64,000 nt of DNA, taken from NCBI RefSeq assembly GCF_964355755.1, contig NC_092675.1, positions 253,001 to 317,000 of the forward strand, given 5' to 3'. Position 1 is the first letter of the stretch. Every line of letters starts with the position of its first letter. Below, piece after piece: positions 1-64,000 of this stretch. The notes beneath the pieces are model-generated. The model worked only from the letters and a program-made list of their open reading frames with translations. It did no database searches and had not been told where the DNA came from. This stretch comes from Antedon mediterranea. Taxonomy: Eukaryota > Echinodermata > Crinoidea > Comatulida > Antedonidae. The position numbers were made by a program, and so were the translations under genes.

Positions 1-822
1 CATACAGTTGCAGCAAGTGATAGTGCCAAATCCTTGATTGTTGATTGGATATGTAACTTTTTCTCTGGAAGGCGCCAAAGAGTCAAGTACCAATCGACTT
101 TGTCAGACTGGAAAACCTTATCCCGTGGTGTGCCACAAGGTACTAAGCTTGGAGAAATTGTGTTCCGTGCCGCCATCAACGATGCTGTGAAAGAAGCAAT
201 CTGTAAAAAGTGGAAGTTCGTTGATGATCTTTCACTGGGCGAGGTAGTTAACTCTAATGCAACGTCTACACTACAACATGATGTTGATGATTTGGTCGAA
301 TGGGCAACCATGAACAAATTTCAATTGAACCCATCAAAATGCAAACAACTTAAATTTTGTTTCATGAAGTCGCCACCCTATATGACACCTATCAACATAA
401 ATGGCCGTGAATTAGAAACAGTTAACTATGCAAAAATACTCGGTGTTTACATCCAGGATGATTTAAAATGTTATGTCCAGGTTGACCATATCCTTAGTAA
501 TGGAGGAAGACGTCTACACATGCTTAGCCTTTTAAAACAGTTTGGGATTCCTTTTGAAGACCTTGTCCAAGTTTACACCACATATGTTAGACCAATTTTC
601 GAGTATGCAATACCAGTATGGCACTCTAGTCTTACTGTTGCGCAGACAAATGCCATAGAGTCCATGCAAAAACGTGCATGTAAGATAATGTTGGGTAAAG
701 ATTACTAAGACTACAACACTTCCCTTAAAATTTTGAAAATCAAACGACTAGATGAACGCCGCGAAAATATATGTCGTAAATTTGCTTCAGATTGTATTAC
801 GTCTAATAAATTTAAAATGGAC
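1..822 (+). pseudogene. Non-LTR retrotransposon reverse transcriptase fragment
   Basis: The reading frame is open from the first base. It reads through the RT palm: a GVPQGTKLG box near base 130, an FVDD box (normally F/YADD) near base 220, and a C-terminal thumb with VRPIFEYAIPVWH near base 590. An in-frame TAA at 706-708 interrupts it, after which the same frame continues as RT-like sequence (LDERRENICRKFA) to about 822. The 5' part lies outside the window, and the usual C-terminal tail is replaced by unrelated non-coding sequence. The VPQGTKLG box is typical of CR1/Jockey-group LINEs of marine invertebrates; the clade is inferred from motif memory. It is a dead, truncated copy. Confidence 0.75.
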
Positions 823-2198
823 CTGAAATGGATTTTCGATTTTTTTCATTTTAGAATGATGTTTTGGGGGCTATTAGGTGTTGCTAGAATGTATATTGTT
901 ACAAAATATAAATTGGCCCTTTTGGGGAAAGCCCCATTTGAAAATCAAAAAAATTCGCGGGTGACGTCACTTTGCGAATATATTCCTATCCCTCCAATGG
1001 ACAATTTGCAGTTTTTTGGCTATAACTCTTGAAATCTATGGAGTATTTTCTAAAAAATGCTTGTGCATTTGCAGAAACGTATTTAGAATTTTTTTAGATA
1101 AAATTATTACCGTATAAACGGTTATTCATCGAGTAAATGACGATTTAAAATCTTAAAATCAACGGGTTTTTTCTGGCAATACCGAAGTTGGCCTGGCAAC
1201 GTTGTCCGGGATACAGCTCCGTGCGCAATGATGCGTATCCATATTTTCCGTTCGTCGTGTATTTTGTATCGTTCGTAATTTATACTGCTAAAATGTGATA
1301 GTTTCTTTAGTTTTTAGTTTAGCGGAATTAAATTAGTAATATGAGATGATAATTTATTTGTCACGAATCAGGCAGTTCGAAAACGAATTTTATTCATATT
1401 TTACTTTGGCTTGACAATGAGCGCAGCAAGTTGTTGATATCGCTTTGGTCCTTGGATGCACATGAAACGGAGCCTCGCCGCATGATGTGGGTGGTGGATC
1501 GACTCCGCGCACTGGATTGGGGGCCTAGCTAGGCCTAGCTAGTAAAGGTTTGGGAGGTAGGCCTTCTAAATTCGGGTTTTAGAACAAACGAAGTACATTT
1601 TAGGGACCTATATTTCAACAACATTAGATATTGAATAAATTAGTATTAGTGTCAACGCTTCGCGTATCTTTCCAGGCCGTCGATCATTCACTGACTATCG
1701 GGCGGCATACACGCTCTCGATATCATCGTGTGTATATGTGACGTCGTGAATATAGAGGCTTCCGACGGCCGTTGAAATAGAATATTGCAATGGCATGAGT
1801 AATTTTCGCTAATTTACCATGGTATCTTAAAATTTCGTTTTTACTCAAAATACTATATATTTTGTTTTTATTTGTATGGGTTTGTGTTAATTTGATACAT
1901 TTAAATAACATGTGTGAATTTCTTGAAAATCGAAATTCCATTTCAGGTCCATTTTAAGGATTGGTTTATTAGAAACCTTGAGCTTTCTGTTAGACTTAGG
2001 AAAAGAAAAGAATTTGTTGAGCCCCTATGTAAAACAAACTGATACTATAATAGCCCTATGCTTTATCTTACATGCCTCCTTAATGAGAGACAGACTTTAA
2101 TTCAGTAAAACTAAAGAAATTTTGTGAAGATGTATTTAATAAATTTAACATAATATCTGAATATGTACAAATAAATATAATATTACTGTAAATCACTT
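823..2198. other. Non-coding interval
   Basis: No supported exon on either strand. The region is AT-rich, with short GC-richer patches near 950 (containing TGACGTCA) and 1180-1260. The short ORFs here have no recognisable domain. Confidence 0.5.
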
Positions 2199-2719
2199 TT
2201 AATAGGGAGTTTCCGCAACCTCACGAATACGATAACGAAAACGGATACGTCACACATTTGTGAAACTTTTGAGCTGATCCCCATTTCCTATTCGTAAAGC
2301 GTATTCGTGTTGACGAATATCACCAGTCATATTCGTAACTACAAAACGAGTATAGTTTTTGATCTATTTTGCACATTTTGCATTTGAATCAGGAATGATT
2401 CATGATTATAATATAATTATACTTTTATTGAAAGTAATTTTTACTAAAGTAATTTACTAAAATGCCAGGTCAATTTTGATAAATAGCAGTTTTTAAAGTC
2501 CTCGCTCGCTTTGATGTTACGCTAGGCCTAGGCAGCCAAGCACCAAGCAACACGTACCTGCGCTTTGCTCAAATTTACCGCAGTCATATTTTGACGGCGC
2601 CCTCAATATTTCGTTGCCATGCGAAACAGATTTTTACTGGCTTACGAAAAAGGAATACGTGTGCGTGACGTATCCGTTTTCGTTATTGTATTCGTAAGAT
2701 TGCGAAACCTCCCTATTAA
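2199..2719. mobile_element. MITE with about 55-bp terminal inverted repeats, flanked by TTAA
   Basis: The segment starting at 2199 (TTAATAGGGAGTTTCCGCAA) reappears inverted at the right end, finishing at 2719. The two arms (2199-2255 and 2663-2719) agree closely, including the run ATAACGAAAACGGATACGTC. TTAA is present at both ends, as a target-site duplication would give. The 520-bp body has no ORF of note, so this is a non-autonomous DNA element. PiggyBac-type (TTAA) or PIF/Harbinger-type (TTA/TAA) mobilisation are both possible. Confidence 0.75.
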
Positions 2720-3414
2720 CTCCATAATTTCCACATTTTCTAATTATATCAAATTTCATAATCTTGTAAATAAATTATCAATTTCCTTATTTCCCTTACT
2801 TATTTAATTGAATTTTTAAATTTGTAGATAAATTTTAGCTAAATTTGCAATATGATTCCACTTTTATTGTTCTTTGATTTGTACGTGTACTTTTTATACT
2901 GTTTTATGCCTGTTTGAAATGTTTTTATATTTGTAAGTATCATGTAATTCAGCCATTTGCGATTTTGATGCAATAAAATGAAATGAAAATATGAAACACT
3001 TACTCAAAACTAATTATTGTGAATTTTAATGGATGGTGAATTGAGATTTCAAAATTAATATTCACATTAAAACTTCAGAGAGAATGGTATTTTTAAGAAT
3101 TCCTATAATGAATCAGAATGACATGAACGGCAAAGGAAAACCTGTTTTTACAGTATTTAGTATTTCCAATATTTTACAATGAAATATGTCGCTTTTTGTC
3201 ACCAAAGTTTGACAACATATGAATGTACATACTGGAACATACATTGGAAATTTCAGAAATCTCAGGTAAAGGTCATATGTATGCTGTATTACAATATGGA
3301 ACTTGAGCCTTGTGGATAAGTGGTTGCTGTTGGCATGTTGGAAGTCTGTCAACAGGGTATTGTTTTTGTTTTTAGATAATTGTGCTTAAAGACCTGAAGA
3401 ACACAGCCTTGCAA
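2720..3414. other. Non-coding interval
   Basis: AT-rich sequence between the MITE and the DIRS relic. I see no exon, RNA gene or repeat boundary that I can support. Confidence 0.4.
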
Positions 3415-3781
3415 CATTAAAACAACAGGGTCATACCATCACAGGATATCTAGATGATATGTTAATAATTGCAAAGACAGAAACAAAGCTTAATCAATCC
3501 TTAGAGACAGTAATCGCTTTATTGTCAAAATTGGGTTTTATTACTATTTGGAAAAAATCAATAACACATCCATGCCACAGAATACAACATTTAGGCTTTA
3601 TTATTGATTCAATAAAGCATGAAGGTTACATTAGTCAAAGAAAAAGAAGACAACATAAACGTTTATGTTTAGATACTCTTAACAAAAAAAGAGGATACCA
3701 TTAGAGGGGTAGCAAAAGTCATCGGAAGTGTTGTGGCAAGCTTTCCAGCAGTAAATATGGGGCCTTTGCATTAAAAAGACA
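3415..3781 (+). pseudogene. DIRS-like retrotransposon RT fragment (left half)
   Basis: The frame through 3459 reads GHTITGYLDDMLIIAKT, the YLDD catalytic box of a reverse transcriptase. It continues with a connection region containing FIIDS, then, after a stop near 3702, VAKVIGSVVASFPAVNMGPL, which resembles the IG..VASFPAV..GPLHYR motif of DIRS-family elements. The fragment is cut at about 3781 by a LINE insertion and resumes at 6633. Both ends of the parent element are missing, so it is an old relic. DIRS is preferred over Ty3/gypsy because of the VASFPAV..GPL motif. Confidence 0.7.
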
Positions 3782-6540
3782 TTTTTGTAATTACCGAAAG
3801 TTGGTTGAAAGGTGATGCAAGTGACAACCACTTTATTGCGGACGTGAGTAACACCCTCCCAAATTTCGTGGTGTCACATGAGCCACGCCCTACAGGTGGA
3901 CGCGGAGGTGGAATATGCATCATTTCGCACCGTGGACTCCAAATAACACCAAATGTTTCAACAAGTTTCCGGTCTTTCGAACATATGGATATCAAGATCA
4001 CTTCCAATTCATCTGTAATTAACTTGATTTCAATTTACAGACCACCACCATCGACCAAAAACAAACTTACCTTTGACTTGTTCATCACTGAATTCTCATC
4101 ACTTCTTGAATCAGTCTCTTGCACCAAAAACCTTCTGATAGTTGGTGATTTCAATATTCACACAGATGACCTCTTGGACAACAACACCAAGCGATTTGAT
4201 GAACTGCTTTACACGAGTTGTCTTCATCAACACGTCCAAGGCCCCACTCACGTTAGCGGGCACACACTGGACCTTCTAATCTCTCGAAAAAACGACAACA
4301 TAATAAAACAAACCACTGTCAAACAAGGACTACCATCCGACCATATGGCTGTCATCAGCTTTGTGGATTTATCACATCCTAAACAACCAACGCGGACAAC
4401 CTCTTACCGCAAACTTCGTAACATTGATCTAAATTGTTTTGTGGAAGATATAATGAATTCCCCGCTCGTCTGCGCACCGGAAGATAATGTCTCCGATCTC
4501 GCTGACCAATACAATAATGTATTGCAGTACATCCTTGACCAACATGCTCCGTTAACAACTAAACTGGTCACCATTAGACCACGGGCACCATGGTACACGA
4601 ATGAACTCCGTGAAGCGAAGTGCGTCAAACGGAGATCAGAACGCAGAATGTTGAAATCTGGTTTGGATATCGACAAACAGAGGTACAAGTTGGAATGCAA
4701 AGCATATAAAGATATGCTAGATCTAGCAAAATGCAATTATCATCGCAATGAAATCGCTAATGCGGATGACAAGAACCTTTTCCGCATCATAAGTAAACTG
4801 TACTCGGTCGATTCTTCTCCTGTTCTGCCAAAACACACATCTTCAATGGATCTCGCAAACCAGTTTGGCTGTTTCTTTAATGAAAAGATTCTGAAAATTT
4901 GCAAGAAACTTAACTCCATAAACACTCCACTAATAACTGTCAACGTCGACGAGTCATGTAATAGTAGTTTCGCTGAATTTGAGCAAATATCAGAAGATAC
5001 GGTACGCAAAGTCATCGCTGAAAGCGCATCTAAGTCCAGTAGACTTGACCCAATTCCAACACGGTTACTAAAAAACTGCATTGACGCTCTACTACCGCAT
5101 ATCACTAAAATCGTCAACATGTCGCTGTCATCAGGTACTGTACCATCTGCATTTAAATTGTCCCTCGTTATGCCACTGTTGAAAAAGCAAAATCTCGACT
5201 CCAACGTCCTACAAAATTATAGACCAATAGCAAATCTTCCCTTCCTTTTCAAAGTCTTGGAAAGAATTGCAACTGCTCAGATAAAAGCATATATGGATGA
5301 ACATTTCCTGTTTTCAAAAGTCCAATCAGCCTACCGCCGCTTCCACTCAACTGAAACCGCTTTATTACGTGTTACAAACGATCTACTACTTGCTTTAGAC
5401 AAAGGTAATGAAGCGGTACTTATTCTACTCGACTACTCCGCAGCATTTGACACTATCAATCATGATTTATTATTTCAACGTCTTCATAAAAGATACGGCA
5501 TAAGCGGAACCGCATTGAAATGGTTTATTTCATATTTTGAGAATCGTAGACAAGCAATCATTGTGGGTGATTCGATGTCTGATGAGTTCGCTCTACCCTG
5601 GGGTGTACCACAGGGATCCGTAAAAGGTCCACTCGATTTCATCTTATACACTGGACCACTCAGCAACATCATTGATTCCCACCCGGAAGTTCGTCATATG
5701 ATCTATGCAGATGACACTCAACTATATTTAATCATGAAACCTACACATCACTCTGAATCTGTTAACAGCCTTGAATCATGCATTGCAGATGTTCGCTCAT
5801 GGGCCATTCAAAATAAACTCATGCTCAACGACTCCAAGACTGAAATGATCCATTTTCATTCAAAGTTCCGTGAGGCATCATCATTTCCTTTGGTCCATAT
5901 CGGAGATACTAGTGTCTCTACCTCCAGCTCAGCCAGAAATCTAGGCGTCCAACTAGACAACAGCCTCGGTTTAAAAGAACACATTCGTAATGTTTGCCGT
6001 GGTGCTTCCTTTGGAATTTACCAGATCGGCCAGATTCGTAAGTACCTTGACAAAACATCAACTGAACGTCTTGTTCATGCTTTTGTTTCATCTCGTCTGG
6101 ACTGTAATAACTCGCTTCTGTACGGCCTACCAACTTCTTATCTGTCTCCTCTTCAACGAATCCAAAATTCCGCCGCAAGACTTATCACTGGCACTAAACG
6201 ACATGAACATATTTCTCCCGTTTTACGTGACTTACACTGGTTGCCTGTTGATCAGCGCATTCGTTTTAAAATCCTGTTGCTGACATATAAGGCCATCAAC
6301 GGATGTGCTCCAGCCTACATATGTGACATCATTACTCCGTCAACCAACTCTTCGCTTCGTTCATCCAGCAGACTTCTTCTAAAACCTGGACCCCGTTCCA
6401 GAACTCGGTTTTACGGTGATCGTGCTTTCGCTGTCGCAGCCCCAAAACTCTGGAACACTCTACCACTCGAAATACGCTCATCAAAATCTGTTATCACATT
6501 TAAAACTAAACTCAAAACTCATCTCTTCAGAGAAGCATAA
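3782..6540 (+). CDS. LINE ORF2 polyprotein: endonuclease plus reverse transcriptase, 5'-truncated
   Basis: Open without interruption to TAA at 6538-6540; the first ATG, at 3805, gives 911 residues. The N-terminal 220 residues are an apurinic-type endonuclease (exonuclease-endonuclease-phosphatase fold) with IYRPP, the VGDFNIH box and SDHMAV near the end; the first strand of the domain, including the early catalytic residues, is missing. The RT follows: NYRPIANLPFLFKVLER, SAYRRFHSTETAL, LDYSAAFDTINH, WGVPQGSVKGPL and YADDTQLYL near base 5706. The C-terminal block (HWLPVDQRIRFKILLLTYKA and an AFAVAAPKLWNTLP-type ending) is characteristic of the CR1/L2/Rex1 group. The intact frame suggests a fairly recent insertion, but the truncated endonuclease makes it non-autonomous. 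Confidence 0.85.
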
Positions 6541-6632
6541 TCGCACGCTACTACTTGCACTGATCTTGGAAAACACAGCGCTTTGAAACCTTTGTCTCTT
6601 GCGCTTTATAAATGTTATTTATTATTATTATT
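3782..6632 (+). mobile_element. CR1/L2-group LINE inserted into the DIRS relic
   Basis: A 5'-truncated non-LTR retrotransposon running from within the endonuclease domain to a 3' (ATT)n tail at about 6612-6635. The flanks carry a near-identical repeat, ATTAAAAAGACA at 3770-3781 and ATTAAAAGAAACA at 6633-6645, interpreted as the target-site duplication. Joining the flanks restores the DIRS reading frame (GPL..KR..NKGNFDA), which fixes both boundaries. The terminal simple repeat and truncated 5' end are typical of target-primed reverse transcription. Confidence 0.85.
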
Positions 6633-6995
6633 ATTAAAAGAAACAAGGGCAATTTTGATGCTATGATGTGTATCACAAACAATTTGAGGAAGGAATTAAG
6701 CTGGTGGACAACAGAAATTAATACCCAATGGAAAAATATAATTGAGTTCCCCTAAATATTATAATCTCATTGGACAACTCAAATGAAGGCTGGGGTGGTG
6801 CATTAGGAAGTGAGAAAGTTGGGGGGAGATGGCTTGAGGTAGAAAAGGCATGGCATATAGCCATCTGGAATTACAAGGAGCTTTCCTAGTTTTAAAGAGA
6901 GGATTAAAGATAAAAGAGTTGGAATTTGGCTAGATAACACTACTAACGTTGGAGTATTGTTTTGGAATTTTATAAACATAATCTCTTGATTGTCT
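6633..6995 (+). pseudogene. DIRS-like retrotransposon RNase H fragment (right half)
   Basis: Continues the relic that begins at 3415: NKGNFDAMMCITNNLRKEL, then LDNSNEGWGGALGSEKVGGRW, matching the DAS.EGWGG....GGRW signature of the DIRS RNase H domain, then a degenerate WLDNTTNVGV stretch after a frameshift. Several frameshifts and stops are present. No tyrosine recombinase or split direct repeats were found, so only the pol core survives. Confidence 0.65.
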
Positions 6996-7131
6996 TTCAA
7001 CTCTAAGCATAAGTATAAGCATTATATAGGTTCCAAACGTCAGTGACAGTCATCTGTATGCAAAGGCAATTTTGTTTTTAAGAGTCATGGTACCTTGATA
7101 AGAAGCCTTATAAATAATAGTGTACTATTAC

Positions 7132-7215
7132 CTTCATATCCAGTTGCTGGGTATACATTAACATAGTCAATGCTGTATGTATCTCCTAAATCAACATACC
7201 AATAAGCATTTTCAC
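7132..7215 (-). CDS. Gene A exon 3: F-type lectin domain, part 2
   Basis: 84 nt, phase 1-1. It encodes [20 protein letters not shown], the WW.VDLG...I..V.I core strand of the FTP domain. Acceptor CTGCAG, donor GTAATA. Confidence 0.75.
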
Positions 7216-10200
7216 CTGCAGAATATAAACAACAACATTTTAATTTATATTGTTGTTGAAAAATCCCAAAAAACTAGTAATATTTATTCAATAAAAAGTA
7301 AATGAAATAGAGTATGGTAATAATTACTTAATTAGTACATATACATTTAGGATACTAAAAAACTACTAAAGAAAAATGTTGTTGGATTGTATATATTTTC
7401 TAAATTGTTAATTTAAGTTTAGGGCGACAAATATTGGTAGGCAAATTTAAATTTGTGAAAAAAAGAATAAATTATATTAAATTGATATAATAATCTTACC
7501 AACAGTACGTGAACATGAACCACTGGTAAAGTCCATATCAGTGTTATCATCAACAGCTAAACCAGCATTATATACACCACCCGATGTATCTGTACTCTGG
7601 TAAGCCATCTTGCCAGTTGATAAAACAGCTGAAGAGAAAACAAAAATTACAATATTAACCACCTTCACCACCACAAACTGGGTTTTGAGTCCAAAAAGTG
7701 AAAATTGTGATCTAGATTCAATCCAAATTAAATGGAATATAAGTAACATAAATTTCCCAATCTCTCTCTCTTGCACTCCCACTATCTTATATTAATCAAC
7801 ATTTACCAACATTTAGATGTGCCTAAATCATATGTAAGATGTTTGTATATAGATTTTTCTAGTGCTTTTAATACCGTTGAACCTGGTTCATTAGTACGCA
7901 AACTTAAAGAAATGAACGTAAACGACACATTGACTTCATGGATATATAATTTCTTAACAAAAAGGTTCCAGTATGTTAAACTAAACGGTATTTTATCTGA
8001 TAAAAGAACTGTTAGCATTGGCACGCCACAAGGGTCTGTTATCTCCCCAATGTTGTTTTCACTGTTCACCAGCAGTTTCAGAGCCAATTCAAATGAATGT
8101 TGTATAGTAAAATATGCAGATGACACAGTCATCACTGGATACATTACTGGCAATGATGAAACAAGCTATAGACAACTAGGATTTGATTTTTATCACTGGT
8201 GCTGCAATAACAACCTGAAACTAAACATAAAGAAAACAAAAGAAATGCAAATTGATTTTAGGAAAATTAAAGAACCCTTAGAACCTCTGATTATAAATGA
8301 AAATGAGATTGAAGTAGTAAATGAGTACAAATATCTGGGTTGTATAATTGACAATAAGCTAAATTGGATAAATAATGTAAATAAAGCCACATGCAAAGCC
8401 AACCAAAGGATGTTTATTTTAAGAAAAATGAAGTACCTACAAATTGACAAAACTATACTTAAATTGTTTTATAACTCTGTAATTCTCAGTGTAATACTTT
8501 TTTGTAATGTTTGTTTTTATGGTAATACAATGCAAAAAGATAAAATTAAACTTAATCGAATAGGAAATAGAGCAATTAGACTAGTAGGAGAGCACTTACC
8601 TGATGTTGAATCCTTGTATAAAGAAAATGTGTTAAAAAAAGTAAAAAGTATCATTGATGATGAAACACATCCTCTTCACAAACAATTTGCTCTCATGAAT
8701 TCTGGCATAAGACTACGTGCACTTAATACCAAAACAAAACGGTTTAGGTGCTCGTTTGTACCTAATGCTATACACTTATATAACTCCAGAGTACAAAGGT
8801 AAAATGTAATTGTAACCGATAATTTTTATCTAATTTTAACAATTTTTAGCCTCTTAACTTTTTGTGTGTGTTTTTGTAAATTGTATTTTATATTTTTGTA
8901 TTTTGCCAGTTTTCAAATCACATTTCTGTTTTTTAAATGGACAATAAAGTATATATGACTATGACTATGACTATGACTAATCTGCCTCAAACTCAGACAG
9001 GGATACAAGGTACAGTATGAATAGATACGAGTAGGGCAGAATTAGTCAATTTGATTATTTTTTTATTAAAATTAAGCAAATCGGTCCAAATAAATAGATT
9101 GTAAATAATTGAACTTAAGACAGTAAAACATCTTTTTTTATCGCTGTTGTTAGAGCGGAATGCAATTGATTGGTCAATTAAAAATTGCTCAAACATGCAC
9201 ATTTTAAAAATTCATGGTATAAAGATTTGACTGGTTGTAGTGGTGATTTGGTACGTATTGCGGCTAGATATCATTGAGTACAGTACCTTAATTTGGTTTG
9301 ATTCTCGGACAATTTCTTTTTATTTTTAATTAATTGTTGTCTTTTAGTCGTCTTTACCCACCATTTGACTAGAGATATGTTGTCGTAAATCTAAATCAAA
9401 TTGTAACCCTGGGTTATTAGTCTTTTGTTGTTTTTTAGGGTATTAGAGGAGGGGTTACTATTAGAGTAGTGGGTTACTATTAGAGTAGTGGGTTACTATA
9501 ATAAACAAATTTGGTTGAACTATAACTTTATTTTATAAACTTAAAATCCCCCACTCCCGAGATCACGGACCGCTGTTTGTATGTGTTTTTACTGATTATT
9601 ACATTATAACATTTTATTGTACGGACTGTACGGAAATAAACACTGATAACTTGCATCTTGAATGAGGTGTTTACGTATACACAAACTATCGGCGCCGAAA
9701 ACAGGAAATGGTAAAACTATAGTAGGCCTATATATTTTGGAATATATTATTCATTCATTCATTCATCTTTTATTTCAGAAAAAAATTCTCCATAGTTCAG
9801 TAACAAATTAGTGTACATTATTGCAAATATAACAAATACATATATATATATATGTAGATATATAAAAAAAAAAAAAACCTACGCTACATAGTCACGTGGT
9901 TAGAACAATACAGTAGCTTCATCCATCTACTATGTAGATTGGATGAAGGAAAAGCAAATTATATTATATTATAAGTAGGCCTAGCCTAGGCCTCATGAAT
10001 ATTTTTATTATTTTTCAAGAATATTATTGATTGATTGATATTGATTACTTACGGGCCATAATTCATATTAAGAGAATAATATTCTAGGCTAGTAAGATCT
10101 TTGTCTTTATCAGGTCCTACTTTACCCAACGGCATACCACTATGGAGAGGGGAAATCCATAGACTGAGTGAGTAGTCTATGCCGGAGCCATAAAATAGAG

Positions 10201-10338
10201 AAGAAGCCTCCTACACACTACTCAGTAGTAGTCTAGGCCTACGGATTTTACACACGGATACTTACTGTTTTGAGATGAACTGATGAAGCAATGTTTAAGT
10301 AGAAGTAAAAAAAATAGTGTCAACCTTTTATCAAACAT
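7132..10338 (-). CDS. Receptor gene A: signal peptide plus partial F-type lectin domain (incomplete)
   Basis: Three exons in order on the minus strand: 10266-10338 (ATG, signal peptide), 7500-7628 and 7132-7215 (first two lectin exons). Splice sites are GT-AG and all junctions are phase 1. The spliced frame is open for 95 codons plus one base and reads naturally across junctions, for example TVGENAYWYVDLGD. The third lectin exon and the HYR, TM and tail exons of genes B-D are not found between 7131 and base 1; that interval holds LINE and DIRS copies instead. Either a long intron continues beyond the left edge, or the gene lost its 3' half. Intron 1 contains a Rex1-type LINE absent from the same place in gene C. 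Likely a secreted or membrane lectin if complete; here probably a truncated paralogue. Confidence 0.5.
7500..7628 (-). CDS. Gene A exon 2: F-type lectin domain, part 1
   Basis: 129 nt, phase 1-1. It contains AYQST....YNAGLAVDDN and SGSCSRTV, the A.QSS...AA.AVDGN...SC..T pattern of F-type (FTP) lectin domains. Acceptor TTCAG, donor GTAAG. Confidence 0.75.
7789..8978 (+). mobile_element. Rex1/Babar-type LINE in intron 1 of gene A, 5'-truncated
   Basis: The boundaries come from comparison with gene C, where CACTCCCACTATC is followed directly by TTTAATCTGCCTC (43770-43796). In gene A the same flanks are separated by this 1.2-kb insert. The 3' end carries a tandem TATGAC tail (8953-8978). The opposite orientation to the host gene and the truncation within the RT are usual for a LINE insertion. 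Confidence 0.8.
7800..8802 (+). CDS. Rex1-type LINE reverse transcriptase, C-terminal part
   Basis: Open frame from the element's truncation point to TAA at 8800-8802. Motifs in order: YIDFSSAFNTV, IGTPQGSVISP, VKYADDTVITGY near base 8108, then KLNIKKTKEMQIDFR, the thumb with YLGCIIDNKLNW, and a C-terminus HPLHKQFALMNSG...SFVPNAIHLYNSR. The WC..N.L.LN..KTKEM..DFR string and the HPLH...FVP.AI.LYN ending are hallmarks of the Rex1/Babar branch of CR1-like LINEs. Endonuclease and N-terminal RT are missing. The same family occurs at 52319-54486. Confidence 0.8.
8979..10265 (-). other. Rest of gene A intron 1, homologous to gene C intron 1
   Basis: This interval aligns by eye with 43790-45064: shared blocks near 8981/43789, 9150/43925, 9600/44620 and 10050/44830. 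No exon is seen. A 20-bp tandem unit (GGGTTACTATTAGAGTAGT, about 2.5 copies) sits at 9457-9498. Confidence 0.6.
10266..10338 (-). CDS. Gene A exon 1: signal peptide
   Basis: ATG at 10338-10336; 24 codons ([18 protein letters not shown], then ISSSQN) with a hydrophobic core, ending phase 1 at a GTAAGT donor. It is nearly identical to exon 1 of gene C. Confidence 0.7.
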
Positions 10339-10439
10339 TTTGGTTTAAATTAACACTGGTAGAACGCTCACCAAAATCAATATTTTCATATTTTTCGTGA
10401 TTATTATTTACAAATACAGTACTACTGTAAAGCCATGAA

Positions 10440-10495
10440 TAACTTCTTTATTATTTCCGGTTGTTATAGCGCCATCACTTCAGGGCTAGGACCGT
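10440..10495 (-). promoter_or_regulatory. Conserved upstream element of gene A
   Basis: About 110 bp upstream of the gene A start codon. On the minus strand the order is GTGATGGCGCTATAAC then CCGGAAATAATAAAG. The same pair occurs upstream of genes B and C. CCGGAAAT resembles an ETS-type site; the promoter role is inferred from position and conservation. Confidence 0.4.
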
Positions 10496-11643
10496 ATTCT
10501 TGAAACTGAACTTTAATTTTAATTTCATTTATCCGTCTAAAAAAATAGGAGAGTAGGCCTACAAACGTGCACAAATAATAAAAACAAAGTGAGAAACATG
10601 AGACAGGAAAAACCATTTAAGGTTGTATGCTCAATTTCCTAAATTATAAATTCCATTACTTACCAAGAAATATTTCTCTATATACAGTATTATTACTTTT
10701 ATCAGAGCTCTGCAACAAATGTAAAGTTCCCTTTTCACTAACTACAATGATCAATTGTAGGCCTACTTTCATTTTATTTTACAATTATATTTCATGTTGT
10801 ACAAAAAGTTTTATGGAAAAAAATGAAATAAAAAAATGTAATTTTTTATGTTTAAGGTTTCCCACTCGACAGTGATTTAGTAATAATAATACATTCAAAC
10901 CAAATATCTGCCTGTACCTGAGCTTTAACAACAAAGATCTAATGATGTAAAGAAATCAATTAAGATAAATTATTATTATACAATTCAATTTGTAATAGAC
11001 TTTAGTTATGGAAAAAATAAAAAATATTACATATATAAATTTACGTAAGAATGTGTACTCGATGGTATATTAAATAAAGTTGGTTAGCATCTCGGTACTG
11101 ATTTTAACCTGCTTACTAATTAAATTTAGTTAGATAATTAGTTATTGACAATTAAAACAAATTTAGGTTCAATGATTTGCCCCAAATAGGGTGTTTTCCG
11201 ATCGTGGTATACACTGTCTAATGGATCATGTTCTCTTGAAAAATACCTACACACAATATTACGAGGATGCTTCGCATTTTCCTATTTCCTTCTACGATAA
11301 TTATTTTTAATAGCTGAAAACGGTTGAACAGCTCGAGTACAGTATCATAATGTTGAAGACAGGCCGATTTTCTTCAAAAAATACTATTTTGATAGATTCA
11401 ATATACGCTTATACAAATGTATTGATTTGCGATGAATCGAACATTCCAATCAGACTCCCAGTTTGTAGGTAAATTTATGAGCCCTTGGTTTAACACAAGT
11501 AGGTAAATTTATGGGCCCTTGGAGAATAAACTTACAACTGAGATATAGTATTGTAATACTTTGACAATATTGTAAATACGTAATTATCATTTTTGGTCGC
11601 CTTACTGTGAATGTGGTTACTGTTAGATATATAAACACATATA
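10496..11643. other. A-B intergenic spacer, part 1
   Basis: Non-coding on both strands. 10620-11100 aligns with 45790-46170 upstream of gene C (shared words such as AAATATTTCTCTATAT and AATTATATTTCATGTTGTAC), showing that the spacer was duplicated along with the genes. Confidence 0.6.
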
Positions 11644-13800
11644 CAAAGAAAGAAAATAAAAATTGGGAAAGCAAGGAGTAGATGGAATCTTCAAGCCCTA
11701 CAAAATAACAACAATGTACAGGAACTATTTAGAGATCAAATAGATATAGATATAGTTAATAAAGAAGATGCGGATGTTGAAAAAAGATGGTTACAGATAA
11801 AGAAAGTGATTGATGCAAACAAACATGTCAAAAATAGAAGGGGGAAAGACCAAAAAAACCATGGATCACAGATGAGATGATAACACAAATGGAACAAAGA
11901 AGGAAATGGAAAATTATAAATACAGAAGAAGGAAGAAAGGAATACAGAAGACTAAATAATCAACTAAGAAGAACAACAGATAAGGCAAAAGAAGAGTGGA
12001 TTAGTAATAAATGTAAGGAAATAGATAATCTACAGAAGGCTGGACGGAGTGACATATCATATAAAGTAATACAGGAACTATCAGGAATTAACACTAAAAG
12101 ACGTAAGGGTACACAAGCAGTATTAAATAAAGAAGATAAATTACTAACTGATAATAATGAAATAAGACAAAATGGAAAGAATATCTGGAAGAGTTATATG
12201 CTGCAGATCTAAAGCCAATATAGTGTGTCCGCTTGAAGATGAACAAAATGTAAATGAAGAAAGTCTGGGACCAATATTTCTGAAAGATGAAATTACAAAA
12301 GGAATTAAAATACTACATGAAAGAAAAGCTGAAGGCATAGATGGGACAGAGATGTTAAAACAACTAGGAGAAGTAGCAACCTTGGAACTTACCAAACTTT
12401 CTAACAAAATCTACACACAAGGAAAATGGCCAGCGGATTTCACTATATCTGTAGTAATACAATTGGAGAAGAAAGTAAACACCCAACGATGTGATGAACA
12501 CCGAACGATAAGTCTCATAACGCATACATCTAAGATAACACTTAAGGCATTAAATGAAAGATTGGCATCAAAACTTGCAGAGTATATCGGAAAGAATCAA
12601 TTTGGTTTTGTAAAAGGAAGAAGCACCAGAGATGCGATTGCTGTGCTGAGAGTGATGGGAGTAAAATCCCTAGAATATGGTAACGAATTGTATATATGCT
12701 TTGTGGATTATGAAAAAGCATTCGACAGGATTAATTGGATCAAATTGATGGACATCTTGTATAGAATTGGCGTTGACTATCGGGACAGACAGTTAATATG
12801 GGAGCTGTATATCAATCAATCTGCATCAATTATAATAGACGGGCAGTTATCTGAACCAGCACAGATAGGTAGAGGTGTCAGACAAGGAGGAATACTGTCA
12901 ACTAACTTCTACAGCATTTATGAAGAATTTCTACTTTCAGAAGCACTTACAAACAGTAGTAATGGAGTAAAAGTTGGTGGTCATAGAATCTCAACTGTAC
13001 GGTTTGCTGATGATAAGGCTGTGATGGATAACTCTAATGTCGGTCTCCAAAGAATATTAACGAAAATTAATGAAGCGGGGAAAGAATATGGAATGAAGAT
13101 AAACACCAGAAAAACTAAAGTAATGTGCATTACAAAAAGAGCAAATGTACAAATGGAAATATATGTTGATGGGGAAATTATGGAACAAGTTGATTCCTTT
13201 TGCTACCTGGGAAAAATAACAACAGATGGCAGAGTGAGATTCTAAGGAGAATAGGAATGGCAAAGGGGAAATTCCTAACAAACAGAAAATTCTTAACAAG
13301 TAAAGCAAGTATTGAAACAAGAAAAGAAATGGTTAAAGCATTAGTATGGAGTGTTGCATTATACGGATGCGAAACATGGACATTAAAAAAAGAGGAAATA
13401 AACAGAATAGATGCATTTGAAATGTGGTGTTGGAGAAAAATGCTAAAAATTTAATACACAGAGCACAGAAGGAATGATGACATTTTGAATGAAATAAGAG
13501 AAGAAAGACAACTAATGAAACGCATTAATGAACAGCAGAAGAAATGGATTGGTCACAGTATTAGAAATGGAGGATTATTGAAAATAGTGATGGAGGGTAG
13601 ATACGATGGAAAAGCAGGTAGAGGAAGGAAGAGAAAAATGCTACTGGATAGACATAAAAATGGAAACAAATATTACCAACTAAAGGACAAAGCATTAAAT
13701 AGAAAAGAGTGGAAGAAAATGACTGTCATGGACCTGCCAATTGGCAGATGACAAGGTAGGTATACAAAGAAAACTGTGACTGTGGGTAGGCTCTACTGCT
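11644..13800 (+). mobile_element. RTE-like LINE, 5'-truncated, with 18-bp target-site duplication
   Basis: Flanked by GATATATAAACACATATA at about 11626-11643 and again from 13801. The insert contains a degenerate LINE ORF: the end of the endonuclease-RT linker (11650-12210), the RT (12172-13245) and the C-terminal domain (13246-13751). The gene C-D spacer lacks it at the corresponding place. Confidence 0.75.
11650..13751 (+). pseudogene. RTE-like LINE polyprotein with frameshifts
   Basis: Pieces in several frames: PWITDEMITQMEQRRKWK near 11865, then the RT from 12172 with QFGFVKGRSTRDAI, YICFVDYEKAFDRINW, GRGVRQGGILS (catalytic palm lead-in) and VRFADDKAV near 13001, then a shift at about 13230 into YGCETWTLKKEEINRIDAFE and a C-terminal MWCWRKMLKI stretch. 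The GCETWTLKK...DAFEMWCWR block is the typical C-terminus of RTE/BovB-type elements. At least three frame breaks (near 11865, 12200 and 13230) plus a stop at 13452 make it inactive. Confidence 0.75.
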
Positions 13801-14839
13801 GGATATATAAACACATATAAATATACATATACAAAAAACTTTCTTACTGACAATTGCTTCTTTATAAAGAATATATTTAAAAATTGTTCTTCCCATCCTC
13901 TTACCCATCCATCAACTCTAATGTTATATACAACTAACACAAATTGAGTTTGTTTAAATGATTTCAAATAAAAAATTTGGACTCATTTTTAAGACAAGTT
14001 TCTCCTTCAGAAGTAGGCCTAATTCCCAGAGTGCTAATTTTAGTTGACTACATTAATCACCGTGTCTATTTATTCGGTTCTGAATACGACAATGTATTTA
14101 TAGTCCTGCGGTACGTACATTTGAAATCGCCAGTTTTTTTACGCTGAAATTACTGTGTATTCGAGAACCATCTAGTTATTTAAATTATTTATTTACAAAA
14201 ATGAAAAACTGTTTGGGCCAATTTAACATTTAGTACATCGCATTTGTAATCATGACTCCAGAGTTGTACATCTGATACTTGATAACATACTATGTTTCGT
14301 TCTGAATTCATGGTATCTGATAACAGAATGCTTCATGGAAATTTGCTCAACTAGTAGAGGGTCTGGTTCGTACCAAATAATGTTCTTCTTCGCAACATTT
14401 CCATTGCCTTTTGTTTATTTTATTGATTTCCCATAACCTCTCATATATAAATAATTAAATACTCAATTTACTTATTTTATTCTAAATAAACAGAAAAGTA
14501 GATTTTATATAGACTTGTTGATATTGCAGATACAATAGCTATTTGTATTGGAAATGCATGAGCTGCTAAGAAAAAAAATATACACTTCAAATACACAAAA
14601 GATTAAACAACATTGTTTCATATACAGTACTTATAGTAGACAAATGCATACAGTGTATAAACGAAAGGTTGAAATAATGTTGGTGTAATAATTTTTTTTA
14701 TATATGACCCTAATGTTGCTCTATAAAACTTATATATCATTAATATATTTGAATTCCTTTAAATCTGAATATTATTAATATATTTATTTTCTATTTAATA
14801 ATTATGATTTATATCAAATGAATTACTACAATTAAAGTT
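13801..14839. other. A-B intergenic spacer, part 2
   Basis: No exon. 14170-14400 and 14470-14835 align with 46190-46380 and 46857-47165 of the C-D spacer (shared words GTATCTGATAACAGAATGC and ATATTGCAGATACAATAG). Confidence 0.6.
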
Positions 14840-16055
14840 GTATTGTCCCCCAAAACATGAAAAATAAAGATGAAAAAAATCAAATTTTGAATAGACCATT
14901 TTGTAGTTATAATAAAGTTATTCACTTTCGCCGAAAAAAAATCCGGAAAAAATATTGATTTCGCTTATAAAAAATCAAAATAAGTTTACCATTTTTTCGA
15001 ACTCATAAGTTCAGAAATTCCAAAATAACGATGGTTAGCTAACAGCTCATAAATATGCATGATATGTTAATGAGTATCCAAACAGGGGAGATCCGATCTG
15101 TTCACCACGTAAACAAACATGTGCGAAGAACAGAAGAAAGTGCTGGGGTTTCCCTGATCGTATGATGTAAAAAGCTCTGCCGTTAATTTGCTGGTAAGTA
15201 GAATTCTATTTTAGATGAATGACACATCCTCCTATAATAGTTTTTGGCGTATAGTTATAGGCTTAGCTATCTAGGCTAGGGCTATAATATAAGCCTACTT
15301 CTACTAATCTATCTAGTAGGGCCTAGGCCTGGTTAGTACTGTAGTTTACTACTGTGTAGTGTAGTGTAGCAGCAGCTGTAGGCAGGCAGATAATCGGGTC
15401 AGAAAAGTAGACGGGAACCCACTTTGAGGCCTAGCTAGGTCCTATATATCGTACTCACCTAACTGATGACAAAAAACGAACATTTGGAAAATGATCAGCA
15501 TACAGTACCAAAGAAGTTGACGGTAGAATAGATTGTTGTTGATAGCAACCAAAACGAAAACACTAGTAATTAGACTAGGCCTTTTTTAGGGAGGAGATGC
15601 ACTTTTCAGGGATTCCTTACTGTACATTAGTACCCCAAATTGAAAACTTCAGATTCATGTACAGAAATAATAATTATATGTATGCAATAAATTGTGAAAT
15701 ATTTAACTTTTCTATTTGACTTTTGTATTTATACATCATTGTTTTTCAATTTATAGACTTAAGCTAATGAAGACTGGAACAGAAGTTACACCCATACAGC
15801 ATTTTAAAGGCAACTGGCAGTAGACTTGGTAGTGGAACACAAGATAAATATTGGATGACTATCATAAAGCATTAGGCAAATGTGTTGGTTGTTTTCCAGC
15901 TTTTAAAATGTTGTATAGTTTTCATAATTCGAGCAATAACATTTGTATACAGCAATAAATAAATAAAAAATACTACTACAGTACATGAGATAAAATCACC
16001 ATAATTTTAATGTGTGAAGATTTACAGTACAGTACAGTAAAAAATGAGTTAATTA

Positions 16056-16290
16056 CTAGTATATTTCATTGAATTTCTGCATTATTGTTGACAATTTATT
16101 TTCAACTATTAATTGATGTGTTGATTGTGGCATTACAGCAATAGCTTGTCTTCTGTGATTGTTCATCCATTTTAAAGTGTCATAGTAAGAAACGTTCAAA
16201 TAAATATTGTGAATGTTGCTACCACATTTTGTGTTGATTTCTTCACCATTTTCCACTACTTGCTCATATTGTTCATTCAAGTGTGTTAAT
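16056..16290 (-). other. Possible terminal exon of unknown gene
   Basis: On the minus strand an acceptor-like TTTTAATAG at about 16290 is followed by an open frame of some 78 codons (hydrophilic, with EQYEQVVENGEEI and LNVSYYDTLKWMNNHRRQ) to a stop at 16056. I do not recognise the protein. It lies inside the 14840-22300 element, so it could be part of that element's gene; no upstream exon was identified. Confidence 0.25.
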
Positions 16291-16837
16291 ACCTATTAAA
16301 AGAAAGACATTATTTATTAAAATATGTACATAAAAAGTTTAATTGTGTGAATGTTGGTTTGAACGTTATTGCTTTGGAAGAATTTTCAACATAACGGTAC
16401 TAAGTACTGTAAAGTACACATTCCAAAAAATATTTAACTTAGATTATTTGGTCATTTTCTCTAAAATAATTACATTATTGGATGTACAGTATAGGCCTAG
16501 TTACAATTTTCACAAATTTATATTAGCATTAACATCTAATTAATCATGAAGGAAAAACCAAGCACCATAATCTCTCCTGGCCCTGGTGGTGACCTTATTT
16601 TCTATTTTTGGCAGCCATTCACAAGTTTTCGCTTTTTGAGTTTTGCTGCTCTTATGTATAATTTTTTTTAATCACAAACTCTACATAGAAAAGAAAATTA
16701 AATGTTTTAAAATGAATGAAAAGTGATATGAATAATGATAAATTAAAGACTATTAATTACTATTATTAATATTATAGTATTATACTAAAAATAAGACGAG
16801 TTGGTGGTGTCGAAATTCACACAAGTCACAATAAAAC

Positions 16838-16876
16838 CATGGAGGTATAAAATATTTTATTTTTATACCTCCATGC
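16838..16876. repeat. Perfect hairpin, 14-bp stem
   Basis: CATGGAGGTATAAAA is followed, after a short AT loop, by its reverse complement. No function assigned. Confidence 0.5.
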
Positions 16877-17150
16877 TAAAACCTTATTCCTTACTCCATG
16901 CTCACAGATGAATGTTATAGGCCTAATCCTATTTAAAGCTAGGTTGGCAATAACTATTAATAAGGCTTACAAGTTGTATCTATTAGTATTAGCTAGGCCT
17001 GCTACTCACTCAGGGTGAACCCTCACTCAGGCCTACAACTAGGCCTAGTACTACTACTACTACTAGACTAGCTACTACTCTAGGCCTAGCTAGCCAATAG
17101 ATAGGGGATAGTACACTAGATAGCCAGTACAGCTGTAATGGGCTAGCTAG

Positions 17151-17244
17151 TGTAATGTAGTTGCCGCCCTCTAGGTAAGGAAAAGCGTGTGCAACATGGA
17201 CGATGTGAATAAAGTATAATATAGAAGAGTGATAAAACATTACA
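17151..17244 (+). repeat. 5' LTR (94 bp)
   Basis: Starts TG, ends CA, identical to 21769-21862. AATAAA within GTGAATAAAGTATAA may serve as polyadenylation signal, with GTATAATATA as a TATA-like word. Confidence 0.93.
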
Positions 17245-17247
17245 ATT

Positions 17248-17265
17248 TGGCGACGAGGATAAACG
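17248..17265 (+). other. Primer binding site
   Basis: TGGCGACGAGGATAAACG begins three bases after the 5' LTR and starts with TGG, complementary to the CCA end of a tRNA. Which tRNA primes cannot be stated from here. Confidence 0.6.
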
Positions 17266-17351
17266 TGAATAAATGAGGATAGATAAATTAGATAAATGAG
17301 AATCGTAACTATACCGTCTTATATAAGTTAAATATCGTTTGAATAACCACC

Positions 17352-20300
17352 ATGGCTACGGCGAATAGTAATATGCCTAGCCTGCCTGCATTTGATGTGC
17401 ACGCCGATCTCGCCAGCAGAGCGACGAGGTGGACCAAGTGGCTGAAGCGTTTTGAGCGAGCCATGGTAGGCTTTGGAATTACAAATGATGCCCGAAAGAG
17501 AGCACTGTTGTTATTCTATGGAGGGTTAGAGTTACAAGATGAATTTGACACCCTGCCAGATCAAGATACTGGTGGTGATGATGGTACTTACACATCCCCT
17601 TACACACAGGCCAAAGAAGCCTTGACAACACATTTAACCCCAAAAGGTAACATTGATTATGAAACGATAATTTTTCGGAGAATGAATCAGGAGCCTAGTG
17701 AGAAAATAGACCAGTACTGTAGTAGACTGCGTCTACAGGCTGTTAAGTGTAATTTCAATGACATTACCAGAGAAATTAAAACACAGATAATTTCAGGATG
17801 CAAAGACAGCCGATTTAGAAGGCGTATCCTAGAAAAGGAAAGAACATTGACACAAATTCTTGATTTAGCACGGTCTGTTGAGTTGTCAGAAAAAAGGGCA
17901 ACAGAGGTTGAAGGAAATTCATCCCAATCAGCTGTAAATGCGACAACAGAATCTGTGAATGCGATGAAGTTTACAAATCGTAGCCGTTCAAAGAAATATA
18001 ATGGTACAAAGAATCAAAGTCAATATAATAAATCCACTTACAAACAAAAGTCAAAACCAGCAGGAAAATCATCAACATGTAGAAAATGCGGTTTGGCATA
18101 CCCACATGAGGCTGAGTGTCCAGCAAAAGGTAAAATTTGTAATTCATGTGGTAAACAAGATCATTATGCACGAGTTTGTTTCACGAAAGGCAAACAACAA
18201 GTTAGCAGAGTGGAAGAACAGGTGTGCAGTAGTGGTGCAACAGGAGATACAGATTATGCAACAGATCCAGAATATGCTTTTGTTCTCCCAGGACCATCAA
18301 AAAAGTTACCAACATGTGATATGATAGTCCACTGTAATAACAAGGTACAGATGCGAGCACTTGTAGACACAGGAGCGTCAGTGAACGTGATGGATAGTGT
18401 TTCATTTGATAAGATAGTACCCAAGCCAACAATTGACAAACACAAAACAGAAATCTTTGCATATGGAAAAGCAAATCCACTGAAAGTAGTAGGAATTGTT
18501 AAACTCAAAATATCCATTGAATCCACACAGAAGTGTATAGAGACTGAGTTTTATATAGTACATGGTAATACAGGAAATTTGTTATCATGGAAAACATCTC
18601 AAGAACTAGAGCTTGTCAAACTAGCGTGTGGAATTGGTAAGAGTGAAGATAGTGTTCCTCAATGTATCAATGACTACTCAGAACTTTTTAGAGGTATTGG
18701 TAAAATCAAAGATGTAGAGATCAAGTTACACATCGACACAACAGTACCAACAAAGGAACAAAAACACAGGAGAATACCATTTCATGTTCGTGCTGATGTT
18801 GATCGAGAGCTGAAGCGATTATTAGAACTTGACATCATAGAGAAAATTGAAGGACCAACACCGTGGGTCAGTCCAATCGTTGTAGTACCGAAGAAAAATG
18901 GAGTTCGTTTATGCGTTGATATGCGTGAAGCGAACCAAGCTATCAAGAGAGAAAAACACCCAATACCAACGTTAGATGAAATTGTATCTGATTTGAATGG
19001 TGCATCAGTGTTTAGCACATTAGATTTGTCATCGGGATATCATCAATTTTCACTCCATCCTGAAAGCAGATATATTACAACGTTTAGCACACACGTCGGT
19101 TTGTTTCGTTACAAACGGTTGATGTTTGGCGTGAATTCTGCCCCTGAATTATTTGCAGCTGCAGTAAGAAATTTATTGAGCGGGTTAAATGGATGCAGAA
19201 ACATATCTGATGACATAATTATTTTTGGAAGGACAAAACAAGAACATGACATAAACCTTAAAGCAGTTCTTGAAAGATTGAAGCAATGTGGAGCAACTTT
19301 AAATAAAGAGAAATGTTGTTTTGCTCAACCAAAGGTTAAGTTTTACGGACATACATTCAGTAGTGACGGATTAGCTGCTGATACACAGAAGATAGAAAGT
19401 CTCAAGAATGCTCCACGACCACAGTCGGCAAGTGAAGTAAAGTCCTTGTTAGGTATGGCTCAGTACTTGTCACGGTTCATCTACAATTACGCTTCGATTA
19501 CAACACCATTGCGAGAGCTTACTCATCAAAATAGCCAATGGAAATGGACAGGTGTTGAAGAACAATCATTTAAAGATCTAAAGAAAGCTTTAATTAGTTC
19601 TGATGTAATAACTTACTTTGACATTAACAAGAGAACAAATATTCTAGTAGATGCAAGCCCTGTAGGCCTGTCAGCTATTATGTGCCAAGATGGTAAAGTG
19701 ATAGGATATGGAAGCAGAGCATTATCCGATGTTGAAACGAGATACTCACAAACCGAGAGGGAAATGCTAGCTGTTGTATACGGTGCTGAACATTTTCATT
19801 TGTACGTATATGGTGCAAAGTTCAAGATAACAACGGATCACAAGCCATTACTAGGAATCTTCAAAAGTCAAAAACAGATGTCCGCAAGGATTGAGAGATG
19901 GCGATTGCGACTAATGCCATATGATTGTGAAGTGATCTATAGACCAGGTATTGACAACCCTGCAGATTACTTGAGCAGACATCCTACTTCAACAGATACA
20001 CAGACAGAAGTTAGTCAAGATGTTAATATGATAGGAAGTTATGTAAACTATGTTGTACAGAACAGTGTTCCAAAGGCAATGACCAAACAAGAAATTGAAA
20101 TAGAGAGTGATCGTGATGAAACATTCAAGAAGTTGAGGAAAGCTGTTGAAAGTGGAAAGGATAAAGATTGGAAACATCCTTTGTTGGAACCATTTAAAAA
20201 TGTGAAAGATGAAATAGCAGTAGTAGATAAAATCATATTACGAAGACATCAGATAGTTTTACCAGAGACATTGAGAGGAAAAGCTGTAGAATTGGCTCAT

Positions 20301-20657
20301 GTAGGACACCAAGGGATCGTAAAGACTAAAGCATTGATACGTGAAAAAGTGTGGTTCCCTGGAATAGATAAAATGGTAGAACGACAGGTTAGAAAATGCC
20401 TAGCATGTCAAGCGACTGTATCTACGAATGCAGAGAAACCAGAACCATTGAAGATGACAGAATTACCAACATTACCATGGACTGAAGTGGCAGTTGATTT
20501 TAAAGGACCAATGCCAAATGGAAAATATTTGCTTGTTGTATATGATATGTATAGCAGATTTCCAGAAGTCGAGATAGTTCAGTCGACATCAGCGAAAGCA
20601 ACTATTCCGAAATTAGATGCGATATTCGCAAGACATGGCATACCTAATATACTGTAG
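17352..20657 (+). CDS. Gag-Pol polyprotein of the LTR retrotransposon
   Basis: ATG at 17352 sits in a strong context (CCACCATGG). 1101 codons. Gag occupies residues 1 to about 300 with two zinc knuckles: a variant CX2CX5HX3C near 242 and a standard CX2CX4HX4C near 263. A retropepsin motif ALVDTGAS lies near 335. The RT runs from about 460 to 690 with WVSPIVVVPKKNG, FSTLDLSSGYHQ and the ISDDIIIFG catalytic box near 618. RNase H follows with VDASPVGLSA near 763 and TTDHKPL near 826. The integrase starts with an HHCC zinc finger (HVGHQG...CLAC) near 983 and the first catalytic Asp in VDFKGP near 1047. The frame ends in TAG at 20655-20657 within the integrase core. Gag and Pol share one frame, as in several metazoan Ty3/gypsy lineages. 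Confidence 0.92.
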   Translation: MATANSNMPSLPAFDVHADLASRATRWTKWLKRFERAMVGFGITNDARKRALLLFYGGLELQDEFDTLPDQDTGGDDGTYTSPYTQAKEALTTHLTPKGNIDYETIIFRRMNQEPSEKIDQYCSRLRLQAVKCNFNDITREIKTQIISGCKDSRFRRRILEKERTLTQILDLARSVELSEKRATEVEGNSSQSAVNATTESVNAMKFTNRSRSKKYNGTKNQSQYNKSTYKQKSKPAGKSSTCRKCGLAYPHEAECPAKGKICNSCGKQDHYARVCFTKGKQQVSRVEEQVCSSGATGDTDYATDPEYAFVLPGPSKKLPTCDMIVHCNNKVQMRALVDTGASVNVMDSVSFDKIVPKPTIDKHKTEIFAYGKANPLKVVGIVKLKISIESTQKCIETEFYIVHGNTGNLLSWKTSQELELVKLACGIGKSEDSVPQCINDYSELFRGIGKIKDVEIKLHIDTTVPTKEQKHRRIPFHVRADVDRELKRLLELDIIEKIEGPTPWVSPIVVVPKKNGVRLCVDMREANQAIKREKHPIPTLDEIVSDLNGASVFSTLDLSSGYHQFSLHPESRYITTFSTHVGLFRYKRLMFGVNSAPELFAAAVRNLLSGLNGCRNISDDIIIFGRTKQEHDINLKAVLERLKQCGATLNKEKCCFAQPKVKFYGHTFSSDGLAADTQKIESLKNAPRPQSASEVKSLLGMAQYLSRFIYNYASITTPLRELTHQNSQWKWTGVEEQSFKDLKKALISSDVITYFDINKRTNILVDASPVGLSAIMCQDGKVIGYGSRALSDVETRYSQTEREMLAVVYGAEHFHLYVYGAKFKITTDHKPLLGIFKSQKQMSARIERWRLRLMPYDCEVIYRPGIDNPADYLSRHPTSTDTQTEVSQDVNMIGSYVNYVVQNSVPKAMTKQEIEIESDRDETFKKLRKAVESGKDKDWKHPLLEPFKNVKDEIAVVDKIILRRHQIVLPETLRGKAVELAHVGHQGIVKTKALIREKVWFPGIDKMVERQVRKCLACQATVSTNAEKPEPLKMTELPTLPWTEVAVDFKGPMPNGKYLLVVYDMYSRFPEVEIVQSTSAKATIPKLDAIFARHGIPNIL

Positions 20658-21370
20658 TATTGTCAGATAATGGACCTCCATTTAACAGTCATGAGTTCGA
20701 GCAATTTGCAACATACCAAGGGTTTAAACATCGAAGAACGACTCCATTATGGCCGAGAGCAAATGGGGAAGTTGAAAGATTCAATCGGACATTAACCAAA
20801 GTTCTTCAAACTGCAAGTGTTGAGGGAAGAAATCCGCATCAAGCGTTATATGAATTCCTCAGGCAGTATCGAGCAACCCCACATTCAACCACAGGGAAAA
20901 GTCCAGCTGAACTATTATATGGAAGAAAAATAAAAATATGTTTTCCATCACTGACTAAAGTAGACGAGAAGAATGATGTAGAAGTTGCAAACAAAGATAA
21001 AGAACAGAAGAAGAAAATGAAAGATAGCGGAGATATGTATTTGCATACAAAAGAAAGCGATTTGAAAGTTGGAGACAAAGTGCTTGTAAAGCAACAAAAG
21101 AAGAATATGTTAACAACCCCGTTTGACCCAGATCCGTATATTGTAAGTTGGAGAAAAGGAAATGCTATAATTGCAGATAGGAATGGTATAAAAATTAGAA
21201 GGAACATTTCTCATTTCAAGAAAATAAACATTTTTAATGATTATGAGTCAGACGTCGATGATGATGTAGTAGAAAGACCCCAAGATGTAAATGATCAACA
21301 AGAACCAAGACGACCGCAAAGGAATCGACGAATGCCCGCAAGATATAATGATTTTGTGTTGGACCAATAA
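20658..21370 (+). pseudogene. Integrase C-terminal part, out of frame with Gag-Pol
   Basis: Continues the integrase catalytic core in another frame: SDNGPPF (second Asp), then RANGEVERFNRTL with the catalytic Glu, an HSTTGKSPAELLYGR block, and a C-terminal region that includes VGDKVLVKQ (a GPY/F-like region). It ends with TAA at 21368-21370. The expected junction between IPNI and SDNG is disturbed at about 20655-20662 by a small indel that puts TAG in the upstream frame. It could be a real inactivating mutation, an unusual recoding site or a sequencing error. Confidence 0.85.
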
Positions 21371-21753
21371 GTTCGAAAATAATGGAAACAAAGGATATGG
21401 ACATTGTTGAGTTGATTCACATTTTGATGAACATTTAAATTTGATTTTGAGCAAAGTTATTGATTTCGAATTATTGGATAAGAACATTGATTATATTTGT
21501 GACAAGAGACATTGATAAACAGTAAAAGACAATTTGAACATTTCTGAGAATTTAATTAGTAAACAATAATATATCTTGATAATTGACACTATGCAAGTGA
21601 TGGAGAATTACTTATAAAAAAAATATATACACTAATATGAAGCATAACAATCAGAGTATTAATAATTAAATAAGCTAGTCAATATGATAAAAGTTAATAG
21701 TTAAAATGTTAGTTAATATTCAGTGTTGTATTTGATAGTTGTAGAACTTATCT

Positions 21754-21768
21754 AAAGTAAGGAGGGAA
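21754..21768 (+). other. Polypurine tract
   Basis: AAAGTAAGGAGGGAA directly precedes the 3' LTR, the position for plus-strand priming. Confidence 0.7.
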
Positions 21769-21862
21769 TGTAATGTAGTTGCCGCCCTCTAGGTAAGGAA
21801 AAGCGTGTGCAACATGGACGATGTGAATAAAGTATAATATAGAAGAGTGATAAAACATTACA
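21769..21862 (+). repeat. 3' LTR (94 bp)
   Basis: Identical to 17151-17244 and followed by the GCTAG target duplication. Confidence 0.93.
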
Positions 21863-22118
21863 GCTAGGCTTCCTATACTAACTAACAAAGCTGCACCATA
21901 GAAACTACATTTCTTACTTACCAATCTGCTAGGGCCTAGCCATAGTCTTTTCTTCAAGTAGGAGTTGTTTTTGTTGTTGTTAAACTACAGAACTTTCCCA
22001 CCGTCGTCTCGCCATATCACGTCGTATTTTTTTTCTGATGACCTAGAGGTCACATACACGCACAAGAATCATACAATATGCATAATTCATAAGCTAATTC
22101 AGGTCAAGGGTTAAATTA

Positions 22119-22160
22119 AACCGGAAGCCAGCTGGCTGCCAGCCAACCGACTTCCGGTTG
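22119..22160. repeat. Imperfect hairpin near the right end of the GTATTGTCCCCC element
   Basis: AACCGGAAG at the left pairs with CTTCCGGTT at the right, enclosing a smaller inverted repeat of CCAGC/GCTGG words. Confidence 0.45.
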
Positions 22161-22314
22161 ACTATTTTTTACTTTAAATTACGATTTTCTAAGGTAAATA
22201 ATTTTTTTTTTGATCCAAATTTTTTTCAAAGTGAATAACTTTTATGTATCATTAAAATGGCCTTTAAAAAAAAAAAAATTTTTGTTCAGGGGGACAATAC
22301 ATCTTTAACATATC

Positions 22315-22320
22315 TTTATT
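22315..22320 (-). terminator. Polyadenylation signal of gene B
   Basis: TTTATT on the plus strand gives AATAAA on the minus strand. The surrounding sequence matches the end of the gene D 3'UTR at 47171-47176, so the transcript end is conserved between paralogues. Confidence 0.55.
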
Positions 22321-24036
22321 GATATGTATAATATGAACATAGCAAGTAGACTAACAAGTAGGCCTACAGTAGACAGACAGAGTTATAAACATTATCAGTA
22401 AGATTTAAAGATATATGGATAATAATAGTGCACAAATTAGATTATATAGACAGTACCAGTCCATCATTTCTTGTACAAATAGGTTTCGCAACAGCTTCTA
22501 TCCAACTGCTATTAGGGCACCAAACAAACAAGTGTGACTTTGTTTTGTCGAGAGAATGTTATGTATTTGTGTCTCACAGAAACACAATCTCTATGTAAAA
22601 GGTAAATGTAAAGGTATTTATATTTGTCCTCAAGGAAATTCGGATTAGGCCCTCCACGGACCCACGGCAGCCAGCAGTGCAGCGCCTACCATATCAGCAC
22701 ACCGGGAGACGATCCCCTAGTCTTTTCGAATAGTGTACCAAGTTCTTTAACGTGCACTGTTAAGTACACGGGACCAACGGCTTTACATCCCATCCGAAGG
22801 ATGAGGCAATGAGAGTATTAAAGCATCTTGCGTAAGGATGCAATTAGTATGGTACAGATAACCTCGAAACCATGCCTATCACATGCTAGTCCGATATTAC
22901 CATTACACCATCACTCTCCAGTATATACAGCACCCGTTGCGATTTCTAGACGGTCTCCCATCCAGAACGCAACCGGGCCCAACGTTGCTTAACTTAATGT
23001 ATATTGTATTATATGCAAATGACATTAATAAATGGAAATAATGTTTCAATGAATGAATTATGCAAAATGACAGTTGGGAAGCAAAATTGTATCTATCTAT
23101 GTAAAAAAGTTTGATAAAAATGGTTTAGACAATGTGACTTCACAATAATCAATCATAGCAGATAAGTAGACAATACAATGATGATACAATTTAAAAGCAT
23201 ATCCTAATATAAAATTGATAAATTATGTTTGTATCTTTAAATAGAGTAAAGTCATGAAATATTAAAATGTCATGACTGGTAACAATTCTCTAGATTTAAA
23301 CTTGTGACTTCACAATAAGCACCAATCAAGACCACAGAATACCAGCTGAGTAGTTCAATAATTGATGGATTATACAGCGTGAAGAAGTTCAATCAACATA
23401 TCCACTAACATCATCATTAACTTGTTGAAGTCATACTTCTTCTGCAATTCAATGTTAAAAAAAATAATGATAAAAAAATGGTTAAATAAACATGAGTTGT
23501 GTATGAATGTATACATTATGTAAAAAGTTAAAAAAAAAAGTTATTGTCCCCCAAAACATAAAAAATGAAGATTAAAATCAGACTTTGAATAGGTTATTTT
23601 GTAGTGTTAATAAAGTTATTTTCGTAATTTTTTCAGCTAAATCAATATTTTTTTATCCAAGTTTTGGTCAAGGTGGATAATTAATATGTGGCATTAAAAT
23701 GGCATATACTACAAACAAAAACAAAAAAAAATTTAATAAAGCAGCCAGTCTGTCCAACTATTTCTCTTGTTGATGATCCTGTTTAGGGTACCTGTATGCA
23801 ATTATTGGTGTCAAAATAAAAAAATAACGTAACAGGCACACTGCATCATAAAAATGTTATATTGTATTACACATTGACATGAGTTTAGAAGAACCTGTTT
23901 ATTCCTGATTGGCATTTAGTGAAGGGTTTATTTCTCATTGCTGATGTTGAATGTGTGATATAAATAGATTAACTTTTTAATGACTACATGACAAATGCTT
24001 CATACCTATTTGAATAATCTAATATTCACCTCATGA
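22321..24036 (-). other. 3'UTR of gene B
   Basis: Downstream of the gene B stop codon. Blocks at 22420-22520 and 23255-23420 match the corresponding regions of gene D (47265-47350) and gene C (36480-36640), for example CTTGTGACTTCACAATAAGC in B and C. The UTR contains a SINE (22636-22998) and, from about 23540, a partial copy of the ATTGTCCCCC repeat. Confidence 0.55.
22636..22998 (-). mobile_element. SINE with 5S rRNA-like head and tRNA-like promoter boxes
   Basis: Read on the minus strand, the element starts with a stretch like the internal region of 5S rRNA (GTTGGGCCCGGTT, then GGATGGGAGACCG at 22951-22963). It continues with a tRNA-type A box (TGGTGTAATGGT, 22899-22910) and B box (GGTTTCGAGGTT, 22860-22871), and a body containing GTACTTAACAGTGCACGTTA. 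It lies in the gene B 3'UTR, in the transcript's own orientation. Confidence 0.65.
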
Positions 24037-24256
24037 TTACTGTTTCAAATCAGTATATGTTGGCTCCATTGATGAGTATGTGTGTAGATCTTGATATCCA
24101 GATTCTGGCCTAGGTAGTGGTGCTGTAACACTGCCAGGTGTTGGCAGGTTTATCTCATATTCTGTAGCAGCTGGTTTCATTGCAACATCATCATACGTAG
24201 GCATGTTCATCGCTGTGGTATCATCCTTTCTCTTGTTCTTCTGAGAATAATAGAAC
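24037..24256 (-). CDS. Gene B exon 6: tyrosine-motif cytoplasmic tail
   Basis: Acceptor ATCTTAG at the same place as in genes C and D, chosen because only it restores the phase 2 codon. A basic KNKRK stretch follows the membrane, then YDDV, YEIN (Grb2-SH2 type YxN), a proline patch APLPRP (possible SH3 site), and the terminal cluster YQDLHTYSSMEPTYTDL, then KQ and TAA. Confidence 0.78.
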
Positions 24257-27200
24257 CTAAGATAATGCATTAGTGCTAGGTCATTTTAAGTATTGTTTAA
24301 ACAAATCTTCAATATTAATGATTGTCCTTTATTTTCATTGCAGATTTGTTGGTACTTTTGAAAGGAGGTATTTTCAAGCAAAGTGCACATACACTCTACT
24401 ATGAAGTATTAGTAAAATATTAAGCATCCCGCATAATTTAAATTTAATATTTTGAAGTATTATTAAATGTGTATACATGTATATTTCTTTTTAAGTACAA
24501 ATAGCACAAGAAATAACACAGAATACAAGATTTTGATTAGAACGGAGAATTTAAATGAATTATATAATTTATTGAAATACACAGTTAAATTAAATAAAAG
24601 TAAATATTAGATTTTACCTATCGAATTAAATAAGCTGTAAAAAAAGAAGAAATAACTTAAATATTTAGATATCAGATTTCATGTGCTGCTTCTAGTAGAT
24701 CATAACAGGATTTAGTAAACAGTTTTGAAACCAGAGAAAAAATTGTCTACAGTATAAGCAAATTATACAACCATTTTAAAAGGAACTTCCTGTGCATTTG
24801 TATTGTAGAATCCAGCTAAACTTTCTAAAAGTTTGTAAAATAAACAAGTATTTGCTACTGAAAGTTTTATAAATGCATTTAGGCCAAGAGAGGCTCAAAT
24901 CACCGCATATTTTAAAGCAGAAAAGTAATGAAGTTGAGCATAATTTCTAAAGAAAATCTACCATTAAAATATGATTTAAAACATACAATTCTACATAATA
25001 AAACTACTGCTACATTATGAAGCTTCTAAATTGAATTGAGAAAGAAATAATCAATCAACCAATAGTTCAATAGAAATAATTTAGAATGTGAGAGCCTGGA
25101 AAACAAATAGAAACAACACCTGCAATAAAAGATCAAAACTGGAAACATCACCAAAATGATGACAACAAGAACAATTATTACTGCTATCAGGTAACCTGGT
25201 ACTGTGTTACTTGATGTGTCTTCACTGCCTTCAAAAGTAACATACTTTAACTGTTCAAATGCATGTTACGGGAAAAACGTTATTCTTTTACTTTCTGATC
25301 AGCCCAGTACAACATTACCACGCCATTAGTAAAGCAAACCGGTCTTAAATGTTTGAACAGGCACATCACAGGGTCAAGGGGTGCAAAGATAATATTTTTG
25401 TCAGTTAGCTTAACGAAATATATATAGTCTTCAGGACCTCATTCTCAGGTTTTGGAAAATTGCACTTCGAAAAGGTAGTAACAGTAAAAATTGCTGTCGG
25501 ACTACGGCTATATTCCTACACTTTATCAGTGGTTTACATTATTTTATTCACTGATCTCTTCTGGGAATTCCCCTATTAAAAGCACAAGGGTGTAAACAGT
25601 TTCAAAGGAGATGCAATGAATAGTAGGTAATGCTTAGACTGATGAACCCAGCAGAGTTTAACTAACCTACAAACATGTGTTTTAAGCAGTAAAAACAATT
25701 ACACTGTATTCCTTGTAGTGATCTAATTCATTGTGAAAATGGTTTAGTTCAGTATAGATGTTTTCAAAATTGAACATTTTTTTTCATTAAACAATAATAA
25801 GCAGTTGGGTGGGACAACAGTATACAATTCTTAAATACATGGCTGGGGTACTAATTTGAACAGCTTTAAAGAGGCTGAGCTTTAAGCACTAACATTGTAT
25901 ATTGCATATTATAGTATATAGAGAGTGATTCATTGGTTGGGGAGACATGGTAACAAGACTAGTCTGAGTACTAGGACAACTAATTCTAGATAATCAAAAT
26001 AAGATACTGTACTATATTTTTATAATAATTATACTCATCAAAAATATTTTTAATTTTACTTAAATACCCCATAAATTCAAATAAAGAATCGTCATCTTTT
26101 TCATACGGCATATAAATATTAATCATCAAGGTACTTTCCCTATCGTCCCTACTATATTAAATCGCAAATGTTTTATTAGTGGTATATTATATATAAAACA
26201 TGAAACAAATATTTCAATACTGAGTAGATAAAAGAATAAAAGATAAAATAAAATGTTAAAATGTAATTTTACATACAAAACACAAATTGGATTTGTCTCA
26301 TTTTGTGACAAGAATCGCCAGTTTTTTTTACCCTGATATTACTATGTGAATTCGAGAAGCATCTGTGGGCACGACCTAGATGGTACGCAAACGAACCATC
26401 TAGTTATAAAAATTCATTACTGAATGACTACAACGATCACAGGATAAATGTCTGAAAGTAAAAATAATGTAATTTATACCTCCATAAACCAGTACTTCAC
26501 ACAAAGTGATCTCGTTACTGTTCTGTTGATATAAAGCGACATAATCTCCAATCAAGGGTGGATTGCAGTATACAATGTAAACACCTGGAGTAGATGTTGT
26601 TGAAGTTATGGATCCACATATGCCATTAGGATCAAAGGACAAACTTCCACTACTAACATAGACCTCAATACCAACAACATTTTCTGAAACACAATAACAC
26701 ATAAAGGTGTTGCTAATCAGTCATTTGCGACATACTTTCAAAGTACTACATGGGTTAGGCTTTTGTATACCATGTACCGTAGAAGAGACAGTTTGAATTT
26801 CTGTTGAGAGAAATTTTTTTCAATCTCAGATTTTCATATCTTTACCATTTTATAAATTATTTATTCGGTGAGAGATGTACAGTAAGCTTGTTTTCGAGTC
26901 AAAGTTGTATTTTAAAATCGTTAAAGTTGAAAATAAATATCAGAAATGATGATCAAGCCGGCCTGTAAATATTTACCAAAAGATCTTTGGAAATCGTTTC
27001 AAATTGGTTTAGCACTTCTGACTTTAAGTGTTGCTGGGACAAACCACGCACGGTCACTTACAGGACATGTTTTCAAGAAGGATCAGTGCTTACATATTTT
27101 GTTCACAAACTACACAATAACCATTTGATTGATCAGTTTTAACAATCGATCAACTGCAATCATTCAATTGTTTTAAATTTCTTGTGGTGATTATACTGTA

Positions 27201-30200
27201 CCCTGTCAATTGTTAACATTTCAGTGATTCTAACTTTCAACATAATGCTTTATTACCCCTCTTCCTATAAAATCGTTCAATCTGATGTACTCAACGCAAT
27301 TCAATGCAACTCAACGTTGACTGGAAAATACGTTTTGGCTTCTTTCATTAAAAGACCAAAAAAAAAAGTTTCTAATCTAGAACATGGAAAAATACAAATC
27401 AATTGAAAAACAAAGAGTACAGTAAAGCAGTGATAGCAACATCTAATATAATCAACCTATTTTAATTTAACTGTGGAACACTGTAACAAATAGCTACATA
27501 ACTATACCTTCATATTGAGTTACTGAATATACTAAAATATAGTCAATGCTGTACATATCTCCTAAATTAACATACCAATACGGGGTTGTGTTTTCAGAAA
27601 CTGAAAAATATTAAAAATAAATAATATTTAGTCAATTGTGTGTCACAAATAACTTATTATTTCTTTATTATACTCTGTATAGACCATCAATATTAGTATA
27701 CTGTTTTTAGTGGTACAGTTTACATAAAAGTAAACAAAATTACCAAAATTGCAAATAAATAATAACAAATATATATATAAATTTACAAAATTACAGATAA
27801 AAATAAATAAAAATCTAAAAAGTATTTCTAGGTAAATAAAAAATTAAGAGCATAAAATAAACAAAAAATTAATGATAAATAGTAGGATCTCAAGTATAAA
27901 AAACTATTATATCTCAAACTTTTGTTGAAATGTTAATTTTAAATAAGCAATTTGTTTAGTCACCAATTTGGTTCATTACTTACCAAATGTACGTGAACAA
28001 GAACCAGCTAAGAAGTCCATATTATTGTTACCATCAACAGCTAAACCAGCATTATAGGATGTATCACCAGAGACGTAAGTTGTAGTCTGAAAAGCAGGCT
28101 TGCCAAATGACAAAACTGTGGTAAAGAAGATATGTGTTAGACACTGCAATAAACATTACTTTATACATCAGGTCATTCGTTGTCTGAAATGTATGTTCTA
28201 TGGTATAAATGATAAAAATTACATTGTACAGTACTGTACCCTAATTTCTTTGCGTTGTTTTTGTTAGAATCAACTTTATTTTCAAATATAGGATTTAAAT
28301 ATTTACAATAAATGTAGTTTTATTTGTGTCTTCAAAATAGACCAAAAATATAGGGAAAATGTCTAAACATTTTCTAACTGAGAATATAATATTAAGGCAT
28401 TCAAAGATATTGTATTGTTGTACACAAAAAGCTTAACAATTAGTACTGATTATTGATTAGTTGCATCTAATTAATAATTTAATATTTTAAACAACAGGCT
28501 GAATTTGTAATATTTTAACAAATAAAACGGCTATATAATGGCTATTTTATTATGGCATTTTTTTAATGATATATATTATAAGACTGGACCTACCGCCCGG
28601 ACCAATTGTTTCCAAGCCGGACTGTAGGTCATCGTCTATTATATAGGGGGGTTAACCATTATGACTAAAAATAATTTCCACAATTATTGATTACATTTTT
28701 TAACCAAAGAAATTAAAATGACATAAACTAGTATTATATGAACATTTCCAGACTTTGTAATAATTACCATCTATTCATTAAACAGGTCACAGAAAAATAA
28801 ACATAACCATTAACCGAGTGATAAATGGTAGATCCCAGCTCGCTGGCATTCAAACATAGGTATCTTAATTTGGCAATTGTGAATATAAAACACAACATAT
28901 AGAACTAAATAACACCTATTAATAATTGTTCCTTATATATCAAACATTAGAATGATATAAACATTAAAATGCTACTTACAATTATGTAATGAAAAATTAA
29001 CCCCAAACTTAGCTACAATCCAAGTGAAGGCTTGATAACACAGGCAACCCCTATTTGAATTTTGCTGCGTTTTTTAGGATTTTTTAGATTTTTTCAAAAT
29101 AGATTTTGCTATTTTGACACAGTTTATTTTAAGCCATTGCTCATAAGAAAAGTATGAAAGGAATCTATGAATATTCAGAATGATTGATGAAATACTGTAC
29201 AAGTGATCTTAAATTGAAAATAAAATACTGTGGGGCTTTAGAAAAAAGGTAAAAAATTGACCTCACATTGACAGTGGGCAATGGATGGTGAGTTATAAAA
29301 CGTAAAATGACACATACTTTTTGTAATATTACAATTTCAAACATATATCATAATGTTCAGTATTGTCTACAGTTTATTTTGAGCTACTATCCAAAAGAAT
29401 CCGATTTATAATAGCCGAGATATTTAGGTGGGAACATGAAAATCAAGTGTTTTGTAGAATATCACGATGCGAAATCAGTGGTATTTATGTGTTGAGGCAA
29501 TTTAGCTATTTCGTTGCTCAAGAGATTCATGAATATGTTTTTTTCAATAAAAAACATACAATAAGATATCACAATAACAATGTTAGCATATATTATTATA
29601 AAAAACCCTGTCGTAGATATAGTAGCCTATGACTCGTATTTAAAGTATTACATTTTTATAAACTATACTGTAAAATTTGACATTTGTCCCAAAAAAGACT
29701 TGATTGAATTTTTTAAAGCCCCCTTCCCTACGTTTTTTAGATCTAATTTAAGATCACAAACTATATTTAATGTAAAAATAATACTATATGGTCCTATTGC
29801 GATAACTTTTTTCGTCTTTAAACGGTTAAAAATGTGAAAAATAAGTCGATTCTAATAATTATAGCGGCCCGCTACAAATCCCAAAATGCATTTCGCGCGG
29901 ATTGATATTTTTGTTTTTCTCCTGTAATTCGCTTTTCGCCCACTTTTCGATCGATCGTGAGGCCAAAGCAAATGGAAGACTGCTAACTTTTCCGCGAAAA
30001 TACCGGGTTTTCCCCAATTTGTATCAACGAAGTCTGGCAAAAATAGAAAGACAATTAATGCAGCAACTATACAACGTCAGGCTAGGTATATAGCTAGCGT
30101 ACGATGTTCGTACGTTACCGATGTTTACCAGCTAGGCCTACAAAACTAAGCCTAGCTATAGGCTAAGCCTAAGACCGTCCACGAGAGGTCGATCACCGCA

Positions 30201-30704
30201 AGCTACTTAGGTAGTGCATTGTTTCTCACTTTTTATCATAATTTACCATAAAACGTACATTTAAGACAAGGAATGACATGGTTTAATGTTTTTGAAGTGA
30301 TATATATGTATTATTTTCCAAAAAACGTCCAAAATTGCAGGTGGTAAGGGGTCTTTAAACATACAAAAATCAAAACCTTATCAGTTAAACCTTTGGCAAT
30401 GACAATATATATTTTGCACTATTCTAGCTATGCAAACAGAGCTATGTCTAGGCCTACCTATTATTAGTAGGCCTGGCTACTTCATATTATAGAGCATGAC
30501 TCTCAGATGCCAGTGTAGTAAAGGTGAATTAATTACAATAGCTACTCCCCTAGGCCTACACTAGGCTATAATAATAGTACAGAATTAGAGTAATAGTAGG
30601 CCTATTTAGTAATACTCACTACTGGTGCTTTGTTGAGATAAACAAATGAAGCAATGCCTACTAAGTAGAAGTAATAAAAACAGCCTCACTTCGTTATCAA
30701 ACAT
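24037..30704 (-). CDS. Receptor gene B: F-type lectin, transmembrane, tyrosine-motif tail
   Basis: Six exons on the minus strand: 30620-30704, 27984-28115, 27508-27600, 26480-26683, 25120-25228 and 24037-24256. All use GT-AG sites and their lengths sum to 843 nt: 280 codons plus TAA. Residues 1-28 start with a signal peptide; about 30-170 form one F-type lectin domain; 172-183 a short linker; about 184-206 a single membrane span; 208-280 a cytoplasmic tail with five tyrosine motifs (YDDV 229, YEIN 241, YQDL 262, YSSM 268, YTDL 275). YQDL and YTDL are nine residues apart, fitting ITAM spacing (YxxL/I-x6-12-YxxL/I), and SGYQDL also fits the ITIM pattern. Predicted type I plasma-membrane receptor whose lectin domain would bind a glycan and whose tail would recruit SH2 proteins once phosphorylated. 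It is the shortest member of the array. Function is inferred from domains. Confidence 0.78.
25120..25228 (-). CDS. Gene B exon 5: transmembrane segment
   Basis: 109 nt, starts phase 1, ends phase 2. Extracellular GSEDTSSNTVPG, then about 23 hydrophobic residues (IAVIIVLVVILVMFPVLIFY) without charge, then CR. The same length and layout occur in genes C and D. The missing charge argues against pairing with a charged adaptor in the membrane. Confidence 0.8.
25229..26479. other. Gene B intron between lectin and TM exons
   Basis: Searched by eye for HYR and EGF exons on the minus strand; none seen. This is where gene C carries five extra domain exons. Confidence 0.6.
26480..26683 (-). CDS. Gene B exon 4: F-type lectin domain, part 3
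   Basis: 204 nt, phase 1-1, the same length as in gene C. NVVGIEVYVSSG, a Cys in NGICGS, GVYIVYCNPP and ITLCEVLVYGG complete the FTP fold: the G.EI.VG, C, and TLCEVEVYG strands. Confidence 0.8.
27508..27600 (-). CDS. Gene B exon 3: F-type lectin domain, part 2
   Basis: 93 nt, phase 1-1; PYWYVNLGDMYSIDYILVY. It is 9 nt longer than the matching exon of genes A and C. Confidence 0.75.
27984..28115 (-). CDS. Gene B exon 2: F-type lectin domain, part 1
   Basis: 132 nt, phase 1-1; LSFGKPAFQTTTYVSG, NAGLAVDGNNN, AGSCSRTF. Donor GTAAGT. Confidence 0.77.
28116..30619. other. Gene B intron 1
   Basis: About 2.5 kb, AT-rich, no exon supported. Small ORFs at 29363-29837 show no domain. Confidence 0.5.
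30620..30704 (-). CDS. Gene B exon 1: signal peptide
   Basis: 85 nt. ATG at 30704-30702, 28 codons with core VRLFLLLLLSRHCFICLS, phase 1 end at a GTGAGT donor. The start is supported by the matching MFD starts in genes A and C. Confidence 0.7.
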
Positions 30705-30799
30705 GGTGCTTATACAAATATTTAAAAAAGCAATGTTTACATATTTTTTTTCTTGATTGTTTTATATACCACGTAGCCTATTCTTTTTTGCATGGTATC

Positions 30800-30850
30800 A
30801 AGTATTATTTCCGGGTTTAATAGCGCCCTCACTGTCTACATGATACCAAT
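30800..30850 (-). promoter_or_regulatory. Conserved upstream element of gene B
   Basis: About 100 bp upstream of the start codon; on the minus strand AGTGAGGGCGCTATTAA then CCCGGAAATAATAC, the same arrangement as in genes A and C. Confidence 0.45.
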
Positions 30851-31900
30851 TCTTCTTGGAGACTCTTCTATGATACCACCCAGTACAAAAACATTGATAT
30901 TAAATTAAACATGATTATATAGTAAATATATTAACTAATATATATTATATATATATATCACTATTATAAAATACATTATTATTAAATCAAAATACTGGCA
31001 TTAATTTCTCAGATGCGTGGTAACAGAAAAAAACTTTAAAAGTCAATCAAATTAAAAATTATATTCGAAAAGATTACAGAGAAACTTAGAAACAGGAATA
31101 ATAATTTTGGTTGTGAGATTCATATGACCAACTATGAACATCTCTTTTGAGGGTTTTGCCCGGAGTGTCTTCATTAAAAAAAATTAATTGTCTCAACTGT
31201 TATGTTGTGCATCTTTCTTGAATCCTAGTGTATTCCTCATATATTTATTTATTTATTTATTTCTTCTTTTACAACAAAATGAGACAATCCTATATTTACT
31301 CATAGTTATGTTATTTTAAATCAACATATTTTAAGTACACAATGCTATGAAACAATAATCATCAGTATATGGAGATAATCTGAACATAAAGTTTCTGTCA
31401 GATTAATTTTTTTTTCATTGGAACTTGAATATCATATTCCCACACTAAAATTAAAATATTTTTCCGATCATTAATTTAATGTTGTTGCAGTTTAGTTTCC
31501 TTCTTAAAATTATTCATTTTAATAATCAAAGGACTTTTATTTATATTATTTACTTTTATTAAATATTCCTGTAATTAATCTTATTATTTCACAAAATGGG
31601 GTTATAAGAACTGCGCTGTATATGCCCAAGGAGGTTGCTATGAAACAGTATCAAAATTGTTTGCAACACCAATACTAATTTCTTTATAAAAAATGTATTT
31701 ATTATACAAAATAAGTACTATTCAAAAATTATTCAAATATATTGTATTTTCTGACAAAGATCTTCTGCATTTGAATTCACATAAAGTCTACCATCAATTA
31801 ACAAGTGAGTTATTCATGTGTGACCATGTCACTTCACAATAAGCATCAGTCATATATAGGATAAGTACACAAAATAAAATTAACTGTTCTGCTTTATTTA
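30851..31900. other. B-C intergenic spacer and distal gene C 3'UTR
   Basis: No exon found. 31830-31890 resembles a block of the gene B 3'UTR at 23137-23190 (CACTTCACAATAA, then GATAAGTA.ACA), so gene C transcription probably reaches at least 31830. AATAAA on the minus strand at about 31697 is a candidate end. Confidence 0.35.
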
Positions 31901-31959
31901 ACAATTTATTTTATTGTTTACTTGTTTCCCGTACACTTTCGTCTACGGGATCGAGGCGA

Positions 31960-34111
31960 AGCACTCAGTGCTTAAAAGCCCCTCTTAGCAATAAAATCAT
32001 ATTCTATATAGGGTGAAAACTTCAGCGGGTGGTTAGACCATGCGACGTTAAGTTTTGCTTTGAACAAGTTCACCGTAGCACATGAAACTACATCCGTAGG
32101 CAGAGCATTCCATAAGAGAATAACTCTCCTGGAGAACGTGTCCCTCCTAATATTAAGACGAGAGCTTTTAAACTTGAGTTTATATGGGTGTCCACGGGTC
32201 TGAGATTCTAGATCAAATTCAAAAAATGTGTTGATCGAAATACGATCGAAACCTTTAACTATCCTAAAAACTTGGATAATATCCGCTCTCTGCCTTCGTT
32301 ATCTCATGGTAGGAAGACCAAGAATTCTCAAACGTTGTTCATAAGGAATATTACGGTACCTAGGAATCAATCTTGTTGCTCTTTGCTGGACCTTCTCTAT
32401 TTCATCCTGATCTCGTTTTCTAATAGGATTATAAACAGTGTTACAATATTCAAGCGTTGGCCTGACAATAGACTTATACAGCTTCAAAAATCCATCTTTA
32501 TTCAAGAATTTAAAAGATCTATAAATCATTCCTAGTTTCTTATTAGCTCTTTTACAAATATCCGCTACATGCAAATTAAAGATTAAACTAGGATCAAAGG
32601 TAACACCTAGATCTTTCTCCTGCTTTACCTCATGTAGTAAATTACCAGCCATTGAATACAAGAAATTGGGATTATCACGACCATAATGAAATACCTTACA
32701 CTTAGTGTCATTAAATGGCAATTGCCAAACATTAGACCAATGGAAAGCACTGTCAATGTCTCTTTGAAATAAATCCGCATCATCAATGTTATTGACCACT
32801 CTATACAACTTGGTGTCGTCTGCAAATAAACGTATACTAGATTCGACAACATCAGGTAAATCGTTAATGAAGATTGAAAATAAGATTGGGCCCACAACGC
32901 TACCCTGTGGAATTCCACTTAATACTGGAGCCTGTGATGACAATTGACCATTGACACTAACTCGTTGTGTTCTATTTGACAAATAATTAGAGAACCATCC
33001 TAGTAGATTTCCCGTAATACCAAAACATTTCAATTTGACTAGAAGCCTTTGGTGTGGCACACTATCAAAGGCCTTTTTATAGTCTAAATAGACACAATCA
33101 AAGCTATCATGGTTATTCAGGTTAGTAGTCCAACTCTCCAGGACATCAAGTAGTTGTAATGCACATGATCTACCTTGTCTGAATCCAAATTGCTCATTGC
33201 ACAAAAGACCATTACTCTCAAGATACATTACAAGTTTATCCCTAATAATCCTTTCCATCATTTTCCCTATGACCGACGTTAAACTAACCGGTCTGTAGTT
33301 AGCCGGGTCCTCCTTTTTGCCTTTCTTAAATATAGGTATTACAATTGCCTCCTTCCACGATAGAGGGACCTTCTGATCATTGAATAATCTAGTGAATATT
33401 AGACTGAGAGGGTAAGCAATTTGATCCTTTAATTCAATCAAAACCCGTGGGTGAAAGCCATCAGGGCCAGCTGACTTATCTATAACTAAGTTAGACAACA
33501 GCTTATGAATATCTTCTACATTAAACTCAATATCTGACAAGGAAGCCTCAATCTTTTTTATCAAGATTCGGAACATTCGATAAGTTCTCCTTACAAAAGA
33601 CACTGCTAAAAAAAGAATTAAAAGACTCGGCTTTATCTTGGTCATCTACAACAAGTTTACCTTCAACATTTCTAAGAGTAGGAATACCAGATCTGGTGTT
33701 TAACTGAGAATTTACATAGCGCCAAAAAGACTTTTCATTGACTTTAACCTCATTTGCAATCTTATTTTCGAAGATGATTTTAGAACTCTTAATCAAATTG
33801 ACAGTATCATTCCTTACTCTAATGAACGTGTTCCATTTGACACTAGCAGTCATGCCCTTTACGTTTTGCTTTGATATACTGTTTCCAGCATTTATTCTTC
33901 TGTTTAATAGACTTATCAACCTCCTTAGTATACCACAAAGGTCTCTTAACATTTCCAGACAAGTGTTTCTTACACTTTGGAACAAACTGTTCCATACCTC
34001 TAGATAAGATCTCATCAAAAGAACCGTGCGAGTGTAACCCGTCCTTATCCAATAACTCAGTTTCCCAATCGACACCATCAAGAAAACCACGAAACTTATC
34101 ATAATCAGCAT
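31960..34111 (-). pseudogene. CR1-type LINE ORF2 reverse transcriptase, frameshifted
   Basis: A linker in two frames (34111-33548) with KSFWRYVNSQLNTRSGIPTL precedes the RT core at 33645-32299: SAGPDGFHPRVL, NYRPVSLTSVIGKMMERII, QFGFRQGRSC, VYLDYKKAFDSVPH, SGIPQGSVVGP and RLFADDTKLY near 32830. A frame break near 32299 leads to a C-terminal tail with RRDTFSRRVILLWNALPTDV near 32130. Overall a typical CR1 clade RT, inactive in this copy. Confidence 0.8.
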
Positions 34112-34169
34112 GGAAATAATTTCTGACCTCTTCCACCTCTTCTTTGATTAAATTAACTGGAATTTTAAA

Positions 34170-34870
34170 TCAAAGTACCATATGATCACTCTTACCTAAT
34201 GGTGGAGCTTGAAGGACCTCACTAATAGAATCCTCATTAGATGTAAGCACCAGGTCCAGAACATTGGCCTGTTCTCCTATTCTGTAACGGGTTGGGTCTC
34301 GTACATGCTGAGCTAAAAATAAGTCATTAATGGTGTCAAAAAAATTATGACTATTTTTACCATCTTCACCAGTCACATATCCTAGCTCCCAATTAATACT
34401 CCTATAATTGAAATCTCCAACTATAATAAAATCAGAACAAGAAAAGGATGCCACTTTTCTAAACAGAGAAGACAAAGCAGAATTATTGACACTAGATCCG
34501 GCGTCACTTCTATACACACATCCAATTAAAAAGGTGCGATCCTTGACTTTAATCTCAACAAACATGGATCCCTCAAACAAAATATCTTTAAACAAAACCG
34601 GAGTGGCAGACATCCCATTTCGAACATAAATAACAACTCCTCTACCAGATGAAAGCTTTTCATTTGCCGGGCAAAAACATCTGAAAACCAGGGATATGAA
34701 ACTCTTCTATAGACAATTCAAAAAAGTACTTCTTTGGTAGAATCTCAGTCAAAGCAATGATATCAACTTTCTCTGAAGATAAACGCAACAGAAGCTCATT
34801 CTTCTTATTTAGAAGGGAATCACAATTTGTATAAAATACATTAAAAAAATCATTAACATCTTCTGACTGC
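34170..34870 (-). pseudogene. CR1-type LINE ORF2 endonuclease domain, frameshifted
   Basis: TNCDSLLNKKNELLLRL and IIALTEILPKKYFF near 34820-34740 are the N-terminal endonuclease strands; a stop and frameshift near 34665 leads to the second piece, which reads GVVIYVRNG, IGCVYRS, IIVGDFNYRSINW (catalytic Asp/Asn) and ends SDHMVL (catalytic His) at about 34170. Confidence 0.75.
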
Positions 34871-34885
34871 GTAGAACTTACATTG

Positions 34886-35770
34886 TTAGGCAGTGTTCTC
34901 TTCCGATTGGGTAGTGCTTTGGGAACGAAACCGAGTTATTTTCCCCCTTCTAATTACCAAGTCTTTTTCCCCTTTGCTTTGCCTATCCCTCAATATGTCC
35001 CTAAGTTTATTATACTCATCACGTTCCTTTATTGTTCTATCATTACTTACTGCGCACTTTTTTTGTATAGCAATTTCAAAGGCATCTCTTTTGATACATT
35101 CCTCCTTGAAAACTACCTTTATAGGGCGGCACCCATCTTCTCCGTGTTTACCCACCCGGAAAAATGTCCTCATTTCGACCTCTAGGTCAATATCCTCGAA
35201 AATACCTGTCAATTTACTGAGGTCATCATTTTTTCTTGTATCCGAGTCATTACTCTTGGACTCATCTATTCTATATAGCATCAAATTAGATTTTCTTTTC
35301 AATCTCTCATTTTCATCCTTAAGTCTATTTTCAATTATTGTCTTAACCTCCTCATTATTAACAACACTAGATGACCGGGATAACTTTTTAATATCCTCTT
35401 TATTGATCTCTACCTCAGATTTAATTGCTTCAATTGTTTTAATCATGGTTTTTTGTGTCTCATTAACATTATTAATAAGACCCATGAAATTGCCTACTGA
35501 GACTGAGCAGCTCCTACAGTACCAAAAAATGGATGAGTCATCTTTGGATAGCCACTTATATTTGGCTTCATTAATTTTCTGACAATCTATGTGGAACCAT
35601 AGCTTACAAAGACCGCATAAAACCGATTTGCCACCAGACATAAAATGGCCACCACATGAACCACATTCGTCTTCACCCTCGATATCTAATACCGTTTTAT
35701 CAACTGTGCCTCCTGCATTACGTGATCTAGGCTTTGGCCTGGCACCTTCATCTTTGCTTTTGGAAGCCAT
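34886..35770 (-). CDS. CR1-type LINE ORF1 protein with PHD-like zinc finger
   Basis: Starts with ATG at 35770 and is open for 294 codons. Residues 36-84 carry a Cys/His pattern (CGSCGGHF, CGLCKLWFHIDCQ, WYCRSC) matching a PHD finger, as in ORF1 of many CR1 elements. Residues 100-170 are a predicted coiled coil rich in E/K/I. A domain of about 100 residues with FFRVGK and RPIKVVF, resembling the RRM-like/transposase-22-type fold of LINE ORF1 proteins, precedes a basic tail (RRGKITRFRSQ). It would act as a nucleic-acid chaperone in the retrotransposition particle. The reading frame is intact. Confidence 0.75.
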   Translation of the reverse strand: MASKSKDEGARPKPRSRNAGGTVDKTVLDIEGEDECGSCGGHFMSGGKSVLCGLCKLWFHIDCQKINEAKYKWLSKDDSSIFWYCRSCSVSVGNFMGLINNVNETQKTMIKTIEAIKSEVEINKEDIKKLSRSSSVVNNEEVKTIIENRLKDENERLKRKSNLMLYRIDESKSNDSDTRKNDDLSKLTGIFEDIDLEVEMRTFFRVGKHGEDGCRPIKVVFKEECIKRDAFEIAIQKKCAVSNDRTIKERDEYNKLRDILRDRQSKGEKDLVIRRGKITRFRSQSTTQSEENTA

Positions 35771-36440
35771 GCCCTAACTGCTTACACAACCCTAGGCCTA
35801 GCGAAAGACAATCTAAAAAAAGAAAAATCTCACCAGTCCTTAGAATACACTAAGAGCTCAAGCAGAAATTTGAAGCAATAAGAATAGGAATAATGATATG
35901 AAAGTAAAAGATCGTAAAAAAAACAACTTACAAACCCCGCCAGCAATAATAAAGAAATTTCCGACTTCAGAAACACGTCCCACTACCATAAAGCGCGCAC
36001 AACAAATTTAAGGGCCTAAGCCTAGCCTATTCCTTAGCGTATGGAGAGGCTAAAGGCCTGGTATAATCAACAGCTAAGGCAAGTAAAATAAGAGCACAAG
36101 CAACAATTGAATAAAAGATGAGCAAAGGGAGTTTTATATTATTTAAGAAATACCAAATCTATAAAAAAAACTAGCAAACAAGATTCAAAGACTTTCCGAT
36201 TACAGATTCGTCCAACCACAAACCCAGGCCTAGCAAAGACAATCTCAAAAAATCTCTCCAATCGAAAGACAAATCGAATAATACAAGGGCTTAAGCTACA
36301 TTTGTAGCAATAAGAAGAGTAATGGAGACTTTATGTAAGTAAAAATCGTGAAAAAACTATACAAAACCAGCAAACAAGATTCAAAACTTTTACAACTTCA
36401 GAAACACGTCCAACCACCATGAAGCGCCCTCTGTCAGACA
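35771..36440 (-). repeat. Tandem monomers in the CR1 5'UTR
   Basis: Three related units of roughly 200 bp, each beginning (plus strand) near a CCTAG.(C/A)AAAGACAATCT or AGGCCT word and ending near GACTTCAGAAACACGTCC.AC or its variant (35940-35990, 36190-36215, 36385-36420). Confidence 0.6.
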
Positions 36441-37040
36441 TTGCGAGTACTACTGTATAAAATGGTCTATTGAAATAAAATGTCATCCTGTACCATAACA
36501 GATACTGGTAACAATTTAGTAGATTTAAACTTGTGACTTCACAATAAGCACCAACCAAGACCACAGAATCTCAGTTGAGTAGTAGATTGTACAGAGTGAA
36601 GAAGTTCAATCAACATATCCACTACAATATCATCATTAGCTTGTTGAATGAAAAACCTCTTCAAAAGGTTCTGCTCTGCACTTTACTAAAGAGAAAATAT
36701 CAAAAAGAATGTAGTATTGTTTATGAATTATGTATGAATGTATATACTATACACATATCAAGCATTACTTATTTCAACTTAACAAAGCTATAAGTGGTTC
36801 ATTCTTCTTAATTAACTTATTTGTGTCAAAATAAAAAAAACAAGCGTATTACAGAATGCCCTTTGTAAGTTGACATAAATAATGCACAAATGTTCAATGT
36901 TTATATTCCTAATTGACATTTTAATTAGTGCTGTTGGTGTATGGAAATAAAACTAAGAACTATGGATATATTGGAGTTTTAATGACTACATGATAAAGTT
37001 GTTTATACCATTTTTTATAAATCTCAGTGGCCTCTCATGA

Positions 37041-37278
37041 TTACCGTTTCAAATCAATATATGTTGGTTCCAGTGATGAGTATGTGTGCAGATCTTTAAA
37101 TGTCTCTCTAGAATCTGGCAGAGGTGGTGGCGCTACAGCATTTTCACTATCAGCAGTTGGCAAACTGATCTCATATACTGTATTAGATGGTTTTATTGGC
37201 ATTGCAACATTATCATAATCAGTCATGTTCGTCTCTGAGGAAACACCCACTTCCTTGTTCTTCTGAGAGTAGTGGGAC
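37041..37278 (-). CDS. Gene C exon 11: tyrosine-motif cytoplasmic tail
   Basis: 238 nt from acceptor ATCTTAG to TAA at 37041-37043. [19 protein letters not shown], proline patch APPPLP, then [19 protein letters not shown]. The Tyr-to-Phe change at FKDL would remove one phosphosite relative to genes B and D. Confidence 0.78.
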
Positions 37279-40200
37279 CTAAGATAAATGAATTAATCTT
37301 CAACAAACAACATTTTTATTATTTGAAAAAAAGGAAAAAAAATGAATAAATGTGCATTCACTATTATACTGTGGTAAACTATCGTCACTTTTGAACACAA
37401 TTAGTTATCGGGTCAGACTAGGAACCCACAACCTTCAGATCCTCTCTAGACAGCAGAGCTTGAGCTGATGGTTAGGGTTGGAATCGAGCAGCAGGTACAG
37501 CACAGGGTGATAATCATATGCTGTGGAGTATGTCAGAGTAGGGCAAGAGATTTGACCAAATACATACCTCACTGCACAGTAGCCTTAAAATGGTAACAAC
37601 ATTGATTTAAATAATCTATGAATTATTAAGGTAAAATTAATATACCATATTTAAATAAACCTTAAATAAGTTATTTAAATGTAATATTAAGAAATATAAT
37701 CTTTATATAAATTTATATGAAAAAGAGGTTATCTCAACAGATTTGAAACAGATTGGAGAAATTGTATGATTCGTTTTAATATATAGAAAAATATACACAG
37801 TAAAAACAAAAATATAGGTTATTAGGCAACTGATGATTAAATGTACCGGTGTTAGTACTGCAATTTACACATGTTAAAACAAACAAGGTATAAATAATTT
37901 GTTTTAATTTAAATTTAATCGTTATAAGTGATCAAAGACAATTATTCAAGCTAAGTTTTCAAATCCCCAGATTAAATTGCAAGCAGAATGAATACAGTAT
38001 TTAAAAGCGATTATTATATGCTAAACTTGTTGAATTACAACAGAAGTCTGTAATATATCAAAAACTACTGTTAGGCTGAGACGTCACCTAAAGAGAAGCA
38101 ATAATAGCCCAAATAAAAATAATTGTTTAAGTACAAAACCTGCAATAAAAAACCAAAGTTGGAGACATCATCAAAATAATGATGGCCTGAACAATTATTA
38201 TTGCTATCAGGTAAACTGGTACTGTGTTACAGGATGTGTCACATTTACCTTCAAAAGTAAATACAACATTTAAACTGTTCAAAAGCATGTTATAGAAAAC
38301 ACTTTTTATAAGTGATACATGAATATGTAATGCTGTAGGATAGTAGAGAAAACACAACATTGCTATATGTCATTAGTGCATGGTTATAGACCAGTATTTT
38401 CAATCAGCATCAAAAGTAACTTTTGGAAGGTAAACAAATATACTTAATATTCATCACAAATTTGTTGAAATTTTTGAAAATAGTCTTCCTTGATATTGAT
38501 AATAAAATACATTTAAATTCTTTTATAACACACCTGGTTGTATTCTTGTAATTTGATTTGTTAATTACCCATCACGTGTCATTTGGAATTAGCCCTACTT
38601 AACGGAAAAGTGATATCTATGTTATAAACATTTTGAGATTTGTTTCCACAAGACATTGTTGACTGATCCTGTTCGAAAATCAACTTGTCATTGGATCATT
38701 GCAGCAGCAACAGCATTGCGTTTTTGGCTGTTGATCAAGCTCCCTCCCAAAGCTTGATCGAGCTCCCTCTCAAAGTTGATCAAGCTCGATCTTCTCAAAA
38801 CTTGAAATGATCTCCCTCTCAAAGCTTGAATGAGCTACCTCCCGAAACTTGATCAAGCTCCCTCTCAAAGCTTGATCAAGCTCCATCTCAAAGCTTGATC
38901 AAGCTCCCTCTCAAAGCTTGAACGAGCTCTCTTACTTACAAATTTTAACCATCAGCTCAGGAAAAAATTGATTATAAAAACTATGAAGTGCTTTCAAGGT
39001 TTATTATACTGTTATAGAATGAATACGTAAATTACGTATATTCATTACGGTAATGAATTATGTACTTAAGTTAATGAATTATGTACTTAAGTTAATGAAT
39101 TATGTACTTAAGTTAATGAATTATGTACTTAAGTTAATGAATTATCTACTTAAGTTAATGAATTATGTACTTAAGTAAATGAACTATGTACTTAAGTTAA
39201 TGAATTATATACTTAAGTTAATGAATTATGTACTTAAGTTAAATTGTACTTTAAATTTAAGCAAATTTAATTACCTGCAATGAAATTCCTTTAGGTAAGG
39301 CATAGTAAACATTTATAAAGCAAAGCTTATTAAATTGTGCTTGGGCAACAGATTTGTTTTTTAAATGGATAAGACAAGTGAAGACCTATTGCTGGCAGAG
39401 AAGATTGATTGGGTTTTAGAACATAACATTGTTGGTTTATATGCTGTTTTCTTTGTGAATTTCTGATTTTTTATTGAGCAGTTAAGTTTTTTTAAAGTTG
39501 GACAAATGCTGAATTTAATTGTTTTACCTCCAAATGAAACTGTAAATTCACAGCTTCCCATATTTCCAGCAATATCTGTAGATGTGCAAGTTACATCAGT
39601 TGAATCGGCATCAAATAATGAACCAGAAGGTGGAGTACAAGTAGCTGACAGACCAGTATCAACATTGTCACTCACTGAGGGGTCATCCCAGGTCACTTTG
39701 AACTGATGTACAACACTGTCAGGACATGTTACAACTGGAGTTATACTATCTGGCATTTTGTCATCTGAAATTATATTATGTAAGATGTGTTTTAAATAAC
39801 TTCTCTGGCATTTATTAAAATTAAGAGATTATTTCAAAATCATAGAAAAACAAAATGCATTGAGAAAGGACAACATTTGCCTTATCTGATTTATCTAAGT
39901 ATAGTGTTAATATGTAATGAGGAGACCCTACTACCTAAAACACAGAACTGAAATGATTGGCAGACAAAAGATTGTAACAGAAACTAAGATACATATACAC
40001 ATTAATGGTAGTACAGAAGTAACACTTACCATTGACAGTTACTTCAAATAAACAGATTCCTACATTACCAGCCATATCCACAGCAAAACATGTAACATTA
40101 GTTGAACCAATATTAAATGATGAACCAGAAGGTGGAGAACAAGTAGCTGATAGACCAGTATCAACATTGTCACTGACTGTGGGGTCATTCCAGGTCACTG

Positions 40201-43200
40201 TAGTTTGGCCCAAGGAGGTATGTTCTTTAATATTACCAGGACATGTTACAATTGGATTCTCACGTTCTATGAAAAGATTTTATTACTGCATATTAGATTA
40301 TATTTTGGTTAATCAATAATTTAAATAATAAAATGACTTAGATATATCCTTTTGTGTCAGTTGCAAAGAGATCACCACATTTCTAAAAGTAGTTGCATGT
40401 GGGTGGAAAAAAGTGGACATCTCTTGACAACAAGAAAAATCGTACATTTATTCCCAACAAACATTAAACTGAGCTATTGTTTAAAAATGTATAATTTCCA
40501 TTTTGTAGAAGTAGATTTACCAGTTTCACATCTGGTTCCAGTATAGAGGCTTGGACATGTACATGAGTAAGATATACCAAAATCATTACAAGCTCCACCA
40601 TTATGACATGGAGAACTGGCACATGCACCAATTCCTGAAAAAAGAGTTGATTTTTAAAGATATCATAACACAACTAAACAAACTCATTAAATTTCAATAC
40701 ATGAAACTACACAATTGTTACAAATAAAAAATAAATCATATAGTATCCTTGTATTTATTTTGTAGACTTACTAGTTTCACATCTGGTTCCAGTATAGAGG
40801 CTTGGACATGTACATGTGTAAGATGTACCAAAATCATTACAAGTACCACCATTGACACATGGAGAACTGGCACACGGATTGTTTGCTAAAAAAAAGCAGG
40901 TTGAATTGAAGAGCCAAGTTAAATAGAAAAGTAAATCTTTCATTGATTGAATAAAAAGTACAAAAGAATACAATCAGGTGTGTAATAACAATTAATTAGA
41001 TATTAAAACATAGCGATTTTTTCCTTTGTGTATGTAAAATGTTTCAGTATACTTTAATGTAACCTCAGTTATATTCAATCAGAAATACTGTATCATTATC
41101 ATTAATGTATAGGGATCCATGTACAGTAGCATAATTGTTGCAGAGTACAAGATCATTTGAAACACATTACTGTATAAAAGAGGAAAAACATACCTTCTGT
41201 TACTAAAACTGTAAAAGTGCAATCACCATAATTAGTGGCACTGCATGTTACAGTATAAGAGCCAACAGTAAATGATGAACCAGAAGATGGAGAGCAAGTG
41301 GCAACCACGGCAGGGTCAACATCAAGTATTGTTGGTGTATCCCATGTCACAACTTTAGTTGTTGAAGTCATAATATCACTAGGGCATGTCAAATCTGGTA
41401 CAGGCACTTTAAGTAAGAAAAAGACTAACTGTTTAGTTTGCCAATTGTCACAAAAAGCATTGGCTTAAAATGGCTGGCTTATGCTGGACCGACTCTCAAA
41501 TTCGGGTACATTACCGTAAGTAATCTGCATATTTCACATACAGTACACATTCAGTGGTATGCAAATTTTAATTTGATTTAGTTAATAATTTACATTTTTT
41601 CTTGTTCACATAGATTAACAATAACAATCATGTGAGAATTACTGAGTGATAAAAGCTCTGTTTAAAAGTGTTTAAAAATCAACATGAAATGATGGTGGTA
41701 CCTTATCAAATGTTAATTACCTCCATAAACATATACTTCACAAACAATGATCTCATTAATATTACTGTTGTATAAAGAAACATATTGCCCAATCTTGGAT
41801 GAATTGCAGTCTACAAAGTAATAACCTTCGGTTGTTGAGGAAGGAATAGATCCACAGATGTTAGTTGAAGTAAGGAGTGAACTGGTATCACTAGCAACAC
41901 GGATCTCAAGGCCAGTAAGTGTACCTGAAATAAAAATGCCACAGAATTAATTTTATAATAGAAAATCTCTCTGAGAAACTGCAGTCAGAAGTAGAATAGA
42001 TTTTCAAGTTTAAATTGATTGATTTACATATGAAAGACTAATCTAAATAATTTGAGCTCAAAACTTGAGGTAGATCGTTGGGGGAGTCCTAAAAATCCAT
42101 AATGCAAGGTTAATTTTTTAAAGATTTTAAAAGTTGCTATCTTTGTAACTTGTGGCAAAAATTTTTAAAATGTTTACAGTTCAAGCTGAACGTGCATTAG
42201 AACCATTCATTATCACCATTAGATATCACTTTTCCATGAGATAGAGCGAATTCCAACAGATGTGTAAGTTAACCAATCAAATTGCAAGGATACAATCAGA
42301 TGTGTTTTATATTCGTGGACAGAATATCTCATTTGTTGTTGAAAACGGTTCTAAATACAGGGTAGTCTAAAGAGATTTTAATACAAAATATACATTCCTT
42401 CTTTCTAGAAATTATGCTAATTTAGATAAACAGGACAGCCTAGCTATTTTAGTCTGCCATGTATATCTAGGTATTGTGCATACACATTTTTGGAACTTTT
42501 AAGCCTAATAGAATACTAGATTTGAATTCATCACTTTATCCTCACGACAAACGCCACGTGCACGTACGTTAGAAAATGCGCAAAGAAAAAGATTACATCA
42601 TTATGACATATGGTATATGTATGCATTTTATTTGAAGCCTCATGGTACCACCATGATGCAACGTAAGTAATTAAAATAAATAATATTACGAACCTAAAGA
42701 TGCTGGGTATACATAAACATCATCAATGCTGTATGTATCTCCTAAATCAACATACCAAAAAGCAGCCCCTGTAGAAACTTTAAATATAAACAGAAATATA
42801 TTATTCTTCAATCTTCTTTGAAAAAAATACTAGTAATATGTTTTTATATTTTATTTATTCATACTTAACAAGTAAATCCAAATAGAATGATAATATTATT
42901 ACTTTTTAAAAATAAACATTTATACTACTATACTAGTATAAGAAAAATATTGGTCTGTGTTTTTCCCTTTTTCTATAATTTTTGGTTAATGTCAAGATAC
43001 AGTATAGTAGGTAAGTTTATATATTAAAAAAATAATAAATAAGTAATAAGTTATTTTTTTAAAAAGCCTGGAATAACAATCTCACCAACAGTACGTGAAC
43101 ATGAACTACTGTCACCATCAACAGCTAAACCAGCATGATATGATATACCGTCAGAGGAATAAGTTGTACTCTGGTATGCAGGCTTGCTAGTTGCCAACTC

Positions 43201-45137
43201 CGCTGTAAAGAAAACAATCATTAGTTGAGTTTATTTTTTCCCTATTTCACAAACAAGTGTAATAAGAGCAATTAGAGAGTTGTGACATCCAGCCACCAGG
43301 GGTAATCGCTGAAACGTATTCTAATTTCATCGAAAATAAATTTTGACAATTTTGACCATTTTATGCGCGCGTACGCAAACGTTATACATGTGCTATGCAC
43401 ATAATTGTATTGCCATGATGAAATATGACCTGAAATTTATGAGTACCACATTTTGTTTAATTGCGATTTATGCTTGTGAATATATGATTACAAACGTGAT
43501 TTCGTTAAATCGAGCATAGACTGGTATTTTTTTATTGCGCACAATGAAAACATAACCCCATTGATTCCTGCCATAAGGAATATACTCTGAACAATTGACT
43601 TAGCTAGTTGAAACTGATATCAAGATAATTGACTAGGACAAAATACTGCTAAAGAAAGAATAAATAAAGATCCTGACAGAATCAATAGGTTATGTGCATG
43701 ATAATGCATATAACCTAATTAGATAGAGTCTAAGTTTACATATATTTTCCAGCCTCTCTTTTGCACTCCCACTATCCTTTAATCTGCCTCAAACTCAGAC
43801 AGATACAAGGTACAGTATGAATAGATATGAGTAGGGTAGAATTAATTAGTCAAATTGATTATTTTTTTATTCAAATTGTGCAAATCGGTCTAAACAAATA
43901 GATTGTAAAGAATTTTTTCATGCTGTCAGTGGAATGTAATAATTGATTGGTAAATTAAAAATTGCTCATGCACATTTTCAAAACCTCATGTATAATATAT
44001 AACACCGATTGATTTGACTGGTTCGTTGGAGTATTGTGGTATGTATTTCAGATTGAAATCAAGTAACTTTATTGGTTTGATTAGGTTCAATTCTTGGACA
44101 ATTTCTTTTTCTTTTTAATTCATTATTGTCTTTTAGTTGTCTTTACCCACCATTTGATATGTTATTTTAGGTTATAGAGAGTCTGCCGGAACTGTACCAA
44201 TTACATTCATTTCTTTTCCCGATTGTTTTGTGTAGAACTACTGTATAACAATAAAATAAATGTTATTATCTATGTTAATTTAATGATATTCTCATATATG
44301 AAATACAGCAACAATGTTTTGGATAATCGATTAATAATACTGCAGTAACTTTGATTGTAAATTGTTTGTTAGAAATGTGTAATGAATCTGAGGTATGAGA
44401 ATAAATGAAAATACTATATAATATGAGTTTAAATTACTGCATAGATCTATATGTATAATCAGATATAAATAATTGTTAATTTTCATTACATTCAAGCAAA
44501 CCTCTGTCTGTGTGATGTACAAAATGATATCATTACAATGTTATTGTCATGTTGGATTATATTTTTAAGAGCTACTTCATCTGCTTCCTTTTTGTATGCG
44601 TTTTTGATCAAAGTTCAATAAAACGTTATAATGTATGGACTCAAAAAATAAATACTGATAATTTGCATCTTTATCGAGCCAAGTTGTGTATAGTAAGTAA
44701 CTGTATACACAAACTTTTTGCCGAAAACAGGAATTGGTAAATCTATTACGAACTGGCTGCCTCCTCTACGCCTAACTAGTCTTAAATGCTGGGCAGTTGA
44801 GTTCCGGTGCCGGAATCCTAACCACGGCGATATTCATATTAAGAGAATAATATTCTAGTAAGATCTTTGTCTTCACCAGGTCCTACTTTACGCCATGGCA
44901 TACCACTGCAGAGGGATCCATAGGCTGAGAGAGTAGTCTAGGCCGGGGCCCAGAGAAGAAGCCTACAGAACAGTTACACACAGTAGTACAGCATTAGTTG
45001 GGCCTAGCTAGCTTGGCTAATTACTTAGCCTATATTTGTCTACGGATTTTACACGGATACTTACTGTTTTGAGATGAACTGATGAAGCAATGCTTAAGTA
45101 GAAGTAACAAAAATAGTGTGAACCTTTTATCAAACAT
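37041..45137 (-). CDS. Receptor gene C: F-type lectin, HYR-EGF-EGF-HYR-HYR, transmembrane, tyrosine tail
   Basis: Eleven exons: 45065-45137, 43086-43202, 42694-42777, 41721-41924, 41194-41406, 40772-40885, 40521-40634, 40030-40266, 39528-39764, 38140-38248 and 37041-37278. All have GT-AG sites; lengths sum to 1740 nt, or 579 codons plus TAA. Order of domains: signal peptide (1-24), F-type lectin (about 25-159), HYR, two six-cysteine EGF modules, two HYR modules, a membrane span near 477-500, and a tail with YDNV, YEIS, YSSL 567 and YIDL 574. The position matching YQDL in gene B is FKDL (Phe 561), so the ITAM spacing of B is lost, while two YxxL motifs three residues apart remain. Type I receptor; the extra modules make a longer stalk. 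Function is inferred. Confidence 0.8.
38140..38248 (-). CDS. Gene C exon 10: transmembrane segment
   Basis: 109 nt, phase 1 to 2. [12 protein letters not shown], then [20 protein letters not shown]. It has two extracellular cysteines and a Gln in the span that B and D lack. Confidence 0.78.
38735..38935. repeat. Minisatellite, about 25-bp unit
   Basis: Diverged copies of CTCCCTCTCAAAGCTTGAT plus CAAG, eight or so, in the intron between HYR 3 and the TM exon of gene C. Confidence 0.8.
39045..39243. repeat. Minisatellite, 21-bp unit
   Basis: About nine copies of TTAATGAATTATGTACTTAAG with few changes, in the same gene C intron. Confidence 0.9.
39528..39764 (-). CDS. Gene C exon 9: HYR domain 3
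   Basis: 237 nt, phase 1-1. [66 protein letters not shown]. Closest to the TM-proximal HYR of gene D (57135-57350). Confidence 0.83.
40030..40266 (-). CDS. Gene C exon 8: HYR domain 2
   Basis: 237 nt, phase 1-1. [61 protein letters not shown]. Confidence 0.83.
40521..40634 (-). CDS. Gene C exon 7: EGF-like module 2
   Basis: 114 nt, phase 1-1, six cysteines, nearly identical to module 1 ([26 protein letters not shown]), so a recent exon duplication. Confidence 0.83.
40772..40885 (-). CDS. Gene C exon 6: EGF-like module 1
   Basis: 114 nt, phase 1-1, six cysteines: [12 protein letters not shown] then [14 protein letters not shown]. It lacks the calcium-binding D.(D/N)EC start. Confidence 0.83.
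41194..41406 (-). CDS. Gene C exon 5: HYR domain 1
   Basis: 213 nt, phase 1-1. [48 protein letters not shown]: the HYR (hyalin repeat) pattern with an Ig-like fold and two disulphides. Shorter than the 237-nt HYR exons. Confidence 0.8.
41721..41924 (-). CDS. Gene C exon 4: F-type lectin domain, part 3
   Basis: 204 nt, phase 1-1; [39 protein letters not shown] and [11 protein letters not shown]. Confidence 0.78.
42694..42777 (-). CDS. Gene C exon 3: F-type lectin domain, part 2
   Basis: 84 nt, phase 1-1; [19 protein letters not shown]. The donor is GTTCGT, weaker than the others. Confidence 0.73.
43086..43202 (-). CDS. Gene C exon 2: F-type lectin domain, part 1
   Basis: 117 nt, phase 1-1; [28 protein letters not shown]. 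It is shorter than in A and B because the segment between AVDG and SSC is reduced. Confidence 0.77.
43203..45064. other. Gene C intron 1
   Basis: About 1.86 kb without an exon, homologous to gene A intron 1. At 43770-43796 it preserves the empty site of the Rex1 LINE found in gene A. Confidence 0.65.
45065..45137 (-). CDS. Gene C exon 1: signal peptide
   Basis: 73 nt, [18 protein letters not shown] core, GTAAGT donor, phase 1. Confidence 0.72.
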
Positions 45138-45218
45138 TTTGACATAAATTAACACTGGTAAAACGTTCACTAAAATCAATATTTTCATATTTTTCGTGAT
45201 TATTATTTACAAATACAG

Positions 45219-45246
45219 TACTGTACTGTACTGTACTGTACTGTGT
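45219..45246. repeat. GTACT microsatellite
   Basis: About five tandem copies of TGTAC in the gene C 5' flank; gene A has only one or two at the matching place. Confidence 0.85.
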
Positions 45247-45261
45247 ATATACACAGGCATG

Positions 45262-45320
45262 TACAACCGCTTTATTATTTCCGGGTGTTATAGCGCCCTC
45301 ACTTTCTCTAAACTTCAGGG
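45262..45320 (-). promoter_or_regulatory. Conserved upstream element of gene C
   Basis: About 135 bp upstream of the start codon. On the minus strand AGTGAGGGCGCTATAAC then ACCCGGAAATAATAAAG, nearly the same as in gene B and, with a small change, gene A. Confidence 0.45.
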
Positions 45321-47170
45321 CTAGTTCTTGAAACAAAACTAAAGTAATTAAATGCCATTTCATAAATCATCAATCCATAGTTTCCCATGTTTCATAACTT
45401 TTTTTTAAAATATCACATTCTTATCAGTGATTAGACAGGCTATTTCAAATTACCCACAGTAACAGTCCTATTCTTTTTGTACATGTTATCAGTGTACAGT
45501 CAGTGTAATTTTATGTCTTTTATTTACAGATTTTTATTTACGAGTTATATCAAAAATCATCCACCGCTATTGGTATACCCACCAACTTTTTTACATTTTC
45601 TGGAGAGTATCCGGTTCAAATACTTTAACATCTGACAGAGTTTTGCCCAATTAATCTATTGGATTTCATTTATTCGTCTCAAAAAACAGGGAGAGTACAA
45701 TTAACATACAATAATAATAAAAAAGAGAAAAATGAGACAGAGAAAACCAAAAGTGAACCACTTAAATACATAAAGGTCGTATTATGCTCCTCAATTTCCT
45801 AAATTATAAATTCCATTGTTGTTATTTATTTTACTAGGAAATATTTCTCTATATTACTTTTATCAGAGCTCCGCAACAGATTCAAAGTTTCCTTTTCACT
45901 GACTACAATGATTGTACTTTCATTTTATTTTGCAATTATATTTCATGTTGTACAAAAATGAAATAAAAAAATATATTATTATTTACTAAATCACTGTTGA
46001 GTGGAAACCATAAAACATACAAAAATTACAATATAACATTTGACCATTAAAGTATCAAATATCTGCCTGAGCTTTATTCCCTTTAACAACAAAAGATCTT
46101 ATGTAAAGAAATAAAATTAAAATATTATAATATAATTCAATTTGTAAACAATTAGTATTTAGTTATTTTTAATTATTATTACATATATTTAAATTATTTA
46201 TTTGGTTTTATTCATTTACAAAATTTATATTTGTTTTGGCCATTATCGTATTCGTAGTCATTTGACTTCAGAGTTGTACAAAAAAACACCTGATGTTTGT
46301 GGTATCTGATAACAGAATGCATCAAGGTGAATTGCAGTATATGGTTCAATACCAATGATGCTCTTAACATTATTATTTCCTAAGGATTCAATTTACGACA
46401 GAAAATGATTATTATTATCTTTTTTTTCTCATTAACAATATGGTAAAGCAAAGCCAATTAAATAAGAACACAATTTATTTCAAAACATATTTTTATAAAA
46501 TATGGTCAAATTGCTGGATATTGCCAAATTGCCTTAATATGCAATCAAATCTACTTTAAACTCTAAATAACCAAACAATACATTGATTACATTTTCCGTA
46601 TGATGATTGTAAGTCATCAAAATTTAGTTTAGTAAAGTTATTGCTTATCTTCAGTAGTAGTAGGCCTGTTATACTGTAATTTGAAACATATTTTACTTCA
46701 GTGGCAGCTATGACAATTTCGCTGTAGTTGATCATTTAAATTGAGCAAATTAATTTTAGTAAATTTCAACTATCTTTTCTCTACTCTACTCCTGTTGCTG
46801 ATTTGTCATAACCTGTCAGTTATATAAAGTTGATTGAATATACAATTTATATTATTTTAAATAAACATAAATTAAATTTTATATAGACCTGTTCATATTG
46901 CAGATACAATAGTAATATGTATTGGAAATTCATGAGAAATTTAAACAAAACCATTAAAAAATAAGAAAAGATAATTACATATGTTCAGGAGAGAGTGAAA
47001 AAATGATATATTATAGTATCATAAATATTAACTGGTGGGATAAAAATTGTTTGACTATTATCTATATGTTAATGTTTCTCTTAAAAATTATATATCATTA
47101 ATTATTCCTATATTAATATATTTTATATTATTATTATGTTTTATCAAATGTACTACAATTAATTAATATC
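45321..47170. other. C-D intergenic spacer, compact form
   Basis: Non-coding. Collinear with the A-B spacer but without its large insertions; it ends at the gene D polyadenylation signal. Confidence 0.65.
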
Positions 47171-47176
47171 TTTATT
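47171..47176 (-). terminator. Polyadenylation signal of gene D
   Basis: AATAAA on the minus strand, 0.6 kb past the stop codon, in a context matching gene B at 22315. Confidence 0.55.
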
Positions 47177-47788
47177 GCTTTACAAAACATGCACATAGAC
47201 AGACAGGAATTACAAACATTCCTTTGTTTACCCAGTTACATGAATATAATATATAGTATACAAATTAAATTATATAGATGGTACCATTCCATCATTTCTT
47301 GTGCAATTAGGTTCTGCAACAGCTTCCATCCAGTGCTTCTAATAGAGCACTGAACGTTGTTGAACAACATACAAGAATTATGAGACTTTAAATTTGTTTT
47401 GTTGAGAACATTGTAATTGATGGCCAGATGTACACTGTGAAGAAGCTCGATCAACATATCTCCTACAACATCAATTTGTTAAATGATAGTCCACTTTCTT
47501 TTTCTAAAAATATAGAGCATACATATTTTTAAAAACTGTTTATAATTATGAATTATGTAGAAATAATATATACACAAGCATTAATCATTTAAGGTATTAA
47601 ATTATTTGTCCCAAAATACAAAAATAAATAACAATCACACTGTAAAATAAACATGTTGTATTAATACATAATGCTGGTTGACATGAGTAGAAGATTGAAA
47701 TTGGGGTTTTCATCTCTAAACCTGAGAATAGCGCTATTTATATATGACTACATGAGTTGTTCATAACATAATTAGCCTCATACTGTTT
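47177..47788 (-). other. 3'UTR of gene D
   Basis: About 0.6 kb; 47260-47350 matches gene B 22425-22520 (CCATCATTTCTTGT, GCAACAGCTTC). No SINE is present, so this is close to the ancestral UTR length. Confidence 0.5.
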
Positions 47789-48013
47789 TAAATCACTACT
47801 GGTCCCACCGACGAATATGTGTGCAGATCTTGATATCCAGAATTAAGCCTTTCTCTAGATTCTGGCTGAGGTGGTGGTGCTGTAACATTGCCAGGTGTTG
47901 GCAGGTTTATCTCATATTCTGTAGCAGCTGGTTTCATTGCAATAGCATCATACGTAGGCATGTTCATCGCTGTGCTATCATCCTTTCTCTTGTTCTTCTG
48001 AGAATAGTGGGAC
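47789..48013 (-). CDS. Gene D cytoplasmic tail exon
   Basis: 225 nt, acceptor ATCTTAG, stop TAA at 47789-47791. [23 protein letters not shown], proline patch APPPQP, an inserted RERLN, SGYQDLHTYSSV, then GPVVI. The sequence matching the final PTY.DLK of B and C is changed. Confidence 0.77.
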
Positions 48014-51000
48014 CTAAGATAAATGCATAAGTTTTTTCATTCTTAATTCAAATTTTCTGATATTAGACCGGCAGCCCAGAGACATTTGGTTAGATGAGCT
48101 AGGTACCAATATCTGACTATTTGAGTGTGTTGGGGGTCACTTGAAGTGAATGAAAATGGGAGTCTGCCGGGTACCCCCTGCTGCGTCTAGACCGGGGGGA
48201 CCCCGAAACGTGCAAAAAAATCGACACAGGTTAGATGAGAGAGATACCACCTAATTTTACTACCATGGGATGCCCATTGGCATCCTTATAACAGTATCAC
48301 AAACGACAGACTTTTTCTCTGCTGCAAAAGGCCCGCCAGACCCCCCGAGGGAGGGCCTAAAATGGGGTTAGCATAGATGAGTGAGGTACCACTCAAAATA
48401 AATTCCAAACGAACAAGTTGTGTTCATACAATACTAAATGGATAACAACAGACTAATTGTCTGCTGCACCGCAAGTGCCAGACACCCTAAAGTTAGACTA
48501 AAGGCCCCCCTTCCCCCAACTAACACAGCTTAGATATTGTAGATACCACCAGCAACCAATGTTATATGATTTAGCACATTGTAAGCAATACCATATGACC
48601 TACTGTATTACAGACTATCTGAACACTGCCCTGGCAGACCCCTCTAAAGTTAGACTAGAGACCCCTCTTTCCCCAACTAGCCCAGCTTAGATATTGTAGA
48701 TACCACCAGCAACCAATGTTATATGATTTAGCACATTGTAAGCAATCACCAAATGACCTATTACAAACTATCTGTACACTGCCTTGGCCCTGGCAGACCC
48801 CTCTAAAGTTCGACTAGAGACTCCATTCCCCCAACTGGCCTAGCTTAGATATTGTAGATACCACCAGCAACCAATGTTATAATTATGATTTAGCACATTG
48901 TAAGCAATACCAAATGACCTATAACAGACTATCTGTACACTGCCTTGGCACTGGCAGACCCCTCTAAAGTTCCCCCATTTACCCCAAGTATATAGCCTAC
49001 CTTAGATATTGTAGATACCACCAGCAGCAAAAAAAAAACCACCCAAAACAACATATTTAATTGAATAAAGTTTAACTTTAATCGAACTAACACAAAACAA
49101 TTGAAAATATATCACATCAATGACGATAAAATGACCATTACCATTTTAAAGGGAAAAATAGTTTAAGAGTTTCACTTCAAACTTATATAAGCCAAATATA
49201 AACAAGTACGGATTCGAGTAAATTTAGCATTCCTGCTAAGAATTGTGAGGATCTGGAATTCCTTGCCTTTGAATGTCAAAGATACATTCGTCTGTAACTC
49301 TTGCAACCTATTTTAAGAGAAAGCTTAGTAATCACCTTAATCAAATTCAGGATTGTAGTAACTTAATCAAAAGTGATTTGATAAATTAATAGTTGGTAAT
49401 TTTAAATGCTGTATATTATAATCTTAATCCTCTATATATATTTATATATATAAATCCAAAGGCAAATAACTGAAAAAATGACAATGCTGTGGGTATCAGT
49501 GGCTGAATCTCAATGGAGATACAAAAAAAAAGTGAAAAGCTAAATCAAAAGGATAAAGTAAAACAGCCAGAAAGTTAGCAGAGCTTTCGGGCAACACTAG
49601 CCCTTCATCATTGCAAGTGAAGGATAAGAGCTGGCAAGTGCTGCCTGGGTGGACAGGAATAAAAGAAATACAACAAAAGGAGACAGGGTGGAGTCTGAAT
49701 AAGAGTAGAAAACAAAGAAGGTAGCTTGGTAGAGATACAGTATAAACAATTTTGGAATGAAACTAAACACGGCCAACAGTCATAAGTCGCGTGCTAAAAC
49801 GCATAGTAATACCGGATCGACAGACAGACCGACAGACCGACCGACCGCCGACATAGTGAACTATAGAGTCGCGTCCACGCGACTAAAAACAGTTTAAATG
49901 GTGGTTAATATTGAAACTTAAATTTAGGTAGACAATGGAATAATTTTACCAACCTGGGAGTATGTTTCTAATGTTAAGTACAAAAGGTTTTGTGGTTTTA
50001 AGTTGTAATTCCCAGTGGTTTTCCTTGTCTTTGCAAGTTTTGTCGCTCCATTTGACACATTAATGGAATATTGCAATAACGCTGAAATTTGTTATCGAGT
50101 GACCAGATGAATTAAAATGTTCGGCTACAGGTTGAACAAGCTTTAATGTGTTGATAGCTGATCTGTGTTGTGTCATTCTCATACGAAGAGTGTTTTTTGT
50201 TTCTCCGACGTACTGTTTGCCACAAATATTACAGTATATGAGATAAATGACGTTTTTGGTTAGACAATTAATTGATTGTCTTATCCGAAAAATGCGGCCA
50301 GTTTGGTTACTCTTAAATTTTTCAGTAGAATCAACCAATGAACAAGTTTTGCAAGATTTGCCGCAAAGGTGACTGCCCAAATTTTGACTGTCATGAGAGT
50401 TAATTTCACTCTTACATTTGGATCTGACTAATATATCACGAAGGTTGGGAGGTCTACGAAATGCAATAATGGGTGGTTCCGGAAAAACAGTCCTGAGACG
50501 TTCTGTGGACTGTAGAATGGGCATATGTTTCTCAATAAATTAATAGCCCCGTAATGGAGGCAACCTAGGTTGATAGGTTTGTAATTTCTATTCCGGAGAT
50601 GTCCGGTTAGTTCTTCGGTACGATTCTGAAAATCTAAATCTGAAGAACAGATACGTCTGATAGGTAATGCTTTACTGTTCGGTATGTTTTTAGTACAATG
50701 TTGGAGATGACAACTGCTAGGGAGCAGGTACATATTTTTATCAGTGGGTTTACGGAATAGGTCAGTTTTGAGAGTACCATTTTCTATGGTTACTATAGTG
50801 TCCACAAAATCAACGCTACTAGTGGATTTGGTAACTGTAAATCTTAGGATCGATGGAGTGTTTTTTTTTACCATCACAGAAACAGATTTTGCCACCTTAT
50901 CCGCAATTTCCGGGGTGGGTTCCGTTGTCAGTTTACGATATATAATGAAGCTGTCTTAAGGATTCCTCTTAATAAAATTTGATGTCCATAGCAACAGTGG

Positions 51001-54000
51001 CAGAACCTTTATCAGCGGGTTTAATGATGATATCATTACGCTGACGCAATTTGGCAATGGCCTGCCTCTCCTGTTTTGAGATTGTCACGTTTATCTGGAC
51101 TCGGGACGTAGTTTTGTACATCCTCCTCAATAGCCTGGATAAATGTTTCTAAAGCTGGACAACGATTTTTAGGTGGATTCCAGGAACTTTTTGGTTTAAA
51201 TTTGTTAACGTTGCCTTCGTTTTGCGTGGTGCTGCTGTCTGAATCAGCAAAATATTCACGTAATCGTAATCTTCTAGAAAAAGACTCTATATCCAAAGAT
51301 AGTTGTTGTGCGCCGAACTGCCTTGGTTTTGGGCAGAATTTAAGTCCTCGGGAAGGAAGTTTTCTCTCTCCTTCGGAAAGTCGACAATTAATTTCAACAA
51401 CTGAATCAGAGGTGTTGCTCTGATTCTTGTTATATGTCCCAACGAACCTTCTGCAGGGTTTCCTAAAAGCCCTGAAGTCATCCGAAGGTAGAGTCATTTG
51501 TGTTGAAATGACCAAGTCTGCATGGTAGACCAAATTTGTGATGTTCCCTTCGGGCCATTACCGTTGATTGTTTACGGCAGTCATTGGCGATAATCCTGAG
51601 TTTGTTTTGAAACTAGGATGCAGGAAGTTCTCTTTTCAACTTCTTAGTTCTAGAGTGAATTTCAACGTCAAACTCAGTGAGGATTTTGCGGCAATTGTCA
51701 ATTTGGATCTCATTGAGATCTCTAATTTTGTTCAAATATCTTTTTTAATAGATACAGTACTACATATCTACATAAATAAAGTACATAAAAAAAAATTATA
51801 TATATTTATAATTTTTTTTTTTATATTTTTTTCGATCGAGATACGGTATTGTTCAGTCTATCTGAAGATCGTTTAACGTGAAACACCGTGTAATAGACGT
51901 CCGTGTTCCATCTACTTTATAAAAATATATATTCGCTCTTGATTCCAATTGAGCACGTTTGCAGCCTCAACGCATCTATATAAGACTTGCACTGATGAAG
52001 GGCTAGTGTTGCGCGAAAGCTCTGCTAACTTTTCTGGCTGTTTACTTTTTCGTTTTGATTTAGCTTTTCGCTTTTTTTTGTATCTCCATTGAGATCCAGC
52101 CACTGATACCCACAGCATTGTCATTTTTCAGTAATTTGCCTTTGGATTTATAAATATATATATATACATATGAATACAAGATTAAGATTATAATATACAG
52201 CATTTAAAATTACCCACTATTAATTAATCAAATCACTTTAGATTAAGTTACTACAATCCTGAATTTGATTAGGGTGATTACTAAGCTTTCTCTCAAAATA
52301 TGTCCAAGAGTTACAGACTCAATTCAATTCAATTCAATTAAAACTTTATTATCCCCATGGGGAAACTCTGTTGGCCTTTTCAAAAGTACAGTACTTACAA
52401 ATATAAAATGGATACAGTACATAAAATATAAAATACGATAAAAAAAGCCATACAAAATATACATATAAAATCCTAAAAAGTCGATTTAAAATACTACAAA
52501 AAATAAAACTAGCGCATAAAATACGATTATACGATTATATAATGAATGATATTATCTTTCATTATATAATCGTATAGCGGCAGGGACGAATGAATTGCCA
52601 TATCTATTTGTTTTAATTTTTCTTTGAAGGAGTCTGTCACAACGTTGACTTTTGTTAAATTTATAGTGCAGAGGATGAGCGTGGTCTTTTAAAATAATTT
52701 TCAATTTTTTTATTACTAATTCCTTATATAAAACTTCAGGTTGAATTTGTTCAGAGCCTACTATTCTACTGCCTTGTTTAACTATTTTATTAAGTAAAAG
52801 TCTATCTTTAAAACGTGAATTACCATAATAACATATTAGGCAAAAACTAAGTACACTGTTTAAGATAGAAGTATAAAAAAGTTGTAAAATAGTACGGTCA
52901 ATCTTAAAAGAGTTTAATTTGCGTAGAAAGAAGAGACGTTTTTGTAATTTATTGTATATGCACCTACTATTTGCATCAAATTTAAGTTTATTATCAATTT
53001 CAACCCCTAAATATTTGTAAGTTTTAACTTCCGGAATGGTCTCACCATTGATTTTGATCTTGGGAAGGTAGTTTATCTTCTTCCGAAAATCAAAAACCAT
53101 CTCTTTAGTTTTATTTATATTTAGATCTAAAAAATTATCTTTACACCATTTGTGAAAAATATTAATACTGTCTAAGAAGCCTGTCATTGAATCATCTTTT
53201 GAATCCAGATAACCAATCAGAGCAGTGTCGTCTGCATATTTAATAATCTCAGTTTTTGTATTATTTGACTTACAATCATTTGTGTATATTTTATACAATA
53301 AAGGTGATAACACACAACCTTGTGGAACACCCGTGTTAACTTTCAACAACGAGGACAACGTGTGATTAAGCTTAACACGCTGTTCTCTATCTTTTAAAAA
53401 ATTAAGTAGCCATTTTATAATCAGTGGGTTAACTTCTAAATCGATAAGCTTATTAGCCAGAACATATGGTTGAATATTATTGAATGCACTAGAGAAATCA
53501 ACAAAAAGAATTCTCGCAAAGCAACCTTTTTTCTCTAGGTGCTCAGAAACATTATTAAGGAGCAGAAGCACTGCATCATCAACACACCTGTTTGGACGAT
53601 ATGCAAATTGATTTATATCTAGCAGATTCTCCACTGAGGCAACTAGCTTACTTTTAACAATTTTTTCTAAACACTTCATTGGTACACATGTAAGGGCCAC
53701 AGGTCTAAGGTCATTCATTTCCTTGGGATTTGGTTTTTTGGGAATGGGCATGATTGTTGATTTTTTCCACAACATTGGAACTATTGAGTCATTTACAGAG
53801 GATTGAAAAAGTTTACAAAAAGGAATGGCCAACTGATCGGCACACAACTAATATTATCGGGACCTTTTGCCTTACGTGGGTTAAGTTTTTTAAATAATAA
53901 GTTCACTTCGTCCACAGTGATTTGAAAATGTTCCGGGGGTACCGGCAGTTCATCAACGCGTTTTGTTGTTTCCCTCATGTTCAAGTCAACGTCCACTTTA

Positions 54001-57000
54001 TCAAATCTGTTGTAGAAGGCATTTAAATCATTTGCATATTTCTTTTCACCAACACCCTTTGCCTTCGGTTTATAACCAGTAATATTCTGCAAACCTTGCC
54101 AAACCTTAGATGAGTCACGATTTCGGAAGGACCTTTCAATTTTATTTTTATATTCCTTTTTGCATTCAATAATTTTCCGCTTGATTTGCTTCTGTATATC
54201 TTTTCGCTTCTCTTTCTCTCCGTCATAAAAACATTTCTTTTTCTTATTAAGGAGTTCTTTGAGTTCTTTGGACACCCAAGGTTTATTATTAGAAAAAACT
54301 TTAATTCTTGATACAGGTATAATCATTTCTTCACAGAATCTTACGTATTCGGTTACAACGAGGGTCGCTTCGCTCAAATTTTCTGCATTTTCCGTTAATG
54401 CATCCCAGTTTGTGCATTCAAAACACCCTTTAAGGGTCTCGCTGGCTTCCTCAGTCCAACGTTTTACCTTTATGTATCTTTGACATCCAAAGGCAAGGAA
54501 TGCTAAATTTACCCGAATCCATACTTGTTATATATATTTGGCTTATAATATATAAGTTTTAATTGAAACTCTTAAACTATTTTCCCCTTTAGAATGGTAA
54601 TGGTCATTTTATCGTCATTGATGTGATATATTTTCAATTGTTTTGTGTTAGTTCGATTAAAGTTAAACTTTATTCAATTAAACATGTTGTTTTGGGTGGT
54701 TATTTTTTTGCTGCTGGTGGTATCTACAATATCTAAGGTAGGCTATATACTTGGGGTAAATGGGGGAACTTTAGAGGGGTCTGCCAGTGCCAAGGCAGTG
54801 TACAGATAGTCTGTTATAGGTCATTTTGTATTGCTTACAATGTGCTAAATCATAATTATAACATTGGTTGCTGGTGGTATCAACAATATCTAAGCTAGGC
54901 CAGTTGGGGGAATGGAGTCTCTAGTCGAACTTTAGAGGGGTCTGCCAGGGTCAAGGCAGTGTACAGATAGTTTGTAATAGGTCATTTGGTGATTGCTTAC
55001 AATGTGCTAAATCATATAACATTGGTTGCTGGTGGTATCTACAATATCTAAGCTGGGCTAGTTGGGGAAAGAGGGTCTCTAGTCTAACTTTAGAGGGGTC
55101 TGCCAGGGCCAGGGCAGTGTTCAGATAGTCTGTAATAGGTCATATGGTATTGCTTACAATGTGCTAAATCATATAACATTGGTTGCTGGTGGTATCTACA
55201 ATATCTAAGCTGGGTTAGTTGGGGGAAGGGGGGCCTCTAGTCTAACTTTAGGGTGTCTGGCACTTGCGGTGCAGCAGACAATTAGTCTGTTGTTATCCAT
55301 TTAGTATTGTATGAACACAACTTGTTCGTTTGGAATTGATTTTGAGTGGTACCTCACTCATCTATGCTAACTCCATTTTAGGCCCTCCCTCGGGGGGTCT
55401 GGCGGGCCTTTTACAGCAGAGAAAAAGTCTGTCGTTTGTGATACTGTTATAAGGATGCCAATGGGCATCCCATGGTGGTAAAATTAGGTGGTATCTCTCT
55501 CATCTAACCTGTGCCGATTTTTTAGCACGTTTCGGGGTCCCCCGGTCTAGGCGCAGCAGGGGGTACCCGGCAGACTCCCATTTTCATTCACTTCAAGTGA
55601 CCCCCAACACACTCAAATAGTCAGATATTGGTACCTAGCTCATCTAACCAAATGTCTCTGGGCTGCCGGTCTATATCTTAAAAGATTTTGGATTGGCATT
55701 TTTAAATCAAATTTTTAAAATAGAAAAGAGTAATGCAAGTACGGTAAGTAAAATATTCAGTTATAAGACATTTAATATTCTGAACTACAGTATATTATCA
55801 TTCGAAATCTACAGTACGATATAATGTATTTGAAAATAAATTCATTACACCAAAATAAAGATTTTTAAGTAGAAGAATTAAATTATTTATTATAATTTAT
55901 AGAAATACCAAGTTAATATATATACAGTAAGTTTAAATTTAACGAAGAAGTAACAGAAATATTTAGAAATCAGATTTGCTGTGCTGCATCTAATGAATGT
56001 CAGAAAAAGAATAATTTGATTTAGTAAACAATTAGCATTGCAACCAGAGTCTGCCAAAGAAAAGCAAATACTACTATATAATAAGGTTAAAGTAAAACAA
56101 ACTGGAACTATTCTTTGATTAAAGCAGAAAGGAAAACTTTTTACAATTTTGTGAAATAAACAAATATTTGCTACTGAAAAGTTTTATAAATGCATTATTA
56201 GACCAAGATTTCTCAAATCACCATATATTTTAAACAGATTAATGAGATTAAGCATTGTATGCAAAGTTATTTACTAATCATTTCTAAAAAAAAATATACT
56301 ATTAAAATAGAAATATTCTACATATTATTACAAACTGCTGCTACTGTAAGTTGAGGAAAAGAATCAATAAAATAGCCCAATAGACATTGTGCAATTAAGG
56401 ATCTGCAATGAAATGTAAACACCTGCAATAAAAGATCAAAACTGGAAACATCACCAAAATGATGACAACAAGAACAATTATTACTGCTATAAGGTAACCG
56501 GATACTGTGTTGCTCAATGTATCTTCCCTGCCTTTAAACAATAATAGAACATGTTAACTAAAAACATTTTTTGAATTTAGTAAACTAGTTTACAAATTAA
56601 ATTCTGGGCTTTATTCAACCATTTATCAGTACAGATCCGTTTTAAAGGGTATTGAGTTACATAATAATGTGAATAATTTGCCATCAAAGTGAACAACCTT
56701 AGGCTGGGAGCCAAGAATAGAGTAAGGTTGATGCCACACATTATCGGGAGAGCTGGGAGATTTGTTTATACATCCATTTTAGTTGATAAAATCTTCAAAA
56801 TTCCATCAGATAATTGTTAACTACTGTGTTTAAGCTATTTTTAACCAGTGAGAGTTTACAATTGGTTAGAATAAGAAATATTTCACACAAAATTAAAGTG
56901 AGGTACTGTTGTCTGAAAAGCAATTTCAACTTGTAACAGTAATGTGCAATTGTTTAGACAAATTATTAGAGCGGTGATTATATATGCATTTTTGCATAAT

Positions 57001-60000
57001 GTTTAATTAAATTAAATTCAGGTAGCCACTGAAATCAAAAGATCTACTGTTAGCAGTACAATTAAATGTACTTTTAAGGGAAAAAAATGACTTCTAAGCA
57101 CTCTTTCACAAATGCATGTTACACTAGTACTTACCATCAAAGGAAACTGTAAATTCACAGCTACCTGTATTTCCAGCAATATCTGTTGATGTGCAAGTTA
57201 CATCAGTTGAACCGGCATCAAATAATGAACCAGAAGGTGGAGAACAAGTAGGTGACAGACCATTGTCACTGACCAAGAGGTCATTCCAGGTCACAGTAAA
57301 TTGATTTTTCGCACGGTCAGGACATGTTACAACTGGAGCATCACTATCATCTGGGAAATGGAATGCAAGTTACTGGTAAAATTCAAATGAAAGAAAGCTC
57401 ATAGAAACCAAATGAAAATGGTTATAATCAGAAAAACTTTGAGTAATGACCGAGAAAGGTAACATTAAAGTAAAAAGCAGAAGTTAAAGGGAAAGCATGA
57501 ATACATCTGTACTGTAATCACAAGCAAAACATTGTCAATTACTACTGTAATGATATTAATTGATAAAACTAGTATAGCGCCACCTATGGCAACTCTTGAT
57601 AAGACACACATAACATGGCGATACAATCGTATACTTGGAATACATTAAAGTTAGAGTTTAAAGATAAGTTGTGTGTCAGTACTTTATTGTCGTGTCCAGG
57701 GAGAACCACTACAACTACCAAATTAACTGTACTCAATAATTACTCCATGACTCAATTAAATAAATGAAAATTGCACTTAATGATGCTTAACATGAAAAGA
57801 AGGACCACCAGTACAAATCACTGTTATAGAAACCTATTGTGGATTACCAGAAAATGATCAATATAGTAAAAAAAAGCCTTTACCAATAATGATATTAACT
57901 GTAAATTGACAACTTCCCACGTTCCCAGCAATATCTGTAGCAGTACATTTAACACCATTTGAGCCAATATTAAATGATGAACCAGAAGCTGGAGTACAAG
58001 TTGCTGACAGACCATTGTCAACATTGTCACTCACTGAGGGGTCATCCCAGGTCACTGTAACTTGTTCTATGTTTGTACGTTCTTCAATGTTATCAGGACA
58101 TGTTACAATTAGACCCCCAGAATCTTTATAAAGAATAAATTAAATTAGATATCATGGGTGGGACATCATTAGTTTGATTCTTTTACAATGCATCATGTAT
58201 AGTGCAAAAATATTGAGAGTACTCTTAAGTATAAAATAATCCTCTAATACATTATCAATTAACCCCTTTGTTTACTGAAACCAGTTGAGTTTTGTGACAA
58301 GGAATATAAATTGACTTTCCTGTTCATAGATTTAAAAAAGTTAATAAAAATAGCACAAGTTTGTAGTTGTACTTTACCATTGATAATAACTGTAAATTGA
58401 CAACTTCCCATATTACCAGCACTATCTGTAGCAGTACAAATAACATTAGTTGAACCAGCATTAAATAAGGAACCAGAAGGTGGAGTACAAGTAGCTGACA
58501 GACCAGTATCAACATTATTACTCACTGAGGGGTCATCCCAGGTCACTGTAGTTCCTTCTGTGTTTGTATCCATGGTTATATCATCAGGGCATATAACAAT
58601 GGGAATTCTTCCATCTTATAAAAAATTCATTCGGAAAATAATTAAAGTGGAAATGAACAAGAAAAGACAAAATAGTTTGAGCAGAAGTGACTAATTTCAT
58701 TCATTATTTTCATTAGAAAAAACAAGCATTTTATTAAAGGAAAAATCAATATGTTTTAGAAGCAAAAGCAAAGCAGATATTTAGGCCCCATTTTGATATG
58801 AATCCAAACTCAGGGTTTGCATAATATTGTTCATTAAATACGTGTTCTTCTAAACTTCTTTTTTAAACATTATTATTTTTGCGAAGAAAACTTTAATGAT
58901 GATAATAGCAGACAATTTGTTAAGATTAAAAATATTTAAGATATAGGAAACCATGGTCATATTTCAAAATTTTATATATATCTAATTAATGTCAAAATTA
59001 GAATTTAATGGAAAGGTACAGTGAGCTGCTAAAATTAAACGAATTTATAAAATTATTATATATAATATTTTTAACATATATAAAATTTTCCATCAACGCA
59101 GAAAATAATCAATACTGAAACGAATATACTATAGTACTACCCTTGTTATCTTCAAGAAAAATTATTTTTAAGGTGAGACTTTTTAATAATTGTATAATTT
59201 TGTATTGTTAGATTTTAAGATTTTTATATATTTTTATATGGTATAGTTTATTCCATTCTGTAAGGGGCGGGTTTCCCGCTGTTGAATGAATTTGAATAAA
59301 ATAAAATAAAATAAAATAATATAGACCGAGATTTTTTGCCTATTATAATAATTTAATAACAAAATATATTTTTAATTCATAATCACCAATATTAATTATC
59401 TACACTCTACCATTTTTCATAATAAGATATTGTGGAACCATGTCAGGTCAAGTTCAATATTGAATATTGAAACGTGGCAGGCTGAAGGCACTTGACCTTT
59501 GACAAGATCGCCTATAATTGTTTTAGTATATTAGACAAGTTCTATTTCCTCTGAAATATGGTGTAAGAACCATTTTTGGGTAGAAGCTGGGATCCACTTG
59601 ATTTAGGATATTTCGACCTCGCTGATTACGAATATGGCGGATCCCAAGCGAAATTTGGCCATCTAAGCCCTTAATTTGCATAATTAAAAATGGCGGCCAT
59701 TTTTTATAATTACCATATATCTCGAGAACCACTAGTCACAGATACTTAATTTTGGTCTCAAAATGTTTTAAATATATGTTTTTATATTCACTTTAAAAAC
59801 ACATTTTCTCAAAAAATGGATGCAAGTCTTATTTCTGACATTTTGACCTTTGACCTTGATTTATCGTATCTCAGTAACCAATAATCGGAGAGACACGAAA
59901 TAGGGCTCAAATTGTTCAGAAACTATACATTCATATTTATTATAATGAAATGTTTTTACAAAAAATGACCGATTCTACAACTATTGACCTTTGAACTATT

Positions 60001-63000
60001 AGTCAAATATAATAATATACTAATAATATAACTTTGAAAATTGTGGTCTTATGAATTTTGTTTTCTTTTTAAATTGTTTAAAACATGTGTGTTTCTATCC
60101 AGTCTAATGGCACATTTTGTACAAGAATGGCCGATAGTATGGTTATTGACCTTTAAACTACAGCATAGGCCTACTGTATACTAAATATAATATAATTGCA
60201 TAAATAACTATGAAATTATTTATACACAATAATAATTAGTAAAATTATAAAATTCACTGCCATCAAATATGATGTCACTTTTATGATTTATATAGATTAA
60301 AAAAAAATGTGAACACGCAAGTTACATTTGTTGAAATTTGAAATTTTAAATTACCTGCCATCAATATGATGGAGTATGATTATAGATTTTTAAAAATGTG
60401 AACATGTTAGCTAAATGTGGAAATTACATGCCATCAATATGATGGATTATGATTATAGATTTAAAAAAGAATTTGAACACGTAAGCTAAATTTGAAAATT
60501 ACCTGCCATCAATATGATGGATTATGATTATAGATTTAAAAAAGAGTTTGAACACGTAAGCTACATTTGAAAATTACCTGCCATCAATATAATGGATTAT
60601 GATTATAGATTTAAAAAAGAATTTGAACATGTCAGCTACATTTGGAAACTTGGAAATTACCGGCCATCAATATGAAGGATTATGATTGTATAGGTTTGAA
60701 AGAAATGTGAACACGTAAGCTACATTTGGAATGAACATGTCAAGGGCATCAGTTTTGATCATTCATGCAAAGGTTTCCGTCATCTTTAGCGTTGTTACAG
60801 CAGCATAAAGCTGTACATGGTAGTTTTGACTTCTTGCACCTACATCTATATGGTTATGCATCGTGTCTTGCGTCCACAATAAATCATCTCTAACGAAGGA
60901 GTAAGAATAGCTTCATTTTTCAGAAGCACTGGTTGAAGTTTACCATTAGATAGCTCCCAACCAAAATCTGTTGGTGATGGCAAATGCTGGATTGGCGATA
61001 CAGCTTTTTTCAATACGAGTGCTTGGAAGTGTGCTCTTTATATGCTGGTGCACTGCATCGCTTGTTGGAGGTAATGCCTCAATAACCATACTATCGGCCA
61101 TTCTTGTACAAAATACATTTGAGAAAATGTGTCATGAAAGTGAATATAAAAACATATATTCAAAACATTTTGAGATCAAAATTAATTATCTGTGACTAGT
61201 GGTTCTCGAGATATAGGGTTAATTATAACAAATGGCCGCCATTTTTAATTATGCAAATTAAGGGCTTAGATGGCCGAATTTCGCTTGGGATCCGCCATAT
61301 TCGTAATCAGCGAGGTCGAAATATCCTAAATCAAGTGGATCCCAGCTTCTACCCAAAAATGCTTCTTGATTCGTTTTCTAAGCCGTTTTTTGAGAAATGG
61401 AACCTGTCTATATTAACTTTACAATACTTAGTGTTGTATATTCTGGTACAGCCGCTCCATAATCTCTTAAAAAAAGAAATATATCAATACGATACATTTT
61501 TGTAACAACAAAAAACAGACAAAAGTTTAAATAAAGTAAACATGCAGAAACTTAAGAAGTGGCATAATAAATTCTGACTAACCATTAACAGTAACTATGA
61601 ATGTACATTCTCCTTCTCGGCCAGCATTATCAGTTGCAGTACAAGTGACACTATATGAACCAATATTAAATGATGAACCAGAAGGTGGAACACAAGTAGC
61701 TGACAGACCTGTATCAAAATTGTCACTGACTGAGGGGTCATCCCAAGTCACTGTAGTTTGGTCTGTGCCTGTATCTTCTTCAATGTTACTTGGGCAGGTC
61801 ACTTGAGGATTACCAGTATCTATACGAAATATTTGTATAACATTCATAAAAATAATGTTGGCCATAACAATTATAGACCTTCAATTCAAAATATTTTATA
61901 TTATAGAACACATAAATAGATTCTTGTCATTTAATTGGATGATTGTGGATCACATGATAAGTAATTGCCTATTCACATATCGTGGTGAATTCCAATTTTT
62001 ACTGACTACAGCCCAGATAATGACAGCATAACAACAATCCTTTGCATATGATCCAGCAAGAGAACAGTAAATTACTCAATTATAGGTTGAAGACCAGAAC
62101 AAGAAGCGACATCCATCACAACAAGAAGAAATGGCAAATTCCGATTGAAATTTGCTGTTGGAACTCAAAAAACACCAAAAAGCAAAATCAAATATACGGT
62201 CAGTAGCCTGTAGAGGCAAATACCCTCTTTAGATGTTCATGCTATGGTACAAATAATTTCATTCGGTGAAAGAGGAAAGGCCACATAACGCCATCTTAAA
62301 TAATTTATACCAGCTCACACATAAACAATCATTATTTGTATATTATACATTTAAGTTTTTAAATGAATGCTTACAAAACTTACCAAATACACTAACTGTG
62401 AAAGTACAACTACCACTGTTGAAAGCCATATCTCTAGCTGAACAATAAACATCAGTTGAACCAATATGAAATAATGAACCAGAAGGTGGAGTACAAGTAG
62501 CTGACAGACCAGTATCAATATTATCACTGACTGAGGGGTCATTCCAGGTCACTGTAACTTGGTTTGATATTGATGCACCTCTACCTATATCAGCAGGGCA
62601 ATCAACACTGGGACTAATGTTGTCTAGCAAAACAATATAGGATGTAAAACTAATTAATAATGTATGTATCATATGTATAAATACTTACTTTACCAAACCC
62701 ATACACTTTTGAGCTGACCATACATTTGGTTTTGAGAATCTGGTTTTCAATTATATACAATAAATATTGGTACAACTGGTATTGGAAGATTTTCCAATTG
62801 TTAAACTTACTTTTTAGCATATGTAAACTGGATTTTTGGTGTTCAATTTAGCTATTATTATTATTATTAGTAGTATTATTGCATAAGCACAGTGTCTTGT
62901 TATTTATGCAAATTATACAATTTCCAACCGTTACCAGAATAGGAAGCAGTTGTAAGTGCTCTATAGTCCAAAAGATCAAATAAATAAAATGAAAAAAGTG

Positions 63001-63542
63001 CTTTAAATATGAAAATTTGTTTTAAATAGCTCTATATTATGAGTACCACACTTACACCACAATAATATACAACAAGTAATAGATTGTATTTATGTCAAAA
63101 GTGAGATATGTCTCTTCAATTTGTTTTTTTTGTTTAAACAACACTCATGAAGTCTAGACCTACTGAAAACTAAACTTCCTAAATTGACAATTTGTGAAAC
63201 TACTGTAAAGTATAACATACCTGATACAACTTGAACAGTAAAAGTGCATTCACCAGTATTAGTATCACTATCAGTTGCAGTACATGTTATAGTAGTAGTA
63301 GAGCCAACAAGAAATGATGAACCAGATGGTGGAGTACAGCTGGCAACCAGGTCAGTGTCAACATCATCAGTCACTGTTGGTGCATCCCATGTCACAGTTT
63401 GCAGTAGTTTCACAAATTGTCAATTTAGGAAGTTTAGTTTTCAGTAGGTCTAGACTTCATGAGTGTTGTTTAAACAAAAAAACAAATAGTTGTGTAGAAG
63501 CAATAATATCATCAGGACAGGTCACAACTGGTATAACAGGCA
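47789..63542 (-). CDS. Receptor gene D: six or more HYR domains, transmembrane, tyrosine tail (5' part outside)
   Basis: Exons seen on the minus strand: 63221-63542 (HYR, disrupted), 62384-62623, 61583-61819, 58378-58614, 57884-58123, 57135-57350 (HYR), 56423-56531 (TM) and 47789-48013 (tail). All HYR exons are phase 1-1 and the TM exon is phase 1-2, as in gene C, so the frame is continuous from 62623 to the stop. The signal peptide and presumed lectin exons would lie beyond the right edge. The tail keeps YDAI, YEIN, SGYQDL and YSSV but ends in VGPVVI, having lost the last YxDLK motif. The TM-tail intron is enlarged to 8.4 kb by a giant inverted repeat. The outermost HYR exon seen here carries an inverted duplication with stops, so at least that exon, and possibly the whole gene, may be non-functional unless skipped. 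Confidence 0.7.
48529..49025. repeat. About 157-bp tandem units in the left arm
   Basis: The word CTTAGATATTGTAGATACCA starts at 48529, 48686, 48844 and 49001, spacing 157-158 bp. Each unit carries GATTTAGCACATTGTAAGCA. The right arm holds the inverse set at 54715-55210. Confidence 0.88.
49570..49620 (-). ncRNA. Hammerhead-ribozyme-like motif (left copy)
   Basis: Inverse copy of the motif, on the Penelope coding strand, with the stem as GGGC/GCCC (fully paired) but ATGATGA instead of CTGATGA, so the conserved C is lost. Confidence 0.35.
50060..50895 (-). pseudogene. Penelope-like element, RT C-terminus and GIY-YIG endonuclease
   Basis: The first frame (50895-50428) reads FVDTIVTIENGTLKTDLFRK and PTDKNMYLLPSSCH, the RT thumb landmarks. 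A frameshift near 50520 leads to FPEPPIIAFRRPPNLRDILV, a CCHC-like zinc knuckle region, and the GIY-YIG nuclease NVIYLIYCNICGKQYVGETK with RMRMTQHRSAIN. The nuclease motif is intact; it would nick target DNA in an active element. Confidence 0.85.
51000..51533 (-). pseudogene. Penelope-like element, N-terminal and early RT region
   Basis: Contains LPSRGLKFCPKPR, then LSLDIESFSRRLRLREYF, SSWNPPKNRCPALE and RQRNDIIIKPADKGSATVA, all standard landmarks of Neptune-like Penelope polyproteins. A stop follows at DIKFY. Frame change near 51050. Confidence 0.8.
51984..52035 (+). ncRNA. Hammerhead-ribozyme-like motif (right copy)
   Basis: CTGATGA at 51992-51998 and GAAA at 52015-52018 flank a GGGC/GCGC stem with a TAGTGTT loop, followed by GCTCTGCTAAC, which could form the short stem III of minimal Penelope-type hammerheads. 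One extra A lies between CTGATGA and the stem, which departs from the strict consensus, so self-cleavage is unproven. Confidence 0.4.
52319..54486 (-). mobile_element. Rex1/Babar-type LINE inserted in the right arm of the inverted repeat
   Basis: The left arm holds the uninterrupted site (GATACATTCGTCTGTAAC near 49280); in the right arm GATACAT and GTCTGTAAC are separated by this element. The 3' end has a tandem ATTGA tail (52319-52340). 5'-truncated before the RT. Confidence 0.85.
52552..54470 (-). pseudogene. Rex1-type LINE RT with one frameshift
   Basis: The upstream frame (to about 53850) carries the pre-RT linker with NKKKKCFYDGEKEKRKDI and KLNPRKAKGPDNIS. A frameshift near 53845 leads to a 431-codon frame ending at 52552 with DLRPVALTCVPMKCLEKIV, VDFSSAFNNIQP, TGVPQGCVLSPLLYKIYTND, IKYADDTALIGY near 53240, LNINKTKEMVFDFRKK, and a C-terminal HPLHYKFNKSQRC. 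Same family as 7789-8978 but from a different subfamily, judging by sequence. Confidence 0.85.
54487..55673 (-). repeat. Right arm of the giant inverted repeat, outer part
   Basis: Inverse of 48064-49275. Lacks about 28 bp present at 49228-49256 on the left, between two ATTCCT words, consistent with a short-repeat deletion. Confidence 0.8.
55674..56422. other. Remaining gene D intron sequence next to the TM exon
   Basis: Non-coding, AT-rich. 56150-56220 resembles gene B 24830-24910 (AAATATTTGCTACTGAAA), as expected for paralogous introns. Confidence 0.55.
56423..56531 (-). CDS. Gene D transmembrane exon
   Basis: 109 nt, phase 1 to 2. REDTLSNTVSGY, then IAVIIVLVVIILVMFPVLIF; almost the same span as gene B. 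Confidence 0.8.
57135..57350 (-). CDS. Gene D HYR exon (closest to TM)
   Basis: 216 nt, phase 1-1. [55 protein letters not shown]. It lacks the VDT residues after SDN found in the other copies; otherwise close to HYR 3 of gene C. Confidence 0.8.
57884..58123 (-). CDS. Gene D HYR exon (second from TM)
   Basis: 240 nt, phase 1-1. [60 protein letters not shown]. Confidence 0.82.
58378..58614 (-). CDS. Gene D HYR exon (third from TM)
   Basis: 237 nt, phase 1-1. [49 protein letters not shown]. The first HYR motif reads VICPDD (VTCP elsewhere). Confidence 0.82.
60350..60720. repeat. About 72-bp tandem repeat
   Basis: Roughly five copies of a unit containing ACCTGCCATCAATATGATGG and ATTATGATTATAGATTTAAA, with modest divergence. 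Confidence 0.85.
60740..61110 (-). pseudogene. Decayed cysteine-rich (CXC-like) ORF inside the palindromic element
   Basis: On the minus strand, in two or three frames: LPPTSDAVHQHIK, then LPSPTDFGWELSNGKLQPVL and LTPSLEMIYC, then CRCKKSKLPCTALCCCN followed by GNLCMN. The PPTS.A..QH, LPSP..WGW and C.C.K..LPCT.LC.C order is one I recall from poorly characterised invertebrate proteins often linked to transposons. The cysteine cluster resembles a Tesmin/TSO1 CXC half. Frameshifts and stops (near 60845 and 61050) make it non-functional. Confidence 0.5.
61583..61819 (-). CDS. Gene D HYR exon (fourth from TM)
   Basis: 237 nt, phase 1-1. [60 protein letters not shown]. Confidence 0.82.
61820..62383. 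other. Gene D intron between HYR exons
   Basis: No exon or repeat recognised. Confidence 0.5.
62384..62623 (-). CDS. Gene D HYR exon (fifth from TM)
   Basis: 240 nt, phase 1-1. [57 protein letters not shown]. Confidence 0.82.
63118..63209. repeat. Intronic partner of the inverted duplication
   Basis: 92 bp whose inverse lies at 63398-63487; it starts AATTTGTTTTTT and ends CTACTGTAAA, 11 bp from the HYR donor site. Confidence 0.85.
63221..63542 (-). pseudogene. Gene D HYR exon (sixth from TM) broken by a 90-bp inverted insert
   Basis: PVVTCPDDIIAST at the start and VTWDAPTVTDDVDTDLVAS, CTPPSGSSFLVGSTTTITC and CTFTVQVV at the end are normal HYR sequence. Between them 63398-63487 is an inverted copy of 63118-63209 from the adjacent intron, which adds stops and destroys the frame. 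Acceptor CATGTAG and donor GTATGT are intact; skipping this phase 1-1 exon would keep the frame. Confidence 0.75.
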
Positions 63543-64000
63543 CTACATGTCAGGAAAAAAAAATGATGAATACACATGGCAAGACAAACAGTGCAGCTAC
63601 TGTAGGCCAGTTTCTACTTTGCCAGTTGGTAAAAGCAATGCTATAACTATTTGATGCTCATTGAGATGGATAAGCAGATATTTTAAATTTTAATTTGAAA
63701 ACCGGTATGAAAATATTACTTTTTAATGAAAACGGTAGAAACAGGGGGCTAAATCAGTAGGCGGTAAAAATGCTAAAAAATCGGTAGCCTTCTCTGTGAA
63801 TCGGTAGGGTTGGCAGGTATGCATTTGGAACCCTACCTAAGTGATATATAATGGTAATAATTAACACGCTCTAATGTACGTTCAGATTTCAGTAAACATT
63901 TTGAGAAATTTTGCCATGCTAAAGTTGGAGCACTTTTTGAATGGCCTAGCTTCCCGGCCTGGCATTCGTTAATAATTTACTATGGATAAATTGAATAAAA
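63543..64000. other. Gene D upstream intron, right edge
   Basis: No further exon on the minus strand before the edge. The short plus-strand ORF to 63646 is an artefact of the inverted HYR sequence. Confidence 0.5.

Follow-up and report, generated by a model that had tools for sequence, protein, structure and literature searches.

Whether a run of related exons on one strand encodes a family of cell-surface receptors, and what such receptors would recognize and signal, is the question raised by a stretch of 64,000 nucleotides (C6:253001-317000; hereafter the window) in an animal genome of 354 Mb and 18 contigs. An earlier note on this DNA had proposed a tandem family of four minus-strand paralogues, each with a signal-peptide exon, an F-type lectin, a transmembrane (TM) exon and a tyrosine-rich tail, and had read them as recognition receptors. 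The receptor architecture is well supported and carries that part of the proposal; fucose binding, and an ITAM-like pair in all lectin-bearing members, have to be given up. The explanation preferred here, to which we give about an even chance, is a tandem family of single-pass type I receptors with a non-fucose F-lectin head, part of which would signal through an ITAM and Syk. The animal is a bilaterian, as shown by a run of 12 Hox-type homeodomains at C2:7.83-8.21 Mb, a set that we take to resemble Hox1-8, 9/10 and three 11/13 types. With posterior genes of this appearance the set points to an ambulacrarian rather than a lophotrochozoan, possibly a crinoid or a hemichordate; no COX1 match was found in the assembly.

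Complete and partial genes in the window

Two genes, B and C, are complete. Their exons sum to 843 nt in gene B (85+132+93+204+109+220) and 1740 nt in gene C (73+117+84+204+213+114+114+237+237+109+238), exactly as previously claimed, and both reading frames run uninterrupted from ATG to stop. In both genes all internal exons have AG and GT borders, and the introns are of phase 1 in the ectodomain and of phase 2 between TM and tail. The exon order on the minus strand is signal peptide, three-exon F-type lectin (L1 to L3), optional HYR and EGF modules, a 109-nt TM exon and a terminal tail. The parts of all four genes that lie in the window are as follows.

30620..30704, minus strand: gene B signal-peptide exon (splice and frame check)
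27984..28115, minus strand: gene B lectin exon L1 (exon model)
27508..27600, minus strand: gene B lectin exon L2 (exon model)
26480..26683, minus strand: gene B lectin exon L3 (exon model; Pfam)
25120..25228, minus strand: gene B 109-nt TM exon (19-residue hydropathy 3.6)
24037..24256, minus strand: gene B tail exon (YQDL-x9-YTDL intact; stop TAA)
45065..45137, minus strand: gene C signal-peptide exon (exon model)
43086..43202, minus strand: gene C lectin exon L1 (exon model)
42694..42777, minus strand: gene C lectin exon L2 (exon model)
41721..41924, minus strand: gene C lectin exon L3 (exon model; Pfam; PDB)
41194..41406, minus strand: gene C HYR exon 1 (Pfam)
40772..40885, minus strand: gene C EGF exon 1 (Pfam)
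40521..40634, minus strand: gene C EGF exon 2 (Pfam)
40030..40266, minus strand: gene C HYR exon 2 (Pfam)
39528..39764, minus strand: gene C HYR exon 3 (Pfam)
38140..38248, minus strand: gene C 109-nt TM exon (exon model)
37041..37278, minus strand: gene C tail exon (FKDL in place of the first YxxL; YSSL and YIDL kept)
10266..10338, minus strand: gene A signal-peptide exon (donor GT, phase 1; similarity to gene C)
7500..7628, minus strand: gene A lectin exon L1 (AG/GT borders; similarity)
7132..7215, minus strand: gene A lectin exon L2 (similarity; splice check)
57127..63419, minus strand: gene D, six HYR-type ORFs (63093-63419; 62346-62684; 61581-61880; 58262-58615; 57861-58139; 57127-57369)
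56423..56531, minus strand: gene D 109-nt TM exon (exon check)
47788..48013, minus strand: gene D tail exon (shortened, ending in SSVGPVVI and a stop; last YxxL gone)

Gene A continues beyond the left edge of the window, where L3 lies at -415..-215 and five HYR-type ORFs extend to about -3900. No TM or tail match was found in C6:233001-253000 (a stretch that includes one 200-N gap), and neither tail nor TM matches are listed for the interval from C6:127 kb to C6:277 kb in searches of the genome. Gene D runs off the right edge, with its lectin exons at +64192..66016 and no match to a signal exon within 28 kb to the right. The acceptor before the domain is missing from its first HYR-type ORF (63093-63419), which together with the early stop in the tail rules out a gene D equal in completeness to B and C. 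Since gene A shows no TM or tail down to C6:233001 and gene D has its lectin outside and carries defects, the window contains two genes that are complete and two that are partial, so that only half of the four proposed paralogues have all their parts within it. A tail that continues into a kinase or phosphatase domain is likewise ruled out, as the tail exons of B and C carry stops and neither model contains a catalytic domain.

Similarity among the genes extends to the signal exon and its flank, which are 93% identical between A and C over 193 columns and 78% identical between C and B over 74 columns. The stalks vary: B has none, C has HYR-EGF-EGF-HYR-HYR, and D and A have their six and five HYR-type ORFs, respectively. 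Because the exons are symmetric (1-1), stalk modules can come or go with the frame intact.

Gene D is interrupted between TM and tail by a 7.6-kb element (48064-55673) with inverted terminal repeats of about 1.1 kb (98%). On its minus strand a reverse transcriptase ORF (52555-53847) is followed by a GIY-YIG match (50063-50539), an order from which we take the element to be Penelope-like. It begins roughly 20-50 nt upstream of the gene D tail acceptor, with similarity to the family reaching 48035 and the repeat arm starting at 48064.

Several other features accompany the genes. A Ty3-type element with reverse transcriptase, RNase H and integrase zinc domains (17343-20657 and 20648-21370) is flanked by a 101-nt direct repeat (97%) at 17151 and 21769. 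Between genes B and C, a reverse transcriptase ORF with an upstream PHD-finger ORF (32302-35773, minus strand) is probably one non-LTR element, and a 21-bp satellite (39003-39284) lies just 3' of the final HYR exon of gene C. To the right of gene D, a few EGF exons at +67497..68639 are followed by a TM-like ORF with the basic stop-transfer IYIIAAAVTAALILLMIVVIIILLRKRR, unrelated to the TM-tail cassette described below, and +69000..+93000 consists of tandem units of about 2.5-3.2 kb with repeated sets of ORFs.

The lectin head

The lectin exons match the Pfam family F5_F8_type_C_2 in B (5e-9) and C (3e-9), and gene C also matches HYR in three stretches (8e-30) and EGF in two (2e-12). With the lectin of gene C as query against PDB at E <= 1, only two matches were returned, FBP32 (1.4e-8) and AAA/1k12 (0.004), both of them F-type lectins. 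These domain matches exceed chance by far. This fold is abundant in the genome, with at least 97 F5_F8_type_C_2 matches listed when 150 of 199 candidates were scored, and with clusters for example at C2:23.97-24.00 Mb and C10:24.49-24.50 Mb.

F-type lectins are described as carrying a fucose motif, HX24RXDX4(R/K), and a cation motif, h2DGx (PMC5712786). The genome contains 11 L1 matches, and in all eight L1 exons that were read the His of the fucose triad is replaced by Arg (CSRT); in one further L1 fragment, at C9:7595737, the His position is not readable. RXDX4(R/K) is absent at its site from all five lectins that could be joined. The likeness to AAA and FBP32, which belong to the same fold family by sequence, extends to the cation motif, kept as AVDGN or AVDGD in four of the five (B, C, D and the copy at C6:425k); gene A has AVDDN. 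As a control, FBP32 as query led to eight further F-lectin loci in the genome: CSHT or CTHT occurs in four distinct ORFs and RXDCC in two, and one locus holds the canonical His and RXDCC together (counts from filtered scanning of some 3.2 kb per locus). Since canonical F-lectins are thus present in the genome, loss of the triad is particular to this receptor group. It is not new in itself, as triad residues are also reported missing from Drosophila CG9095 and five oyster isoforms (PMC5712786). The name F-type lectin is therefore apt for the fold family but not for a fucose binder, and the best reading of the head from its residues is a putative non-fucose F-lectin of a recognition-receptor family.

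The array, the TM-tail cassette and the tail tyrosines

The array reaches beyond the window to the right, an extension that the earlier note had put up for testing, and also to the left, with related exons over C6:127-475 kb and on C9; its last lectin match is at C6:474 kb. The TM exon, which is strongly hydrophobic and free of charged residues, has eight matches in the genome at E <= 0.1. A search with the tail gave 11 rows that represent 10 exons, the C3 exon being matched twice because the first part of the tail is present there in two copies. Eight of these exons score at E < 1e-7, and the two weak ones, on C1 (E 0.045) and C9 (E 0.67), each have a matching, equally oriented TM exon on their 5' side. 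The full order L1-L2-L3, six HYR, TM and tail is repeated at C9:7680-7688 kb, where the tail keeps YDDI and lacks the YxxL pair. At C3:38.035-38.056 Mb a TM exon (97% identical) and a double tail are preceded on their strand by EGF, VWD, C8, TIL and EGF exons (VWD 9e-18, C8 8e-19, TIL 2e-12); the duplication within this tail exon (C3:38055294-38055773) affects the YDDV-YEIS part. At C1:6.838-6.845 Mb TM and tail follow HYR exons, with no lectin in the 10 kb examined. From their order and strand the exon series on C3, C1 and C9 probably each form one gene, in which case the TM-tail cassette would not be bound to the lectin and would also occur under EGF-VWD-C8-TIL and HYR ectodomains.

ITAMs follow the pattern YxxL/I-x(6-12)-YxxL/I, to which the tail of gene B conforms with the last two of its several tyrosine motifs. 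Half of the tail exons contain YxxL-x9-YxxL (B, C6:430k, C6:127k, C3 and C8), corresponding to five of the seven aligned tails, and the pair is absent from C and D within the alignment and from C6:403k (which stops early), C1 and C9:7680k outside it. Within the window only B has the pair, as gene C has Phe for the first Tyr and the last motif is gone from gene D. In the genes with both a visible lectin and a visible tail (B, C, D and C9:7680k), the pair is again confined to B, and the 10-26 kb examined near each of the other four intact pairs yielded no lectin. The description of the tail as ITAM-like thus applies to 5 of 10 tail exons, at a spacing of 9, but to only 1 of 4 genes that join it to a lectin. 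This last ratio, with no lectin seen beside the remaining pairs, counts against the ITAM/Syk reading. So do the spacing of 9, which exceeds that of classical ITAMs, and the shortness of YxxL, a motif that serves endocytosis too.

These tyrosines could instead serve sorting or bind adaptors (clathrin AP-2 YxxPhi, PI3K YxxM, SH2/PTB) in scavenging or adhesion receptors that do not signal through Syk, an alternative that is unlikely yet of appreciable weight. It would account for the equal conservation (86% in the seven aligned tails) of six tyrosine columns rather than two, for the YSSM, YSSL or YSSV that stands between the two YxxL motifs in six of the seven, for the YDDI retained by the C9 lectin gene that has no pair, and for the survival of the pair in a single one of the four lectin genes with a visible tail. 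It sits less well with the exact recurrence of YxxL-x9-YxxL on three chromosomes, in five exons altogether, and with a conservation of 0.80 in the block that bears the pair vs an average of 0.69 in the remaining tail.

Rates of change were estimated as omega by the method of Nei and Gojobori with 200 bootstrap draws. Across all ten lectin pairs omega is 0.70-1.19, with an interval below 1 in none, values near 1 that could mean either diversification or relaxation. The lectin at C6:396k was excluded because of its broken L2 donor (the GT after L2 is missing), and two C9 lectins, the first half of the C3 tail and the tails at C6:403k, C1 and C9:7680k were excluded as well. Among tails other than that of gene C the 15 pairs give omega values of 0.25-0.59, and in nine of them the interval stays below 1 (a lower bound of 0.00 in two tail pairs stems from dS saturation), and all six pairs that include gene C range over 0.51-1.04. 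Compared directly, B and D give 0.82 (0.53-1.22) for the lectin vs 0.39 (0.14-1.16) for the tail, and B and C give 0.85 vs 0.97. As head and tail values overlap for the same gene pair, a contrast between a changing head and a constrained tail is suggestive, not proven.

Several of these observations bear on another explanation, that most copies in the window are decaying duplicates, that only B and perhaps C works, and that no multigene lectin-receptor system exists here. Gene A, for which no TM or tail was matched, fits such decay, as do the acceptor-less first HYR and shortened tail of gene D with a retroelement close to the tail acceptor, the lost donor at C6:396k, the early stop at C6:403k and the omega near 1 of the gene C tail. 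The complete exon order at C9:7680-7688k speaks against it, together with intact tails at C6:430k, C3, C8 and C6:127k, albeit below other ectodomains, and we regard general decay as unlikely.

Syk, related receptors and possible roles

The genome encodes a tandem-SH2 Syk-family kinase. One Syk orthologue lies at C6:534-545 kb (534001-546630), about 60 kb past the last lectin match. Among the six rows returned with human SYK as query, the N-SH2 domain is covered only by C6:544759-545130, an N-SH2/inter-SH2 exon that matches SYK at 5e-38. Some 7 kb farther downstream lie two kinase exons, with matches to ZAP-70/SYK at 1e-48 and 2e-47; one row there that scores better is 9p9u, named EGFR (9e-62). 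The proximity of Syk and the array, a post hoc observation, may be coincidental.

From these sequences we infer signalling by the receptors, including phosphorylation and Syk recruitment, as we do their expression, cell type, ligand and response. Under the ITAM/Syk reading, ligand binding at the head would cluster the receptors, Src-family kinases would phosphorylate the YxxL tyrosines, and the Syk orthologue would dock through its tandem SH2 domains and set off an activating response, for example phagocytosis, cytotoxicity or a self/non-self reaction. C, D and C9:7680k, the lectin members in which one or both YxxL motifs are missing, would then be non-activating, hemITAM-like or decaying.

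None of the titles and abstracts examined among open-licence PMC papers on F-type lectins with ITAM or HYR joins an F-type lectin to an ITAM, a combination that may be published elsewhere. Dectin-1 is a vertebrate lectin receptor with an ITAM or hemITAM, and both CLEC-2 and Dectin-1 are C-type lectins and type II proteins, whereas the present family is of type I and has the F-type fold. CLEC-2 nevertheless resembles it in combining a lectin-fold head with a Syk-type tail motif, and its hemITAM signalling is reported to need Syk (PMC10253181). Drosophila furrowed/CG9095 is described as membrane-bound, with an F-type lectin domain and a predicted TM segment (PMC5712786); its stalk is made of CCP and C-type lectin modules, in contrast to HYR and EGF here, where gene B also has the YxxL-pair tail. 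Draper and Megf10 each carry an ITAM that is read by a Syk-family kinase (PMC8092387), and Draper/MEGF10/CED-1 share with the present family a single-pass form and an EGF-type ectodomain. Unlike those receptors, which are marked by an EMI domain and a Nimrod/EGF array, the present family has HYR modules, a lectin head and a multigene array; the tails of B and C, as read, lack NPxY, and neither gene has an EMI match (Pfam, E <= 0.1). Taken with the Syk gene, the architecture, the YxxL pair of gene B and the hydrophobic, uncharged TM agree with an activating receptor that signals directly, broadly like Draper/Megf10 or CLEC-2, a likeness that implies no membership in those families.

Invertebrate allorecognition systems are also among the closest parallels. 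Hydractinia candidate allorecognition genes are reported to carry ITAM/ITIM motifs, and Botryllus ampullae to express syk-family kinases; fester and uncle fester themselves are described as lacking any known signalling domain (PMC12065747). The likeness to Hydractinia Alr and Botryllus fuhc lies in an invertebrate recognition tied to ITAM/ITIM signalling. Unlike the Botryllus receptors, which have Ig/Sushi ectodomains, B and C show no Ig or Sushi match (Pfam, E <= 0.1). High allelic polymorphism is a further mark of such allorecognition receptors; the genes described here come from one assembly. That the array is itself an allorecognition or gamete-recognition locus of this kind, with polymorphic heads that are compared between individuals and an ITAM leading to a reject response, would be in keeping with the tandem arrangement, a lectin omega near 1, complete copies beside decayed ones and the Syk gene about 60 kb past the array. 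Against it, polymorphism would have to be assumed from a single assembly, members on C9 and C3 are unlinked to the array, and nothing points to a colonial or fusing life style; such a locus is very unlikely. For the receptors of the preferred explanation, a paired-receptor or allorecognition use is possible by the same analogy.

A more elaborate proposal, quite unlikely as a whole, would make the family an activating immunoreceptor complex of its own, in which an F-lectin fold without its sugar site has turned into a fast-changing head, much as Ig domains have in other animals, and is combined with a TM-ITAM cassette shuffled under F-lectin-HYR, HYR-only and EGF-VWD ectodomains. Copies that have the YxxL pair would be activating partners and copies that lack it silent ones, and the neighbouring array and Syk gene would make up a single locus for recognition, perhaps of self and non-self.

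The best-known case of multigene, changing receptors that signal through ITAM and Syk is that of vertebrate lymphocytes, with colonial invertebrates as a less fully known one. A family assembled from F-lectin and HYR modules, probably in an ambulacrarian, would be evidence that this logic arose a further time, and the shuffled TM-tail cassette offers concrete genes for studying how ITAM receptors arise.
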